DNA from: Deuterostichococcus epilithicus
Lineage: Eukaryota > Chlorophyta > Trebouxiophyceae > Prasiolales > Stichococcaceae
Length of the DNA: 64,000 bases
NCBI GenBank assembly: GCA_033439295.1
Contig: JAVTLE010000021.1
Coordinates: forward strand, 2,914,009-2,978,008
Direction: 5' to 3'
The notes beneath the pieces are model-generated. The model had not been told where the DNA came from, did not search any database, and was given only the letters and a program-made list of their open reading frames with translations. Below, in pieces: positions 1-64,000 of the stretch. The position numbers and the translations under genes are program-made. Position 1 is the first letter of the stretch, and each line of letters begins with the position of its first letter.

Positions 1-695
1 GTGTCTGCAGTCGCTTTTCTGAGGTATTTTCCTGTGCCGCAGGTAATTTCCCAGGCGAACAGGAAGGTGGTGAAGACATCTACTGAAGAGTCAGCATGAG
101 AGACAAAAGGAGGATGCAAGTTGCTTTACAAGTTGAGATCAAATCCGAGGAGGGAATTGCACGAGAGAATTGAATGGAATGTGATTCGTTCCATCAGTCG
201 GGATGGTCATTTCGGTGTACTATGGTTGAACTATTGAGTGCAGTACGTACATGATCGATGTCTCCATTGGAGGAGAGGAGGAAAGACAGGAGACAGTTCG
301 ATGTTTTTAACCCACCCCCAATCCAAGTGGAAAAGTGGCTGCTTTTGGTGCAGCCCGAACGTCTCCCGCCAAAAGCGGAACCTGGATGTTGTGATGAACT
401 AGTTTCGAGTGATAACCCGTCTATCTTCTCGTGCGTGCCGCTCATGCGCTCAATGGCAGTAGTACGGTATATGGCTCTAAACACTACTTCGGCACTGAAG
501 ATAAGTGTCCACAAGCATATGTGACCCTGAAGATTTCGCTCTTGGGGTAGGAGAAGGCGGTGTCAGCTACCCATCACAAGCAACGAGCCAGAAATCCTGC
601 CTGCTATTGCCAGTCGCAGGAGGGGGCTCCCTCAAGACAGTATTTGCCGCCATCGACCCTTCCTCCGCTGTTTCTGAGCTTGTGTTTGAGCTCAT
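1..695. other. 3' flank of glutaredoxin gene, no gene seen
   Basis: I see no conserved protein segment or RNA gene here. The stretch lies downstream of the minus-strand glutaredoxin stop and is less GC-rich than the coding parts. It may hold the 3' UTR of that gene and the end of an off-window neighbour. Confidence 0.5.
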
Positions 696-1919
696 CTATT
701 TCTTCAGTGTGATGCCAACCTCGGAAAGACGCTTCTGCAGCTTGCCGCTGTGCTCCTCCATCAATGTGTCTGTGGAAAACCCAAGTGAGGTCCTGTCAGT
801 CTCTCAACGCTGCGCCCAATTCAAAAGAAGATGCACAAGCTTCAAGCACACTCACCGTCTGCACCCCCCACGAAGTTTCCGCCAATGAAAACCTGCGGGA
901 CGGTGCGGCTGGCCGATATCTCGAACAGGGCTGCCTGCGTACGCCAGCGTTGAGGAATGGTCGGTCTGCGGCTCACGCTGCAGCTGGTATGGCGTTTTTT
1001 AACAACTACAGCAGTGACAAAGACTACATGCCTGCACATCGTCGCCCTCGACGACGCTGTCCAGCTCCACGATCTTAGCATCCACCTCCATCTTCTGGAA
1101 TAGCTGCTTCACCTGCAGGAGGTAAACCTGCCCGGATGGTGCTTGCCGCCGCAATGAGACTCGACCCAGGCGATGCTCGGCAGCAGTGCCCGGAATTGGC
1201 TTTCAGCAAGTGGTGCAGCAGGGCAGGGCAACAGATGTCCCGTGACAACAGCGTACCTGGGCGCAGTAGGGGCACCTGCGCGAACCACACGCCGCCCGTC
1301 AGCACGCCAGGCTCTGATGCTGAAAGCCATAGGACCTCAGGTCGCCTTGTGTATGGAACACAATCTCACCAGGACTTTGAGTACACGATGACCGGGTTCT
1401 CCTGGTTTTTCTCCTTCACCTGGTCCACCTGCAGGTAAGCAGCGTTGGCTCCTGAGTGCGTGCCGCCGCAGGAGGGTTGCATGCGCAAGTCCGGCTGAGC
1501 ATTTACAGGTCAGCTGCACCCACCAGGGAGGCTGTCGCAAGCGCCCTGAGGCCGGGTGCTGTCCGCGAGGCGCCTGCAGGAGGCTCACAACAGGGGTATG
1601 GTCCGAGCGGCGCGGCCTTGCAGGTAGCGTGCGAGCACTGCTCGGGAGGATGCTGCGATGTCTCATTATGGGGTTCGTGCACGAGGAATTGCCTTGCTGG
1701 TCACGCCTGCCGCAAGCAGGGCGATGTTAACATGCATGCACCCCAGACGAACTCACGTGCGAAGCGCAAGCCGCGGAGCTGGGCCACGCTGGAGAGCGAC
1801 GCCGACTGCTGGTGAACGGCTGGCAGTGTGTAAGGCTGAGCCATGCAAGCCCGCGCGAATGGGGCCGTTCCCGCCAGCACCACCGAGGTTGCCCTTCTGC
1901 TGACCATGTGGGCTGCCAT
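696..1919 (-). CDS. Chloroplast-type dithiol glutaredoxin (CPYC), 174 aa
   Basis: Small thiol-disulfide oxidoreductase that uses glutathione. Seven exons on the minus strand: 1919-1757, 1573-1524, 1428-1370, 1275-1257, 1112-1032, 934-856, 769-696. They join to 525 nt, in frame from ATG to TAG. Residues 1 to about 70 are rich in Ala, Ser and Arg and look like a chloroplast transit peptide. The thioredoxin fold starts near VIVYSKSW; the active site CPYC is at residues 92-95, the cis-Pro motif TVP at 135-137 and GGADDT at 147-152. The active site is encoded alone by a 19-nt exon. Intron 5 has a GC donor (GTGCAG then GCATGT). The gene is head-to-head with the kinesin gene. Family assignment is firm; plastid location is inferred from the leader only. 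Confidence 0.93.
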
Positions 1920-2414
1920 GCTGCGGTTGACTCGTGTGCCCAGTCCGAGCGGCGATGAATTAGTCACGGTAATCATAAACCAGGGTGCACTCTGCGAATT
2001 GCGGGAGGACAGCACGCTGCACATCGCAAAGAATGCCTCACGTGCCGCAGATTTGTTAGACCTGAATAGGGAATTACCGAGTTAGAGAAGACCTAAGTCG
2101 TCACACAGGCACAGGATTTGCCGCGCAGGGCGTCAGAACGCAGAACACTAGGAGGCCGGCCGCGTGTGTCTAGTGCCGCAGGGCTTGTAGATAGACTGCG
2201 ACGTGAGCTTGAACAGGCGGTCCTGCGATCCGTTACCGTTATTGTACGTGCTTGCGACAGGACCGAGACGATACATAGTTGGCAGCCGCGACTGCGAGCC
2301 CGGCACATGCATTGCTGTACAGGGCTACGAACCTTTCCAGCTGACTATTGCTCATTCATCGGACCTTGCGCCGATCAGGGACAACAAGGGATTCGCTGCT
2401 AGCTGAGCTTCCGG
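1920..2414. promoter_or_regulatory. Divergent intergenic region, glutaredoxin / kinesin
   Basis: These 495 bp separate two opposing start codons and must hold both promoters and 5' UTRs. I see no conserved coding segment in it and no clear TATA element that I would defend. Confidence 0.45.
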
Positions 2415-5400
2415 ATGGGCTCCAAGAAGAGCTTCTTCTCCGTGTCGTCCGCCTCCAAGCCCGGATCACAGAGCAGCACGCCGCGGCGTACGCCGTCGGC
2501 CAGCAGCCTGAGTCGGGGCTCTAAGCCTGATTGGGCGGGAGTGTATGACGCCAACTCGGCCAGCACCCCCAGCAGCCGGCGCGCCAGCTTCAGCGAGGAC
2601 GGAGACGGAGGCGCGCCCAGAACGCCGCCGCTGCGGCGCACCACGCAGGTTCAGGCCGAAGGTGAGGCTCAGTGAGCCATACGCGGCACGCCGGCACACT
2701 GCTCACCTGCGCCACTGCGTTGGCTGCCATTGAATGTGGAAGGCCCTGAATGGCAGTGCGTACGCAGCTGTAGTGCACCCAGCTCACTGATGACGTTTTC
2801 AATCGATGTCCCCGCAACACTGCGCAGATCGAGTGAAGGTGGTGGTCCGGCTGCGCCCTGCGCAAGAGCATGAGACGCCCGGCGCAGTTCAGGTCGCCGA
2901 GGACGGCCAGCATGTGCTCCTGGCGCGCACGTGAGGCCCCTCATTGCCTTGATGTTCTCGTGTGCCGTGCGCGCTGGACCTCTGGCCCGCCTGACAGTGG
3001 ACGCTTGACAGCTGCCAGATCGCCCGCATACGCACACCAGAGCGGCATCGGCGGTATGTAACATCGAGATCCTCTGAAGTAAACGACCGCCGATCGTGAT
3101 GCCGGTCGCACACAAGGACTATGGCGGGCTTCATGCGACATGCAGGAAGGCGGTCACTCCCCAGACGGAGTTCAATTTTGACGAGGTGCTGCGGCCGGAG
3201 TCGACGCAGGCCGACGTGTATGCCGCCGCCGTCGCGCCTGTGGTGGCCGACGTGCTCAACGGCTACAACGGCACGGTCATGGCCTATGGCCAGACAGGTG
3301 CAAAGGACAATGCACCTCGTTCAGACTCTTTCTTCCTCTGCAGCTCGACAGACCTGTATGCCGTGCATCTGCCGCTCACGATGGTCCGCCATCGGTCCCG
3401 AGATCGCACAGCAGGTGTGCCTCGTCTCCCTGAACCGTTGGATTTGCGACCCGCGCAGGCGCGGGCAAGACGTTCACGCTGTCGAGCCTGGCGCCAGACA
3501 ACATCGGCATGATGCCACGCGCCGCGGCCGCCATCTTCAACGAGGTCCGGGTGGACCCGGTGCACCACTACACGGTGCACATGTCCTACATGCAGATCTA
3601 CATGGAGATGATCCAGGTGCGTCATCCTTCTCCAAGCCGAGCTGGGTCTTGGAGACCAGCGGTGTTTTTCGACTGGTCCACCTGAACACGTCACAACTCC
3701 CTGATTCTGGCATATGTTGTGGACAGCTCAATTACCTCGGGCATTCAAGCAGACCTTGCCTGGTGCAACACCAGGGTCCGCAGCATCGACGGCACACGTC
3801 ATGACACCCATTGTCCGCATGCGCACGACTCTGCAGGACCTGCTGCAGCCCAAATCGGGGGACCTGCCAGTGCGGGAGTCTGCAGAGGAGGGCGTCTACG
3901 TGCCCGGTCTCAAGGAGGTGCTGGTCACGCGCCTGGAGGACTGCCTCGAGCTGCTCAAGCTCGGCGAGCGCAACAGGTGAGGCATGCCCCCCTGCCGCCT
4001 GGCACGGCGGCCTGCCGCGACGCGTGCTGTGTCATGCAGGGCGGCTCCCCGGCCATGAGGACTGCCTCGAGCTGCTCAAGCTCGGCGGGCGCAACAGTCC
4101 GCAGGTCCCGCCTTCTGGCAGGGCCAGTCGCATTGCAGTGTGGTGCAGCAGGTGGCGGTCGGCACCTGTAACGAGTGCGGCCGTGCGGCAGGCAACCTCA
4201 GCTCACATCCGAATACTCTGCCATCGTTCGCCCAGATCACTGCGCCTGGCCAGCTCAGCCTTGCATGATGTATGTGGGCGTCGCACACTCTGTGGGCAAG
4301 CTGGAAACTAAACGATCTCGCCGTCACCGCAGGAACTACGCCTTCACGAAGCTCAACGCGCACTCCAGCCGCTCGCATGCGCTCGTGCTGCTGACGGTGG
4401 CCAAGCGCAAGGTCATCTCCCCTGCCGCCGGCGCCGAGGCCGGCCAGCCGCACGCAGACACCGTGTCCATGAAGGCCAACGTGGGCCGCCTGTACATGGT
4501 GGACCTGGCCGGCAGCGAGCGCCTCAAAAAGTCCATGTCCACAGGCACGTCAAACTCCTGGCGCAACACGAGCGCGGAATCAACTTTTTGTTTCTGGAGG
4601 GTCAGCTGTCAGTATTCTGCAGTGTGGTTCGAGGCAGACGGACATGCAAGCTTTTCCAGACCCATTGTGCGTTGCATTCCAGATCCATTCATTCGTTGAC
4701 ACACATTTGCAATGCACTTTGGGCTGTGCCTTGCCGTGACCTGCGGGCATGCCATCGCTTGCAGGCATGCGCGCCAGCGAGGCCAAGGCCATCAACCTGA
4801 GCCTGACGGTGCTGGGCATGTGCATCAATGCGCGCGCCTCCGCCAACGCGCAGCATGCGCCCTACCGAGACTCCAAGCTCACCCGCATCCTCAAGGTGCC
4901 CCTCTAGCTGCCTGACTCCCTCGGGGCAGGGAGCTCGCCAGGCTGGGCCGCACGCGGCGGTGCAGTGCACAGATGAGGTCCCGAGTCGGACGAGCAGCCA
5001 AGGCGCTTGCCCGATGCTGCGACGAGCAAGAGCTGCATGCAAGCACAGCTGCCTGACGCCCTGAGCTTGGCGGGAACCTGCATCTGGCATCGGTTCGCTG
5101 TGATGCAGGAGTCCCTGGGCGGCAATGCGCGCACGTCGCTGGTGGTGGCGGTGGCGGAGGCCATGGAGCACTGTGACGAGACGCTGCAGTCGCTGCAGTT
5201 TGGCACGCGCGCCATGTTCGTCGAGAACCAGGTGCAGCCCAGTGCTGAGCCGCTGCACATGCACCACAGGGTGGGAGGAGAGATGGAGTCGTCGGATCTC
5301 CAGACTAAACTCTGACGTTCGACGACGCAGGCGGTGGTGAACGAGAAGACGGACGACGCGGTGACGCACCAGCAGCTGCTGAGCGAGATGGCGGAGCAGG

Positions 5401-8400
5401 CTGACCGCGCCGATACGCTCGGCCGCTCGCTGATTGCCAAGGAGTCGGAGCTCGGCAAGCTGGAGCGCCGCCTCGAGGTGCACCTGAGCCCCCTCCCACT
5501 CCTGCAATGTCCTGTCTGCTGTCGTCGAGGCTTGATCGAGTGACACTGCCAGCCACAGGTCAAGGTCTGTGCAGGCGCACACACACGATCTCGATGCAAA
5601 CACGACTTTTCTGGACGAATTCCTCCCAAGGACTCGATGCCGCAGCAGAGAGCCAGGCGCATGCTGATGGCCACACGGGCTTCGCGCCACGCAGGAGGAG
5701 CGCCAGGCGAATGAGGGCATCATGGAGGCCCTGGAGCGAGAGCGCCAGGCGGCGATGGCGGCGCAGCAGCGGGCCCTCGCAGAACACGTGGCGGAGCTCG
5801 AGGCTGAGCGCCAGCGGCAGTCCGATCTTGCGGCGCGCCTCAACCAGACCCAGGTGCCGAGCACATTGCTCCCCGTGCGGTGCTGGCTCCGCAGGCGTCC
5901 TCCGTGGACCGGTTGCAGGCGAGGCTGGCATGGCCAGGGTGGTCCAAGGTGAGGCGGGCAGCATGAGAACCTTTCTGTAGCTGTCAAGAGAGGGGGAATT
6001 CTTGTCAAGGGGTTGGCCCATCCCGACTCGCATTCTGACTCACCGGGTGCCACCGAACACAGGAGGAGTCGCAGAAGCTGGCGTCCAGGCACAAAGAGGA
6101 GCGGTCGCAGCTGCTGGCGGACCTGGAGGCACGCACGGCGGCGCTGACGGCGACGCAGGCGACGGTCGCGGAGCGGGAGGCGGCGCACGCCTCCCTGCAG
6201 CAGCACTGCAAGGAGCTGCAGGTGTGCATGTCCTCCTCGGAAATGCCTCGCAGAAGGCCGCCTGCAGGCGACCGCCTGCGAGTGCCGCAGCATGCGGCTG
6301 CGCACCAATGCACGATTCAAAGGGGTGCCTGCCTGATCCCCTGCCGCTAGGTGTCGTTCAAGGGGTTGCGCAGGAGGCTGTCCAGCAGGTCCGTGGAACA
6401 CCGTGACGCAGGTCCGAAGTGCAACGTGAGAATCGTTTCTGAACTGTGTCTCTACAGGAGCGACTGCGGGTAGAGCTGGAGGACGCCACAAAACGCTCCG
6501 CCGCCGACGTCGCCCAGCTGGAGGCGGATCTGGAGCGGGCGGGCCGCGACCTGGCCGCCGCCAGCGATGCGGCGGTTGCCGCCGCCGAGGCGGCCGCGGC
6601 GGAGGTGAAGGAGCTCCGGGCGCAGGCGGTGCGGGATGCCAATGCGGCGGCGGCGGAGGTGAAGGCGGCACGGGAGGCGCTGGCCGCGGAGACGGAGCGG
6701 GTGCAGCGGGAGGCGGATGCCCGGGTCGCGGCGGCCAGGTGGGAAGCGGGGCGTTTGTTCAGCCAATTGCGTGAAATTCGGCAGGGTTTTTTGCAGAGGG
6801 GAAGGCGGCAGCAGGAGGCGGACGCAGGGGTCATGACGGCCGGGTGAGGATCGAGCGTCCTGCCAGCAGGCGTCCATGATCGGCATGCAAGATTGCCGGG
6901 TCGGCTGAGGCGAGCGCTGGGAGGTCGCTAGGGACTTGGTCGATGAGTGCGTCATGCGCAGGATGATGTTCCCAGTGCGTCACACTTGGTTTCGGCCATC
7001 GGACTTGTGCTTCCGCTGAGGCGCAGCTGGGCCTGCCAGCCTGTCCGTGCCGCGTGCTAGCCATGGAGAGCAAGGTGTCGAGGCCAACATGTGCACGTCC
7101 CGCAGGCGCGAGGTGGAGGATGGCGCCTCGCAGTCTGCCGAGCAGCACGCCGCCGAGGTGCAGCGGCTGCGGGGCGAGGCTGCTGCGGCTGCCAAGCAGC
7201 ATGCTGCCGAGGTGCAGCAGATACGCGCGGACCACGGCATGAAACTCGCTGAGGTGCGCGCCCAGGCTGCAGGTCTTGAGGCCCAGGTGCAGGCAGCGAA
7301 GGCGCACGCCAGGCAGCTCGAAGCGGACGCTGCTGCTGCCGCGGAAGCCGCGGCAGCCGAGCGGCAGGCGCTGCAGCGCGACGCGGCGAGTGCAGCAGAG
7401 GCGGCGGACGCCGAGCGACAGTCCCTGCAGCAGCAGCTGGAGCAGCAGCAGGCAGAGGCGGCGGCCGCGGCTGAGCAGGCAGCTGGGGAGTTCGCACAGC
7501 TGAAGGCTGCGGCCGCGGCTGAAGCGGCAGGCCTGCAGCAGCGGCTGAAGCAGCAGGGAGCAGAGGCAGCGGCCGCGACTGAGCAGGCAGCCAGTGACGT
7601 CGCACAGCTGAAGGCTGCGGCTGCGGCTGAAGCGGCAGAACTGCGTCAGAAGCTGGAGAAGCAGGGGGCAGAGGCGGACGCTGCGGCCGAGCAGGCGGCT
7701 GCGGAGGTCGCTCGCTTGAAGGAGGCAGCTGCAGCGGAGGCGGCAAACCTGCGGCAGCAGCTGGAGCAGCAGGAGGCAAAGGCAGTCGCTGCAGCTGAGC
7801 AGGCCACTGGGGAGGTGTCCCGCCTGAAGGACGCAGCCGCGGCGGAGGCGGCAGACCTGCGGCAGCAGCTGATTCAGCAGGAGGCTGACGCGGACGCCGC
7901 CGCCGCGCAGGCCGCCGAGGAGCTGGCGGCGCTCAGGGCGGCAGCGACGGGGGAGGCGGCTGAGCTGCGCCGCAGGCTGGCCGAAGCGCGGGAGGAGGCC
8001 CAGATGGCGACGGCGGCCGTGGAGCAGATGCGCTTCGACGCGCGGCAGGCGGCGGCAGACCACCAGCAGGAGGTGCTCACTATAGAGTCATACCGCTTAC
8101 TCCAGAGTCTTGCCTGTGTGGTTTGTCTGCCTTTTCGAGGCGGCAGGCATCGCGCGCGCCGACAAACTGCCGCACGGTCGGCACGGCACCGGCTGCAGCT
8201 GCGGGGCGACCAGGGTGCACTTGAGCCGGCTGCATGCGGCGCAACTCTGCACTGCACAGCAGGACACGGGCAGGCTGGCAGGCCCAGCTATGAGGAGGCG
8301 CCCCTGTACAACGCTATCACAGATGACGCTCTGGCGTGAAAATTGGTCTTGACCGACACGTCTGTGTGTGTGCAGGTGGACGAACTGCAGCAGCAGGCGG

Positions 8401-11400
8401 AGCTGCTGGGCAACGACGCCAAGCTGGCGGCCGCCGAGGCGGAGCAGCGGGCGGCCGAGCTGGCGCAGCAGGCGCAGCGCGCGGCGGCGGCCGCCGAGCA
8501 GCGCCTGCGCGAGTCGCAGGCGGCCAGAGACGCCGCCGCGCGCCAGCATGCGGCGGAGGCGGCCGAGCTGCGGCGGCGGCGGGAGGCCGAAGCGGCGGAA
8601 GCGGAGCGGCGGCTGGCCGAGCTGCAGGCGGCCAAGGACGCCGCCGAGCAGCAGGCAGCGGCGGAGGCGGCGCACCTGCGGGGCGAGCTGGCGGCGGCGG
8701 CGCAGCGGCTGCAGGAGCAGCGGGACGTGGCGGACGGCTACGTGGAGATGCACGCGGCAGAGGTGGTCGACCTCAAGGCGCAGATCCAGCAGGCGCAGGT
8801 GCAGACGCATGGTTCAGTTGCTGGAGCTGTTGCTTGCCGTGCATCTCACGGTCCGACACAGTGGCACAGCCATGTCAGCCTCAAAGCGCCGACCTAGCAG
8901 GCGCAGGCGCCCTCTTCCTTGTTTCATCGACCGACCTGCCTTTTAGTGGTGCACTGCCCTTGCACATGTAGCTCAAGCCGGTCTGGCACAGGCTACCTGC
9001 GGCGCAGGAGTGCGAGGCGTTGTACCATGGGCGCGCGCTTCCCGGCTGCAGCTCTGCCTGCCGGGCAAGCCGGCAGCCGGCAACCCGTCCACGAGCCTCT
9101 CAACTTCGGTCTCGGAACTTTAAAAATGTGAGGTGGGCGCACAAAATTCCTCGGCTGCCGTATTCTACAGGGCCTGGCCGATGCGATGGCGGAGGAGCTG
9201 GCGGACCTGCGGCACGTGGCCGCGGCGGTGGAGGCCGAGCGGGACGCGGCGGCGGAGGAGGTCGAGCGCCTGGGCGGCGAGCTGGACCGTCTGCACCGGG
9301 AGTGGGCCGAAGACAGCGCCGAGTTCAAGGTGTGCGCCCGCCGGGTCGCGGAGTCCCATGTGACAGCTTCTCAGCTTGCATCCTGTGTCAGGAAAAGGTT
9401 CAGGCGGGTGTGCATATGGGCATCGGTTTGCGTCATGCATAATGGAAGCGACAAGGACGTGGAGCGGCTCGGATGCGCCTGCCATACTTCACAGCTAGAG
9501 GTGCTTCGCGCGGCTGCCGGCGGCGCAGTCTGTCATCCTGGATTGGCGGCTCTGGCTCTGGTGGCAGTCGGCAGCCTCGTCAATGGAGCGATGTTGAATG
9601 GGGGATCGCGGCACCATCATGCTGCCTCGTATGCCACGTACATAGGGGCCCCTGCCCAAGTGGTCATTGCATGACCTTGATGTTCGGACGGCACAGGTCT
9701 GTAGCAAAGCCTGTGGGTCAAGATGAATGTGCACAGCAAGCTCGCCTGCTGCCAAGCCTGCGCTGCATTGCTGCTGCCTCCGCTTGCGTGCTCGCCTGCG
9801 TGCCTGCCTGCGAGGCAGGAGTCGTAGGCGCTGCCAACTTCCCAGGCAGGAGGATGTCAATGACCGACTGTGCATGTGCATGCTTGGAACACAACCTGCA
9901 TGCAACGATCTCTTTTGCAATGACCGTGTCTTGCTGCAGAAATGGCCCGAGTCTCAAACCCCCGCAGCCACTGCAGCCCGGTGGCGGGAATCCTGCGAGT
10001 CCTGACACTCTCTCCCGCAATGGTTGAGCCGTGTGGGACGTGTGTGCCGGCATGCAGGCGCTGGGTGTCCTGGTCGCAGGCGCGATGGACCGCACGGGAG
10101 GCGGCGACGGCAGCGGCGGCGGCGACGGCGGCTGAGGAGGCTAGCCGCGCCATATCGCGCCGCGACGCCGAGCTCGCCGACGCCACCGCCAACTCGCGGT
10201 TTGCGGCCGCTGCCGCCGCAAAGGCCCTGAACGAGGCCACCGCCGCCCTCGCCGAAAAGGTGGCCCTCATCGAGAAGATGGAGGCCGAGGCGGCGGAGTC
10301 GGCCGCCGCGCTGGCGGCCNCGCGGCNNNNGGCGGCTGGCGCCGCCACCNCNGCGGACGAGCAGGCAGCGGCGCTGGCGGCGGCGGAGAGCCGCAGGGCC
10401 GAGCTGGCAGGGGCGCTCAAGGCGCTGACGGTGGAGCACGGGCGGGCATCGGCTGCCGCCGGGCAGACAGCCGAGGATCTGGAGCAGCTGACCGGCGCCC
10501 ATGCGAAGCTGCTGGCGCAGGTGAGCATGGAAAAATTCTGAGTGTTCCCCTTCTGACTTGACAGTCAGGGGCAGGTGTCAACCCTGAGTTCCAAGCCTTG
10601 ACAGTGGATTCGCATATAGCACACTTCTTATCGCTTCGAGGCAGGCACATGAATATCACCTTCGTTGCTGCTGCATCTGGGGCGCCTCACAGCAGCCTCT
10701 TGATCGCTCCTGATGGCTCTGATGGCTCTGATTGTCCCTGCAGGCGGACGAGACAGAGACGGAGCAGCAGCAGCTGGCCGGCCGGTGCGCGGCACTGGAA
10801 GTGCAGCTCGCCGAGGAGAGCAGCCGGGCTCGGACTACGGCGGCCGCCGCCGCCGCTGCCGCAGCGGCGGCATCTGCGGAGCAGGCCGCGGAGCTGCGCG
10901 CCCGCAACGACCGCCTGGCCGAGCAGAACGGCCAGCTCGAGGTGGGCACGTCAATTTTCAGAGCGTTTAATTTGCGTTTGACGACCAGCACATACGAGCA
11001 GAAATCTTTCGGGGAGCTGTGCCTACTGTTCTGCGCATCGGCGCAATGAGCAGGCAGATTTCTGCGTCGGGATGGCTCCACCGATCCGGCTGTCCGCTGC
11101 TGCCCAACGCAGGCGGCGCTGAGGGCGCAGCAGAGCTCGGCGGCGGTGGCGGCGGCGAGCGCTGCGGCGGCCCGCGCGTCTGTTGAGCGGCAGCAGCGGC
11201 AGGCGTCCGAGGCCGCGGCGGCGCGGGATGCCGCAACGGCGGTGCAGCGCCGCTTCCGCGCCGCGCGCGCCGCCCGGCAGGCCGCCGACCTGGCCGACCG
11301 CGACAAGGTGGGCATTTGCCGGAGGCATATCAAACGTGTGACGGCCGACCCCGCTTGATTGCAGGCCACCCGCTTGCACTTTGGGGACGCTCCCCACAGT

Positions 11401-13766
11401 TGCGAGGAACGTATGTGTCGCGACTGAGGTGATGGTGGTCGTGTCCTACCATGATGCAGTGCCCAGGGCTTGCTCAAGCGATCCAGGAGTGGCTGCCGCA
11501 GCTGCAGTGAGTCATCAGCGATGCGCTCGATTGCGCGAACACATGCACTGAGCGAACTAACTGTGTACAGAATTCTGCCTCGAATGGTGCGCAGGCGCTG
11601 CAGGAGGCGCGGCATGAGAAGGCGGCTCTGCAGGCGCAGGCCGCGGCGCAGGCCGCCGCCGCCGGCCGCAAGGATTTTGCGGCCTCGCTCGGCATGATGC
11701 AGGCGCGCTACTGCCCCACCTGCGCCGGCACGCTCAGTAGCGCTTGCTTGGCACGTTCCAGCTTGGCAGGCGAAGACACTGGCACCTACAGGTCTTGCCA
11801 CACAAGCACTGCCCCTCATCCGTGCTGCAGCAGGCCGCCAGGCTGCTTGTCGGCAGGTGCACCGCTTCGGGGTCGTGCCGATGTGCAGGGGTGCTCCATG
11901 CTTCTGAGCGTTGACCGCCCACGTCCCGTGTTGTCGCATCGTCCGCAGGAGGCAGTGGATGCGGTGCTTGGCGCCTTCCTGCTGCCGCAGCGGGACCTGC
12001 GCTCGCAGCGCTCGCAGCGCCTGCGCCCCAACTTCCACCTGGTGCGTTTTGCGCTCTGACTCGGTTTTCTCGCCCTGATGTTGGCCATGGGGACACCCGC
12101 CTGCAGCACTTGATCGACACCGTCACCCGAAATTTCGTGACTGAGCCCCCACGGCGCCCTGCTTGCACGCACTGCAGCCACTCAGTGGTCCGACTGCGTT
12201 AAACAGAGTCGTGTCGAGGCGCCTCTCGGTTCCCTGTCCAGCCGACGCCACGGTGCAGTCGGGCTCGAGTCGACTGTTTTGTGGTGTGTGAAAAGTGCCA
12301 CTTCTGCGGGCGCAGGCGGCCAGCTGCGTGTCAGCGCAAGCTGGCTCGTTGCGCAGCGCGGCTGCGGCCGGCGGCAGGGCTGGCACCGTGCGGCGGCTGA
12401 CGGGCCCGCGACCCGCGGCAGGCAGCCAGCCCGGCAGCCCGGCGTCGCATTTTAATGCACCGCCGAGCTCCGTCGCCGAGACGTCCGTGTCGCCGACGTC
12501 CTCGATCTCCTCCTTTAGGCGAGAGCGCTGCATGCAAGCGCTGCGGTGCATGCTGCAGCAGAATTGCGACCTGTGCCGCATGCCGCCTGCTGTGTGAGAG
12601 TGCATGCCACGTGAGGCACTGTATCGTCTGCTGTCAGACTCGGCATCTCTCTGCGCGATGCTGCTGTATTGCATTTGCTCAGGCAATCATTTCTGCTCGC
12701 CGCAGGTCGTTCCAGCCGTGGCAGGCTGCGCCCCAGGAGTCGGCCGGGTGCGAGTCACCCCAGGGTGGCGCCGGCGATGATGACGCGTCGGTGCACTCGG
12801 TGGAGTCGCGCCCCACGCCCAAACTGACCGCGGCGCGCCTGCAGTGGGTGAGCATCCAGCACAGCACTTCATGAGACATTGAGCTCTGCCGAGACGCGTA
12901 GGCTTTCGCACCTGGATGGGAGACAGGCTGTGCCACAGGGCATGGACTGCATGATATGCTGGACTGGCACAGTTCCGAGGTCCTGCACGACAGCATTATT
13001 CCGTTGCCTCAAGGCAACTGGAATCTTGGGACTCTTCACGGTTGTCGGTGGTCGGCAGCTCCATGCTGACTGTGCATCATGCGAGCCGCAGGCCGATGCG
13101 GAGGACCCGCTGCGGCTCAGCCTGCGCAACATCGTCAACCTGCCGCCGACACCCGGCGGCGGCAGCAGCAGCGTGTCCCGCCCTGGCAGCATCGGCGGCG
13201 CCCGCCCGTCGTTCCCTGCCAAGTCCAGCTCCCCGGCGCACCCCGGCACGGCAGGCAGCCCCGCCCGTGCGGGCGGCGCCAGCGGCCACGAGTCCAGCGT
13301 CCATCGCACCGCCCTCGGCGGCCCAGGCGGCGCGGGCGACAGCCTGCAGCAGGGGGCCTGCGACCGGGGCGCGGTCGCACGCAGCTTCAGCTTCGCGGCG
13401 GGCGAGCAGCTGCGGTCGCCGACGCTGTTGCCAGACAGCCGGCGCGCCGACCCCGCGCCAGCAGAAACGCCGCAGCCCAACTGCGATTGCACCGATGAGC
13501 GCTCGCGGCCAGTGCTGTCCATATCTACGAGCGACCTGATTGCGGATCAGGGCGACAGGGCGCCTTGGGGCGGCGTCACGCCTGCGGGCCGCACCCCGCA
13601 GCTGCCAGCCTTCGGCCGCCGGACGGGCATCGAGAGCAGGCGCCTGGCGGCGGCGGCGGCGGCCGCCGAGGAGGATGCGCCGATCTCGCGGCAGCAGGCC
13701 GCTGCGTGGCAGATGCAGCCGCGCCAGCGCCTGACCATCTGCATTCCCCCGGCGTCCATGGAGTGA
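2415..13766 (+). CDS. Large N-terminal-motor kinesin with Ala-rich coiled coil, ~1880 aa
   Basis: Microtubule motor. Modelled exons: 2415-2661, 2828-2930, 3146-3297, 3459-3616, 3837-3976, 4333-4544, 4765-4895, 5109-5231, 5331-5477, 5695-5853, 6063-6221, 6458-6738, 7106-8072, 8376-8798, 9171-9329, 10080-10520, 10744-10941, 11113-11307, 11595-11736, 11956-12041, 12316-12518, 12706-12847, 13092-13766; all phases fit. The motor spans about residues 85-422: VKVVVRLRP, P-loop GQTGAGKT (165-172), SSRSH (278-282), DLAGSER (324-330). A long Ala/Glu/Gln coiled coil follows, with a 36-residue repeat in the 967-nt exon, an IQ-like basic helix near 1443-1455, and a Ser/Pro/Gly-rich tail. The motor vaguely recalls plant ARK-type kinesins, but I see no armadillo repeats. 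Introns 6 and 21 appear to have GC donors. The 750-nt intron 15 could hide an exon. Ambiguous bases at 10320-10352 fall in the coil. Kinesin identity is certain; subfamily is not. Confidence 0.92.
3936..4097 (+). repeat. Partial tandem duplication of kinesin exon 5, 3' edge
   Basis: The last 41 nt of exon 5 (3936-3976) recur at 4057-4097 inside the following intron with one mismatch, an offset of 121 bp. The first copy ends at a donor (GTGAGG); the second is followed by TCCGCAG and has no donor. Only the first copy gives an in-frame junction with the next exon. Confidence 0.85.
7500..7931 (+). repeat. 108-bp tandem repeat in kinesin coiled coil (4 units)
   Basis: Four in-frame units of 36 codons start at 7500, 7608, 7716 and 7824. 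Each opens with L-K-x-A-A-A-A-E-A-A and continues with a Leu/Gln/Arg segment and an Ala/Glu-rich half. A partial unit precedes them. The pattern fits a very regular long helix. Confidence 0.85.
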
Positions 13767-14186
13767 TGCGGGCTGACATCAATCGAGCCCGCGGTGAAGC
13801 GCTCGCGGTGACACGAGCATTCCTGTAGGGCTGAAACAGTGCCCGAGCACATCAAGCCTGTGTGTTCTCTCACGTCACAGCATGAGCTATGTCTGAAACG
13901 GGTGCTCAATACGACATGTGGTGTACGAAGTTGTGTACGTACTTGCAGGAAGCCTTGATATTTCCTGCTGGCTGCCCAAACCTCAGAACCCCCAGTTTAA
14001 AGACACAGCGTCTAGGTGATCCCTTTCGCAGGGATGCAATCACTCTACCAAGCCTGACTGGGGTGCCCTTCCGGCAGATGCCTTTCAGATAACGTGTCGG
14101 AACTCTCGGAAGCATACATCGTCGCGCCGCGACTGATCCACAATGCCAGAAACAAGCATCAGAGCGCCAACAGAAGCGTGGCAGCC
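13767..14186. other. Intergenic, kinesin to COA5
   Basis: About 420 bp between two same-strand genes, expected to contain the kinesin 3' UTR and the COA5 promoter. The only structure I see is an imperfect hairpin at 14016-14043. I find no open frame worth calling. Confidence 0.45.
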
Positions 14187-14604
14187 ATGTCGAAGTCTTG
14201 TGAGGGGCTGCTGCAGGAGTTTGTGCGGTGTCTTCTCAACAGCGACTGCGTGAAGGCGCGTTTCGTGCTTCGCTGTGCTCACTGTCATCCTGTAGCATCG
14301 AACACACTGGAATCTTTCATACGCCATGTCGTGCTGCTATTTGGCCGGCCCCACGTCAAGCTTGATACTTGTGTTGGTGACGATGCAAGCATGGGCATAG
14401 CAGGCTGCAGTCGACCTCGCCGGTGCAGTCGAGGAACAACCTCGGAGTACAAACTCAACTTCTCGTTACATACAGGAGGGGAAACCCGTGAAGCAGTGCG
14501 CCCAAGAGGTGGAGGAGTGCCAGGGTCTGCGGACTTCGTTCTTCCAGTGCAAGAAGGGCCAGGCGGATCCCCGCTCGCGCATCCAGGGCCAGAAGGGCTA
14601 CTGA
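14187..14604 (+). CDS. COA5: COA5/PET191-like cytochrome c oxidase assembly factor, 65 aa
   Basis: Small mitochondrial intermembrane-space protein needed to assemble respiratory complex IV. Two exons, 14187-14255 and 14476-14604, give 198 nt in frame. The protein has the twin CX9C pattern of the family: C5/C15 and C38/C48, with extra Cys at 21 and 31. The C-terminal stretch RSRIQGQKGY is the hallmark ending of PET191 proteins. The only intron has a GC donor (GTGAAG then GCGCGT); no nearby GT donor restores the frame. The stop lies 156 bp before the ISE2-like start codon on the same strand, so the spacing is tight. Identification is strong despite the short length. Confidence 0.9.
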
Positions 14605-14760
14605 AGCCGCTCCTGGATCGATCGGCACGGACGGCTCAGATATAGCAGGCTGGTCCACTAGCGCAGCGCCTGGGCCGCGCCGCCCGCGGCGCCGCCGGCA
14701 GCCCGCTGTAACAGCCCTGCAGCACTGGCGGTCAGGCAGCTGACGGCGTCACTCGCAAAT

Positions 14761-17700
14761 ATGCTGCTGCCCACAGCGCTCCTGCATGTGCTCGGTCCCG
14801 CAGCGGCACACATGCACTGCGGCTTCTGCGCCCTGCGCGCTCCACTGCCGCCGGTCCGCCGCCGGCTCTTCGGCACCGCCGGCACCACTGCGGGCCAGCG
14901 TGCCTCACGTGGCACGCCGCCGGGACACACCAGCACGGAGGCCTGCGCGCTGCGCCACCCGACTCCCAGCCCCGGCAGCAGCACGCACCCGCCGCGCCAC
15001 GCCTCTGCTAGCGCCAGCCGCCGCAGCGTCCCGACACCGTCCCTCCTGCGCCGCTTGCACGCGCACGGCATGCCGCACCGCGGCTCGTTCAGCGGCAGCA
15101 GCAGCAGCGGTCTCAGCGACAGTGGCGGCGACAGAGGTGGTCCGACGGCCGGGCGCCGGGACTCTAGTGCCGGTGGCGGCGCCGCGGCGCGGGACCTGGC
15201 GGCTGTGGATGAGTTGGCCAAGGCGCTGGGCGGCGCCGGCAGCGACTCCGAGGACGACGACTCGGATGAAGACGCGGACGACGAAGATGACGATGACATC
15301 ATCCTGCTGGACGCTGTGGACAGCCGCGGCGCCGCCGGCAGGTCGGTTGTGGCTTTGCTCGCTGCTTTGATTTCGTGCAGTCAGCCATGCCAGCACAGCA
15401 GTGGGTCGACCAGTGGAGTGCGCCTGCCCTCACGAGCGGCGTCTTATCAGTGGATCTCTCCCCTGAGTGTTGCGCTCTCCCTGTACGTTGCGCTCATGTC
15501 AACAATGCGAAGAGGTCCCCTCCGCAGGTTCCGGTACCTGGACGATGAGCCGGAAGCGGATGATGACGATGCCGCCGACGCGGCCGCCCGGACCGCCGCC
15601 GAGGCCGCGACTGCCGCCATCCCGCGCGTTTCCAAGGAGGTGGGGTCTGCCCACGCACCGTATTTGAGCAGCGACACTCGTGAGACAGAAGCAGGCACTA
15701 TGTTGTGTAATAAAAAAGCTGAGAGGAATGGATCTCAAAGACTGTCCGGACTGCCTTGCCCAGCAGCCGAGACAAATGCATATTGGAGCTGTTGCCTGGT
15801 GATGCTTTGGCCACGGCTAGGTGCTGGCCACCGCCTGTGATGCCCGCGCCTGAAGAAAGCATAACATCAACTGCAGGAGGCGCGGCTGGAGCTGGAGCGG
15901 CTGATCGCAGAGGGCAGGCACGACATGTCGATGGAGGAGATCGCCGGCGCCTTTCCCTTCCCCCTGGACGGCTTCCAGCAGCGCTCTGTCGAGAGCTTCC
16001 TGCAGGGTGGGTCACAGCAGCAGAGGCTGGTCGAGGGATGCTCTGCAGCTGAAGCACCTGCAGGCTGCATGGTGTGGGCAGCAGGCAGGCTTGCGGACGA
16101 GGGAAAGGCGGAGGAAGTGGCTCACTCCCTGCTCGGCAGCGGTGGATGAAGTTATTGGAACAGGGCGGCTTCGGGCTCAGGTACTTCCGAGACCAGAGGG
16201 AGATGGGCTCTTGAACGGCGGATTTGCAGTCGCTGCTGATCGATCACCCTTTCATTTCGGCTTGCTGCGCTGCTGAACGGCGCCCGCGTCCTCACGCAGG
16301 GCTGTCGGTGGTGGTGGCGGCGCCGACAGGCGCTGGCAAGACGGCCATCGCGGAGGCGGCGGCTATCGCGGTGCTAGCCCGCGGCCAGCGTGTCATCTAC
16401 ACCACTCCTCTGAAGGTGCTGCCCAATGCCCACTTTGCTCTGTTGTCCAGGAGCGATCCTTAAACGTGGTTGCGGGAAGGGTGGTGAGTGATGCAGTTTG
16501 GGCCATGTGGCCATTCCATGGTTCGCCTGCAGGCACAGAAAGCCGGTGCAACCTGTGCGGTTGCGCCTATGCTTCTCCTGTATCCTGAACCCTTAGCATA
16601 CCTCCAGCCCTTGGGGCCTTGCCGGGTTCGTTCAGTGCTCGGGTTTTGCTCCAGCCCCGTGCCCCTGCGCAGGCGCTGAGCAATCAGAAGCTGGCGGAGA
16701 TGCGGCTGCGCTTCGGGCCGCATCGTGTCGGGCTGCAGACTGGCGACGGCTCCCTCAACATAGGTCTGCCGGCGCATTGCATGCTCTCAACCCTGTTCCA
16801 CAAACAGCTCACATGGATCCAAGCGTGCCCTGCGGGTGTTGCAACTCGCTGGAGTGGAGGGCCTGATGTGTGCTGTGGCGTGCCGCGCAGACTCGGATGT
16901 GGTGGTGATGACGACAGAGATCCTGCGCAACATCATGTGAGGGCGCCTCCAGACTGCTGTGGAATTTGCTTTACAGCTTTCAGCTTTCTTGCCGTTCGCC
17001 GCCAGCCAGAGCTCGTAACGGCTGGCATCTTCAAGTACCAAATGGAGAACGTAGAACTCCACAAATACCTCTCCACCAATTGAAACAGGAACGCGAGTCA
17101 CCTGGTGAACGCACCTGCCGTCTGCAGGTACCGGCAGGCTGATCGGGAGCGGGATCCGGAACGGGAGGACCGCCTCGCCACCGTCGGCCTGGTCGTCCTC
17201 GACGAGGTGGGTCCATGAACAAGAGTTGGTGCAGCTGCGCACATGTTGAGGGCACCGGCAGCTGGCAGCGTGGGTGTGGCTTGGGCGGCATGTGTCAGCA
17301 TGCGCTCTGCAACAGCTGGCTCGAGGCCCAGACCTCAGCCTTCGCCTGCTCGTCAGGCAGGCGCAGAACAGCAGCGCAGGTTCGTCGTGTGCAGGCAGCT
17401 GCCTCTGATTGCTTAGCCAAGCAGCCCTTGCTGGAAGCTCACAGCCAGCGGGGGATGCCGCGAGCGTACTCTGCGACCTAATTCAATCATCGTTGCTCTG
17501 CCTCCGCCGGTGTCATGCACGTCCCGGGTGAGTCACGTCACAAAAACCGTCAAACCGCACATCCCTTGAAGTCTCCCACGTCTGACACCCCGCCAGGTGC
17601 ACTACCTGGGGGACCCAGGGCGTGGCAGCGTGTGGGAGGAGACCATCATCAACTGCCCGTCGCACATCGCGCTGCTGGCCATGTCGGCGACCATCGCCAA

Positions 17701-20700
17701 CGCGCAGGACCTGGGCGGCTGGATCTCACAGGTGGCGCCCGAAACCTGCTGTGGACTTGCGGCTCCAAAGCAGAGAACATCTGCGCGGAGCCATGGACCA
17801 GGGCTTGCATCTCGACATTTCTTTGCACAAACCTGTGCGCCATGATGAAGGTGCCATGATGCACCGCCCTTAGCCGACCCCTTGCCTCTGCTGTCGCGCT
17901 GGCTGTGGACTCTTCACCCCTCAAATAGCGTGAGTGGGCTCGCAGGGCGATTGGGGGCTTCCTGACACCCGCCATGGCGGCCTCTGAGCCAGATGCTTAG
18001 CTTGCCAACACCTTGGAGGTCGACGTGTGCGACACTGCCCTGCGCAGGTGCACGGGCAGTGCGAGACGATCACGACGCGCTGGCGGCCGGTGCCACTGAC
18101 CTGGCACTTCTGCTACAGGTGCGCAGCCGTGCACTGCTCCCGGTTCCTGGGTCAAGGTGCATGCATAGTGCTGCCTGCAAGCTTTCTTGCCACCTGAATG
18201 CTTTGCCCCGTATGTTCCATCTTCAGAAGACGTCAGGCAATGTACCGGGTGAGTTAGGCAATGCTCGGGGTGGTGTACTTTGCACATGCCAGCCAGCATC
18301 CTTCACTGCTCCGTGCAAGCCGTGACGGCATGCTGCGACTGCGCAGCAATGGGGAGGAGACGAAGCTGGTGCGGCTGCTGAACCGCAAGGGCAAGGGGCT
18401 GCACCCGGCGCTGCTGCCTCCGGCGCCGGACCCCGCCGCCGAGTGGCGCTGCGTCGATGAGGGCGGCCGCCGCAACCGCCGCGCCCGGCGCAGGTGCTGA
18501 CATTGCCCGTGTCTCGAATATGGTACCAAAAACAAGGCAGCATCGAGGTCTTGCTCTTTCAGGAATATGCAAGAGAGGCATTTCACGGACTCGCCTCAGT
18601 GTGGAACATGCCACACAGTTGTCCACGAACCCCCAGGCAGGTGGACTTGTGCAGAGTTGCATGCGCAATGCACTCCACAAGACGGTGCAAACAGCTGCTA
18701 TGCTGCACTGTCGTGACCTGCACCGCAGGAGCCGCGAGCTGGACAATCTGCTGGCGGGCACCGAGGACGAGCCGGCCAGCAAGCTGGACAAGCGCGCGGA
18801 GCCGCCGCAGCACGAGGTGGTGGCGGCGCTCGCTGAGGCGCAGCTGCTGCCCGCCATCTGGTTCCTGTTCAGCCGCCGGGGCTGCGAGCAGGCGGTGCTG
18901 GCGCTGCACGCCGCCGGCATCTCCCTGACCAGCCCGGTGCGCATTCCATTGATGGACGTTCTTCTGCACAGTGGTGTTGACTGGTGCATTGCCGGCCACA
19001 AGTCAAACCAGGATTGTCGTTATGCATGACAAGCCCTGGCGCAGGCGTTTCCTGCACCGCCTGTCGTGTCGTGGCAAATGCCTCCACGCTACATCCTCGA
19101 CTGCGGCGCAGTATGGAATATAGTTCGCCGAATATGTCACAATGAGGGCGCAGGCAGGCGGTCCAGCCAAAGCCACATTCCCAAGCGTTCCTACAACTCT
19201 AATGGAGTGATGCTGTGCTGGAGGAGTGGGCGACAATACGGGAGGAGGTGGCGGCGCTGCGGCAGAACAAGGCGCTCGGACACTCAAATCGAACACTCAA
19301 ATGTCTACGACCACCTGGCAATGGACCGCAGGAGGAGCGGCATGCGATCCGGGAGGAGGTGGCGGCGCTGCGGACGGAGCAGCCAGAGGCGGTGCCAGAG
19401 CCGCTGGTGCCGGCGCTGGCGGCCGGCCTGGCGGCGCACCATGCCGGCTGCCTGCCCGCCTGGAAGTCCCTCATCGAGCGCTGCTTCCAGCGGGGTGCGC
19501 CTTCCTGCGAGGGACACACGCGCTTCTGTACAGGTTTGAGTCACGGAAAACATCCCCGCTGGCTTTGGGAGGAGAGATCGGCCAGTGCCCAGTGACACCG
19601 TCACCTGCGCGCCCTGTGGCTGCTGGTGACGATGTTGCTGTGGGCTGCGACTTTGCCCCCAGTGCCAGGATGACAGCTGCAATGGTAAAGTCTGGCATGC
19701 ATGCCCCTGCTTCCCCTGAACATGCATGCTGAGATCCGCATGATGCCACCGGATGCGCTGCATGCACTCTTGTGCAGAGCTGCGCCGGTTCAGTGGCATT
19801 CCACAGTATCCTGCCGAAAGCGCATTCGCCCGTCGCACCCTGTTAAGTGCATTTGCCCGTCGCACCCTGTTAAGCGCATTTGCCCGTCGCACCCTGTTCT
19901 GAGGTTGTTGTGGCCAGGTGACCGGTGAGAGAATCATATGCATCCGTGTGGCACCGTGACGAGGGTCAGCTGGACGCGTGTCGGGATGCCAACCATGGCA
20001 GCGCTGTCGGCCCCCGCCGTCGCCAGGAGGCACAGCGTGCAGCGGCCCTGCAGGCATTCACGACCCTGTGCATGCCCACACCACGCGCAGGCCTGCTCAA
20101 GGTGGTGGCGGCGACCGAGACGCTGGCGGCGGGCATCAACATGCCGGCCCGCACCACCATCATCGGCTCGCTCAGCCACCGGCAGTCCAGCGGCCACGCG
20201 CTGCTGAAGCACAACCAGCTGCTGCAGATGGCGGGGCGCGCCGGCCGGCGCGGGTTTGATGTCGCGGGTGCGATCTTGCAAATAATACCTCAGAATGGTT
20301 TGTTTCGGAGGGTAGTGGCTTTGTGCATCTGCTTGACTCGCTGCAGCGAGCGGATCAGCACGCCGCAGCAGAGCAACTGTGTTGTCGGCGGCTCTCTGGC
20401 CCCAAAGTGGGAGCGGAAGTGTGACAACTCGGTGCTCTTGTTTCTACGGCGGCTGCGCTCGCTGCAGCAGACAGAGGACGCTTAGGCCTTGTGCCCGTGT
20501 TCAGCCGCGTGCTGCTTGCATGGCACACCGCACACAGCTGTATGCACATCAACCTTCAAGCTGCAAGGTTTCGCCTCAGCACCTCAGTTCATGAGCTGTG
20601 CCACGTTGCATTCCAGGCACTTGCTGAATCTGCAAGGGCACATGTCCAGGCACATGCTGGATGCAGACCTTTGCTGTCTGCGGCTCCCGGCATCACCGGC

Positions 20701-23700
20701 ACTCATGTCGCACGAGGGCACTGCCGGGCCTTACCACCCTGCTGGCCTCAACACAGAATTTCATACTGCAGGGCACTGCGTCATCCTGCATAGCCGATTC
20801 GAGGGCGCCGACGTGGCGGCCGACATCATCGGCGCCGGCCCGGAGCCCCTGACCAGCCAGTTTGCTGCGGGCTATGGCATGGTGCTCAACCTGCTGCACA
20901 CGCGGTCGCTGGCGGACGCGCGCGCCTTCCTGGAACGCTCCTTCGGCAACTACATGGGTGCGCCTGTGCAGGGTTTAGTGTATGTGTACACACAGTGGGG
21001 TTTGGGGCTGTGGCAGTTTCCTCGTGCGCTCCTCCGGCAACGACATGGGTGCGTGGCCGGCTTGTTCTACACGGCTTTTTGGACGTCGTGGGCTGTGCCC
21101 TGGATTGCTCCTCCGGCAACTGCATGGGAATGCCATGCCGATGTAGCCCGTCTCTTGCTGAGGGACGCACAGCAAACAACGCAATGCTGCAACCCGTTGG
21201 CAAGCTGCAAGCCGAGCTGATACGTCGGGCAGGCTTGCTGGGGAAACCATGCAAGCGCACGAGGTCACATAGGTCACATTTCTGCGGCATGTGTTTGCAC
21301 TGGGCTCTAGGGGATCACGCAGCCGGCAGCCACGCTGGCTCGTTTGGTTTCGAGTCGGGTGCACACTTCTGCTGTCCTGCAGACGTGCGTGCACATCTCA
21401 GCTGCCCGCCCGCGTGTCTGCGCAGTTTCCACTCGCTGCCGATTTGCATGTGCATAGGCGGCGACGGGCATGCGCGGCGGCTGCGGGACATCCAGCACCT
21501 GGAGGCTCAGGCGTCGGCGCTCGCCGCCGAGCGCGCGGCTCTGGAGGAGGCCTCGCAGGTGCCCCCGCCTGCCAGTGTGGCTGCCGCCAGAGCTGAGCAG
21601 TCCTCGAGTCCCGCGCTTGCAGATTGCAGCTGCACTCACTGGGCGTCCGCAGGCGAGAGGGACACCATGCTTGTCGGGGCTGTGTGTGATAAGGCTTCTG
21701 GCAGGTGCCGATCGTGCAGACAGGCTGAAATGTCCGGGGCGAACGGGACGCAGCGGCACATGCACAGCCTCGAGACGCTGTGCAGCAACTTTCCCACTCG
21801 CATGACAGCTCCCCCACACAAATTCCCCACAGGACGCAGAGGAGGTGGCCTTGTACGCAAAGCTGCAGCAGCGGCTGAAGCAGGAGCGGCGCGCGGTGCG
21901 GGTGCTGCGGCTGGAGGCGCTTCGCGAGCGCACCGGCCGCGCCGCCACCGCGCTGGATGCCGCCGGTCTGCCCTGCGCCGTCGGTGAGTTTCCGTGCACG
22001 TCGGTAGGGTTTTGCGGCGTCCTGGTGGTGGACGCGACCGACCTGCCCTGCGCGCCTTTGGTGCGTCCCGGCAGACTCGCCACATCGCTGGATGTGAGTG
22101 CTTGCTCTGGAAATCGGCGTGATGGTGCGCTGTATGCCGGGTCATGGCCAGGAAGGCGCTGCTGCCTGCTCTCATATTCTCAGGCATGCTGTGTCAGCCT
22201 CATCCAGGAGCAGTCCTTTTATGACTCGAGTCCCCAGTCAGACTCCGCAAACGCAGCCGCGTCTGATTGTCAAAAGAAAACCCCTCTCGACCCTTGCAGG
22301 CGTGGACTTGACGCCGGGCGACGCGCTGGAGTCCCCTGGACAGCTGCTGCCGGCGGTGGCGCTGCGCCGCCTGGAGCCGCCGGAGGATGTCCTGGCCGAC
22401 AACCCGGAGGCGCCCACCTACTTCCTGTGCCTCTCGTCCGACAACAGGCGAGGTCCCCTGTTGATGACGGGTTCCGTCTCAGTGACATCCCGGTGCAAGG
22501 TGCAGAGGTGCCAGACGCCGTGCTGCGCGCCTGTCTGGGGCCGTGATCTGAGGCTGTCTGACACTGCAGTTTCTGGCATCTCAGGGCGCTGGTAGTGATG
22601 GCGCTTGTGCACTGGTGCCAACGATGAGGCAATGAACCCTGTCAATGCCGCTGCAGGTTCCTGATGGTGACAGCGGAGCACGTTGTGGGCATTTCAGCGG
22701 ACGACGATGCAGCCAGCTCAGTCGGCAGCGGGAGCAGCGGCAACGGCGCAGGCCTGTCCATGCACGAGGCATTCGTGAACGCCTATGCCGAGGCTGGCGC
22801 CTCTGGAGCAGCCAGCAGCAGCGGCAGCGTCAATTCAGCTGCGGGGTCTGCACCAGCGGCTGGCAGCCCTGCTGTCGACTGGGGCCGTCTGGACGCGGCA
22901 GGCGAGGCCGCGAGCTGCCCGACTGCGGAGGCTGCCAGCAACCCGGGCAGCAGCGCCCCCGAGGGCAGCGTCAGCGGCGAGGCAGGCAGCAAGGGCGCGG
23001 TCGCAAACTCGCTGGGCAACGGCGGCAGCGCTGGCGACGGCACTCCCAGCATCAATGGCGGCGGCGGCGGCGGTGGCGGCGATTCGGCTGGCGGCTTGAC
23101 CGGCGGCTTTACGCTGTCGGCAACGGAGGTGGAGGTTCTCGTGGACGATGCCGGGCGGGGCGCCTGGGGCGAGTGGGCCTCTCTGCCCGCTGGCGTGCAG
23201 ACCGCATCAGGTAATTCCCCCCAAGCGCAGTCGCTTGCGACCGGAGTGTGTGCTTGGTGACAGCGGCCGTCGCCGCAACTCCTGGCCGCCTGTGCCAGAG
23301 TGGCGCCACTCGCGTGCCGACGGTGCACATGCGAATGCAGCGCGTCATTCTTTCACGCGCTTGTGGCTGCAGCTACTCGCGGGGCCTGTCGAAAGGGTGC
23401 AAGGTCGTGCATGCAGGCACGCGGCAGAGCGCGGCGGTGGCGCGGCGGCTGCCGCCGGCGGGCGACATCGTGGCTGTCGAGGTGGACCCCATCCTGGAGC
23501 AGGCCTTCCTGGAGCAGCGCGACCTGTCACGCGAGGTGCGCAGCTGTGGGCCCTCAGGCTTCGGGTCGCATCGAGATCTAGGGTTTCCCACTTCCACCTC
23601 CACATTTAGTTGCAATTCCCGCTTTTTGGGTTCCAGCACCATGGCCGACCCGCCTGATTGACCCCGGCAGCGAGCTCGCGCCTGCACCGCCCTTGGGCCA

Positions 23701-26299
23701 CACATCGCACAGCCCAACCTTGCCCGGGGAGCTGGCTGACACGTTCGGCTATAGCATGCGACATTTGGTGCTGCGCTGCGGTACCCGTCCGCTGCGACAC
23801 ATCGTTAAGGCAGTTCTGCAGAGCAGAGAGGACCAGTGCAAGGTGCCCTGATAGGAAATGCTGACACTGTGGCGCAGGTTGGCCAATCCCTGGTCAGCTT
23901 CCGTTGCTGTGGTCTGTGTTAGCGACTGTCTGAAGCACCCACATGGGGTGGCGCGAATCAGAATGGTTTGGAGGTACAGGGCTCGTGGCTCCACACGCGG
24001 CTGCAGAAAACCTGCCTTCCCTGTCTGCCTGCGAATGCAGGTCTCCATAATGGCTGACGGGGGTGCAGGACAGCGGCAGAAAATTGATAGGGAGCACTCG
24101 GGCCCAAAACGTCAGAATCAGCTCGAAACATATGTTGGCTCGTCTGCAGGTAAAAGCAGCAGCTGAAGGGGTGTGTGGCAAGGCGGCGGCAAAGGGGGCG
24201 GACCGGTGTGCCGAAGCACACGCAAGGATTACCAGAGCGCCCTCAGACAGCCCGGCTTGCTGAGTGACAAACAGATCACGCGGCAGCTGAAGGGGCGCGT
24301 GGCAAGGCGGCGGCAAAGGGGCCGGACCGGTGCACGTAAGCACACCCAAGGACCACCAGAGTGCCCCCAGACAGTCCAGCTTGCTGGGTGACGAACAGGT
24401 CAAGCGGCAGCTGAAGGGGGTGCGTGGGAAGGCGGCGGCGAAGGAGGCGGACCGTCGCACGCGGCGCCTGGCGCTGCGGTCGGAGCGGCTGCAGCGGAAG
24501 CTGGAAGACGCGCGAGAGGCGCTCGATGAACAGCTGTCCAACGGCTGGCGCACCTTCGAGGGGTTGCGCGATGTGCTCGTGAGCGCCGGTGCGGCACTCG
24601 CCGCCCGCAGGCTCTCCGATCCGTCAAAGCTTGGAGCTCGCGAGCTTGCCTTCCACCATCTCGAATGCGGGCGGGCGTGTCAGCAGTTTCAGTTCCGGCA
24701 GCAGCAGGCATGGCCTCCAGGCCCTGGCGACACGCCTCTTGCCCCAGTGCACTGCGAGAGGCAAGACAGACAGAGATGTTGTGGTCTCTGGGGCAAAGTC
24801 TCCTGGTGCTTGTTCTGTCATTGCCTGGCGCAGGCGCGTCGAAGGGGGCAGCTTGATTGCGCCGCCGCCGGCCTGGCGTGACACGCCTCGCTGCAGCAAC
24901 GAAAAACCACCGCTTTGCTCGTCACCCCAACGCAGGGGCGCTGGAGGAGGGCAGCCTGAAGGCACGGCCGCTGGGGGAGGTGGCGCGGCAGCTCAACGGC
25001 AGCAACGAGCTGTGGCTGGCGGCTGCGCTGGCCGCGCCCGGCACCGCAGAGCTCAAACCGCCGCAGCTGGCCGCCCTGTGCTGCGGCCTGGTCGCCTCCG
25101 ACGTGCGGCTTCGCATGACAGATGTGCCGTGACTCTGCCACAGAACCGCATCGGCGATGATTCCGCCACAGCAGCCGTGTGCGTGCACAGTCGTCCAGAG
25201 GCGAGCTGCCACTGACAACGTCTCATGTTCACCTGGAGTGACTGCTGGCACGCCCGGCATGTGCCGCTGTCGCAATGCGCGCGTGAACCTCGTGGGCCGC
25301 CTGCTCCTCACTGCCAGACCCTGCCGCGCACAGGCGGTGTCGCGGCCGCAGCTGCGGTGCGCCTACGAGGCCAGCGAGCCGGTGTGGGCGGCGGCGCAGG
25401 CGCTGGCGCCCGACCGCACGGCGCTGGCGGAGCTGCAGGCAGCGCACGGCATCGACGCGCCCCTGGAGATCGACCTCAGCCTGGCGGGTGCGGCGCACGC
25501 CTGGCTCGACTGCAGTGACGCAAAGCTGGCAACCCCAGCGCAGATTCGTGCTTGGAGGCCCTTGCGACTGACCCTCTCGAGGCCTGAGGCTGGAATCCCT
25601 GGGTTGCCAAGGCGCCTGCACCTGGCGCCCTTTGGTCACTCGGGCGGCGCCCCCCCTCCGCAGTGCCCCACGACACACGCAGCAGGGGCGACGCGATGTG
25701 CTGAGACGCTTCCCTGGCGCCCTTGGTTGGACGCGCCCTGCCTCTCGTTGCCGCAGGGCTGGTGGAGGCGTGGGCGGAGGGCACGGGCTGGCAGGCGGTC
25801 ACTGACGACTGCAACCTGGACGGCGGCGACATTGCACGCCTCCTGTCCCGCACCACCGACCTGCTGCGCCAGGTACCAAGACAAAGATTTGTTTATTCGG
25901 GGACGGGGCTGTTGTTTGACACGGCGGCCTATCAACTTGGAACGATGTGACTCGGTTTTCGACAAGCTCATTCGCCTTGTCGTTCAGTCTGGTGTCGCGC
26001 TTGACTCGAGCACTGTTGCAATGGAACGCATGCACGCAGTGAGTTACGATGGCTTGCTGTGAGGGTGCCTGTGACACACCTCCTGCTGATGGTGTGGCAC
26101 CTTGACGGCGCTGCCACAGACGGGAGGGATCTGTGCACGCCATTTCATAATGCAAACGTGAGCTCGAGAGCAGCTGAAGGTCTGCTGTATCGCTGCGCAG
26201 GCGGTGCACGTGTCACAGCTGCAGCCCGAGCTCCGGGTGGCTGCGCGGAAGGCATTCCGTGCCATGGACCGGCCACCCATCTCTGACCTGCTGCGCTAG
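14761..26299 (+). CDS. ISE2: ISE2-like chloroplast DEVH-box RNA helicase, ~1346 aa
   Basis: Ski2-like RNA helicase; plant ISE2 acts in chloroplast RNA processing. Exons: 14761-15341, 15528-15639, 15877-16006, 16300-16415, 16673-16763, 16891-16936, 17128-17206, 17597-17731, 18048-18118, 18347-18493, 18729-18936, 19332-19494, 20091-20267, 20772-20957, 21458-21558, 21833-21983, 22300-22447, 22657-23210, 23417-23535, 24399-24588, 24936-25102, 25334-25487, 25757-25872, 26201-26299; 4041 nt, all phases fit. A His/Pro/Arg-rich leader and an acidic stretch precede the core. Walker A PTGAGKT is at 283-289, DEVH at 384-387 (split by an intron), SAT at 415-417, QMAGRAGRRG at 672-681. The DSHCT-like C-terminus ends in RPPISDLLR, close to plant ISE2. 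Exon 17 uses a GC donor. A long Gly/Ser-rich insert sits in the 554-nt exon. Plastid targeting is inferred from the leader and family. Confidence 0.93.
19221..19383 (+). repeat. Partial duplication of ISE2 exon 12, 5' edge
   Basis: A 51-nt diverged copy of the 5' end of exon 12 lies at 19221-19271, 111 bp upstream of the real edge at 19332. Both contain the shared core GGGAGGAGGTGGCGGCGCTG. The copy lies wholly in the intron. Confidence 0.75.
19822..19902 (+). repeat. 27-bp tandem repeat, 3 units
   Basis: Three near-identical units begin at 19822, 19849 and 19876, each built on GCATTTGCCCGTCGCACCC followed by a short variable end. They lie in intron 12 of the ISE2-like gene. Confidence 0.85.
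20930..21127 (+). repeat. Repeated copies of ISE2 exon 14, 3' edge
   Basis: The exon end coding SFGNYMG (edge at 20957) recurs with changes at about 21020-21048 and 21100-21127, steps of 91 and 79 bp. The first copy keeps a GTGCGT donor; the second has lost it (GGAATG). Confidence 0.65.
24150..24455 (+). repeat. ~125-bp tandem repeat spanning the 5' edge of ISE2 exon 20
   Basis: Three units have exon-like edges at 24150, 24275 and 24399. Each shares an AG edge, a CAGCTGAAGGGG core, GGCAAGGCGGCGGC-like sequence and a tail rich in CCAGACAG. Only the last unit continues into the conserved coding sequence, so the first two are intronic copies with acceptor-like edges. Confidence 0.85.
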
Positions 26300-26799
26300 G
26301 CTCCGATGCCTGTTGGAAGTGCGAGGCTGCTTGATCACGATTTATTTGCTAGTATTAAGAAGAGTACCTGGCAACCCCAGACGAATTAACAGTTGGAAAT
26401 CAGAGGGGATGTCCACAAATTCAACCGCACATCATTTCTGAATATCAGCGACGCAAGCACCTAGAATATGCAGACTCAAGTCTGCAAAAATTGAGACCGC
26501 CTGCCGGTCAAGGTATCAAATGTAGGATCGACCTTTGAACGCACTGCTTGAAAGGCTGCGCAGGGCATACCGTCAACCACGCGCGGCCCTGCTATCAACA
26601 TTAGTTTGTCATCGCTCATCACCGCAGTGCAGTCAAAATTTCAACAGATCCCAACCTGTATCCTTGGTTCCTCGTCCCACCAGCTGCATCGACTGCGCTG
26701 CGCAAGCGCCAGCGCCGCGTCAATGATGCCATGCTGCATGGTGAGAACCCCCCAGCTGTGGGGTGGCACGCCGCCCCCAGTGATTTCCAGCAGCGGCCT
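26300..26799. other. Convergent intergenic region, ISE2-like / CAS
   Basis: About 500 bp between the stops of two converging genes, relatively AT-rich at its left end. It contains a perfect 8-bp inverted repeat (TGCAGACT, 2-nt loop, AGTCTGCA) at 26469-26486. No coding segment recognised; expected to hold both 3' UTRs. Confidence 0.5.
26469..26486. repeat. Short perfect hairpin between converging genes
   Basis: TGCAGACT and AGTCTGCA are separated by two bases. It sits 170 bp past the ISE2-like stop and is followed by a run of A. It could form in either transcript; function unknown. Confidence 0.4.
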
Positions 26800-29700
26800 C
26801 TAGCGGCCGCTTGGGAGCGCCTTGCGGCCGGCCTGCTGCAGGGCAGCAAGACGGAGAGCTTCAGCACAGGGTCGTTCTTCCCACCGCAGGCTCTGCAGCA
26901 GGGCTTCACGAGCTGGTGCACCGCGGCGCAGATCGAGCGCAAGGCGACAGCGTGGTGCACCCATGTCCCTTGGGGCAGACCTAGGCGAAGGCGACCTAGC
27001 ATGTGAGGCAAACGACTGCAAGGGTGGGGCAGGTGCTGGGCTGGGCATGATACCGTGGCAGCGCGGCCGACCGTTCCAAAGTTGGCCAGGGCGCCCGGCG
27101 ACAGCACCTCCACACGGCTCACGCTGGAGCTGGGCTTCACCCGCAGCCGGTTCTCTGTCCAGCCTGCGCAACACCCCCCAACACACCACGCTCAGGCGTG
27201 ACGGAGCCTGCTGACTGCGAGCTGATAGGACCTTCAAGATGGCCCAAGATGGCGAAGTTGGTTCCTCGCAGGGTGCAGTGGGCTGTTGCATGTGAGGCGG
27301 CTCCGCCTGTGCGGCATGTTCAGGGGCCGGGCCGCGGCATGCAGCCGTCGTCTCGGCAGGGCGCGGTAGCTCCATCTGGCTCGGCGTGTGATGCCAGCCG
27401 ACTGAGGGAAGATGACGGGAGAGCAGCAAGCGTCAATGTGCATTGACGTGCCGTGTCGCCGCACGCACCCTTGAAGCCCCTGGTGACGGTGAAGGCGCGG
27501 CGGAAGCCGCGCGACGCCAGCTGCTTGGCGACGGCCTTGGCGCGGCCGTCGTTGTTGTCCAGCAGCAGCAGTGTCGACCCCTTGCCAACCTTCTTCAGGC
27601 TCGCCACCTCCTCTGAAGTCACCTGCAATTTTCCAAGTTTCAGGTCTGCTCAGCAAGTTGTCCAGCAGCAGCAGCGTCGAGCCCTTGCCGACCTTCTTCA
27701 GGCTTGCCACCTCCTTCGACGTCACCTGCGGGCTTCACATTTGAGATCAGTAGAATGTCCAGCACTTGAGCAATGCTGGGTAGTGCAGCATCGCCGCTGT
27801 TTGAGGAGCAGAAACCCCACCAGCAGCACCAGGCGGGGCGCGTTGCGCAACCGGCCGCACGACTTGCAGGACCTCCCCTCGTTGGGGACGGACTCGGTGC
27901 CAGGGCAGACCCCTAAGTACGGGACGGAACTCTTGAACACAGGCCACCCACCAGCAGCTCCAGGCGCGGCACGTTGCGCAGCTGGCCGCGCAGCTTGCGG
28001 TCCTCAACCTGAGCGTACTCCAGCTCAATGAGGCGCCCGCCGCCGGGGACATCCAGCGCACCGCCCGACTCCTTCTCCCTGAGCCAGGCAATGGAACGCA
28101 CATCAGTCCACGATCGTCGCCAGTGGGCATCGCCAGCATCATCACCAATGACCATCGCCAATCACTGCCAGCGTCCGGCTCGTCCAGCACCGATGGACTC
28201 CCGCTTCCGGCGCCGGGAGCATCGTGGCATGATTGTAGCTCACCTTGCGAGTGGGGTTTGACTTTGCACCGTTTGCTCGTCGAGTGAAGAGCCAGACCAA
28301 AAAGACCATTCGGAAACCACCAGATTGAATGAAGGACCCAGTGGTGAACACCGCGCGGATCGCAGGTCGATGACGAAGCGTTGCCGTGAGTGGAGACCAG
28401 ATCCAGGAAGGGCTTTGGTTCATCAGTCGGGAATGATCACGAACACATGTTTCGTACCGTGACGAGCGCAGGTCGATGATGAAGGTGTTGCCGCGGGTGG
28501 AGACCAGGTCCAGGGCCGCGGGCGCTGACAGGTCGCCGGCGTAGCCGCGCAGGCCGCCAAAGACCAGGCCCAGTAGCGAGGGGCCCTGTCAGGAGAAGGC
28601 GTGTGGACACAGCACCAGTCAGCAAACTGCGTGCCCACCGTGCTAGGTGCTGGTGGCAGCCTACTGCTGCGCTTGGGGCGGGCACACGAGGGGTGCGAAC
28701 TGGACATCAGCTGGCGGCCATTTCCAGCCAACATCACTGGAAGCGCGCGGTTGAGTCGATACGCTCCTCCACAGGCAGGAGGCTGCTCCATAGAACAGTA
28801 GCAGATGGGAAGCTGCCCAACAGTATCACGCACCAGGTAGTACAGGGCGAGGCCTCCAACGGCGTACTCAGCCAGTAGCCCCGGGTCCGTGGTGCGCACG
28901 AAGTCAAATGCGCTGTTCAGCGCAGGCCGCACCTGCGCACGCGCACGAGTCCAGGGTCTTAAACGCCAGGGGATGCGCAGCACCCGGGACCTCATTTGGC
29001 GGCGGCATGCTGCAGCTGCAGGTTTCGGAAGCGCAGGGGTGGATCCGCCCGACCAGACACCGGCCGCACAGGCATGAACACAGGCGCCTTTGGCCGGCAG
29101 CGGGCAGCCAGGCTGCTGTCGTCATGCGCCTTCACATCGTGCTGGCGAATGGATGATGCCCAAGGGCAAGGACAGTAGCGCCGCGCTGCAGGCGTGTCGG
29201 CCAGGGCGGCGTCTGGATGCGCACCTGGTCAAAAACGCCATTGGCCTGCTGTGTGGCGGAGCGCGAGGCACCTGCCACAGCATTGGTGTCCAGCCCCTGC
29301 TGCTGCAGCAGCCGCTGCGCGTCCGACAGCGATGACTGCGAGCATTGGAGCGCAACGTCACGTTCGTTGCCGCGCGCCCCCAGGCAAGCTTGCTGCCAAC
29401 ACCTTAGCCAGACCGTGGCCAAGTCAGTGCTGACGTGCCTGACTGCTCTGATCAACCTCAGGAGCCACATCGGCATCACAGAGCGACTCTTAACACAGTA
29501 ACGCAGCAACGATCGAGCCCGCCACCGCCTCTCACCTGCAGCTGCGGCTGCGCCTGGCGTAGAGCGGGGCCTGCCACATCGCGCACTGTGTCGACTGCGG
29601 TCTTCACGTATGGAGACACCGCCTCCGTCGCACTGCGCACATACGGGCTCGCCTTGTCCACCGCCTGAGCGCCGCACACGCACCGGGGCCTGAGGCAATC

Positions 29701-30956
29701 TTGGCGCAAGGATGCGTGGCCGGATGCGACGCAGCAAGTCTGGGCTCCAATGCAACAGTCGAGCGCCTCTGCGAACTGAACGCCAGGAAACGTTCGCGCT
29801 AGCCAGACATGGTGCCTTGAAGTTCCAGCACAGCGATAGAGCGCCTTTGGGATCACCTCCTTGGCGTACTGCGCGCCAACACCCGCAACATCCAGGCCCT
29901 GCTGCACGTAGCCGCCCCCCGCCTGCATTGCACGGACGACCGATCGGCTGGTATGCTTGCGATTGGTTGCCCACTTTGGGCTCTCGGCATTGTTGGACTG
30001 CGGGCAGTCTAAGACAGTGCACGTCTGCAGGCTGCCGCGCTGTTGCAGGCGGACGCAGGATGAAGTCGTCCCATCACCCAGCCGATGGGCCCCGCCCGCT
30101 TCCGCCGCCCAGGATCAAACAAACTGCAGCCTCGGGGTGGGCAGCGCTGCTGTGGCTCGCGGCACGCCACCCCTACCTTGATGGCATCGACCAGCTGGTT
30201 GACGGCGCTGTCAACGCTCAGGGCGCCGCCCGCGGGGGCGCCGCCCGCCACCGGGATGCCGCTGCCGGTGGGCGTGACGGTCTCCGCCAGCGCCTGGCCC
30301 GCGGCGGTCATGCTGAGCGCCACCAGGCCAGCTGTGCAGAGGCAAGCCAACACGCTCAGCCGGAGGCTGCTGGGCTGCGAAGGAAGTGGTGAATACCCCT
30401 CTGCAAAGAGCATGGCTCATTGCACGAACAGCTGTTGTTGAGCTCGATGGGAACGTGTCAGTTCAGATCGATCATCCATGTCACTGGCCGCCGCGCGGCT
30501 AGGGGCATCTGTGTGCGTACTGGCAGAGTGAAGCGACACCACGTGAGCATGGGCAAGCACGGACAGTTCATGCATACAGGATGTCAAGAAAATCACTGAG
30601 ATGTGCCGGCAGGGTCTCGCGGTTCAAAGCGCACAACATCGCCGACCGGATCGGCATGCTACCTTCGAAGCGCTACTAACAAAGGGTCTGCACCACCCTT
30701 CCGCCCCTAATATGAGATAAATCACAATAATACAGTACAGTGTCTGACCTCCATAACCTGCGCAGCGATACTGGGCCCGGAGCACACCGGGCAGCAGCAC
30801 ATTCTGGGAGGCGTCGTCCGTCCGCTTTGCGGACGCCAGCACGGCGGTGCGGCCGACGCGAGGCGCCACGAGCGGCCTCTGTCGTGCGAAAGCTGCCGTT
30901 GGACGGGCCGCCAGGTCCGCGCGGCCACCCAGCCGCATTTGTTGTGCGGTCTGCAT
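26800..30956 (-). CDS. CAS: Chloroplast calcium-sensing receptor CAS, 448 aa
   Basis: Thylakoid protein that in plants and Chlamydomonas links calcium to photoacclimation and stress signalling. Exons on the minus strand: 30956-30788, 30400-30177, 29922-29857, 29664-29536, 29335-29225, 28932-28834, 28585-28464, 28078-27952, 27622-27469, 27163-27054, 26835-26800; 1347 nt in frame. The start has an Arg/Ala-rich transit peptide (MQTAQQMRLGGRADLA) and a second hydrophobic stretch ending ALA, a likely thylakoid signal. Helical repeats follow, then one membrane segment about 256-277, a LRGYAG turn and a rhodanese-like domain. The usual catalytic Cys position reads LLLLDNN, so sulfurtransferase activity is unlikely, as in known CAS. 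The C-terminus has EVLSPG, matching the plant EVLSPS motif. Exons 7, 8 and 9 each have a partial copy in introns 7 or 8. Head-to-head with the next gene. Confidence 0.93.
27659..27725 (-). repeat. Upstream partial copy of CAS exon 9
   Basis: The first ~67 nt of exon 9 (coding VTSEEVASLKKVGKGSTLLL and a few more) are repeated 103 bp upstream with few changes (VTSKEVA). The copy keeps its own CAG acceptor, but where exon 9 continues (NNDGRAK) it runs into sequence without a donor. Confidence 0.85.
27821..27870 (-). repeat. Downstream partial copy of CAS exon 8, 3' edge
   Basis: The end of exon 8 (coding LRGQLRNVPRLELL) recurs 131 bp downstream as a diverged copy (LRNAPRLVLL) followed by a GTGGGG donor-like site. 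It lies in intron 8. Confidence 0.75.
28361..28410 (-). repeat. Downstream partial copy of CAS exon 7, 3' edge
   Basis: The segment coding DLVSTRGNTFIIDLR at the exon 7 end (edge 28464) is repeated about 106 bp downstream with several substitutions and a small deletion that breaks the frame. The copy is intronic. Confidence 0.8.
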
Positions 30957-31311
30957 CCTGTGAAGAAGGCTGCCGAGGTGCTGGAACCGCGAGGGGCTGT
31001 GATCAGCGCCGAATTTGCACAGAGTGGACAAGCCTGCCTCACTGCTTGCGAACGGTTGCGATCAGCGGCCGAAGACGTGTGCAGGAGCGGGTACGCAGCG
31101 AGATCTCGTGCATGATCGAATGGTGCTGGTTTGCAGTCCTTTATCTCCCTTGGGATTTGACGACCCTCGCAGCCGGTATCTGCCGCATTAGCCACTCTGC
31201 AGGGGTCGGAAACCTCCGCCAGCTTCCTCCTCTGGCTGCTGTGCTGTGCTGTGCTTACAGAGAGGCGTGCTGCGATCACAACAGCCTGGGACATGCAGCC
31301 GGCCCGAAAGA
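30957..31311. promoter_or_regulatory. Divergent intergenic region, CAS / unknown protein
   Basis: Only 355 bp separate the CAS start from the start of the plus-strand gene, the shortest such gap in the window. It probably works as a shared promoter region. No coding segment seen. Confidence 0.45.
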
Positions 31312-34300
31312 ATGGGACGTCCCGGCCTTGCCAGTCGCCCGCGTAGCGCAAACAGCAGTCCGAGACGGACAGCAGCTCCTGTTTCGCCCGTCGCGTCTCC
31401 GGTACGAAGGAAGATCGTTCTCGTGCCTGCTGCGCCCGCGGGGCTTCCGGCCCAGCCCTCAATCCCGCAGGACAACTCCGACGATCCAGACTCCGGCAGC
31501 GGAGGCGGAACCCGGCCCCCTAGCCAGACCTACGGCGATCCAGACGCGCAGGGTCAGTGTGCTGGCTCGTCTCCAGCGGGTGGTCGGGCTCACCGTGTTG
31601 CCTTTGCAGAGACGAGGTGCTTCTCCAGAGGTAGCTGCCGTACCGCGATCCCTGCTCTGACGACCTGTTTTGCGTCATGCAGGGCTTTCGCAGCTTTCGG
31701 ACTTGGCAGACCTCGGCTCTGAGCCGGGCCACACCTCTCGGCCGGTGTCACAGTTTAAGGCGCCACCCTCTGTTCAGATGGCCATCAGCAGCCAGAGCCA
31801 GGTGGGTTTCTGACACGGCTGGCGCAACTCGTGTGGACCGTTCACACGAGCTGTCGGAGACAGTCCAGGCATCAAACGGTCTGCCCCGCAGCAGTGAGCC
31901 ACAAAGAGCAGCGACGCAGCTCCAGGCACCAGACACCACATTATCTTCCAGCCACGTCCAGACGCTGCTGTTGAGCCCTGTTGCTGCATAAGTCAGCATG
32001 GGAAGCGCGCCGCAGCAGCAAATTGCACGCTGTGGCATGACGCAGGAGCGGCTGGAGGTGGACATCGTCAGCGACCTGCCCAGTCAGCCCGACATCCCAA
32101 CGCCGCGCATCCCCGATGGGCCGCCGGCGCGGCCGGAGCCGTCACCTCCCGAGCAGCCCGACCTGGTGGGCGCATGCTTTGGCGCGCTTGGCACGCTGTG
32201 CATGCTGCTGGTGCAGTTGTGCCCGGTTGGCAAATGCTGTTTTCACTCGCTTGAACTCAGCAACAACCTCCTCAGCTTCTGAAATGCCGTCCACCGCGGC
32301 ACACATGCAGCCGTCAGCGCATGCTCTGTATGCAGGGAGCCAGAGTGCTTTCCTCGTCCCTGAGCAGCATGCCGCCCCATGACGCAGGCCATCCAGCAGG
32401 TGCTGCCGCAGCACGACGACCGGGGGTTGCGCGTGAAAGCGCTGGTGGACAGCATCAGGAACCCGGCGCAGCCCATGGTGCCGCAGCTGACCTACATGCC
32501 TCTGCAGGCATGGATCTCTCGACTTGGTCAATTCGTTCCGTTTTCTGAGGCAATAGGTCAACATGCGCCGATCCTGGCACAGGCAGGGCTTCGATGTGGC
32601 TGTGTCGCGCTGTGCAACTGCGCGTGGGACACTTGAGGGGTGGTGCTTGCGATGGAGCTGCTCCGCCACTGCACCAGCCTGAACAGATGCACAGGCCCGC
32701 AACCGAGAGGCAGAAATCAGCTGCTTCCCTTTTGAACAACTGTTGGATGTAGATGCATTTCCTGTGCCGCGCAGAGCGCGGCGCGGGGCAGTGGCGTCGC
32801 GGACGATGAGGCCCTGCACCCCAAGAGCCGCGCCACCCGCCGCGGCCCGATGGACGAAATGCGCCAGCTGGTGCGCCCACTCTTCTGGATTCACCGCTCC
32901 TCGTGCTGGATCGAACGGACCGGTCCCAGGCTGCAAGCATCCAGAATGCGGGGCGCCCAGGCTCCGTTTGCCCTTTGTGTGTGCGTTTCCTCACACCCAG
33001 GCCAGCACCTGGCATTGTGGGGGCACCAGGCATGTCGTCGTACCATGACGTCCACCAATGCAGGCCCTGATCAACGGTGTGCTTGCTCCATGCACTGGCG
33101 GCACCCTACACCGGTTGGCCTGCCGGTCCCCATGCACTGGACGAACAGGCATCGTTCATCGCGCTGCAGGTGCGCATCCTGGTCAAGATCATCCCGCAGA
33201 GCATCGGGCTGGTGACGTCGGGTCCCGAGGGCGGCGGCAACAACCGCATCTCCGAGGACCAGATTAAGTGCGCCTTCTCAATTCGGTGTCCTCGGCTCAA
33301 TGTGCATGACAGATGCCGGTGTCCTCAGTTCAGCATGCATGACAGGATGTTGCATAGTAGCGCTGCACGCCGCCACAGCAGCTGCCAGTTGTCATAGAGC
33401 GGTGACAGCTGTCTCCTTGCCGGCCCAGTGGCCCCTGCGCCTCTTGTAAACATGCCATCTACCCCCGCATCGCCGAATCCACCCTGCCTGCCTCCTGGCA
33501 GGTCGTACCTGGCGAACACGCTGGGCGAGGCGCCGTTTCCGCAGTGGGGGGTGCCGCAGGGCTGGGGCCAGTACCTTGCGGGTGCGCGCCCGCCCTTGCT
33601 TTGCCTGCACATCTGGTGTCGCATGTTTGCCCAGCCGCCTTCCATGATCGGGCACGCCTCTACGACCATGGATGGTCTGCCTAGTGGACAGTACGGAGGC
33701 TGAGCCGCACGCAACCTCAAGCAAGTCGTAGCGAAGTGTGCGAGCAGCTGCTGTTGATTTTTAACAATTTGGCTCTTGATGTGCGGGTGTGCAGAGCTGC
33801 TGACATGGGCCACGGGCCGCAACATCAGCAAGAACGAGGCAATGCGGTGCGCACGGCGCGAGCCCGGTCGCTCCTGGCAGGCCATCCCCTCCGAGCTGGC
33901 GTCCATCGGTGCGGCTCCTGTCATGGTAGTCCTCATGCCCATGCCTGTGCCTCGCTCAATGCACGGTGAGAAGTGCCGCAGTGGTAGCCGACGCGATGGC
34001 TTGCATGCAACCTCTTGCAGTGTTCCAGTGCACATCAAAGTGAAGATTGAACCTTTGCACACAGACGCCATGCGTCGCATGTCAGCCAGCCGGTGCAACA
34101 CAACGCTCTGCAGTGCATGCGTCTTGCAACGCGCATGGCTGGTGCGTGCCCGCAGGCGTGTTCCCGGAGCAGTGGGCGCTGCCGCTGAGCGCGGAGGGGC
34201 AGCGGGCGGTGTGGGACCAGAATCCTGCGGCGGCGGGTGCCGGGCCCGCGCCCGCTGGCGCCGCCAAGCGCCCTTTCCCTGAGCCCACCCACGCGCCTCA

Positions 34301-37300
34301 GCAGGTGCTGCGCCTGGCAGCGCGGTTCTCTGGCCGCAGCATTTTGAGGAAGTAGAGGAAGCAGGAGCAGACCGACAAGGTTGCAGAGGCGGACGTGAGG
34401 TGGGTGCAGCTTCGCAGCTGCCCCGCGCTTGCATGGTTGCAGTTCCTGGGTGTGGACGGGCGTCTCTCACTGGATCTGGCCCTTGGGCAGACTGAACGCT
34501 GGCCCCGAACCCCACTCGCAACTGGTGCGCTGCTGCGCAGGCGCAGCCCAAGCGGCGGGCGGTGCAGTCGGCGCCGGAGCAGGCCCGTCCGTCCCCGGTG
34601 GCGGGTGCCCTGGCGCAGCTGGAGCCCTGCTCCGAGGTGGAGCTGTGGCAGGCCGCCACCGAGGTGCTGCGCATGGCGCAGCGGCGGGCAGGTCCGCAAC
34701 CGCCTGAACTCCCTACAGCGTGCCACACATCCTGTTTCTGGAGTGGATGCCCTGCTGGTGGGCAGCCTTGCAAATTTTCGTGGGGTCACAGTGATGCAGC
34801 AGGAGTAGCATAACTGTTTTGTATACAGAATACTAGTATCTACTAGTACATAACACTACGCTTTTGTGTGCAGGCTCCACGGCGGCGCGGGATCAGCACG
34901 CGCTCACGGCGGCGCAGGCGCAGCACAAGGCGGCGATGGGTGTCATCCTGCCTCCCTCCCAGCTGCCCATTGCGGGCCTTGAGGTGGGCGCCGACTCCGG
35001 AAGCGTCTCTTCTTGCTGCACGCTGCATGCTGAAGCTGGCCCGCAACCTGCCGGCGGCATGAGCATCTGCTGTGGCGACGATTGCACTGGCACATGCCCC
35101 TGCGGCCACCTGCTCGCCTGGAAAGTTGGAGAATGCGGTCAGACATGCAAAGTCTGCTGAGCCTCCAAGGCTATCTAATTAGATAGGGCTGGAAGCGCTC
35201 CAAGGCTATTTAACCACCAATCGATACCCACCGATCGTAATATCGCATGAATTGGTGTCTTACTTATCATTATCGTACCGATCGTTATTGTGCCGACCTT
35301 CTATCTTCCTTGCTTTCTCTTGCCGTCTTGCCATCCTGTGGATGCCTTTCCAGCCGCCTGATGTCATTTTGCAAGGCTGCCTCGTTGTTGCATCGTCGTC
35401 GCCTTTGAATAGCAATGGGATCGTGCTATGGGATCGTGCTAAGATCTGTGCGCTGTCCCGCCGTCTGCGCACAGGCTGGGCCGCCGGCGTCGGTGCCGGG
35501 GCTGGCCGCGGCGTCCGGCGTGGCTGCCGGGCAGTCGCTGCCGCTGACGCAGGCGAGCGCCTACCTCGGTGGGCTGACCCCCGAGCAGCTGGCCCAGTAC
35601 ACTTTGCAGGTGAGCAAGAGATCACCTGCAAACCAGACATGTAAAGTTCAGGCAGGGTTTCAAGTCGGTTCTCCCGTCTGCAGGCGCCCTGCATGCTGCT
35701 GCTGGCATGCCACCCCTCTGTGACGGTTTGCGATGCTCACAGCGGTGCCCTGTGGGCTTCCTTCTGAGCTGTCTGCACAGCACGCTGTGGCCCTGCAGAT
35801 CTGGGCTGGGCCAGTCTCGACACATCTTGGGCGTCACCCGAGCCGCACCTCTGGTGACGTGCCTGAACGAAATCCTCGAGTGGTGGTGCGCTGCAGACGG
35901 GCAAGCAGATCACCACGCGCACGGAGGGCGGCATGCAGTATGCGGAGCTGCCGCTGCCGCAGGGCGGCGACCCTGCACAAGCGGCGTCGCAGGTAGATCA
36001 TAAGAACATCCCAGGCAGTTGAGCACTTCGCCTGCTGCCTAGGAAGGATGCATAGCAGCTGTGGGCAGGTGCACGCAGATGCAGACTCGCATGCCGTTGT
36101 TCATCGGTTTGAAATGGCGGTGCTGTGCTGTGCTGAGGTGGCACTTCGCACAGTCATGATCACTGCTGATGACCGGGCACTGGTTTGCCGTGAGCTGACG
36201 GGACTGTCATTCCAGCTGCAGTTGTACACGCTGATGCGGCTGCAGGAGACCGCACAGACGGCGTCGCTGGCATCCATCCCCATGCAGGTCGCGCCCACCG
36301 TTCACTGTGCACCCCAGCACCACCGCAGATGCACTGCTGCGTTCGTCTTGCATTGGTCGGGTTTTCAGCTGGCTCGATTGCCCCAGATGGCTGCAGAGCC
36401 GCCCATGCTGAGACAGCATGCATGCGGCCGCAGGTGACCAGCCTTAACGGCAGCCTGGGCACAATTCCGCACGCAGACTCGCAGAGCCAGATCAGCCCGC
36501 ACCCACAGCAGCCGGAGACACAGGTGCCCAACAGTTCAAGGGTGTAGGGTTCGCCTGGAAACCGCACCCAGCGCGCCTGCGTGCTTGCCAAACATCGCAT
36601 CCCCAAAAGCTCTGTCTCCATACACATTGTCCACCATGCCTTGGAGTTGCATGGCTGCGGCCACGGCACAGGCTTCGAGCTGGTGGCACAGACATCTGAC
36701 TGGCAGCAGTTTAGCAATTCAGCGGGCTCCATCTTGATGGGCCAGCCCCACATCTGCAGGTGTCGCAGTGCCCGCTGACGGGGCCGCCGGACAGCCAGGC
36801 GGCGCCGCTGCAGCTGGATGGCAACTCGCGGCGCCTCAGCTTCGAGAACCACCCCGGCCTGCAGGTGCCCCCCCCCCCACCACACCCCCCACACCCCCCA
36901 CCACCACCCCTACCCCTGCGGCAGTATCTGCCATCGCAAGCCTCTCTGGGCAAGTCTCACATGTAGAGGAGGGCAGATATCCANTTTGCCAGACGCCGGC
37001 AAAATGCTGTCTACNCAAAACGCTGTCAACAACCACAGACGACCCCCTNCATNGCGCACCGCTGCGCAGGTCGGGGGCGNGCCGGTGGCGGGGGGCCAAG
37101 CGGCGCCTGCGGCAGTGGCGGCGCCACCAAACGCCAGCCAGGCCATGTCGACCGAGTCTGACGTGCTGCTGCACATGTGCGCTTGCCCCTCTTCCGTCTC
37201 GGCCAGCATCGTAAAACCCTTCTTAAGATTGTCAAAGCATCTCATACTTAGGCGCCGCTGGCCAGCCCCCGTGTTGCAATGCAATGTCACCACGGTGGCA

Positions 37301-37714
37301 GCCTTGCAGGGGTGAGAACGCATGTCGCAGGCGCTCGTGTGCTGCTGTGATGCCGTTGAGCAGTGCCGCTGGCTGATGAACGCCTTGCAATGCACGCACG
37401 GCTTGCACTTAGAGCAGGTCTGCACTTGGCGCACCCTCATGTCTGATCTCTTTTCTATGCTTGGAAAGGTTGCTGGCCTTAACCTGCTGCAAACAACGAC
37501 CATCACCTGATGCACATCCCATCCCTGAGCCCGCCGCAACAAANCGGGGCGGCCGNGGGGGCGGCCGAGGTTTGCGCCCGCGNCANGCGGCGGTTCCCCG
37601 CCGCAGGCGCCGGCGCAGAACAGCCACGGCGGCGGCTCGGTGGCGCAGCTCGCCGAACCCGGTGCCNGNGCCCGCCCCAGCCCCCTNGGCGCGCCTGTGG
37701 CGGCAGATGTGTAG
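31312..37714 (+). CDS. Unrecognised protein with low-complexity segments, 654 aa
   Basis: I do not recognise the family. Eighteen exons close in frame (1965 nt): 31312-31552, 31683-31801, 32046-32165, 32388-32507, 32775-32870, 33170-33267, 33502-33581, 33795-33838, 33881-33908, 34156-34304, 34541-34691, 34874-34983, 35475-35609, 35897-35992, 36216-36287, 36760-36864, 37070-37162, 37607-37714. The N-terminal third is Pro/Ser-rich. The middle looks folded: an MRQLVRILVKIIPQSIG helix, an Asn/Gly loop, then SYLANTLGEAPFPQWG, LLTWATGRN and FPEQWALP. The rest is Ala/Gln/Pro-rich with a few amphipathic helices and no obvious catalytic motif, signal peptide or membrane segment. A nuclear or regulatory role would be a guess. 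Introns 4 and 8 appear to have GC donors; exon 9 is only 28 nt. Ambiguous bases lie in exons 17 and 18 and nearby introns, so the C-terminus is least secure. Confidence 0.68.
34820..35310. repeat. AT-rich palindromic patches in introns 11 and 12
   Basis: Introns 11 and 12 of the unknown gene have AT-rich patches unlike the surroundings. TACTAGTA occurs twice at 34831-34848. A perfect 16-bp palindrome, CTATCTAATTAGATAG, is at 35171-35186, within direct repeats of CTCCAAGGCTAT at 35163-35174 and 35198-35209. Several CGATCGT-like words follow to 35290. It could be the remnant of a small inserted element, but I see no clear terminal inverted repeats. Confidence 0.45.
36865..36915 (+). repeat. C-rich microsatellite at a splice donor
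   Basis: A run of C with interspersed CA (CCACCACCCC-type words) begins directly after the donor of exon 16 of the unknown gene. It is strongly strand-asymmetric. Confidence 0.8.
36984..37687. other. Cluster of ambiguous bases
   Basis: Single N bases at 36984, 37015, 37049, 37053, 37080, 37544, 37556, 37583, 37586, 37667, 37669 and 37687 show low-quality consensus in GC-rich sequence. Other N bases are at 10320-10352 and 60056. Reading frames here assume one base per N. Confidence 0.95.
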
Positions 37715-38529
37715 CGGCCCCAGGCTGTGCGGAGCGGCGCATATGCAGGCAGTCGTGGCGTTTGCAGCCAGCGGTGCATTGCGCCGTTCCGCGCCGAGCT
37801 CTCAGGGGTTGCATTCGCGGAGGGCAACTATGACGGCTCGCCAGATTGCATGACAAGCACGTGCATTGCATACCAGCACCGGCGCTGGCGGTGCGGATGG
37901 TCTAAGTGGGATGGGATGTCTGTTCAGAGCGCATTCGTACTGTGATTTGGCAGCTGTCGGCCGCCGCAAAGGTCTTTATTGGGGTTGTGTGCGCGCGATG
38001 CGGCAGTTTTCAGAATAGTGTTCAGGAAACTCGTGAGTACACATTACACAGCAGGACAGACAGCTGCCTTGTGATGCAGCTGGCTTGCAAGCATTCTGTT
38101 TCTTGATACCTACGGAAGCTGCGCATTTGTGACAACAGCGGCTGGATACTTGTGGGGCCGCAGCATGCTACAAGCGCCAGCATGTGGGTTTGGCCGACAT
38201 GCATGAACCCTCTCCCGCTTGGAAACGAACGCCACAGCGCCTGCTACATGTCTCTAGGACAGGCGTTGGTTCCGTTTCCAGCGGCCAAAGAAGCGTACTA
38301 TACTGTGAACTCTGATTGTGCCTGTAGATGATTCCATGGTGCATGCAGTTTGCTCTGGGTGTTGCCGCTGGCATGATCGAGAAATTACAGCGCACTGACG
38401 CTACCTCACCAGGTGACGTCCAAGAAGCACAGCCGTAATCTCAACCAGCAAGCTTTGCTCTCAAACATATAGCACGAGACGGCAGCGGCCACTGGCTCCA
38501 CGTCGGCAGCCTCATGCATGGTCGCCTCA
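37715..38529. other. Convergent intergenic region, unknown gene / RH5
   Basis: About 815 bp between two converging genes. A TGTAA on the minus strand at 38385-38389 is a plausible polyadenylation signal for RH5. I see no coding segment or RNA gene. Confidence 0.5.
38385..38389 (-). terminator. Candidate TGTAA polyadenylation signal of RH5
   Basis: Green algae commonly use TGTAA as the poly(A) signal. This copy lies about 141 nt past the RH5 stop. A 5-base motif is weak evidence alone. Confidence 0.3.
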
Positions 38530-41500
38530 TCAGTCATCAAAAGTCACCTTTGTTGCCTTCTTCGAGAAGTCCACATCCTGCGAGACAGCGACCTCAAGAT
38601 TTGTTAGACCCGCGGGTGCGAATTTGAGAGACCCGGAGTCGGGGTTGTAGCCTCGTCTTGGTGCCACGGCACTCTGGCCGGCAACTTCTCAATGCCCGCA
38701 ACAGCGCGTCGGTTGTGCGACCTGAGACAGCTGGAGACACATAACCGAAGACAAAAAAAAAGACAAATACAGTCTCCGACGGAGGCCCTCACCCGGAAAT
38801 GCGCGCCATACAGCTTGCTTTCCTTCTTCTTGACGGTGGTGCCGAAGGCAAGCAGCGCCTCCGGCACCGGCTGCTTTGCCTCCCGCAGCACATTAATGAG
38901 CTCACCCGCGCGCGGCTTGTCCGTCTCCCCACTGAAGAAGGTGTGCGCGGCGCCTGCATCCGGAAAATAATGGGGTAGGATTAAATGACGAGCTCGCCGG
39001 CGTGCGACTTGTGCGTCTCGCCGCTGGTGAAGGTGCGCGCGGCGCCCGTGAGGCGGCATTGCACGAAGTCGTCTGCCTCGCGTCAGCTTTGCGTCATGTG
39101 GCTCATCGGCTGTTGGCCGAGGTTGTGCGACAGTCGTGCAGGAGGTTTGCGGAGAGGTCAGGCGGCAGCACCTGTCTTGCCGGCGCGCCCAGTCCGCCCG
39201 ATGCGGTGCACATAATCCTCTGTCGTCTGCAGGATCCAAACAAATATTTTACTTGTTGATCAAACGTCTTGCAGTGGTTGTCTACAAGTGTCGACCGGAC
39301 GCCTCGGGAGCAGCCACGGATCAGTCACACGCTGACGCAGGGTCTCAGTGGCTGTGTGGCACCTTCTCCCAGCAAAACAGCTGGCCAAGCAAGACGGCGC
39401 CCGCGAGTGCGCCCACTTCACAGGGCGGAAGAGTGTGACGGGCACACCATCGGGGAGAGCAGGACTCACCAGGGGGAAGGAGTAGTTGATGACGACCTCC
39501 ACGTTGTCGATGTCCAGGCCGCGGGCAGCGACGTCCGTCGCGATCAGCAGCGGCACCTGCCCGCTCTGTGCATCAGCTCAACACAGAGATCGGATCAGGT
39601 CGTTGCGACACTGTGATCCTTCTTCGTCAGACACGGCGTCTACACGATCAAGACAGGCACCCCGGTTTCGAACAAGGTTGGTGATGCAGCAGTGGTGGCG
39701 CGGCGGTCAGAAGCCAAGCGTTCAAAGCTGAGTGTGATTTCATTGATGGGGCGCAGTTGCTTAATGCGACACCCTCAAGTGAAGTTGGTCTCATCAGCCC
39801 GGAGCGCATTTCACGGACAACAACCAAGGCAAACGCAAAGCCTGCTGGACGGCAAAGGCGAGCACGAGTTGCAGCGATCTGCAGGTGCAGACATCAAGAA
39901 CGAGCAGCGCCAAGATGGCAGTGGTGGCGTGGCGGTCAGAAGCCAAGCGTTCAAAGCTGAGTGTGATGTCATTGACGGGGCGCAGTTGCTTGATGCGACA
40001 CCCTCATGTAAAAATGTCTCGTCAGCCCGGCACGACACCCCACCAACCCCGAACATCAGCAACACGCAGAGCATTCTAGTAAGCCAGGGAAGGGAAGTCA
40101 AGGTGAGTTCAGCAGGTGCTTTGCAGAGCATGCCCAGTGTGGCGGCGCAGTGAGGCGACGGTCAGAAGCCAAGCGTTCAAAGCTGAGTGTGGTTTCATTG
40201 ACGGGGCGCAGTTGCTTAATGCGACACCCTCAAGTGAAATTGGTCTCATCAGCCCGGAGCACCCACCGCAGTTGAGGTTCACGAACAACACCATTCTAGC
40301 AGTCAAACAGTATAGCAGTCAAATCTCAGTCGGGAGCGGCTGCAGATGTAGCAAACAGCTACAGACGCCATTGCACGTTGGGCGGCTTCAGCTAATCAGG
40401 GACGGGCATGAGTGGCGGTGCGGCGGTCAGAAGCCAAGCGTTCAAAGCTGAGTGTGATTTCATTGACAGGGCGCAGTTGCTTGATGCGACACCCTCAAGT
40501 GATGTTGGTCTCATCAGCCCGCAGCACACACCCACCAGCAGGATCACGAAGAGCTTATGTTCCTAACCTGCCTAGTCGAGGTTGGAGCACTACAGCCGCA
40601 ATGTGGTGTGGAAGCAGGCCAAAATACCTCAGGCGGCTGCGCCAGCGCAAGCTCCCGCCATGTGAAACGTTTCAGAAGATGGTCCATCCGGATGGCAGCA
40701 GAATGGCAGGCGCTCCCGGTCCTCACGGCGGTGCTCACGGCACATCACAGCAACAGCAGCTGTGGCTACAGGCCCGTTGGGGTACAGCTCTACTTATGGT
40801 TTTGAAGTGGTCTGACAGGTGCGCGTCAGCACAGGGGGTTCTCCGGAGTGTGTGTCGAACCTTGAAGCTGTCGACGGCGGCGGTGCGTTGCGCCTGGCTG
40901 GCGTCCCCGTGAACCGCCACCGCCTTCCAGCCCGACCGGTTCAGGAACTGCGAGGAGCAAGCAGCAGCGTCAGACGCCGCCGACGTGACTCCACACCAAT
41001 GCTTGCCAGTTGCAAGCTCTCTCTGTCGCTTTGCGGGATCCTACTTCAGATTACGGCCCAAGCGGGCGACATGACGGAAAGTGCCAGCACGAGGACAGCC
41101 TCCAACACATTGTGTGCGCCATCGCAGGTGTATGCCAAAGTCCTTCTGCACCTGCTCCACGCGGGCGGCCTCCTTCTTGTACAGGACGAAGACGATGACG
41201 CGGTTGTCGCGCTTGGACCCGTGGTGCTGCTTCAGCAGCTCCAGCAGCCGCCGGTCGCGCTGCCGCGGGTCTATCACCTCCACCGTCTGCAGGCGCCATG
41301 CAAACAGTCCTTTGAGCGGTCGAACCGGTCGCCGGGGCATGGGTAGCGTGTTATATGCGGCGGCTTGCGCTGGCATGGGTCCGCAAAACCATGAGTCAGG
41401 GCGGTAGGTTCGCGGCGGCCCCTCTTGTGTCCTTGTCATGCGTCTCGATGCGATCTTGTTGCGGGTTACTGTGGTGCGATGGGCAGCCAAGCAGATCTGC

Positions 41501-44500
41501 AGCAGGAAAGCGACAGATGAACACCTGGCTGACGGAGTGGCTGGCGGACAGGTCCGCGGAGCCGATGGTGACCTTAACGGGGTCGCTGAGGAACTCGGCC
41601 GCCAGCTTCTGGATGGAGGGCGGCCAGGTGGCGGAGAACATGAGCGTCTGGCGGTCGGCGCGCGTCTGCTGCGCGATCGCGCGGATGTGCGGCTCGAAGC
41701 CCAGGTCCAGCATGCGGTCTGCCTCGTCCAGCACCAGGAACCTGAGACAGCAAAAGGTTCTTGAGGGGGTTGTTATGAGGTTTTCGGGGTTTCGTTGTTG
41801 CGGCTCAAAGCCCAGGTCCAGCACGCGGTCCGCCTCGTCCAGCACCAGGAACCTGAGACAGCATAAGGTTCTTTAGGGGACGGTTAAGAGGTTTTCGGGT
41901 ATTGTTGATGCGGCTCGAAGCCCAGGTCCAGCACCACGGTCCGCCTCGTCCAGCACCAGGAACCTGAGACAGAAAGAGGTTCTTGAGGGGATGGTTATGA
42001 GGTTTTTGGGTATTGTTGAGGCGGCTCGAAGCCCAGGTCCAGCACGCGGTCCGCCTCGTCCAGCACCAGGAACCTGAGACAGAACGATGCTCTTGAGGGG
42101 TTTATGAGGAGATTTTCGGGTATTGCTGATGCGGCTCTGAGTCCAGGTCCAGCACGCGGTCCGCCCCGCCCAGCACCAGGAACCTGGGGGCAAATCAGGT
42201 GTCTGTTTGGGTGTTGTTGTGCGCTATTCGGTTTCAGAATTTGATGGTGCAGCTCGGAGTCAAGCAAGCAGTGCGCCCTGTGCGGCGCGCCAGGAAGCTG
42301 CGAAACATAAAGCGGCGGTGCTCGGCAAGACTGTGTGACTGTGCAGATCCCTTGCACTCAGGTCACTCAGCGCACATGCCGCCTAGCCCAGCACCAGGAG
42401 CCTGCGGCAGGCATTTCAGAGAAAAGTGTGCGCCACTCGTCATGTCGATAGGTTGAGCACGGCAGATGCAGACCGTCTTGCCGCCAGGATGGACCCAGGA
42501 GCGTGGCGGATTCGAGAAGTCAGAAATGGCGGTTGATGGCGCACGTGATGTGGTGCAGGCGCGCGGCATTGTCGTTCATGAGGTCCTCCAGCCGCCCCGG
42601 CGTTGCGACCAGCACGTTGACGCCCTTGCGCAGCGTCTTGGCCTGCAGTGGGCGACCACAGGGGCCTGGAGTCAGCCACAAAGCTTTGCAGGCGCCTTCA
42701 ACAACTGGAGACGGCAGGAAGCCGTGCAGCATGGCGAAGCCCTCCCTGTGGCTGAGCGCAGATGGCTGCTCCAGCTCTGGTCCCGTGGCCAGCGCTGGTC
42801 GTGGAACGGGACAAGGTGCTGCAGCTGCATGCACAAGCTTTGCGCGGCATGGCACACAGCAGCATGTGCCCGCCCGAGGCGCCTTGAGGCTGTCGCCTCT
42901 AAGCAACGGCCACAGACACACAAGGTGGCGACATTGTGCTGCCGGACCAAGTGCCCGCAGCAAAGCCTGGAACAATAAAATTTTGTTCAAGGCTGCCCAC
43001 CTGGGGCGGCTTGGGCACGCCGCCGTAGACGCACAGGGTGGTAAGCCCCAGCGGCTGCCCTGCGGCCTCCAGGACGCCTGCGATCTGCATCGCCAGCTCC
43101 CGTGTGGGCGCCAGCGTCAGCACCGATGGCGCGGTGCCTGCGTGGTGGCGGAGGGTTTACGGTTTAAGGTTTTAGGGGAGAGGCAGTATCGACACACAAT
43201 GACCGCCTGCCAGCTCAAGGTGCACTCGCGTCCCAGGCTTTGCCTGCGGCAGACGCCGGACTGCGCTGACAGCTGTGACAGGGCAAATGTGACGGCCATG
43301 CTGCCGTGCTCACCCCCATCGTTCCTGACCAGCCGCCACCCTACCCCAAGACAGCTGCGGCTCACCATCTGCGACGCCGGCGGCGAGCTGGGCGCGGACG
43401 TGCGCGAGCGCCGGCAGCCCAAAGGCGAGCGTCTTGCCGGAGCCCGTGGCGGCGATGCCGATAACGTCGCGCCCCGCGCAAGCAGGCGCCCAGCACTCCG
43501 TTTGGATGGGCGACGGCGCCGAGAAGGCGGCCGTGGAGCGCAGCAGCTCAGGCCCAAAGCCTGCGGTGTGCAGCGGCCGCGTCGGAACAGAGCGAGCCAG
43601 CAGCATGGCCGCCAGGGCCAGGCAGCACGCATGCGCACACAAGGACTGCTGCACAATGGGCGTGTGGCCACGGAACCCTGACTGCCGCCGCAGGCCACTC
43701 GCAGCACCGCGCATGTGCAGCAGACAGGACTGTGTCGACATGCATCTGAAAACTGACCAGAGTGCTCGAAGGAGCGGATGGGCTTCAGGTCACAGCCGGC
43801 GACGACGGTGGCGCGTGACTCTCGGAACGCCGCCACATCTGCATCGGCCTGACCAGCCACTGCCGGGTGCTCTGTGTAGGTGCTGTAAACGATGGGCTTG
43901 GAGTTGGTCGCCAGCTCCACGCTGCCGACGTCCGCCATGCGACGTGGACCGGCTGCTGCTGCCGCCTTCTGCTTCTTGGCCGCCGGCATGGCGGCTGGCG
44001 CAGCGGCCGCACCTGTGCTGACGTTGGGAGCCCCGGCTGCCGCCGCTGCTACCTTGAGGCGCTTGCGCTCCTTCTTGCTGAGCTTTGCAGAGACGCCTAA
44101 AGCTGCGGCGGCCTCGGGCGAGGCAGCCTCAGATGCATCGCCTGAAGGAGCGGCGGCCGACTCCGCCTTCCTCTGCTTCTTCAGCGCCTTTCGGGCCTTT
44201 TTGTCGAGGCCATTGGCCAAGGGGGTGGCCTCATCGTCTGCGGAGGCCGCCGCACCGTTTGCCGGCGGCTCAACTGCGCCGGCGGCTGGGGAGTCAGCCA
44301 AAGCCGCTGCTGCAGCCGCCTCTTCCGCCCGCTTCTGCTTCTTCAGCTTCTTCTTGAAACTGCTGCCTGCCGCAGGTGACGCCGCAGGGTCGGCTGCAGA
44401 TGCCGTGCCGTTGCTGGCAGGTGTGCTGGCGGCTGCGCCACCACCTGCCGCTGCTGCGGCGGCTTCTACCGCCTTCCGCTTCTTGTCTTTCTTCTTCAGC

Positions 44501-44526
44501 TTCTTGTCCACACTAGCGTCAGCCAT
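38530..44526 (-). CDS. RH5: DEAD-box RNA helicase RH5 / Dbp3-type, 665 aa
   Basis: Nucleolar ATP-dependent RNA helicase; yeast Dbp3 acts in pre-rRNA processing for the 60S subunit. Exons on the minus strand: 44526-43758, 43560-43366, 43137-43001, 42642-42545, 41741-41525, 41286-41152, 40947-40861, 39565-39470, 39226-39172, 38953-38793, 38577-38530; 1998 nt in frame. A Lys/Ala-rich N-terminal region (about 240 residues) precedes the Q motif (257-276), Walker A ATGSGKT (294-300), PTREL (332-336), DEAD (405-408), SAT (436-438) and HRIGRTGR (585-592). The end, [12 protein letters not shown] then [10 protein letters not shown], closely matches plant RH5. The 903-bp intron 4 holds a tandem array of DEAD-exon fragments, and the 1295-bp intron 7 holds a four-copy repeat. 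Head-to-head with NOL10. Confidence 0.95.
38984..39045 (-). repeat. Upstream partial copy of RH5 exon 10
   Basis: A diverged ~60-nt copy of the start of exon 10 (coding [18 protein letters not shown]) lies 92 bp upstream, reading [18 protein letters not shown]. The copy keeps an open frame but has lost the AG acceptor. Confidence 0.8.
39695..40540. repeat. Four-copy intronic repeat (about 226-265 bp spacing)
   Basis: In RH5 intron 7 a ~100-bp unit recurs, with the shared word AAGCCAAGCGTTCAAAGCTG starting at 39711, 39940, 40166 and 40431. Each copy continues through GGCGCAGTTGCTT and GCGACACCCTCA to GTCTCATCAGCCCGG or a variant. Copies are highly similar; spacers are diverged. It shows no similarity I can see to RH5 exons. 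Confidence 0.9.
41742..42200 (-). repeat. 110-bp tandem array of DEAD-box exon fragments
   Basis: Upstream of the true 5' edge of RH5 exon 5 (41741) are four extra edges at 41852, 41963, 42073 and 42183, a step of 110-111 bp. Each unit has a CAG acceptor-like edge followed by ~55 nt coding [17 protein letters not shown] or a variant, then intron-like sequence. Units 1 and 3 keep [13 protein letters not shown], unit 2 has a frame error after DEADR, and unit 4 reads VLGGADR. A fifth, very degraded trace is near 42390. Only the 41741 edge continues into the conserved coding sequence. Confidence 0.92.
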
Positions 44527-45141
44527 GGTGGCACAGAAGCTGAACGCCCCGCGCAGCAGTCCCTGCAAAATCTGCACAATCTTGTCACCGGACTACACGC
44601 GATGTGAGGAAGCGCGGCGCAGCAACACACATCGCACGGACCAGCGGCCTTTGAAGTGCGTGTCAAACACACCTTTGCGCGTCTGTGACCACCCAGCACG
44701 TTTCGCACGTCAGCACGCCCACTTGCGACGGCACCCAGGTGCGGCGGCCTTACACACAGCCGTTGGCACGGCTGATTCCCCGACTGAGGATGGAATGATC
44801 GGCATAAACACCGGCCTCTTTCTGAAAATGCATTGTGCGAGAACTGCAGCAGCCGTCGGCCTCACTGCAGCAGGGTCTTGTGGCCGTTCCGAGATGAACG
44901 CTGGTTGTCGCGGCACAGCCAGATACTCCTTGCAGCATTTCGGAGTTCGCATTGACGTGCTTATATCACAGAGCTTGGCGTCGACACTGCTGAACGCCCC
45001 AGAGCACGGCGGCGTCACAATAAGTTGTGCATGCTTGTCAACAACACCTTTGGACTTGACGGTCAGCAGACCTGCTGATGGTGGAACGTGGAAGGTGCCT
45101 CAAATGACCATGCTTTGCGCTTGAAAGGAACGGATTGAGCT
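44527..45141. promoter_or_regulatory. Divergent intergenic region, RH5 / NOL10
   Basis: These 615 bp separate the starts of two ribosome-biogenesis genes on opposite strands, so a common regulatory region is plausible. I see no conserved coding sequence; a minus-strand open frame of ~100 codons here has no recognisable features. Confidence 0.5.
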
Positions 45142-48100
45142 ATGGCGGGGCTCAAAGTCTCTGCTCCCGACGGTGTCAAGGTGAGCAGCTTGTATGTCGG
45201 GCTACAGGAAGCCCTGGATGACCTCCGAGCTCGTGGTATTGTAGGCTGTTGACCATGCGAATGATATTCTAGGCACCACAGCGGGTGTCGAATCCTCGAA
45301 CGATGCACATGCCAAATATGCACGCCGCCGCCCGATTCGCTGCACAGCAGCTTGCCATGCATAGGGTGGTCGTCGCCGGCTTGACCTGAGCTCGTCGAAG
45401 CACGGTGGCCTAATTCTCATCGACAGATGCAGCGGAACGTGTCTGAAAGTAGGAGTAGTAGGACTGGCGCATCCGCCGGTCGGCACGGATGCTGCGGCGC
45501 CGCCGCCTGGCTCCACAGCCACCTGAACACACGACAGCGATTTTAGCCGAGCTGCGCTTCACCGACAGCCAATCTCCCTATCGTTCTGCTGCGGCAGCCT
45601 GCTGCATCAGTCTGCTGCATCGGCCATCCTGCATCGCCGCAGGTGTACAGCGTCGCCGGCGCCAAGGCGCTGCCGGCATGGCTATCCGAGAAGAAGGCGC
45701 GGGCAGCAAAGCGCGATCCCGACTACGCCCGCCGCATCGAGCTGGTGCAGGACCTGGGCTTCCCGGGCGCCTGCCAGCGCCTCAAGCTGTCGCCGGACGG
45801 CTCCTTCCTGTTCGCCTCCGGCACACACCCGCCGCGGGTGGGCATGGCGCAGGCGCTTCCGGAAGTGTTTGGGGAGCTTGCTGCTGCTGGCAGCTCAGCA
45901 TGGCCTGCCCGGAGGTGTCTCAGCTGGCGAGCTCCTCAGTTAGGGAGCGCCAGTCAGGGACTGCCAGACTCGTGCGAGGTTGCAGGGAACAAGCAGCAAA
46001 CTCTGCCGGCAACCCGCCCCGCAGGTGCGCGTGTACGAGCTGGGGCAGCTGGGCATGAAGTTCGAGCGCCACCTGGACGCCGAGGTCGTCGACTTTCAAA
46101 TTCTGAGCGACGACTACGCCAAAGCCGCCTTCCTGTGCGCCGACCGCTCGATCGCGCTGCACGCCAAGTACGGCGCCCACTACCGCACCCGCATCCCGAC
46201 GGCGGGCCGTGACCTGGCGTACGTCCCCCACACGGCAGGTGACTGCTGCTGTGTGCGGGATAAAGGACATGGTCGGCCCCACCGAGCGCATTCAGGCGGT
46301 GCCCGCATCATCTGAGGGCCAGTCGTGCACCGGCGGCATCGGCAGAGTGGTCAGAACCTGGTCGAAACCGGATGCGTGCCGCCTGCTGGGCTGGTCGCCT
46401 CCCTCCCTCCTGTCCTGCTCCCCCTGCAACAGCGCGTCCTGGCGCTTGCGCCTCCTCGCGCATTCCTGAGCTGCCCGGCGGCATGACGCAGACCTCATCG
46501 TGGTGGGCTCGGCGGCGGAGGCATACCGGCTCAACCTGTCAGAGGGGCGCTTCCTGACATCGCTGCCGCTGTCTGCGCCCGCCGCCAATGCGGTACGGCA
46601 CTCACTTCAGCAGGACCTGACATGCCAAGTCACAGTTGGGCGCCGGTGCAGTGCAGCCGTGACCCATGTCTGCAGGTCAAGTCAGCATTCGCCGCAGCCT
46701 CAACCACCGGCATGGGGAAGGTGCTGCTGTCCTGCAGCGGTGCGAGGCATGTACACCGGGGCTCCTGCAGCTCTCAGCACTCGTTGCTGAGGTGACGCCG
46801 CGCTTGTCGCAGATCGGCCTCAGCCCGGCACACGGGCTGCTGGGCGTCGCCGGCGAGGACGGGCGCCTGGAGTGCTTCGACCCGCGCCAGCGCGCCGCCG
46901 TCGGCTACATCGACGCAGCCGCGGCCGCAGGCGTGGTGCGCCTCAGACACCCCTGCCATGTCGAGCTCATGCAGCTTGCAGGGACGACCCTCCGCCCCAT
47001 AAAGCCGTCCCGGGGTGCCCCACACTGACAGGCCACCAGCTTGAGTCAGATCACCTGCAAATTGCGGTGCCGCACGCCCCGGTCTGGCCGCACCCCGCTC
47101 GGCACGGCCCACTCGCTTTCGGGACCCCCATTTGCAACCCCGCGTCCCCTTGCACACCCGCCCGCAGCCCGTGGCGCAGCAGACGGCGGTGCGCAAAATT
47201 ACACTTATGACGTTTACCTACCGATCCACTTCTCCAAACACGATACCATGCGCACCGCCTACAGCCCGGGGAGCAGCTGACGGCGGTGCGCTTCGACGAC
47301 ACCGGGCTCGGCTGCGCGGTGGGCACCTCCGGCGGCCTGGTCGCGCTGTTCGACCTGCGGGCCCGGAAACCCACGGTAGTCAAGGACCACATGTACGGCC
47401 AGCGCATCACGGACATCAAGTTCCACGCCGCAGGCCACGACGGCCTCGCAGGCGCGCATCTTCTACCTTTATTTTATCTTTTAAAGAATATAATAAACTG
47501 TACCGCCTCTTATTCGATGGTCACCTGTGCCTGTCTATGATAGGCGAAATACATCCTTCAGTTTCGTAATTGCACTGCAAAGCAGGGTGGGGATTTTTTT
47601 GGCTTGCACTACTGCGGCCTGTTGTCTGGCGGGCCCGATTCCCAGCTGCCGGGGTGTGTGGGGTGCTGCAGACGGGCCTGCTGATGGCGCCACCACGCGT
47701 GCAGGCCGGAAGGTCATCAGCGCGGACACGCGCATCGTGAAGATCTGGGGCGCGGCGGACGGCGCACCCTACACCTCCATCGAGCCGCCCGGCGCCGGCG
47801 ACATCAATGACGTTTGCGTGTGGCCGGACAGCGGGTGCGCTCATGTCGGGCGCACGCGCCGGAGTTTCCATCTAGACCCCAGGAAAACACAGAAGTCTTG
47901 CCGCAGCCGCAGGCTGGCGTCGAACGACTGCGACCGTGCTGGCCTGACCAGGCACTCTGTGTGCGACCAGCGCATCTTGACCGAGAAACAGCACCCAACA
48001 CTAGAAAACAGGAGTCGGCATGTGGCATGCAAGGCCTGGCATCACGAGGCGAGTTCAAGTGCGCTGCATCAAGTGGCGTGCATGCGCACAGGCTGCTGAT

Positions 48101-51100
48101 GGTCGCGCGCGATGCTCCCGAGATCAGCCCGTTCTTCATCCCCAGCCTGGGCCCGGCGCCTGGCTGGGCTGCCTTCCTGGAGGGGTTGACAGAGGAACTG
48201 GAAGAGGCTGCCGCGCCCACCGTGTACGACGACTACAGGTATGGTTTGTCATGCATAAATGCACGATCGTACTCGTCGTGTTGGAAGGATGAGCTGCATT
48301 GGCTGCCCTGGGCCGCAGCAGTGGCGGCGGCATCGCCCCGTGCGCAGCAACCGGGGCGGTGATGGAGATGAGAGCTTGTGCCCATTTCTAGGGCCAGGAA
48401 AACTGCGACTTGCTGTCGCACTGCTGCAAGCAATCTGGTCCTGCAGGCTCGTGACCCAAGTGGAGCTGGGCAAGCTGGCGCTGGGGCTCCTTGTGAGAAC
48501 GTCTCAAACGATGTCGAATCAGAGTTGAATCAGAGTCTTAACCCATGGCTGCACGTCACGGCTTGCCTCTCCAGATTTGTCACGAAAGCGGAGCTGGACA
48601 AGCTGGCGCTGGCTCACCTGGTGGGCACGCCGCTGCTGCGCGCCTACATGCACGGCTTCTTCGTCGACAACCGGCTGTACCGCAAGGCCAAGGCGCGCGT
48701 CCGCACCGTGTGTCTGGCGCACTTGAGCTTGTCGAGTATCACCATCGCTCCGGCGCATCAGGGGCCGGCCAGCGCCGCGAGACCGCGCGCACCGCCCCTG
48801 ATTTGCCTCTGAAGCAATTTTTGCGTCTCTCATCCGGCTGCGGCTCCGCCGTCTGTGTTCGAGGCGAGGTCGAGCTGTGCCGGCTCATCGCCCTGGACCT
48901 CGTGTGGGAGCCGAGCGCACAAATCACACGGATGTCGCGCAGGCGCTGGCGGAGCCATTTGCGTACGAGACGTACCGGCAGCAGCGCATCGACGCCAAGC
49001 TGGAGGCGCAGCGCGAGGGCCGCATCTCCCTTATCCGCAAGCTACCCAAGGCGCGCCCCTCCTGGCCCTTCTCAGTGATCATACCATACATCGCAAAGAA
49101 CTGCCTGCTGCCCCTCGTCCTTGCCATGCTTGGTTGCACTTTGGCGTCTCTGGAATGGGCTCTGGCGGCAGTGTTGAGGGTCGTGCAGCGCGAGGCGACA
49201 AAGGCGTGGCTCGCGGGCTGTCGAGGCTGTCGGGCCGCTGTGTGGTGACTACGGGCCCTTCAGGTCCCGAGCCCTCTGCGGCGGCTTCCCGCAGGTCAAC
49301 GCAGCGGTGGCGGCGCGGGCGCTGGCGTCCCAAAAGCGGGGCCCGCCGCCCCGCGCAGACGAAGGCGAGGGCGAGGAGGGCGCGCCGGTGAGCCACACCA
49401 CTGGGCGCCGTGCTTTCCAGTCCGAGCTGCTGCATGCGCCCTGCCAGCTGCACCTTCCACTTGCACCCTCCACTTGCACCAGAACATCTTTGCAAAACCT
49501 CGAGCTCGTGCAGCCCGCCCGACAAGCCTGCTCCTGCCTCAGCTGCGCTCACGGGTCGAGACTGCGGCCCGATCGTATGTGGAAACCCTGGCACATCTTG
49601 TCCATCACCTGCCCTTCACTTGCTGTGATGCTGGCCAATGGCTGTGAGCTCAGCTTCCTGATCCAGCGGCTGCTGGTTTTCTTCTTTTTTGTGCAGGCCA
49701 AGCGTGCGCGGCCAGGCGACCTGCTGAGCGACGCGCGTTTCGCGGACATGTTCGAGCAGCGCGACTTCGAGATCGACCCTGATTCCGAAGAGTACAAGCA
49801 GCTGCACCCCAATGCCGGTGCGCCCTGCACTGATGTCTACTCGTTTCCTCTGTACATGTCCTTTCCTGTCACAGCTGTGGCCGCCACCTTGCCGTCGCAC
49901 CCCAACGCCGGGTTAACCTCGTATCAGTATGAGCTCTTGATGTGCTCCTATCCCAACCGCGGTGCCCACTCTGCCGTGATTCTGCATGAGGGCGATTGTG
50001 TAAGTATTTGCCGACCTCGGTGCTGGGCTCGTGCCGCCGAGTTACCCGCCAACCTTGGCACTGCCTGGAGCTGCGGCTTCAGCTCAGATCGAGTAGAGAC
50101 CTCAATCTACTGCCACATCCTCCTGCAGAGGGGCGCGCCAAGGAGAAGAAGCTCATACGGGAGCACTTTCAGCAGCTGTCGGACGCGGAGGAGCCTGGTG
50201 CCACAGAAGGCGGGGAAGGCGGAAGCGGCGCGGAGGCCGGCTCGTCAGAGGACGAGGAGGAGGAGGAGGCGAGCTCCTTCTAGGGTTTAGGGTTTAGAAT
50301 TCCTTCTGCTCCTGCTGGTTGTCTGATGCCGCCGTCGTTGTCCGGGAGAACAGCCGGGCGGTACGGACAGCTGCAACGGCCGCAGCAGCGGGCAGTGTGG
50401 ATGCGGGGCGGCAGAGTCTGACATGCGACAGGTGTTGGACCTGCTGACCTGCACGCCATTCATGCATGTCTGCTCCTGACCCTGGACTAGGAGCGCCAGT
50501 GCGCGCCACTGTGAGAATACACCTGATCGCCCAGCTCGCGGACTCTAAACCCTGAACCTTCCCTCCTTGCAGGACGCATCCAGGGCCAAGGCGCCTCGCA
50601 TGTACGCAGCTCGCGACTCGGCGGCGGCGGACGCCTGGCGGCGGAACGAGAGCCTTGCATCAGAGCAGTCGGCGCCGCTGGAGACTCGCGCCGCCGCCGC
50701 GGGACCAGGGCGTGGCGGCGCCGGCGTCACCAGGTGTGTGGGGTCTCTGGTTTATAGGATGTGTATAGGTGTGCAGGGAGAGCTACCCACAGCCCTCGTG
50801 GCAGGGGCAAATCCGTCGGTTCGAGCTCGATCTGATGGCGCTGTCAACTCGACTCTATTCAAGTATGTTTTCGTGCCAAACGCCTCTGCAGAAGGCTGAC
50901 AGAGGCAGCGCGAGCGCGATGACTGTGTGCGAAGCAGGCCACAATTGCGGTGCCAGCAGCAGTGGCCAGGCTCGTTCTGTCGCGAGGTGCTGCACTGCCT
51001 GAGAAGCATCTTTGAACGGACCAGCTACTGGGGATCAGCACTCTGAGGCAGTGTTGTTCGTCAGGCATCTGTGATCACCCATGACACGCAGGGTCGGCGG

Positions 51101-51386
51101 CAGCCGCGAAATGTCGTTCATCCCGCGCCGCGGCGGCGGCCGGGGGCACGGTGGCAGGGGCGGCAGGAGCGACGGCGGTGGACGCGGCGGCGGGCGTGAC
51201 GGCGGTGGCGGCAGCCGTGGCAGGAGCAGCAGCGGCGGCAGGGGAGGTGGGGGTGGAGGCAGAGGAGGCGGCGGCAGAGGAGGTGGTGGCGGCAGAGGGG
51301 GCGGTGGCGGCAGCGGAGGCGGGGGCAGCCGAGGGGGTGGCGGCGGCAGGCATAAGGGCTCTGGCGGCGGCAGGGGCAGGCGCTGA
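45142..51386 (+). CDS. NOL10: Nucleolar protein 10 / Enp2 WD-repeat protein, 724 aa
   Basis: Nucleolar ribosome-assembly factor; yeast Enp2 is part of the SSU processome. Fifteen exons close in frame (2175 nt): 45142-45180, 45643-45837, 46025-46238, 46492-46592, 46813-46932, 47265-47451, 47705-47834, 48092-48238, 48575-48698, 48943-49050, 49295-49387, 49697-49817, 50129-50268, 50573-50733, 51092-51386. Hallmarks in order: LPAWLSEKK near the start, ILSDDYAK, RDLAYV, EAYRLNL, a LECFDPR WD blade, SADTRIVKIWG, LGPAPGW followed by LTEELEE, LRAYMHGFF, a NUC153-like motif (DARFADMFEQRDFEID), an acidic run, SREMSFIPRR, and a Gly/Arg-rich tail from about residue 640. Introns 6, 10 and 13 have apparent GC donors; for intron 13 the alternative is an in-frame TAG. 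Partial copies of exons 6 and 9 lie upstream of them. Confidence 0.95.
47168..47200 (+). repeat. Upstream partial copy of NOL10 exon 6
   Basis: A ~33-nt copy of the exon 6 start lies 97 bp upstream of the true edge at 47265, also after a CAG. Both contain the core GACGGCGGTGCGC. Confidence 0.6.
48447..48497 (+). repeat. Upstream partial copy of NOL10 exon 9
   Basis: A diverged copy of the exon 9 start (true edge 48575) lies 128 bp upstream after CTGCAG. It codes LVTQVELGKLALGLL against FVTKAELDKLALAHL. It is followed by a GTGAGA donor-like site, but including the resulting 46-nt piece would break the reading frame. Confidence 0.8.
50281..50558. repeat. Telomere-like motifs at both ends of NOL10 intron 13
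   Basis: Just inside the donor side is TAGGGTTTAGGGTTTAG (50281-50297), two TTTAGGG units of the plant/Chlorella telomere type. Near the acceptor is CTCTAAACCCTGAACC (50543-50558). AGGGTTTAG and CTAAACCCT are complementary, so the intron ends could pair. Confidence 0.6.
51124..51383 (+). repeat. Gly-rich (RGG-like) coding repeat of NOL10 tail
   Basis: The last ~87 codons of NOL10 are almost only Gly with Arg, Ser and a few others in GGGG-R/S units. Such tails are typical of RNA-binding nucleolar proteins. Confidence 0.85.
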
Positions 51387-51701
51387 CAGGCAGAGGGTCA
51401 ACCGCCCTGCATGTTGATAACTGAATCTGATGGCAGAGCTGGATGTGTCGGTGGGCCCCAAGCAGACGCTGCAACTTTTGCTATTTCATGGTGTCGCCGT
51501 GCCCCTAGTGGTTTCGTTCCAATGAGGTCATTCGTCTCAGCACGAGGCTGCAAGGATCGACACCGAGCTACTTCCCCCTCTCCACATCTATTACAGGTCC
51601 GCTCCCCCAGCCCCAACAAATATGTCCCCCAGACCCCAACAACGTACAGCGATACAGATCGGAGCATCCCCACCCACACCCGCATCATCTTGACGCGCCC
51701 C
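51387..51701. other. Convergent intergenic region, NOL10 / tail-anchored protein
   Basis: About 315 bp between converging stops. A minus-strand TGTAA at 51591-51595 may end the minus gene. No coding segment seen. Confidence 0.5.
51591..51595 (-). terminator. Candidate TGTAA polyadenylation signal
   Basis: Lies about 107 nt past the stop of the tail-anchored protein gene, at the distance expected for an algal poly(A) signal. Confidence 0.3.
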
Positions 51702-53597
51702 TCACGGCAATTTCGGCGCCAGCCGAGAGTAGATGTACAGCAGCGTGCCCAGGCATGACAGCAGCGCAAAGGCGACCAGCAGGTTGCGCAGGTTGACGAG
51801 CCGCCCCCGCCGCCTCTTCCGCTTGCCGCTGCTAGTCGTACCCTCCCTTGCATCCCTGCGACCAGCGCGGCCCAATTATGCTGAGGCCGACTGCAGGAGC
51901 AACGCTGTAGCATGGTTGCAAGGAATGTGCTGCAGCAAACCGGCCGCATGGCAGCCTGCCAGCGTGTTATGGCCAAGAGGGCGCCTTCCTGCACAGGGCA
52001 AGGAATCGACGGGGATGGCCCCAGTTGCTGTAAGCGAGCAGCAGCAAGCATGTTGCCATGGCAGCTAGGCGGGCGCGCCTGGCGGTGACGGGCAGCGCCG
52101 GCTGGAAGAATGACGGGAACACCCGCTTCAGCGAGCGCTTGAGCGCAGTATTGCGTTTCACGTACTTTTCATCGCCGCCCTCGTCGCCACCGCGCGCCTC
52201 TGCGGGTGTGATCTCCATGTCGGCCACGCCCACCATGTGGCCGTGGCCACCGCCAGGCTGCATGGGATAGAATGAAGGGGTCTGAAAAATGCAGGGCTTG
52301 AGACTGTAGGGCAGCTACGGACGCAGGGCTGGCTGTCGGTTCTGGCATCCCGGCGCAGGGCGGCCGCTGCCGCCGGGCCTGCCGGGTGCCCCGCGCGACC
52401 GTGCCGCCTGCCATGCGGCGGAGTAGAGGCGAGACAGGCAGCACTGTGGGGCTGGAGGCTCGACGGTTTTGGCGCAGGCTCTGATGCTCATGAGCGCTGC
52501 ACGCCAGTCAAGCTCTGCTTCCTGCCTGGGGCGTGCCTTTGGCAACAGCTTTGTCTGGGACATGTCCTCAGCTGCAAGCAGGCCTACGACGGCTGCCGGT
52601 TCCTGGCCGGACATTACACAATGGATTCTGCTTCGGCGCCATCACTGGACAGGGTCGAAGGGACAGCAGGTTCATTGCATTTGGTCAGACTGCTCACCGG
52701 CGTCCTGTAATGCTGTGGCGACGCCGGCGGCACGCCGCCGCCAGGCTGCTGTGGGCTGGAGGCAACGCCGCCTGATGCCGCGCGCCCAAACGCTGTTGTG
52801 CCATTGCCGCCCTGCGGAGCCGCCGCTGCCGCGCTGACCACCGGGGTCGGCTTGGACTGCACGGCCAGTACATAATTCACGCCTGCTGATTCGCATGCCA
52901 AGGCAACTTGCAGAGCCACACTTCCGAGTAGCACTGGCTCAAGGCGAGGGCACAGCAAAGGCGCCCACCTCGACAACATGTAGCTCGTCGATGTCCTGCA
53001 GCTCGTCCGTCCTGAAGACCTGTTCGCCGCTCTGCGACAGGTGGGAGCCACTGCTTGCAGTGCACCACGATGCAGGAAGGTTGTGGGTATGGTTGAAAGT
53101 GTCAACAGGAGAACGAGGCATGACTTGCAGGGGTGATGCCAGGTGCCGGGAAGCGCGCAGAAGCCTACCGATGCCAAATAGACGCTGTCAACGCCAAGCA
53201 GCTTCAGCTTGACCTGCACCTGCCGGCAGAACGACTCCCAGCTGGCACCATCCGGTACTGGCACGGCCACCTTCCTGCACGTGGGTTTGTTGCAGTCATC
53301 ATGAGTGGACAGCGCTTGTGACGGGCGGGTTGTGGCTCGCAGCAGATGCAGGATGGTCGCCGCAATGGTTGCAGAAAGCAGGGGAGTGGAGTGGGAGAGC
53401 CCCCAGATTCTCGCCTGCGCGGTTTCGCGTCCTTCACCGAGACGAACACCAGCCTCGATGCCTCCTGTGCAGCGCCAGCCGCAGTTGAGACAAATGCTGA
53501 GAGTTTCAACAAACACGAGATGCGCGGATCGACCCAGGCTGCTTGGAGTTGGAATTCACTTCACCATGTCAGCCTGGGAGATGCCGAGGCCTGACAT
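51702..53597 (-). CDS. Predicted tail-anchored membrane protein with ubiquitin-like N-domain, 247 aa
   Basis: Family not recognised. Seven minus-strand exons join in frame (744 nt): 53597-53565, 53464-53415, 53274-53169, 53031-52969, 52856-52698, 52257-52079, 51855-51702. Residues 12-85 (LVFVSVKDAK, then VAVPVPDGASWESFCRQVQ, then SSGEQVFRTDELQDIDELHV) have the strand-helix-strand look of a ubiquitin-like, PB1 or doublecortin-like fold. A Gly/Ala/Pro linker, a basic helix (VKRNTALKRSLKRVF) and a KRKRRRGR cluster follow. A single hydrophobic segment at about 222-239 is only eight residues from the C-terminus, which suggests post-translational tail anchoring with the N-domain in the cytosol. Introns 2 and 6 appear to have GC donors; the 52079 junction and first exon are the least certain parts. 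Role unknown. Confidence 0.68.
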
Positions 53598-54319
53598 CCT
53601 GCCCCCAGCCGCAGCTTGCAGGGGTGCGCTCCAGCTGGGACTGATCCGAGGCTGAACTTCGGTCGTGGATTTCAAGCTTGATAGCAGAGCTGCAAAACAC
53701 TGACGGGAGGCAGTTTTTGCAGTCACTTCAGCAGTTCAAGAATGGCTGTCGCGCCCAAGGAGCCCACGGGTCCTGCCCAGCGATCTGACTGTGACTGATT
53801 TGACGATTCGGCTCATCGCCCTCTGGTTATCTCGCTGAATTAGAGCATCAACAGAGATATCCACCAGACACGGACTCTGGCAGATTTGCAAACATAACCA
53901 TAGCAAATTCAGCTCGAGGTCCCCTGCCCTGGATGCAGGACGTTGAGGAAGGAGTGTTTGCTCCCTCTGGAGCATGCGGACATTCGATCGAAACAGAATG
54001 CCAGGATCGCGGATGTTGAAGATATTCTTGTCCTGCTGCACATTTTTGGCGCAATTTGCACTAAACTTGTTTTTCGTGTTGAAGTTGCGCATTCCGGAGT
54101 GAGCTCACGCGTGAGGTGCGTAGAAGTAACATGCACGCTCTGATCAACAAATTAATATGAGTGGTAAAAGGTATGAATGGTACTCCGAGCTTTGAGCTTC
54201 TCACTTCGTTTGCGCACGACACACTGCTATGAATAATCGCAACTGCCCTTAGGGTGGAACCCAAGGCCGGACCTGAAAGCTCGCCATCGTGTTATTCAGA
54301 GCATAACTGCATTAATATC
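53598..54319. promoter_or_regulatory. Divergent intergenic region, tail-anchored protein / amidotransferase
   Basis: 722 bp between opposing start codons, AT-richer towards the right. I see no recognisable gene in it. Confidence 0.45.
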
Positions 54320-55746
54320 ATGCCGGAAGCCAACGGCGGGGCCGTCCAGCCGAGGCGGCGAGTGGCGGTGCTGGTGTGCGGCGTGCCGCCGCCGGCGGTG
54401 CTGGAGACGGCAGGCACCTACGGCGACCAGTTCAGCAAGCTGCTGCAGCAGGCGTCCGCGGCAGACGAGGCCTGGCGGTTCTGGAGCGCCTACAAGGGGG
54501 ATCTCCCGTCAGAGGAGGAGCTGGCGGAGTTTGATGCTATAGTTTTCACTGGCGGCGGAGGCGATGCCTTCAGCGATGACCCCTGGGTCGCCAGAGCCAG
54601 GCAGCTGGTCAGGGCGGCGCACGCACGCAAGCAGCGCATGCTGGTGTGTGTGATCAACAACTGATCGCTTGCAGGCAATGCGCACGGCGGTTCCTGCCAG
54701 AATGGTTTCATGCCGGACCCATCACTCCGCCATTCGTCGCTGCCATTGCGGCGCTGCAGCGCAGCGCAGGCACCAGCTGAGGCCAGTCATCCGTAAACAC
54801 CGGACTTCTGATGCACTTCATTGCCCAGACCTGTGTCAAACTGCTGCAGGGCGTATGCTTCGGGCACCAGCTGATAGCCCAGGCCCTGGGCGGACGCGTC
54901 GGCCGTGCGCCCGGCTGGGGCATCGGCGCAGTCGCCATGTCCTTCCAGCCAGGCGCCGCGGCACAGCTGGCGACGCCGGACCTGCCGGACCGCGCCGTCA
55001 TCAACGCCTGCCACCAGGACCAGGTGTGCCGGCGTGCTCTGCCGGCATGCATACAGACTCCAAAACCCTCCTGTGCCCATTGGAATCCTTTCATGCCCAT
55101 CAGGTGCTCGAGCAAAACCCTGCTTCCCTCCACGAGCTGCATGCCACGTAAGCTGACGGCTGCAACGGCACACAGAGGTGGCAGCGATGGGTGACAAGTC
55201 GGCAACGGCAGCTGGAAGGGTCTTCGCCCACTGCCGATCCGCAGCCGCCCTGCGCACTTGCAGGTGCAGGAGCTGCCAGAGGGCGCGCAACAGCTGGCGT
55301 CATCCGACGCCTGCCCCATAGCCATGTACTCCATCGGCGACCACGTGCTGTGCGTCCAGGGTGCGTGTCTTGCCATTTCTCAGAAAAGCATTCGAAAGGC
55401 GCATGGCTGCATGCGGATTGTCTCTTGGTTGCAGCGAGCAGAATTGCATTGCATGTCCGGGAGAGATGCTGCATGAATTTGCACACGCAATCGCCGTTCA
55501 CACCCAAAGCGCTGAGTCTGGGAGCGCGTCATGATGGTAGCATACGTCTCTGTATCCTGCCATGCACATGCAGGACACCCCGAGTTCAACCGGGACACGA
55601 TTGAAGCCATTGTGGAGGCGCACCTCTGCAAGCACACCATGGGGGAGCGGGACAAGAATGTGTCGGCGGACTCGTACGAGAGCATGGACCCCGCAAAAGA
55701 TTTCGCGTTAATTCAGCGCATTTGCACGACGCACCTCCGCAAGTGA
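54320..55746 (+). CDS. Class I glutamine amidotransferase, gamma-glutamyl peptidase type, 255 aa
   Basis: Class I glutamine amidotransferase-like hydrolase. Four exons, 54320-54643, 54850-55023, 55264-55360, 55574-55746, give 768 nt in frame. The catalytic triad is visible: Cys111 in GVCFGHQ, His200 and Glu202 in QGHPEF. FDAIVFTGGGGDA and YSIGDHVLCVQGHPEF match plant gamma-glutamyl peptidases (GGP family, 250 residues in Arabidopsis), which remove the gamma-glutamyl group from glutathione conjugates. The protein is a stand-alone domain with no synthase partner, as in that family. No leader is seen, so it is probably cytosolic. The exact substrate cannot be read from sequence. Confidence 0.93.
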
Positions 55747-56134
55747 CGTGCCACTTGCACGTATGTATTGGTAATGGAAGCTGCATTGGCTTCGGTATTT
55801 CGGGCATTCTCTAGAGTGTGTGTGCCAGGAACACACACCAGACCACGCCGAAGTTCGCGCCGACACTTCAAAGATATGTCCAATCTGTTACATCGTCAGG
55901 TTTCTGTTCCCTAGTGACACGTGCAACGAATCCTTCATACCGTACCTACCCCCTCAGGCTTGCAGCATGCTGCATTCACTGATTTGCATGTTACATTCAC
56001 TGGCTTGTTTCGAGGCGACCGGTCAACACTACGGAGCCGCCTGCTGCCTCCTTTGCCACGCCGGCACCTCCTTATCTCAGCTGCCGCAACGCTTAGCATG
56101 CGCAGTGAGCCGCTGCCGGCACATGCACCCTCTG
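55747..56134. other. Convergent intergenic region, amidotransferase / EAPP
   Basis: About 388 bp between converging stops. A minus-strand TGTAA at 55991-55995 may belong to EAPP. No gene recognised. Confidence 0.5.
55991..55995 (-). terminator. Candidate TGTAA polyadenylation signal of EAPP
   Basis: Lies about 140 nt past the EAPP stop codon, consistent with the algal TGTAA signal. Confidence 0.3.
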
Positions 56135-57443
56135 TCATGCATTCGTGGGTACCACATGAAGGAAGTGGTACACCTGGTCTGCCACGCCCCACACGCCCAT
56201 GTCCTGCAAGCGCCACGCAGCAGGTGTGAGGGCCAGACTGTCTTGCAACCTGGTGGCGAGGAATGTGCTGCCCAGCGGCGCAAGCAACGGCAGCAGAGCT
56301 GTAAGGCATCGCAGTCCAGCCACATGCAGGATTGATAACTGCGCTTCGCCACCTGCCAGACGAGCACTTCCGCATGATCTTACAGAAGCCTCGCATTGGT
56401 CGCTGGTTTGCATCATATGCATACCTGTCCGCAGACCGCGCACAGCACAGGGTGGTACTTCTCCTCGTCCGACAGCGCGCCCTCCGCCGTCTGCTCGTCA
56501 TCCTCGCGGTGCCGCCGCCGCTTGCCGCTCGCCGCCGGCCGGGGCTTCACCGCCTTTGCGGTGTCCACTCTGCAACGCACGGCGTGTGCCGGGGTTGTCC
56601 AGGGGGCAATGCGACAGGTCACCACAGCTCTGGGGTATTCGGTCGCCATGGATGACCTGCGTCAGCTATCATCGCCCTCCTGCCTTAGCTCTGGGCTGTG
56701 AGCCAGCCAGCCCCCCAAAATACTGCCAGGGCCAAGCTAGGTCTAACAATGGCAACCTCGCAACAGGAGCCCACTTCGCAAATGCCAGCCTCATTCCATG
56801 ATGGCGACGTAATAATGGTACAATAATCGCACCGGCAGTTCATTACGAACATGGCACGGAACTGGCCCTCCGCCTGCGCGTGCTGCTGGCAGTCGATGCA
56901 CACGGTGGTGAGGCACGCCGGGCAGCTCAGCACCGCGTCCGACTTGCGCCCCTGCCGCAGCTTTACTGCCCACGCCTCATCCTGCATTCATCATCTTGAA
57001 AATTTGCAAGTCGCCAGCACAATGGATTTTCTAACCAGGCCACATAGGGGCGCCATGATCGGACAAGGTACGTCTGCTTCATGCAGTATGTAATGCAGAG
57101 CACCCTGTGATGTCGAGGGGACCTTTTCGTCTGCTTGTGGGTCGTAAAACTCCGGCGGCGCGGTCTCCATCCCCAGAGCCGCCTCGTCCTCGCTGCTGTA
57201 GTCGTCAGACGAGCCGCCCGGCTGCACCCACCAGTCCAGCTCCTCCGCCGTGTGCTGCTTCCCCTGCCGCCGCCACCTGCCTGGATGCTGCGGCTGCACT
57301 GGGCCGGCTGCCGCCGGCGCGGGCACTGCCGCATCTGCCGATGCTGCTACGGCCGCTGCAGGAGCGGTGATACTGCCTGTCGCAGATGCTGGTACCTCAG
57401 GGGCCACTGCGGTGTTAAGCTTTGCATCAGTTTCATGGTGCAT
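56135..57443 (-). CDS. EAPP: E2F-associated phosphoprotein (EAPP) homologue, 227 aa
   Basis: Homologue of the conserved nuclear protein EAPP, which in animals modulates E2F-driven transcription and the cell cycle; its role in algae is not established to my knowledge. Minus-strand exons 57443-57123, 56981-56833, 56569-56425 and 56203-56135 give 684 nt in frame. The N-terminus is Ala/Pro-rich and variable; the family core starts at YDPQADEKDEAW. The zinc-binding pattern CPAC then CIDC (residues 127-138), QFRAMFVMNC, a basic KRRRHRED patch, CAVC and the C-terminal DQVYHF are all present and in the family order. The start is the first in-frame ATG after an upstream stretch lacking one. Head-to-head with the EEP-type gene. 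Confidence 0.92.
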
Positions 57444-58088
57444 GGTGCAGGCCGGGTGGCGCTTCACAACAGGCTGCCCAATGCTTCTCGCGAACGGCCC
57501 AATCCGAATTTGCACAGGTGATGGCGCTCAAGACAGACACAGGAAGGTAATGAGAGTCCAGGCAACCTGGCGACGATGCACAGCAAACACAGGTGCGTGT
57601 GACGGCAGCAGCGCCGATGCCGAACAGGTTAGGAGATGGTGCTGCAAGCTGACCCCTCTTTTACGAGTAATACATCTTACCCTCTAAAACGCGATATCGA
57701 GAGTGCAATGGCGTTTATGATGCCTGTCAGACAATCTGCACCTGCAGATGGCACTCGACATGGTCTCGGAGTCGTGATGTTGACATCTCACACGCATTTT
57801 GCAATGCATTCGGCATCGAGCACACACTAGCCTCGTTACCAGATTGATGTGTCTGCATCGTGCGAAATCGGATACCAATATCGATTCTGAAGTATCGAAC
57901 TCAGATGGACACCTGCTGCTTGGTGCAGCTGGCCTCTGCGCTGCCTTGCAGCGTCAGCGGCATCTGAGCGCGCCAGAAGGTCGACTTGAAGTCGCCCAGA
58001 TTTGCCAGCAAGCGTCGAACGCCTGAGCTTGCTCAGAGGGAAGCTGCCTGCAGCAGTGCGCTGCCGCGGCGCCACAATTTCAGCAGAG
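57444..58088. promoter_or_regulatory. Divergent intergenic region, EAPP / EEP-type gene
   Basis: 645 bp between opposing starts, with an AT-richer centre (57650-57900). No gene recognised. Confidence 0.45.
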
Positions 58089-59128
58089 ATGGCACTGGCC
58101 ACTGAGGCCGCGCCCACACAGCCTGTGTACGTGCCGCCGGCCGACAAACAGCGGCAGGACCTGCCGAAGCCGGGGCAGCTGCTGCATTTGGACTTCAGGC
58201 CGCAGCCCGCGCTGGCCAGCGGCGATGCAGCACAGGCATTGGGGCAGCCAGCCAGGCCGATCCGGCTCGTGCAGGTACGTGGATTGGGCGTCCTCGTGGA
58301 TTTTTTTCACGAGGATAACGGCAGCAACGCATTAATTTGCACCTCACGAAGCGCCGGCCGCCACGCACAGGCTGTTCGGCTGCAGCATGTGGACTATTAG
58401 GCTGGGCCTCTGCGGCCTCTGGAGTTGCCCTAAAGCCATGCCGCGCTGCCCCTGGGGCGCAGTGGAACATCGAGCGCGGCTACAAGCTGGAGGCGGTCGT
58501 CGAGGAGCTGCGGGCCCGTGACGCGGATGTCATAGCACTGCAGGAGGTGGACATCGGCTGCGAGCGCAGCGGTGGCGCGGACACAGGCAAGGCGCGGACC
58601 GCGGTTGCGATCAGAGTTCTTCAAGCACAGTAGTTCTCAGAAGTGCAGGGGCGCATGTGCCGGGTGATGAGCTCGGGATCGCGGCCTGTCTGGAACGTGA
58701 GAGCCGGCCTCGGCCACGGATGATATGGGCCATCCCCACCTTGCCTCCGCAGTCCCATCCAGCCTTCTACAGGATGCAGTTGAGAGCCGCCTGTGTGCTG
58801 CAGGCCGCCGCATAGCCGAGGCGCTGCACATGAACTACGTCTTCTTCTGCGAGTTCGAGGAGCTGTGGTCGCCGCTGCGGGAGCCGGCGGCGCAGGTGCG
58901 CATCCCTGGCATTGTAGTGCCTGGTCATGAGGGCGCCTTCGAAGATGCGATGAGGCACCATCGAACAATGATCTGCAGGGTGGCGGCGTGCACGGCAACG
59001 CCATCCTGAGCCGCTTCGATATGTCCGAGATGCGCGTCATAGCTCACAGGTGCGCGCTGGAAAATCAAGTCCCAAACCCGCTGGCAGTGTGGAGAATGCT
59101 TCAGGTGATTCGAGGTCACGCGAGCTAA
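58089..59128 (+). CDS. Endonuclease/exonuclease/phosphatase-family protein, apparently truncated
   Basis: The first half of an EEP (DNase I-like) domain is clear. Exons 58089-58274, 58463-58586, 58804-58895 and 58979-59049 are in phase and code WNIERGYKL (metal-site Asn64), VIALQEVD (Glu90), IGCERSGG, MNYVFFCEFEELWSPLRE and GGGVHGNAILSRF. The later half with the catalytic GDxN, SDH and related motifs is absent from the remaining sequence. After 59049 there is a good donor (GTGCGC) but no matching exon follows; read-through adds 26 codons to a TAA at 59126-59128. Intron 2 has a GC donor (ACACAG then GCAAGG). Either the gene is a truncated relic or its 3' half was lost in assembly or rearrangement. 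Confidence 0.68.
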
Positions 59129-59432
59129 TGGATGGATCAAGTTCCCCTGAGTCTGTTACAAGGCACAAGAGTCATCTTGTAGCTCTCGTGGCGGCAGCCA
59201 GCATGTGCCTGCTGGATGCAGCAGAAATCATAAGCAATTGCAGATGTACACTGTATCAATTGCGATACCGGCATCCTTATCTCGCCTCGATCGATCTAAT
59301 ACGCTGCACAAATCTGATCATACAACAGACTTGCCATCTCCTGACCAGGACAGGGAGAAGACAGTGGCTGCACAACAGGTAGTACAACAGGTTCATCTCT
59401 CAGGCTCGAGTTAGCCTTCGTGGGGTGATGTC
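59129..59432. other. Region expected to hold the missing EEP exons
   Basis: About 300 bp, moderately AT-rich, with no EEP motif on either strand and no other gene seen. Confidence 0.5.
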
Positions 59433-60068
59433 TCACATCAATCTGCAGCCCGCATCATGCTGGCCACCGACAGCAAACGCGCGCAGCGCCTCCGTGTGGC
59501 TCCTGATGACCGCAAGGGTGGCCTCGTCAGTGGCCTCTGCTTGCAAGTCCTTCAGGGGGCCTGCCGTGACCGCGTCCCCGTCCCATGCGCTGGCCTCGCC
59601 GGTCCTAAACCCTAACCCGGACGAGAGCCGCGCTCCATCCTCTGGCTCCTCACAGTCCGCCAACCCCCAATCTGCACGCGGTTCCGCGCCTCCTGCCGTG
59701 GCTCCGGCCGCAACGGCGCCCGTGCCAGATTCCCGGCGGCCTTCTGACACGGGGCTGTCCAGCTGCGACTGCCCGGGGTCCCCAGCCTCAGGCCGCACTG
59801 GGGCGGGTAACGTCGCGCTGGTGGCCTGCTGCGCGCCGCCCTGTGCAGCAGCAGCGGGCTTGCCGTCGGGCCGCGCCCACGAGCATGGCTCGGCCAGGGG
59901 GCTAATGGCTGCAGCGGCCGCCGGCCGCCGCGGCGGCGTCGTGTCGCACTGCCGCCTGCCGCCCTTCTGCGGGCTGGCCTGCGGGCTGGGCTGGGGCTGG
60001 GCGGCGGCGTCCGCCGCACGGCCGACCCCGGCCGCGGCCCGTCCGCCGGGCGCGCNGCTGCCGCCCAC
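59433..60068 (-). CDS. Hypothetical Ala/Pro/Glu-rich open frame, poorly supported
   Basis: An open minus-strand frame of ~210 codons with coding-like GC-rich third positions ends in ALRAFAVGGQHDAGCRLM and a stop. It is low-complexity (Ala, Pro, Gly, Glu) and I recognise no domain. The 5' end is unclear and an ambiguous base sits at 60056. It could be a separate gene or an alternative C-terminal exon of the mannanase gene, which has a possible donor (GTCAGT) just before its stop. The telomere-like CTAAACCCTAACCC at 59607-59620 lies inside it. Confidence 0.25.
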   Translation of the reverse strand: MGGSXAPGGRAAAGVGRAADAAAQPQPSPQASPQKGGRRQCDTTPPRRPAAAAAISPLAEPCSWARPDGKPAAAAQGGAQQATSATLPAPVRPEAGDPGQSQLDSPVSEGRRESGTGAVAAGATAGGAEPRADWGLADCEEPEDGARLSSGLGFRTGEASAWDGDAVTAGPLKDLQAEATDEATLAVIRSHTEALRAFAVGGQHDAGCRLM

Positions 60069-60509
60069 GCCGCTGCGGCGCTGCCGGGCGCCGTGCCGCC
60101 GCCTGCAGTTGTGGCCTCACTGCTGCGAACGCTCAATACGACTGCGTGCCCATCCGCGTGCACGCGACAGCAGGCCGCTCGGAGAAGCGTCCCGCCCAGG
60201 CTCCGGCTGTGCGCCATGTGGTCGGCTGCACGTCCCAGCACCTGCGGCCAAAGAAACATGGGCATCGGCCCGTCTGCGCGCATTCCTGACAAATCGGAGT
60301 GGCGGGTCACGAACGCTAGTCTTGCATGCTTCTGCGACAAGACAAGAAAGGGCGTCAGCATGGCGGGACTTCCCGCCCCCAGTGTGAGCGGGAGCTCCTG
60401 TGGGCTGCTGGGCCGGGTGTCTGGTTTTGAGCTGCCGGGTCGCTGTCGAAAAATTGGCACGGCGCACTCCGCCCCTCACAGCTCCCTGCCAAGCCCTCAC
60501 TAGTCCTGA

Positions 60510-63500
60510 TCACACCATCCTGCAGTCAGTTTGACCCGACTGACGGAGGGCCGCACTTGGCAAGGACGCCATGTGCGCCGCGTGCTGCCGCAGAGCATGC
60601 AGCACCGCTGTGTCGGGCGGTGCCGGCGGCTGTGCAGGCGCCAGGTAGATGGTCGTGCCATCATAGTCCTGGTAGCTGTTGGCGGCGGCGGTCCACAGCA
60701 GCGCGCCGCCAATCTGGCGCGCCGCCGCGGCATGCTCGCCCACGGTGCTGAGCACCTGTGGGGGCACCGCAGCAACTTCTCGGGGCATGGATTCTGGCCT
60801 GCGAGCTCGCTGCTCGAGCGCTGCTGCTGCTGCTGCGACTACCGCTTGGGCGTTTGCTGGGCTGTTGGGCTACTGCCCTCGGTTTTGGTGGGCTCCATCC
60901 GAGCTCAATGCTGCTGCGGCGCTGGTGCGGCTGGCAGGCCACACCCCAGCTCAGGACCACACTTGAGCGAGTCTGCCCCGCCTGGGCTTCGTGGGCGCGG
61001 CCTCCGGCAACGGCATGGCAGGCCGAGTCCTTATGACACCCTGTCGTACGTTTCTGCGACGCCCCACCTTCTGGAAAAACTCCGCGCGCGGTGCGCCGCC
61101 GCCCTTCTTGCCGAACTCGCCCAGCACCAGGGGCTTGCCCAGCTGCGCAGCGGCGTCCACGTGGCAGTTGATCCAGCGCCGCGCAAAGCGCAGCTGTGCC
61201 GCCTCGTTCTTGCCCTGCAGCGGCATCGCGCGAGATCCCGGCGCTCGTTCTGGCGGGTGCAACGATGCGCTGTTTCTCGCGGCAAGGCGCCACGGGGCGG
61301 GACTCTTGGTTTCAGGCCCTTGTTTCTCGCACTCTGAGCAACAGCTTTTCTGTTCGAAGCGGACACCCAGTGGCAGTTTCGGAGCATAGACACGATGTTT
61401 GGGCCAGCAGCATCAGCAAGAGGCCGATCATCTGGGACAGGACACAGGCTGCGAGGCCTATGATTTACCTTGAGCCACTGGTCGGGCCACAGGTGGAAGG
61501 ACGCAAAGTCGATGTGGCGGCCTGCGGAGTTGCGCGCCCAGTCGCAGCCGGTCGCCAGCCCGTCAAACGGGTTGTCCTGGATGAGCTCTGCGGCGCAAGA
61601 CACCTATCATCAGGCTAGGTCCGCCAGAAGCGGCAGTTCATTACCCCGGAGGTTGCTGCGCTATTCAGTCAGCAACTGGCAGCGTGGCGATGCTGCGCAG
61701 ACTGAGCCATGCGTAGGATGAGACTGCAGCGGCAGACACCTCGCCATCGGGGCCATGCTTAAGCCTAAATGTGTTGCCGCACCTGGGGTGGAGCTCCCAA
61801 GGAAGCCTTCGCTGTCGTAGGTGACCAGGTGGTTGGAGTCGATGCTCTTCAACGACTCTGCCATGTCATCCAGCCAGCCCTGCAGCGGCAGCACCCCTAG
61901 GGCCTGACATCAACGCCATCCTGGGCCGTGTTGGCCCGCTGAAGCACCTGCTAGCACAGCGTCTCGCGCAGAGCGTGCTGCAGCTCAGCAGTGCGTCGAT
62001 GGTGCAAGGGCGGAGTCATGCCACACCTGCAGCGTTGCGCCGCTGTAGTCACCCTGGCACCGAGGCTCGTTGGCCAAGCTCCATGCCATGATAGTGGGGT
62101 CGTCCCTGTGACATTTCAGTGTAGTAGGAAAACTTGACACATCGGCAAGTTCTGGCATGTTGGCAAACTCTGACTCGGTATTCGCGAACCGAGTCAGAAT
62201 TTTGAGGTGTCAGCTGAGTGAAACTGTTCAGGATGCCAACTGCCAGACAAGCATGAAGGCTTGGTCATGACCAGTGGCCTGGCTTCGAGGCCGTGCAGCT
62301 TTGGCTGCCACACATGCCAGGCACCTGTAGGGTATGCCGGTGAAGCTGTTGACACGCGAAGTCAGCATGGCCACATAGTTTCTGAAGATGTTCTGAGCCC
62401 ACTGGTCCGTGTAAAAGTCCTCTGCGCGCGCCTTGGCGGCTTCGGCACCCCTGGCCGCGGCGCTCCATGCTGCATACTGCGGTTGTGAGGAGTCAGGGAG
62501 ATGAGGGTATGGTTTGGTGCTCATCGCCAGACTCCGCCGCTGGCGTTCGGCTGCTGCTGCTGAGCCCAAGGGTGCGGCAGGTACGAAGCTGCCGTGGGAG
62601 TCCGTTTCGAGGTGACATCGGTGACATCACATCGACAGGTGTGCTTCCCCAGGGCGCAGCGGTGCCGGCCTGAGCAGAGCCCTGCAGCAGCAACCGCTTG
62701 GCGGATCATGCCAGCCGCTTATCAGACGACGGGGCGCCTCCCACCTGAGGCATGCCGCCGTACTCGCCCCAGTAGTTGACCAGCGTCAGGATGACGAGCA
62801 GGCGCCGCCGTCGCGCCTCCGCCAGCACAAAGTCCAGTCCCACAAACACGTGGTCGTTGAACTCCCCTGCACGAACGCCGTGAATTGGCTGCTAGTCGTG
62901 GCTGTCGGGCTGTCGGTTTCGGGTCACCTGGCAGCCTTTGCGATGACACCGCATCTGGCAGCGACCTCGCTAAAGCGGGGCCTTGTCTGCACTGCCTGTC
63001 TCCTCTGGTGGCAAGAACAACAGCACAGGATCAACTGATCAGAGGGACGGTGTCGACGCCAACTGCGCGCCAGTCGCCAAGCGGCAGCGGGCCAGCCATG
63101 CCATGCAGCTGTCAATCCCAACCTGGGCGTGGCTGCAGCGCGTTCCACTGCGATTCGCCGTCATTGAAGGCCCAAGTTCGCAGCACCGTCAGCCCGGTGG
63201 CCACCATGGAGTCCATGACCTCGGTCACCTCATGCCGCAGCGGTGGCTCCGCCGCCCGGGTCTGGACAGTGCCGGCACAGCATTCACTATTTGCGACACT
63301 TCAAATTGCCTTTATACGTAATGATGCAGGACGCACAGGTTGTGTGCTGCAGCGCCCGCTGCGCGGCGGCGGGGAGTGAACGACAGCGGCAAGGACCGCA
63401 CACCCAAATGTCTGTTGCTGCGCTGATGGATAGCACAGTCGTCAGGGTGTGTGCCCACCATCATGTAGTAGCAGTTGGCTCCGCAGAAGTAGAAGGGCGA

Positions 63501-63560
63501 GCCTTGCAGGGTGAAGCCCCGGCCATCGGGTGCAACTCGCACGAAGTCCGGCGTTGCCAT
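60510..63560 (-). CDS. GH5-type endo-beta-1,4-mannanase, 400 aa
   Basis: Hydrolyses beta-1,4-linked mannan backbones; plant-type members belong to GH5 subfamily 7. Nine minus-strand exons, 63560-63459, 63261-63123, 62866-62745, 62476-62325, 62105-62027, 61879-61783, 61587-61469, 61214-61068 and 60755-60510, join in frame (1203 nt). Family motifs: [12 protein letters not shown] at the N-terminus, [20 protein letters not shown], the acid/base Glu185 in [22 protein letters not shown], the nucleophile Glu303 in LVLGEFGKK, and [11 protein letters not shown] near the end. No signal peptide is visible from this start. Either an upstream exon supplies one or the protein is intracellular. It may act on the alga's own wall or storage mannan. 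Confidence 0.92.
62169..62198. repeat. Perfect 11-bp inverted repeat in mannanase intron 4
   Basis: TCTGACTCGGT (62169-62179) is followed, after an 8-nt loop, by its exact complement ACCGAGTCAGA (62188-62198). The loop side contains TTCGCGAA, itself palindromic. Confidence 0.7.
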
Positions 63561-64000
63561 GCCGGCAGTCGGAGTTGCTGACTCCTCAAGCCATTCAGCA
63601 GTTGCTACAGAGAAGCGCTCATGCCGGCTGGTGCACCCGTGCAATTTTTATATGGGTTGCCCGAGAGTACGATCTCGACTGCTCCTAGCTGAGTGCGACA
63701 ACTTGTCACCGACACGATACCATGGCAAGCAGGCAGAAGGCAACGCTGATCACAAATTGCTCTGGGTCTGGCGCAACTGCAGTCGCTCGTCCGGATCTGA
63801 GATTCGCCATGCATGAGCTCATGGGACGTGGTGGACTGCAGCAACATTTGCACACTGCTGCTTGCAGATTGCCTTGGTATCGAATTTACATTTTGAGCTC
63901 ATTCAGAGCGCTGGACGATCCGTCTCATTTGCTGTGCCACGAATGCGCTGCCTAAGACACGCACCCTGCGGCACTGCGACCGCAGCGCCAGCCATGCGCC
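63561..64000. other. Upstream flank of mannanase, no gene seen
   Basis: Should contain the mannanase promoter and perhaps an upstream exon with a signal peptide. The frame stays open above the chosen ATG to about 63644 but looks non-conserved. I find no other gene before the window edge. Confidence 0.4.

Follow-up and report, generated by a model that had tools for sequence, protein, structure and literature searches.

Pieces of exon that recur a short distance away inside the adjoining intron raise the question of how they came to lie there. Such repeats were reported in an earlier note on a 64,000-nt stretch of Deuterostichococcus epilithicus DNA, referred to here as the window, at exon edges of five genes (kinesin, ISE2-like, CAS, RH5 and NOL10). 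Ten of the twelve edges named there carry a clear repeat, whereas two are weak, namely 24936 and 21983, the latter with a score of 16-17 and not edge-anchored; the assignment of the note's exon numbers to coordinates was made in the present analysis. The copies and source edges are listed below in window coordinates.

3936..3976, forward strand: true 3' edge of a kinesin exon (exon 3837-3976; next coding exon from 4333, with the reading frame running on from 3976 to 4333; Kinesin Pfam match)
4057..4097, forward strand: intronic copy of this kinesin 3' edge, offset 121, 40/41 identical, following bases not clearly related
8874..8906, forward strand: kinesin coiled-coil exon, copy of its tail (exon end at 8798), 82% identity at offset 108
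19221..19262, forward strand: copy of the ISE2-like exon head starting at 19332, offset 111, with a 24-nt exact run
21018..21048, forward strand: first copy of the ISE2-like exon tail ending at 20957 (20927-20957), offset 91, GTGCG donor
21099..21127, forward strand: this tail copied a second time, at offset 170
24154..24461, forward strand: ISE2-like tandem array of about 2.5 copies with a period of 124; the repeat covers the intron half as well as the exon half
24832..24870, forward strand: weak copy of the head of the exon that begins at 24936, 74-76% identity at offset 104, score 17-20
27657..27725, reverse strand: copy of the head of CAS exon 27469-27622, offset 103, 69 nt, 90% identity, acceptor included
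27821..27874, reverse strand: copy of the tail of CAS exon 27952-28078, offset 131, GTGGG donor included
28352..28408, reverse strand: CAS exon 28458-28585, copy of its tail at offset 106, with 88% identity and a single one-base gap
38990..39045, reverse strand: copy of the head of RH5 exon 38793-38953, offset 92, 82% identity, AG lost
41742..42401, reverse strand: RH5 array, in which the 3' splice site and the first ~54-57 nt of exon 41525-41741 recur
47168..47194, forward strand: copy of the head of NOL10 exon 47265-47451, offset 97, CAG acceptor
48447..48501, forward strand: copy of the head of NOL10 exon 48575-48692, offset 128, 78% identity

The exon edges were those of a home-made gene finder trained on sampled D. 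epilithicus DNA rather than of RNA-based gene models; it was seeded with kinesin matches, which replaced GC-frame seeds (9 stretches only), and a minimum intron length was imposed in its final round. A PsaD piece has matches among photosystem I chains from a wide range of organisms, with those of green algae among the best. In total, 1391 exon edges within 314 kb, the 64-kb window included, were searched, and a match was kept if it lay in the edge's own flank, within 13 nt of the edge and at an offset of no more than 170 nt. The search returned 53 raw matches; 16 were dropped for an edge distance above 13 nt or an offset above 170, and the 37 kept gave 32 rows once merged. At most 30 of these are independent, as RH5 41741/41852 and 6738/6843 are each one repeat set listed twice. 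The identical search against the flanks of other genes gave 2-6 raw and 0-2 kept matches in 10 rounds, with a mean of 0.5 kept as opposed to 37. The exon-edge copies are not chance, and the excess at exon edges that the earlier note led one to expect from an offset scan is also present outside the window. In the sampled DNA, between 1 and 5 percent of exon edges have such a copy. They are rarer outside the window (16 rows for 1160 edges, compared with 16 rows for 308 edges inside, these edge numbers being twice the predicted introns, so that their sum of 1468 differs from the 1391 edges searched). The distribution is patchy, one stretch with 366 predicted introns having two cases, both in one intron; clustering over genes was not significant (P 0.09). 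Among the sampled pieces, C12:3450001-3600000 is cold. The kept copies are 72-96% identical to their source exon, with 98% over 41 nt in kinesin, which, judging from the sequence, argues against collapsed duplicate reads. Few copies exceed 93% identity, and the description of the process as "live" was not borne out.

The position and size of the copies follow simple rules. At a Smith-Waterman score of at least 18, the exon head matches its own upstream intron in 9/627 introns (control 0.25) and the exon tail its own downstream intron in 9/627 (control 0), as opposed to 1/573 and 2/573 for matches of the wrong polarity. With a total of 18 right-way and 3 wrong-way matches, the proposed rule that copies of a 5' edge lie upstream and copies of a 3' edge downstream holds; the three wrong-way matches all lie in the RH5 array, where the gene model is wrong, as do three of the 18 right-way matches. 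Among 1307 edge queries, 24 matches were direct and one inverted at a score of at least 17 (29 and 4 at a score of at least 15). Inverted copying was rejected on this single case in 1307 at the higher threshold. The direct, edge-anchored copies lie at an offset of 108.6 +/- 17.9 nt (IQR 100-114.5; 32 rows), in agreement with the similar unit size noted before. Their exon part covers 23-70 nt in a search that stopped at 70, and no ceiling near 57 nt is claimed, since rows at 69-70 exist, where the query ended.

Introns that carry a copy exceed the others in length by about one unit. The 22 introns with events have a median of 375.5 nt, compared with 230.5 nt for 498 others of at least 150 nt (P 3e-5), and subtraction of one unit gives 249.5 nt (P 0.36), corresponding to ordinary introns plus one unit. 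The suggested intron expansion is thus supported; the suggested intron gain is not, as the inspected cases lengthen an existing intron and no new intron was recognised among them. The histogram of intron lengths was without peaks at steps of 108 nt, and a search for an older hidden layer of copies gave no more than a marginal excess, at some offsets from 52 to 130, once the detected cases were set aside.

The cleanest case is the RH5 array, a plain tandem array with copies at offsets 111, 222, 332, 442, 556 and 660 and a constant spacing (period 110-111), the two farthest copies being weak (P 0.105 and 0.035). The ISE2-like array contains, by eye, the 3' splice site and the head of the ISE2-like (DSHCT) exon; the gene-finder edge within it (24293) is misplaced, the likely edge lying near 24396, and the intron-half test is wrong there. 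Further copies at P<0.05 were found at 5 of the 22 edges examined. In multi-copy introns other than that of RH5, the steps (62-98 nt) are not constant and either fall short of the first offset or differ from it.

We consider it probable that the copies are what is left of small tandem duplications, most of them about 100-115 bp long, whose unit straddled the splice junction. Such a unit would comprise part of the exon edge and part of the adjoining intron, duplicated in tandem. The copy still attached to the remainder of the exon would stay functional; the other, lying in the intron, would be spliced out and decay, so that the intron would have grown by one unit with the protein unchanged. Repeated duplication of the unit may have given rise to arrays such as those of RH5 and ISE2-like. 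The duplication step would most likely be double-strand-break fill-in with end joining, or else slippage at short matches during replication, and in the four best-preserved units the breakpoints seem, by eye only, to show matches of 3-9 nt. Tandem duplications of up to ~100 bp flanked by short repeats occur in yeast rad27/FEN1 mutants and resemble the exon-edge units proposed here; however, they belong to a yeast mutant condition, and we know of no link between them and splice junctions.

The copies carry the marks of sequence released from coding. Differences between exon and copy are distributed over the codon positions as 51/62/61 (RH5 rows left out); the copies differ equally at all three positions and therefore decay as non-coding DNA. 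The lack of an excess at third positions counts against the duplication reading, as silent substitutions in the true exon would be expected to produce one. Offsets modulo 3 (10/10/12; 32 rows) reveal no reading-frame preference. A coding or alternative exon was rejected, since neither frame nor coding constraint is kept. A source in spliced RNA was likewise rejected, because the flanks matched the exon across the intron in none of 20 cases (P<0.05). The splice dinucleotides were copied as well, AG or GT being present at the copied boundary in 14 of the 24 copies anchored within 1 nt (background ~6%); one of the 14 (row 24293) depends on the misplaced edge. The earlier idea of decoy splice sites is supported in part, the copied boundaries being candidate sites.

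Local tandem duplication as the single mechanism, as proposed earlier, is favoured by the clearest cases, in which both halves of the unit are repeated: RH5 (110-111), ISE2-like (124), the intron at 18048 in C12 (68) and the exon edge at 19987 in C12 (101). The intron half is significant (P<0.05) in 9 of the 32 rows, where chance would give 5%, which also favours it; other versions gave 6/21 (RH5 left out) and 9/21 (three RH5 rows included, rows under score 16 left out). In simulations of neutral tandem duplication, however, a recognisable intron half was expected in 16.6 of 21 cases compared with 6 observed (RH5 left out), and in 21.5 of 23 compared with 7 observed (one RH5 row left out); a further version gave it in 83-90% of simulated cases. 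From tandem duplication by itself one would not expect most rows to lack a recognisable intron half. The best guess for the much faster fading of the intron half than of the exon half would be occasional gene conversion from exon to copy, as the patchy kinesin copy suggests.

A different reading, which we regard as rather unlikely, is that the exon edge alone is copied: a repair or template-switch event would insert it and the splice dinucleotide at a favoured distance within the intron, or gene conversion from exon to copy would renew the exon part. It would fit the 23 of 32 rows without a recognisable intron half and the averaged profile of 21 events (RH5 left out), in which exon identity is 0.74-0.80 over 40 nt (control 0.47-0.54) and intron identity, past the first three intron bases, is 0.51-0.59 compared with a control of 0.49-0.57. 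It would also fit the 31-nt exact run of the kinesin copy (permutation P 0.004) beside an adjoining flank of about 60% identity, the 24-nt exact run in the ISE2-like copy (entry 19239; P 0.002), and the scarcity of intron-only repeats, found at offsets 60-170 and a score of at least 17 in 4/610 introns (shuffled control 0), as opposed to 22/1179 edge queries. Three of these four sit within introns carrying edge copies. An edge-specific mechanism was not concluded from this scarcity, since intron sequence fades so fast that few intron-only repeats are detectable, with ~3 expected by a rough hand estimate and one independent case seen. At single loci the intron side gave P 0.049, 0.145 and 0.168 for kinesin in three test versions, and at the CAS edge 27622 it was not significant (P 0.8) despite 90% identity over 69 nt. 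Against exon-only copying, nine rows do carry the intron half at the same offset, the mean offset being 108.4 in rows with and 108.7 in rows without a recognisable one (P 0.75). Moreover, AG or GT is present in 9 of 16 copies without intron homology, which implies that copying crossed the edge, and RH5 is a plain tandem array. The mismatch-clustering test was ungapped, so gaps cause some of the apparent clustering, and its Fisher P of 1e-9 was not used as such, as gapped cases and duplicate rows inflate the value. About as unlikely is a combined reading in which duplication in this lineage is directed to splice junctions and favours units of some 108 bp. The true exon would renew the exon part of each copy, or that part alone would be copied, and the intron part would be free to vanish; introns would then grow outward from their own exon edges.

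It is very improbable that random intronic minisatellites or mis-called exons of an ordinary repeat background merely look linked to edges. The gene finder does mis-call copies as exons (CAS 27693-27725, RH5 41802-41852 and, probably spurious, kinesin 4139-4174), minisatellites are present within introns and between genes, and the 16 discarded raw matches belong here too; however, the control with its 0.5 kept matches, the near absence of intron-only repeats at such offsets and an annotation-free offset self-scan, which picks up the same repeats, speak against it. About equally improbable is that selection maintains the copies as mimics of splice sites with a regulatory role or as alternative ends of exons, since the AG or GT kept in 14/24 copies, which might favour it, is about the fraction that neutral decay at 18-20% divergence would leave, ten of the 24 lack it, offsets are without frame preference and change is equal at all codon positions.

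Tandem duplication of the junction-straddling unit, the reading preferred here, has relatives among described systems. One review (PMC3443670, citing Gao and Lynch 2009 and Hellsten 2011) summarises how introns are gained when an exon piece containing AGGT undergoes tandem genomic duplication, and Drosophila cases of such gain are reported in PMC2891723. As these sources present it, that process shares with the one proposed here small tandem duplications within a gene, duplicated splice signals and tolerance because the extra copy is spliced out. It differs in that duplication within an exon creates a new intron, whereas the proposed exon-edge unit would span an existing junction and lengthen an existing intron. 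At staggered double-strand breaks, fill-in by CST and Pol alpha-primase with subsequent end joining yields small tandem duplications, as described for mouse ES cells with Cas9 nickases and overhangs of 43 and 49 bp (PMC8355091). Being direct, adjacent and tens of bp long, these are a plausible source of the exon-edge units; in the passages of that paper describing them, they are tied neither to splice sites nor to a size of ~108 bp. Introners, transposon-like intron-generating elements, likewise alter intron content across a genome (PMC9860276). In their case one element is copied into many genes, whereas each exon-edge copy was found by its match to its own neighbouring exon. Small tandem duplication is a known type of mutation; for the splice-junction setting, no description was found in titles and abstracts among the best-ranked matches in open-licence papers.

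To our knowledge, intron lengthening without transposons is poorly documented. The exon-edge copies are a trap for gene finders, several having been called as exons here, and the pattern can be tested in any genome by an offset scan of exon heads and tails. If true, duplication of this kind, frequent, limited in size and spanning splice junctions, would offer a simple way for introns to grow and for splice sites to arise in excess.

The genome of 46.8 Mb (21 contigs) was sampled over a total of 314 kb, which is <1% of its length and includes the window (C18:2914009-2978008; GC about 63%; 20 N bases) and a stretch of a second contig, C12 (12 N bases). A PsaD gene found elsewhere in the genome agrees with a photosynthetic host, probably a green alga. 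Pfam matches in the window comprised a kinesin, an ISE2/Ski2-like helicase carrying DEAD and DSHCT domains, a DEAD-box helicase, named RH5 in the earlier note, and NOL10, and a scan of one piece of the gene named CAS in that note gave no match. A small hidden Markov gene finder was seeded by kinesin matches and trained on the window and C12. It returned coherent proteins, introns with a median of 199.5 nt, and the splice consensus GTGCG (donor) and GCAG/G (acceptor). Some intronic copies were wrongly called as exons, and the final edge search therefore ignored what lies beyond the edges.

Scanned offset by offset without gaps, the window gave isolated direct repeats at offsets 91-131, besides the repeated coding sequence of the kinesin coiled coil. 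In the window and a 200-kb C12 stretch, close direct repeats were common at offsets below about 340 and sparse above. At a score of >=18, exon heads matched their own upstream intron in 9/627 comparisons (control 0.25) and exon tails their own downstream intron in 9/627 (control 0), as opposed to 1/573 and 2/573 with the polarity reversed. At a score of >=16, with 50 kb from five further contigs added (n=520), there were 14 heads and 12 tails against controls of 0 and 1. Queries taken from introns only, of three kinds, matched in 3, 3 and 1 cases (controls 0.3, 0.3 and 0.7). The copies are direct, with 24 direct and one inverted among 1307 queries at a score of >=17.

The final search of 1391 edges yielded 53 matches, of which 37 lay within 13 nt of the edge at an offset of <=170, compared with five kept over ten rounds against the flanks of other genes (0.5 per round). 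Merging left 32 entries (19 heads, 13 tails), representing at most 30 independent cases because two pairs of entries describe one and the same repeat set each. The mean offset is 108.6 (SD 17.9, IQR 100-114.5), the exon part measures 23-70 nt (queries ended at 70), and identity to the exon is 72-96%. A further copy was found at P<0.05 in 5/22 edges. Multiple copies are as follows:

RH5 array, 41742..42401, minus strand: copies at offsets 111, 222, 332, 442 and 660 (P<0.05) and 556 (P 0.105)
ISE2-like exon tail ending at 20957, plus strand: copies at offsets 91 and 170
One C12 intron: exon tail copied at 100 and 184, exon head at 99, 137 and 226
Intron L030:3169-3582 of a sampled stretch: three weak exon-tail copies at 105, 167 and 246

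The model case is RH5, in which a 110-bp unit containing the intron end, the 3' splice site and the first 54-57 nt of the exon is repeated head to tail, with greater decay in the far copies. Two C12 cases and the ISE2-like array at 24154..24461 (plus strand, period 124) likewise repeat both halves of the unit, and offsets are alike whether or not the intron half can be recognised (P 0.75). On these grounds, tandem duplication with a unit spanning a splice junction is taken as the probable common origin. In mouse cells, such duplications arise when CST and Pol alpha-primase fill in staggered breaks (PMC8355091). The kinesin coiled-coil exon (7424-7969 and 8484-8685) carries in-frame tandem repeats of 108 nt (36 aa), a length equal to the exon-edge offset; they may have arisen by a duplication of this type and been tolerated since the frame is kept. 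At 6690-6843, a kinesin exon tail is repeated at offset 105 inside coiled-coil sequence, and this could be a repeat of the coding sequence instead of an exon-edge copy.

The intron half fits this origin less well. It was recognised in 6/21 cases, where neutral decay, simulated with a single mutation rate and modest indels, predicts 16.6, and in 7/23 against 21.5 in a second simulation of this kind; another version of the test gave 9/21, including three RH5 cases. Past the first bases, the averaged profile lacks signal on the intron side, and in the kinesin copy near-identity to the exon extends over 41 nt and stops at the exon edge. As a guess, the exon part could be preserved through gene conversion from the exon that depends on sequence identity.

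Copies are unevenly distributed, with 16 entries per 308 edges in the window, a rate biased upward because the window was chosen by the author of the earlier note, and 16/1160 elsewhere (heterogeneity P 3e-5). The cold region C12:3450001-3600000 (L014-L028) holds two copies, both in one intron, among 366 predicted introns, compared with 16 entries in 154 introns of the window. The RH5 intron 39689-40532 contains four copies of an intron-only element of ~80-110 nt, 93-96% alike, whose spacing of 226-265 nt is larger than for edge copies.

Differences are spread equally over codon positions 1, 2 and 3 (51/310, 62/313 and 61/311; 21 events) and offsets show no frame preference; the copies are therefore not kept as coding sequence. 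AG or GT stands at the copied boundary in 14/24 copies anchored within 1 nt (background about 6%), which shows splice sites that were copied and now decay. Creation of decoy sites, as proposed in the earlier note, is supported and any use in splicing is conjectural; neither intron gain nor "live" activity was borne out. The proposed intron expansion agrees with the data: introns with copies measure 375.5 nt (n=22) versus 230.5 nt in other introns >=150 nt (n=498), and 249.5 nt after subtraction of one unit, so that the excess is about one unit.

None of the titles and abstracts listed in literature searches described a duplication that crosses a splice junction already present, favours one unit size and lengthens the intron. 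Tandem duplication within exons can yield new introns (PMC2891723, PMC3443670). Whereas that route to intron gain duplicates sequence inside an exon, the unit here would have a preferred size and span a junction that was there before, and introns are lengthened.
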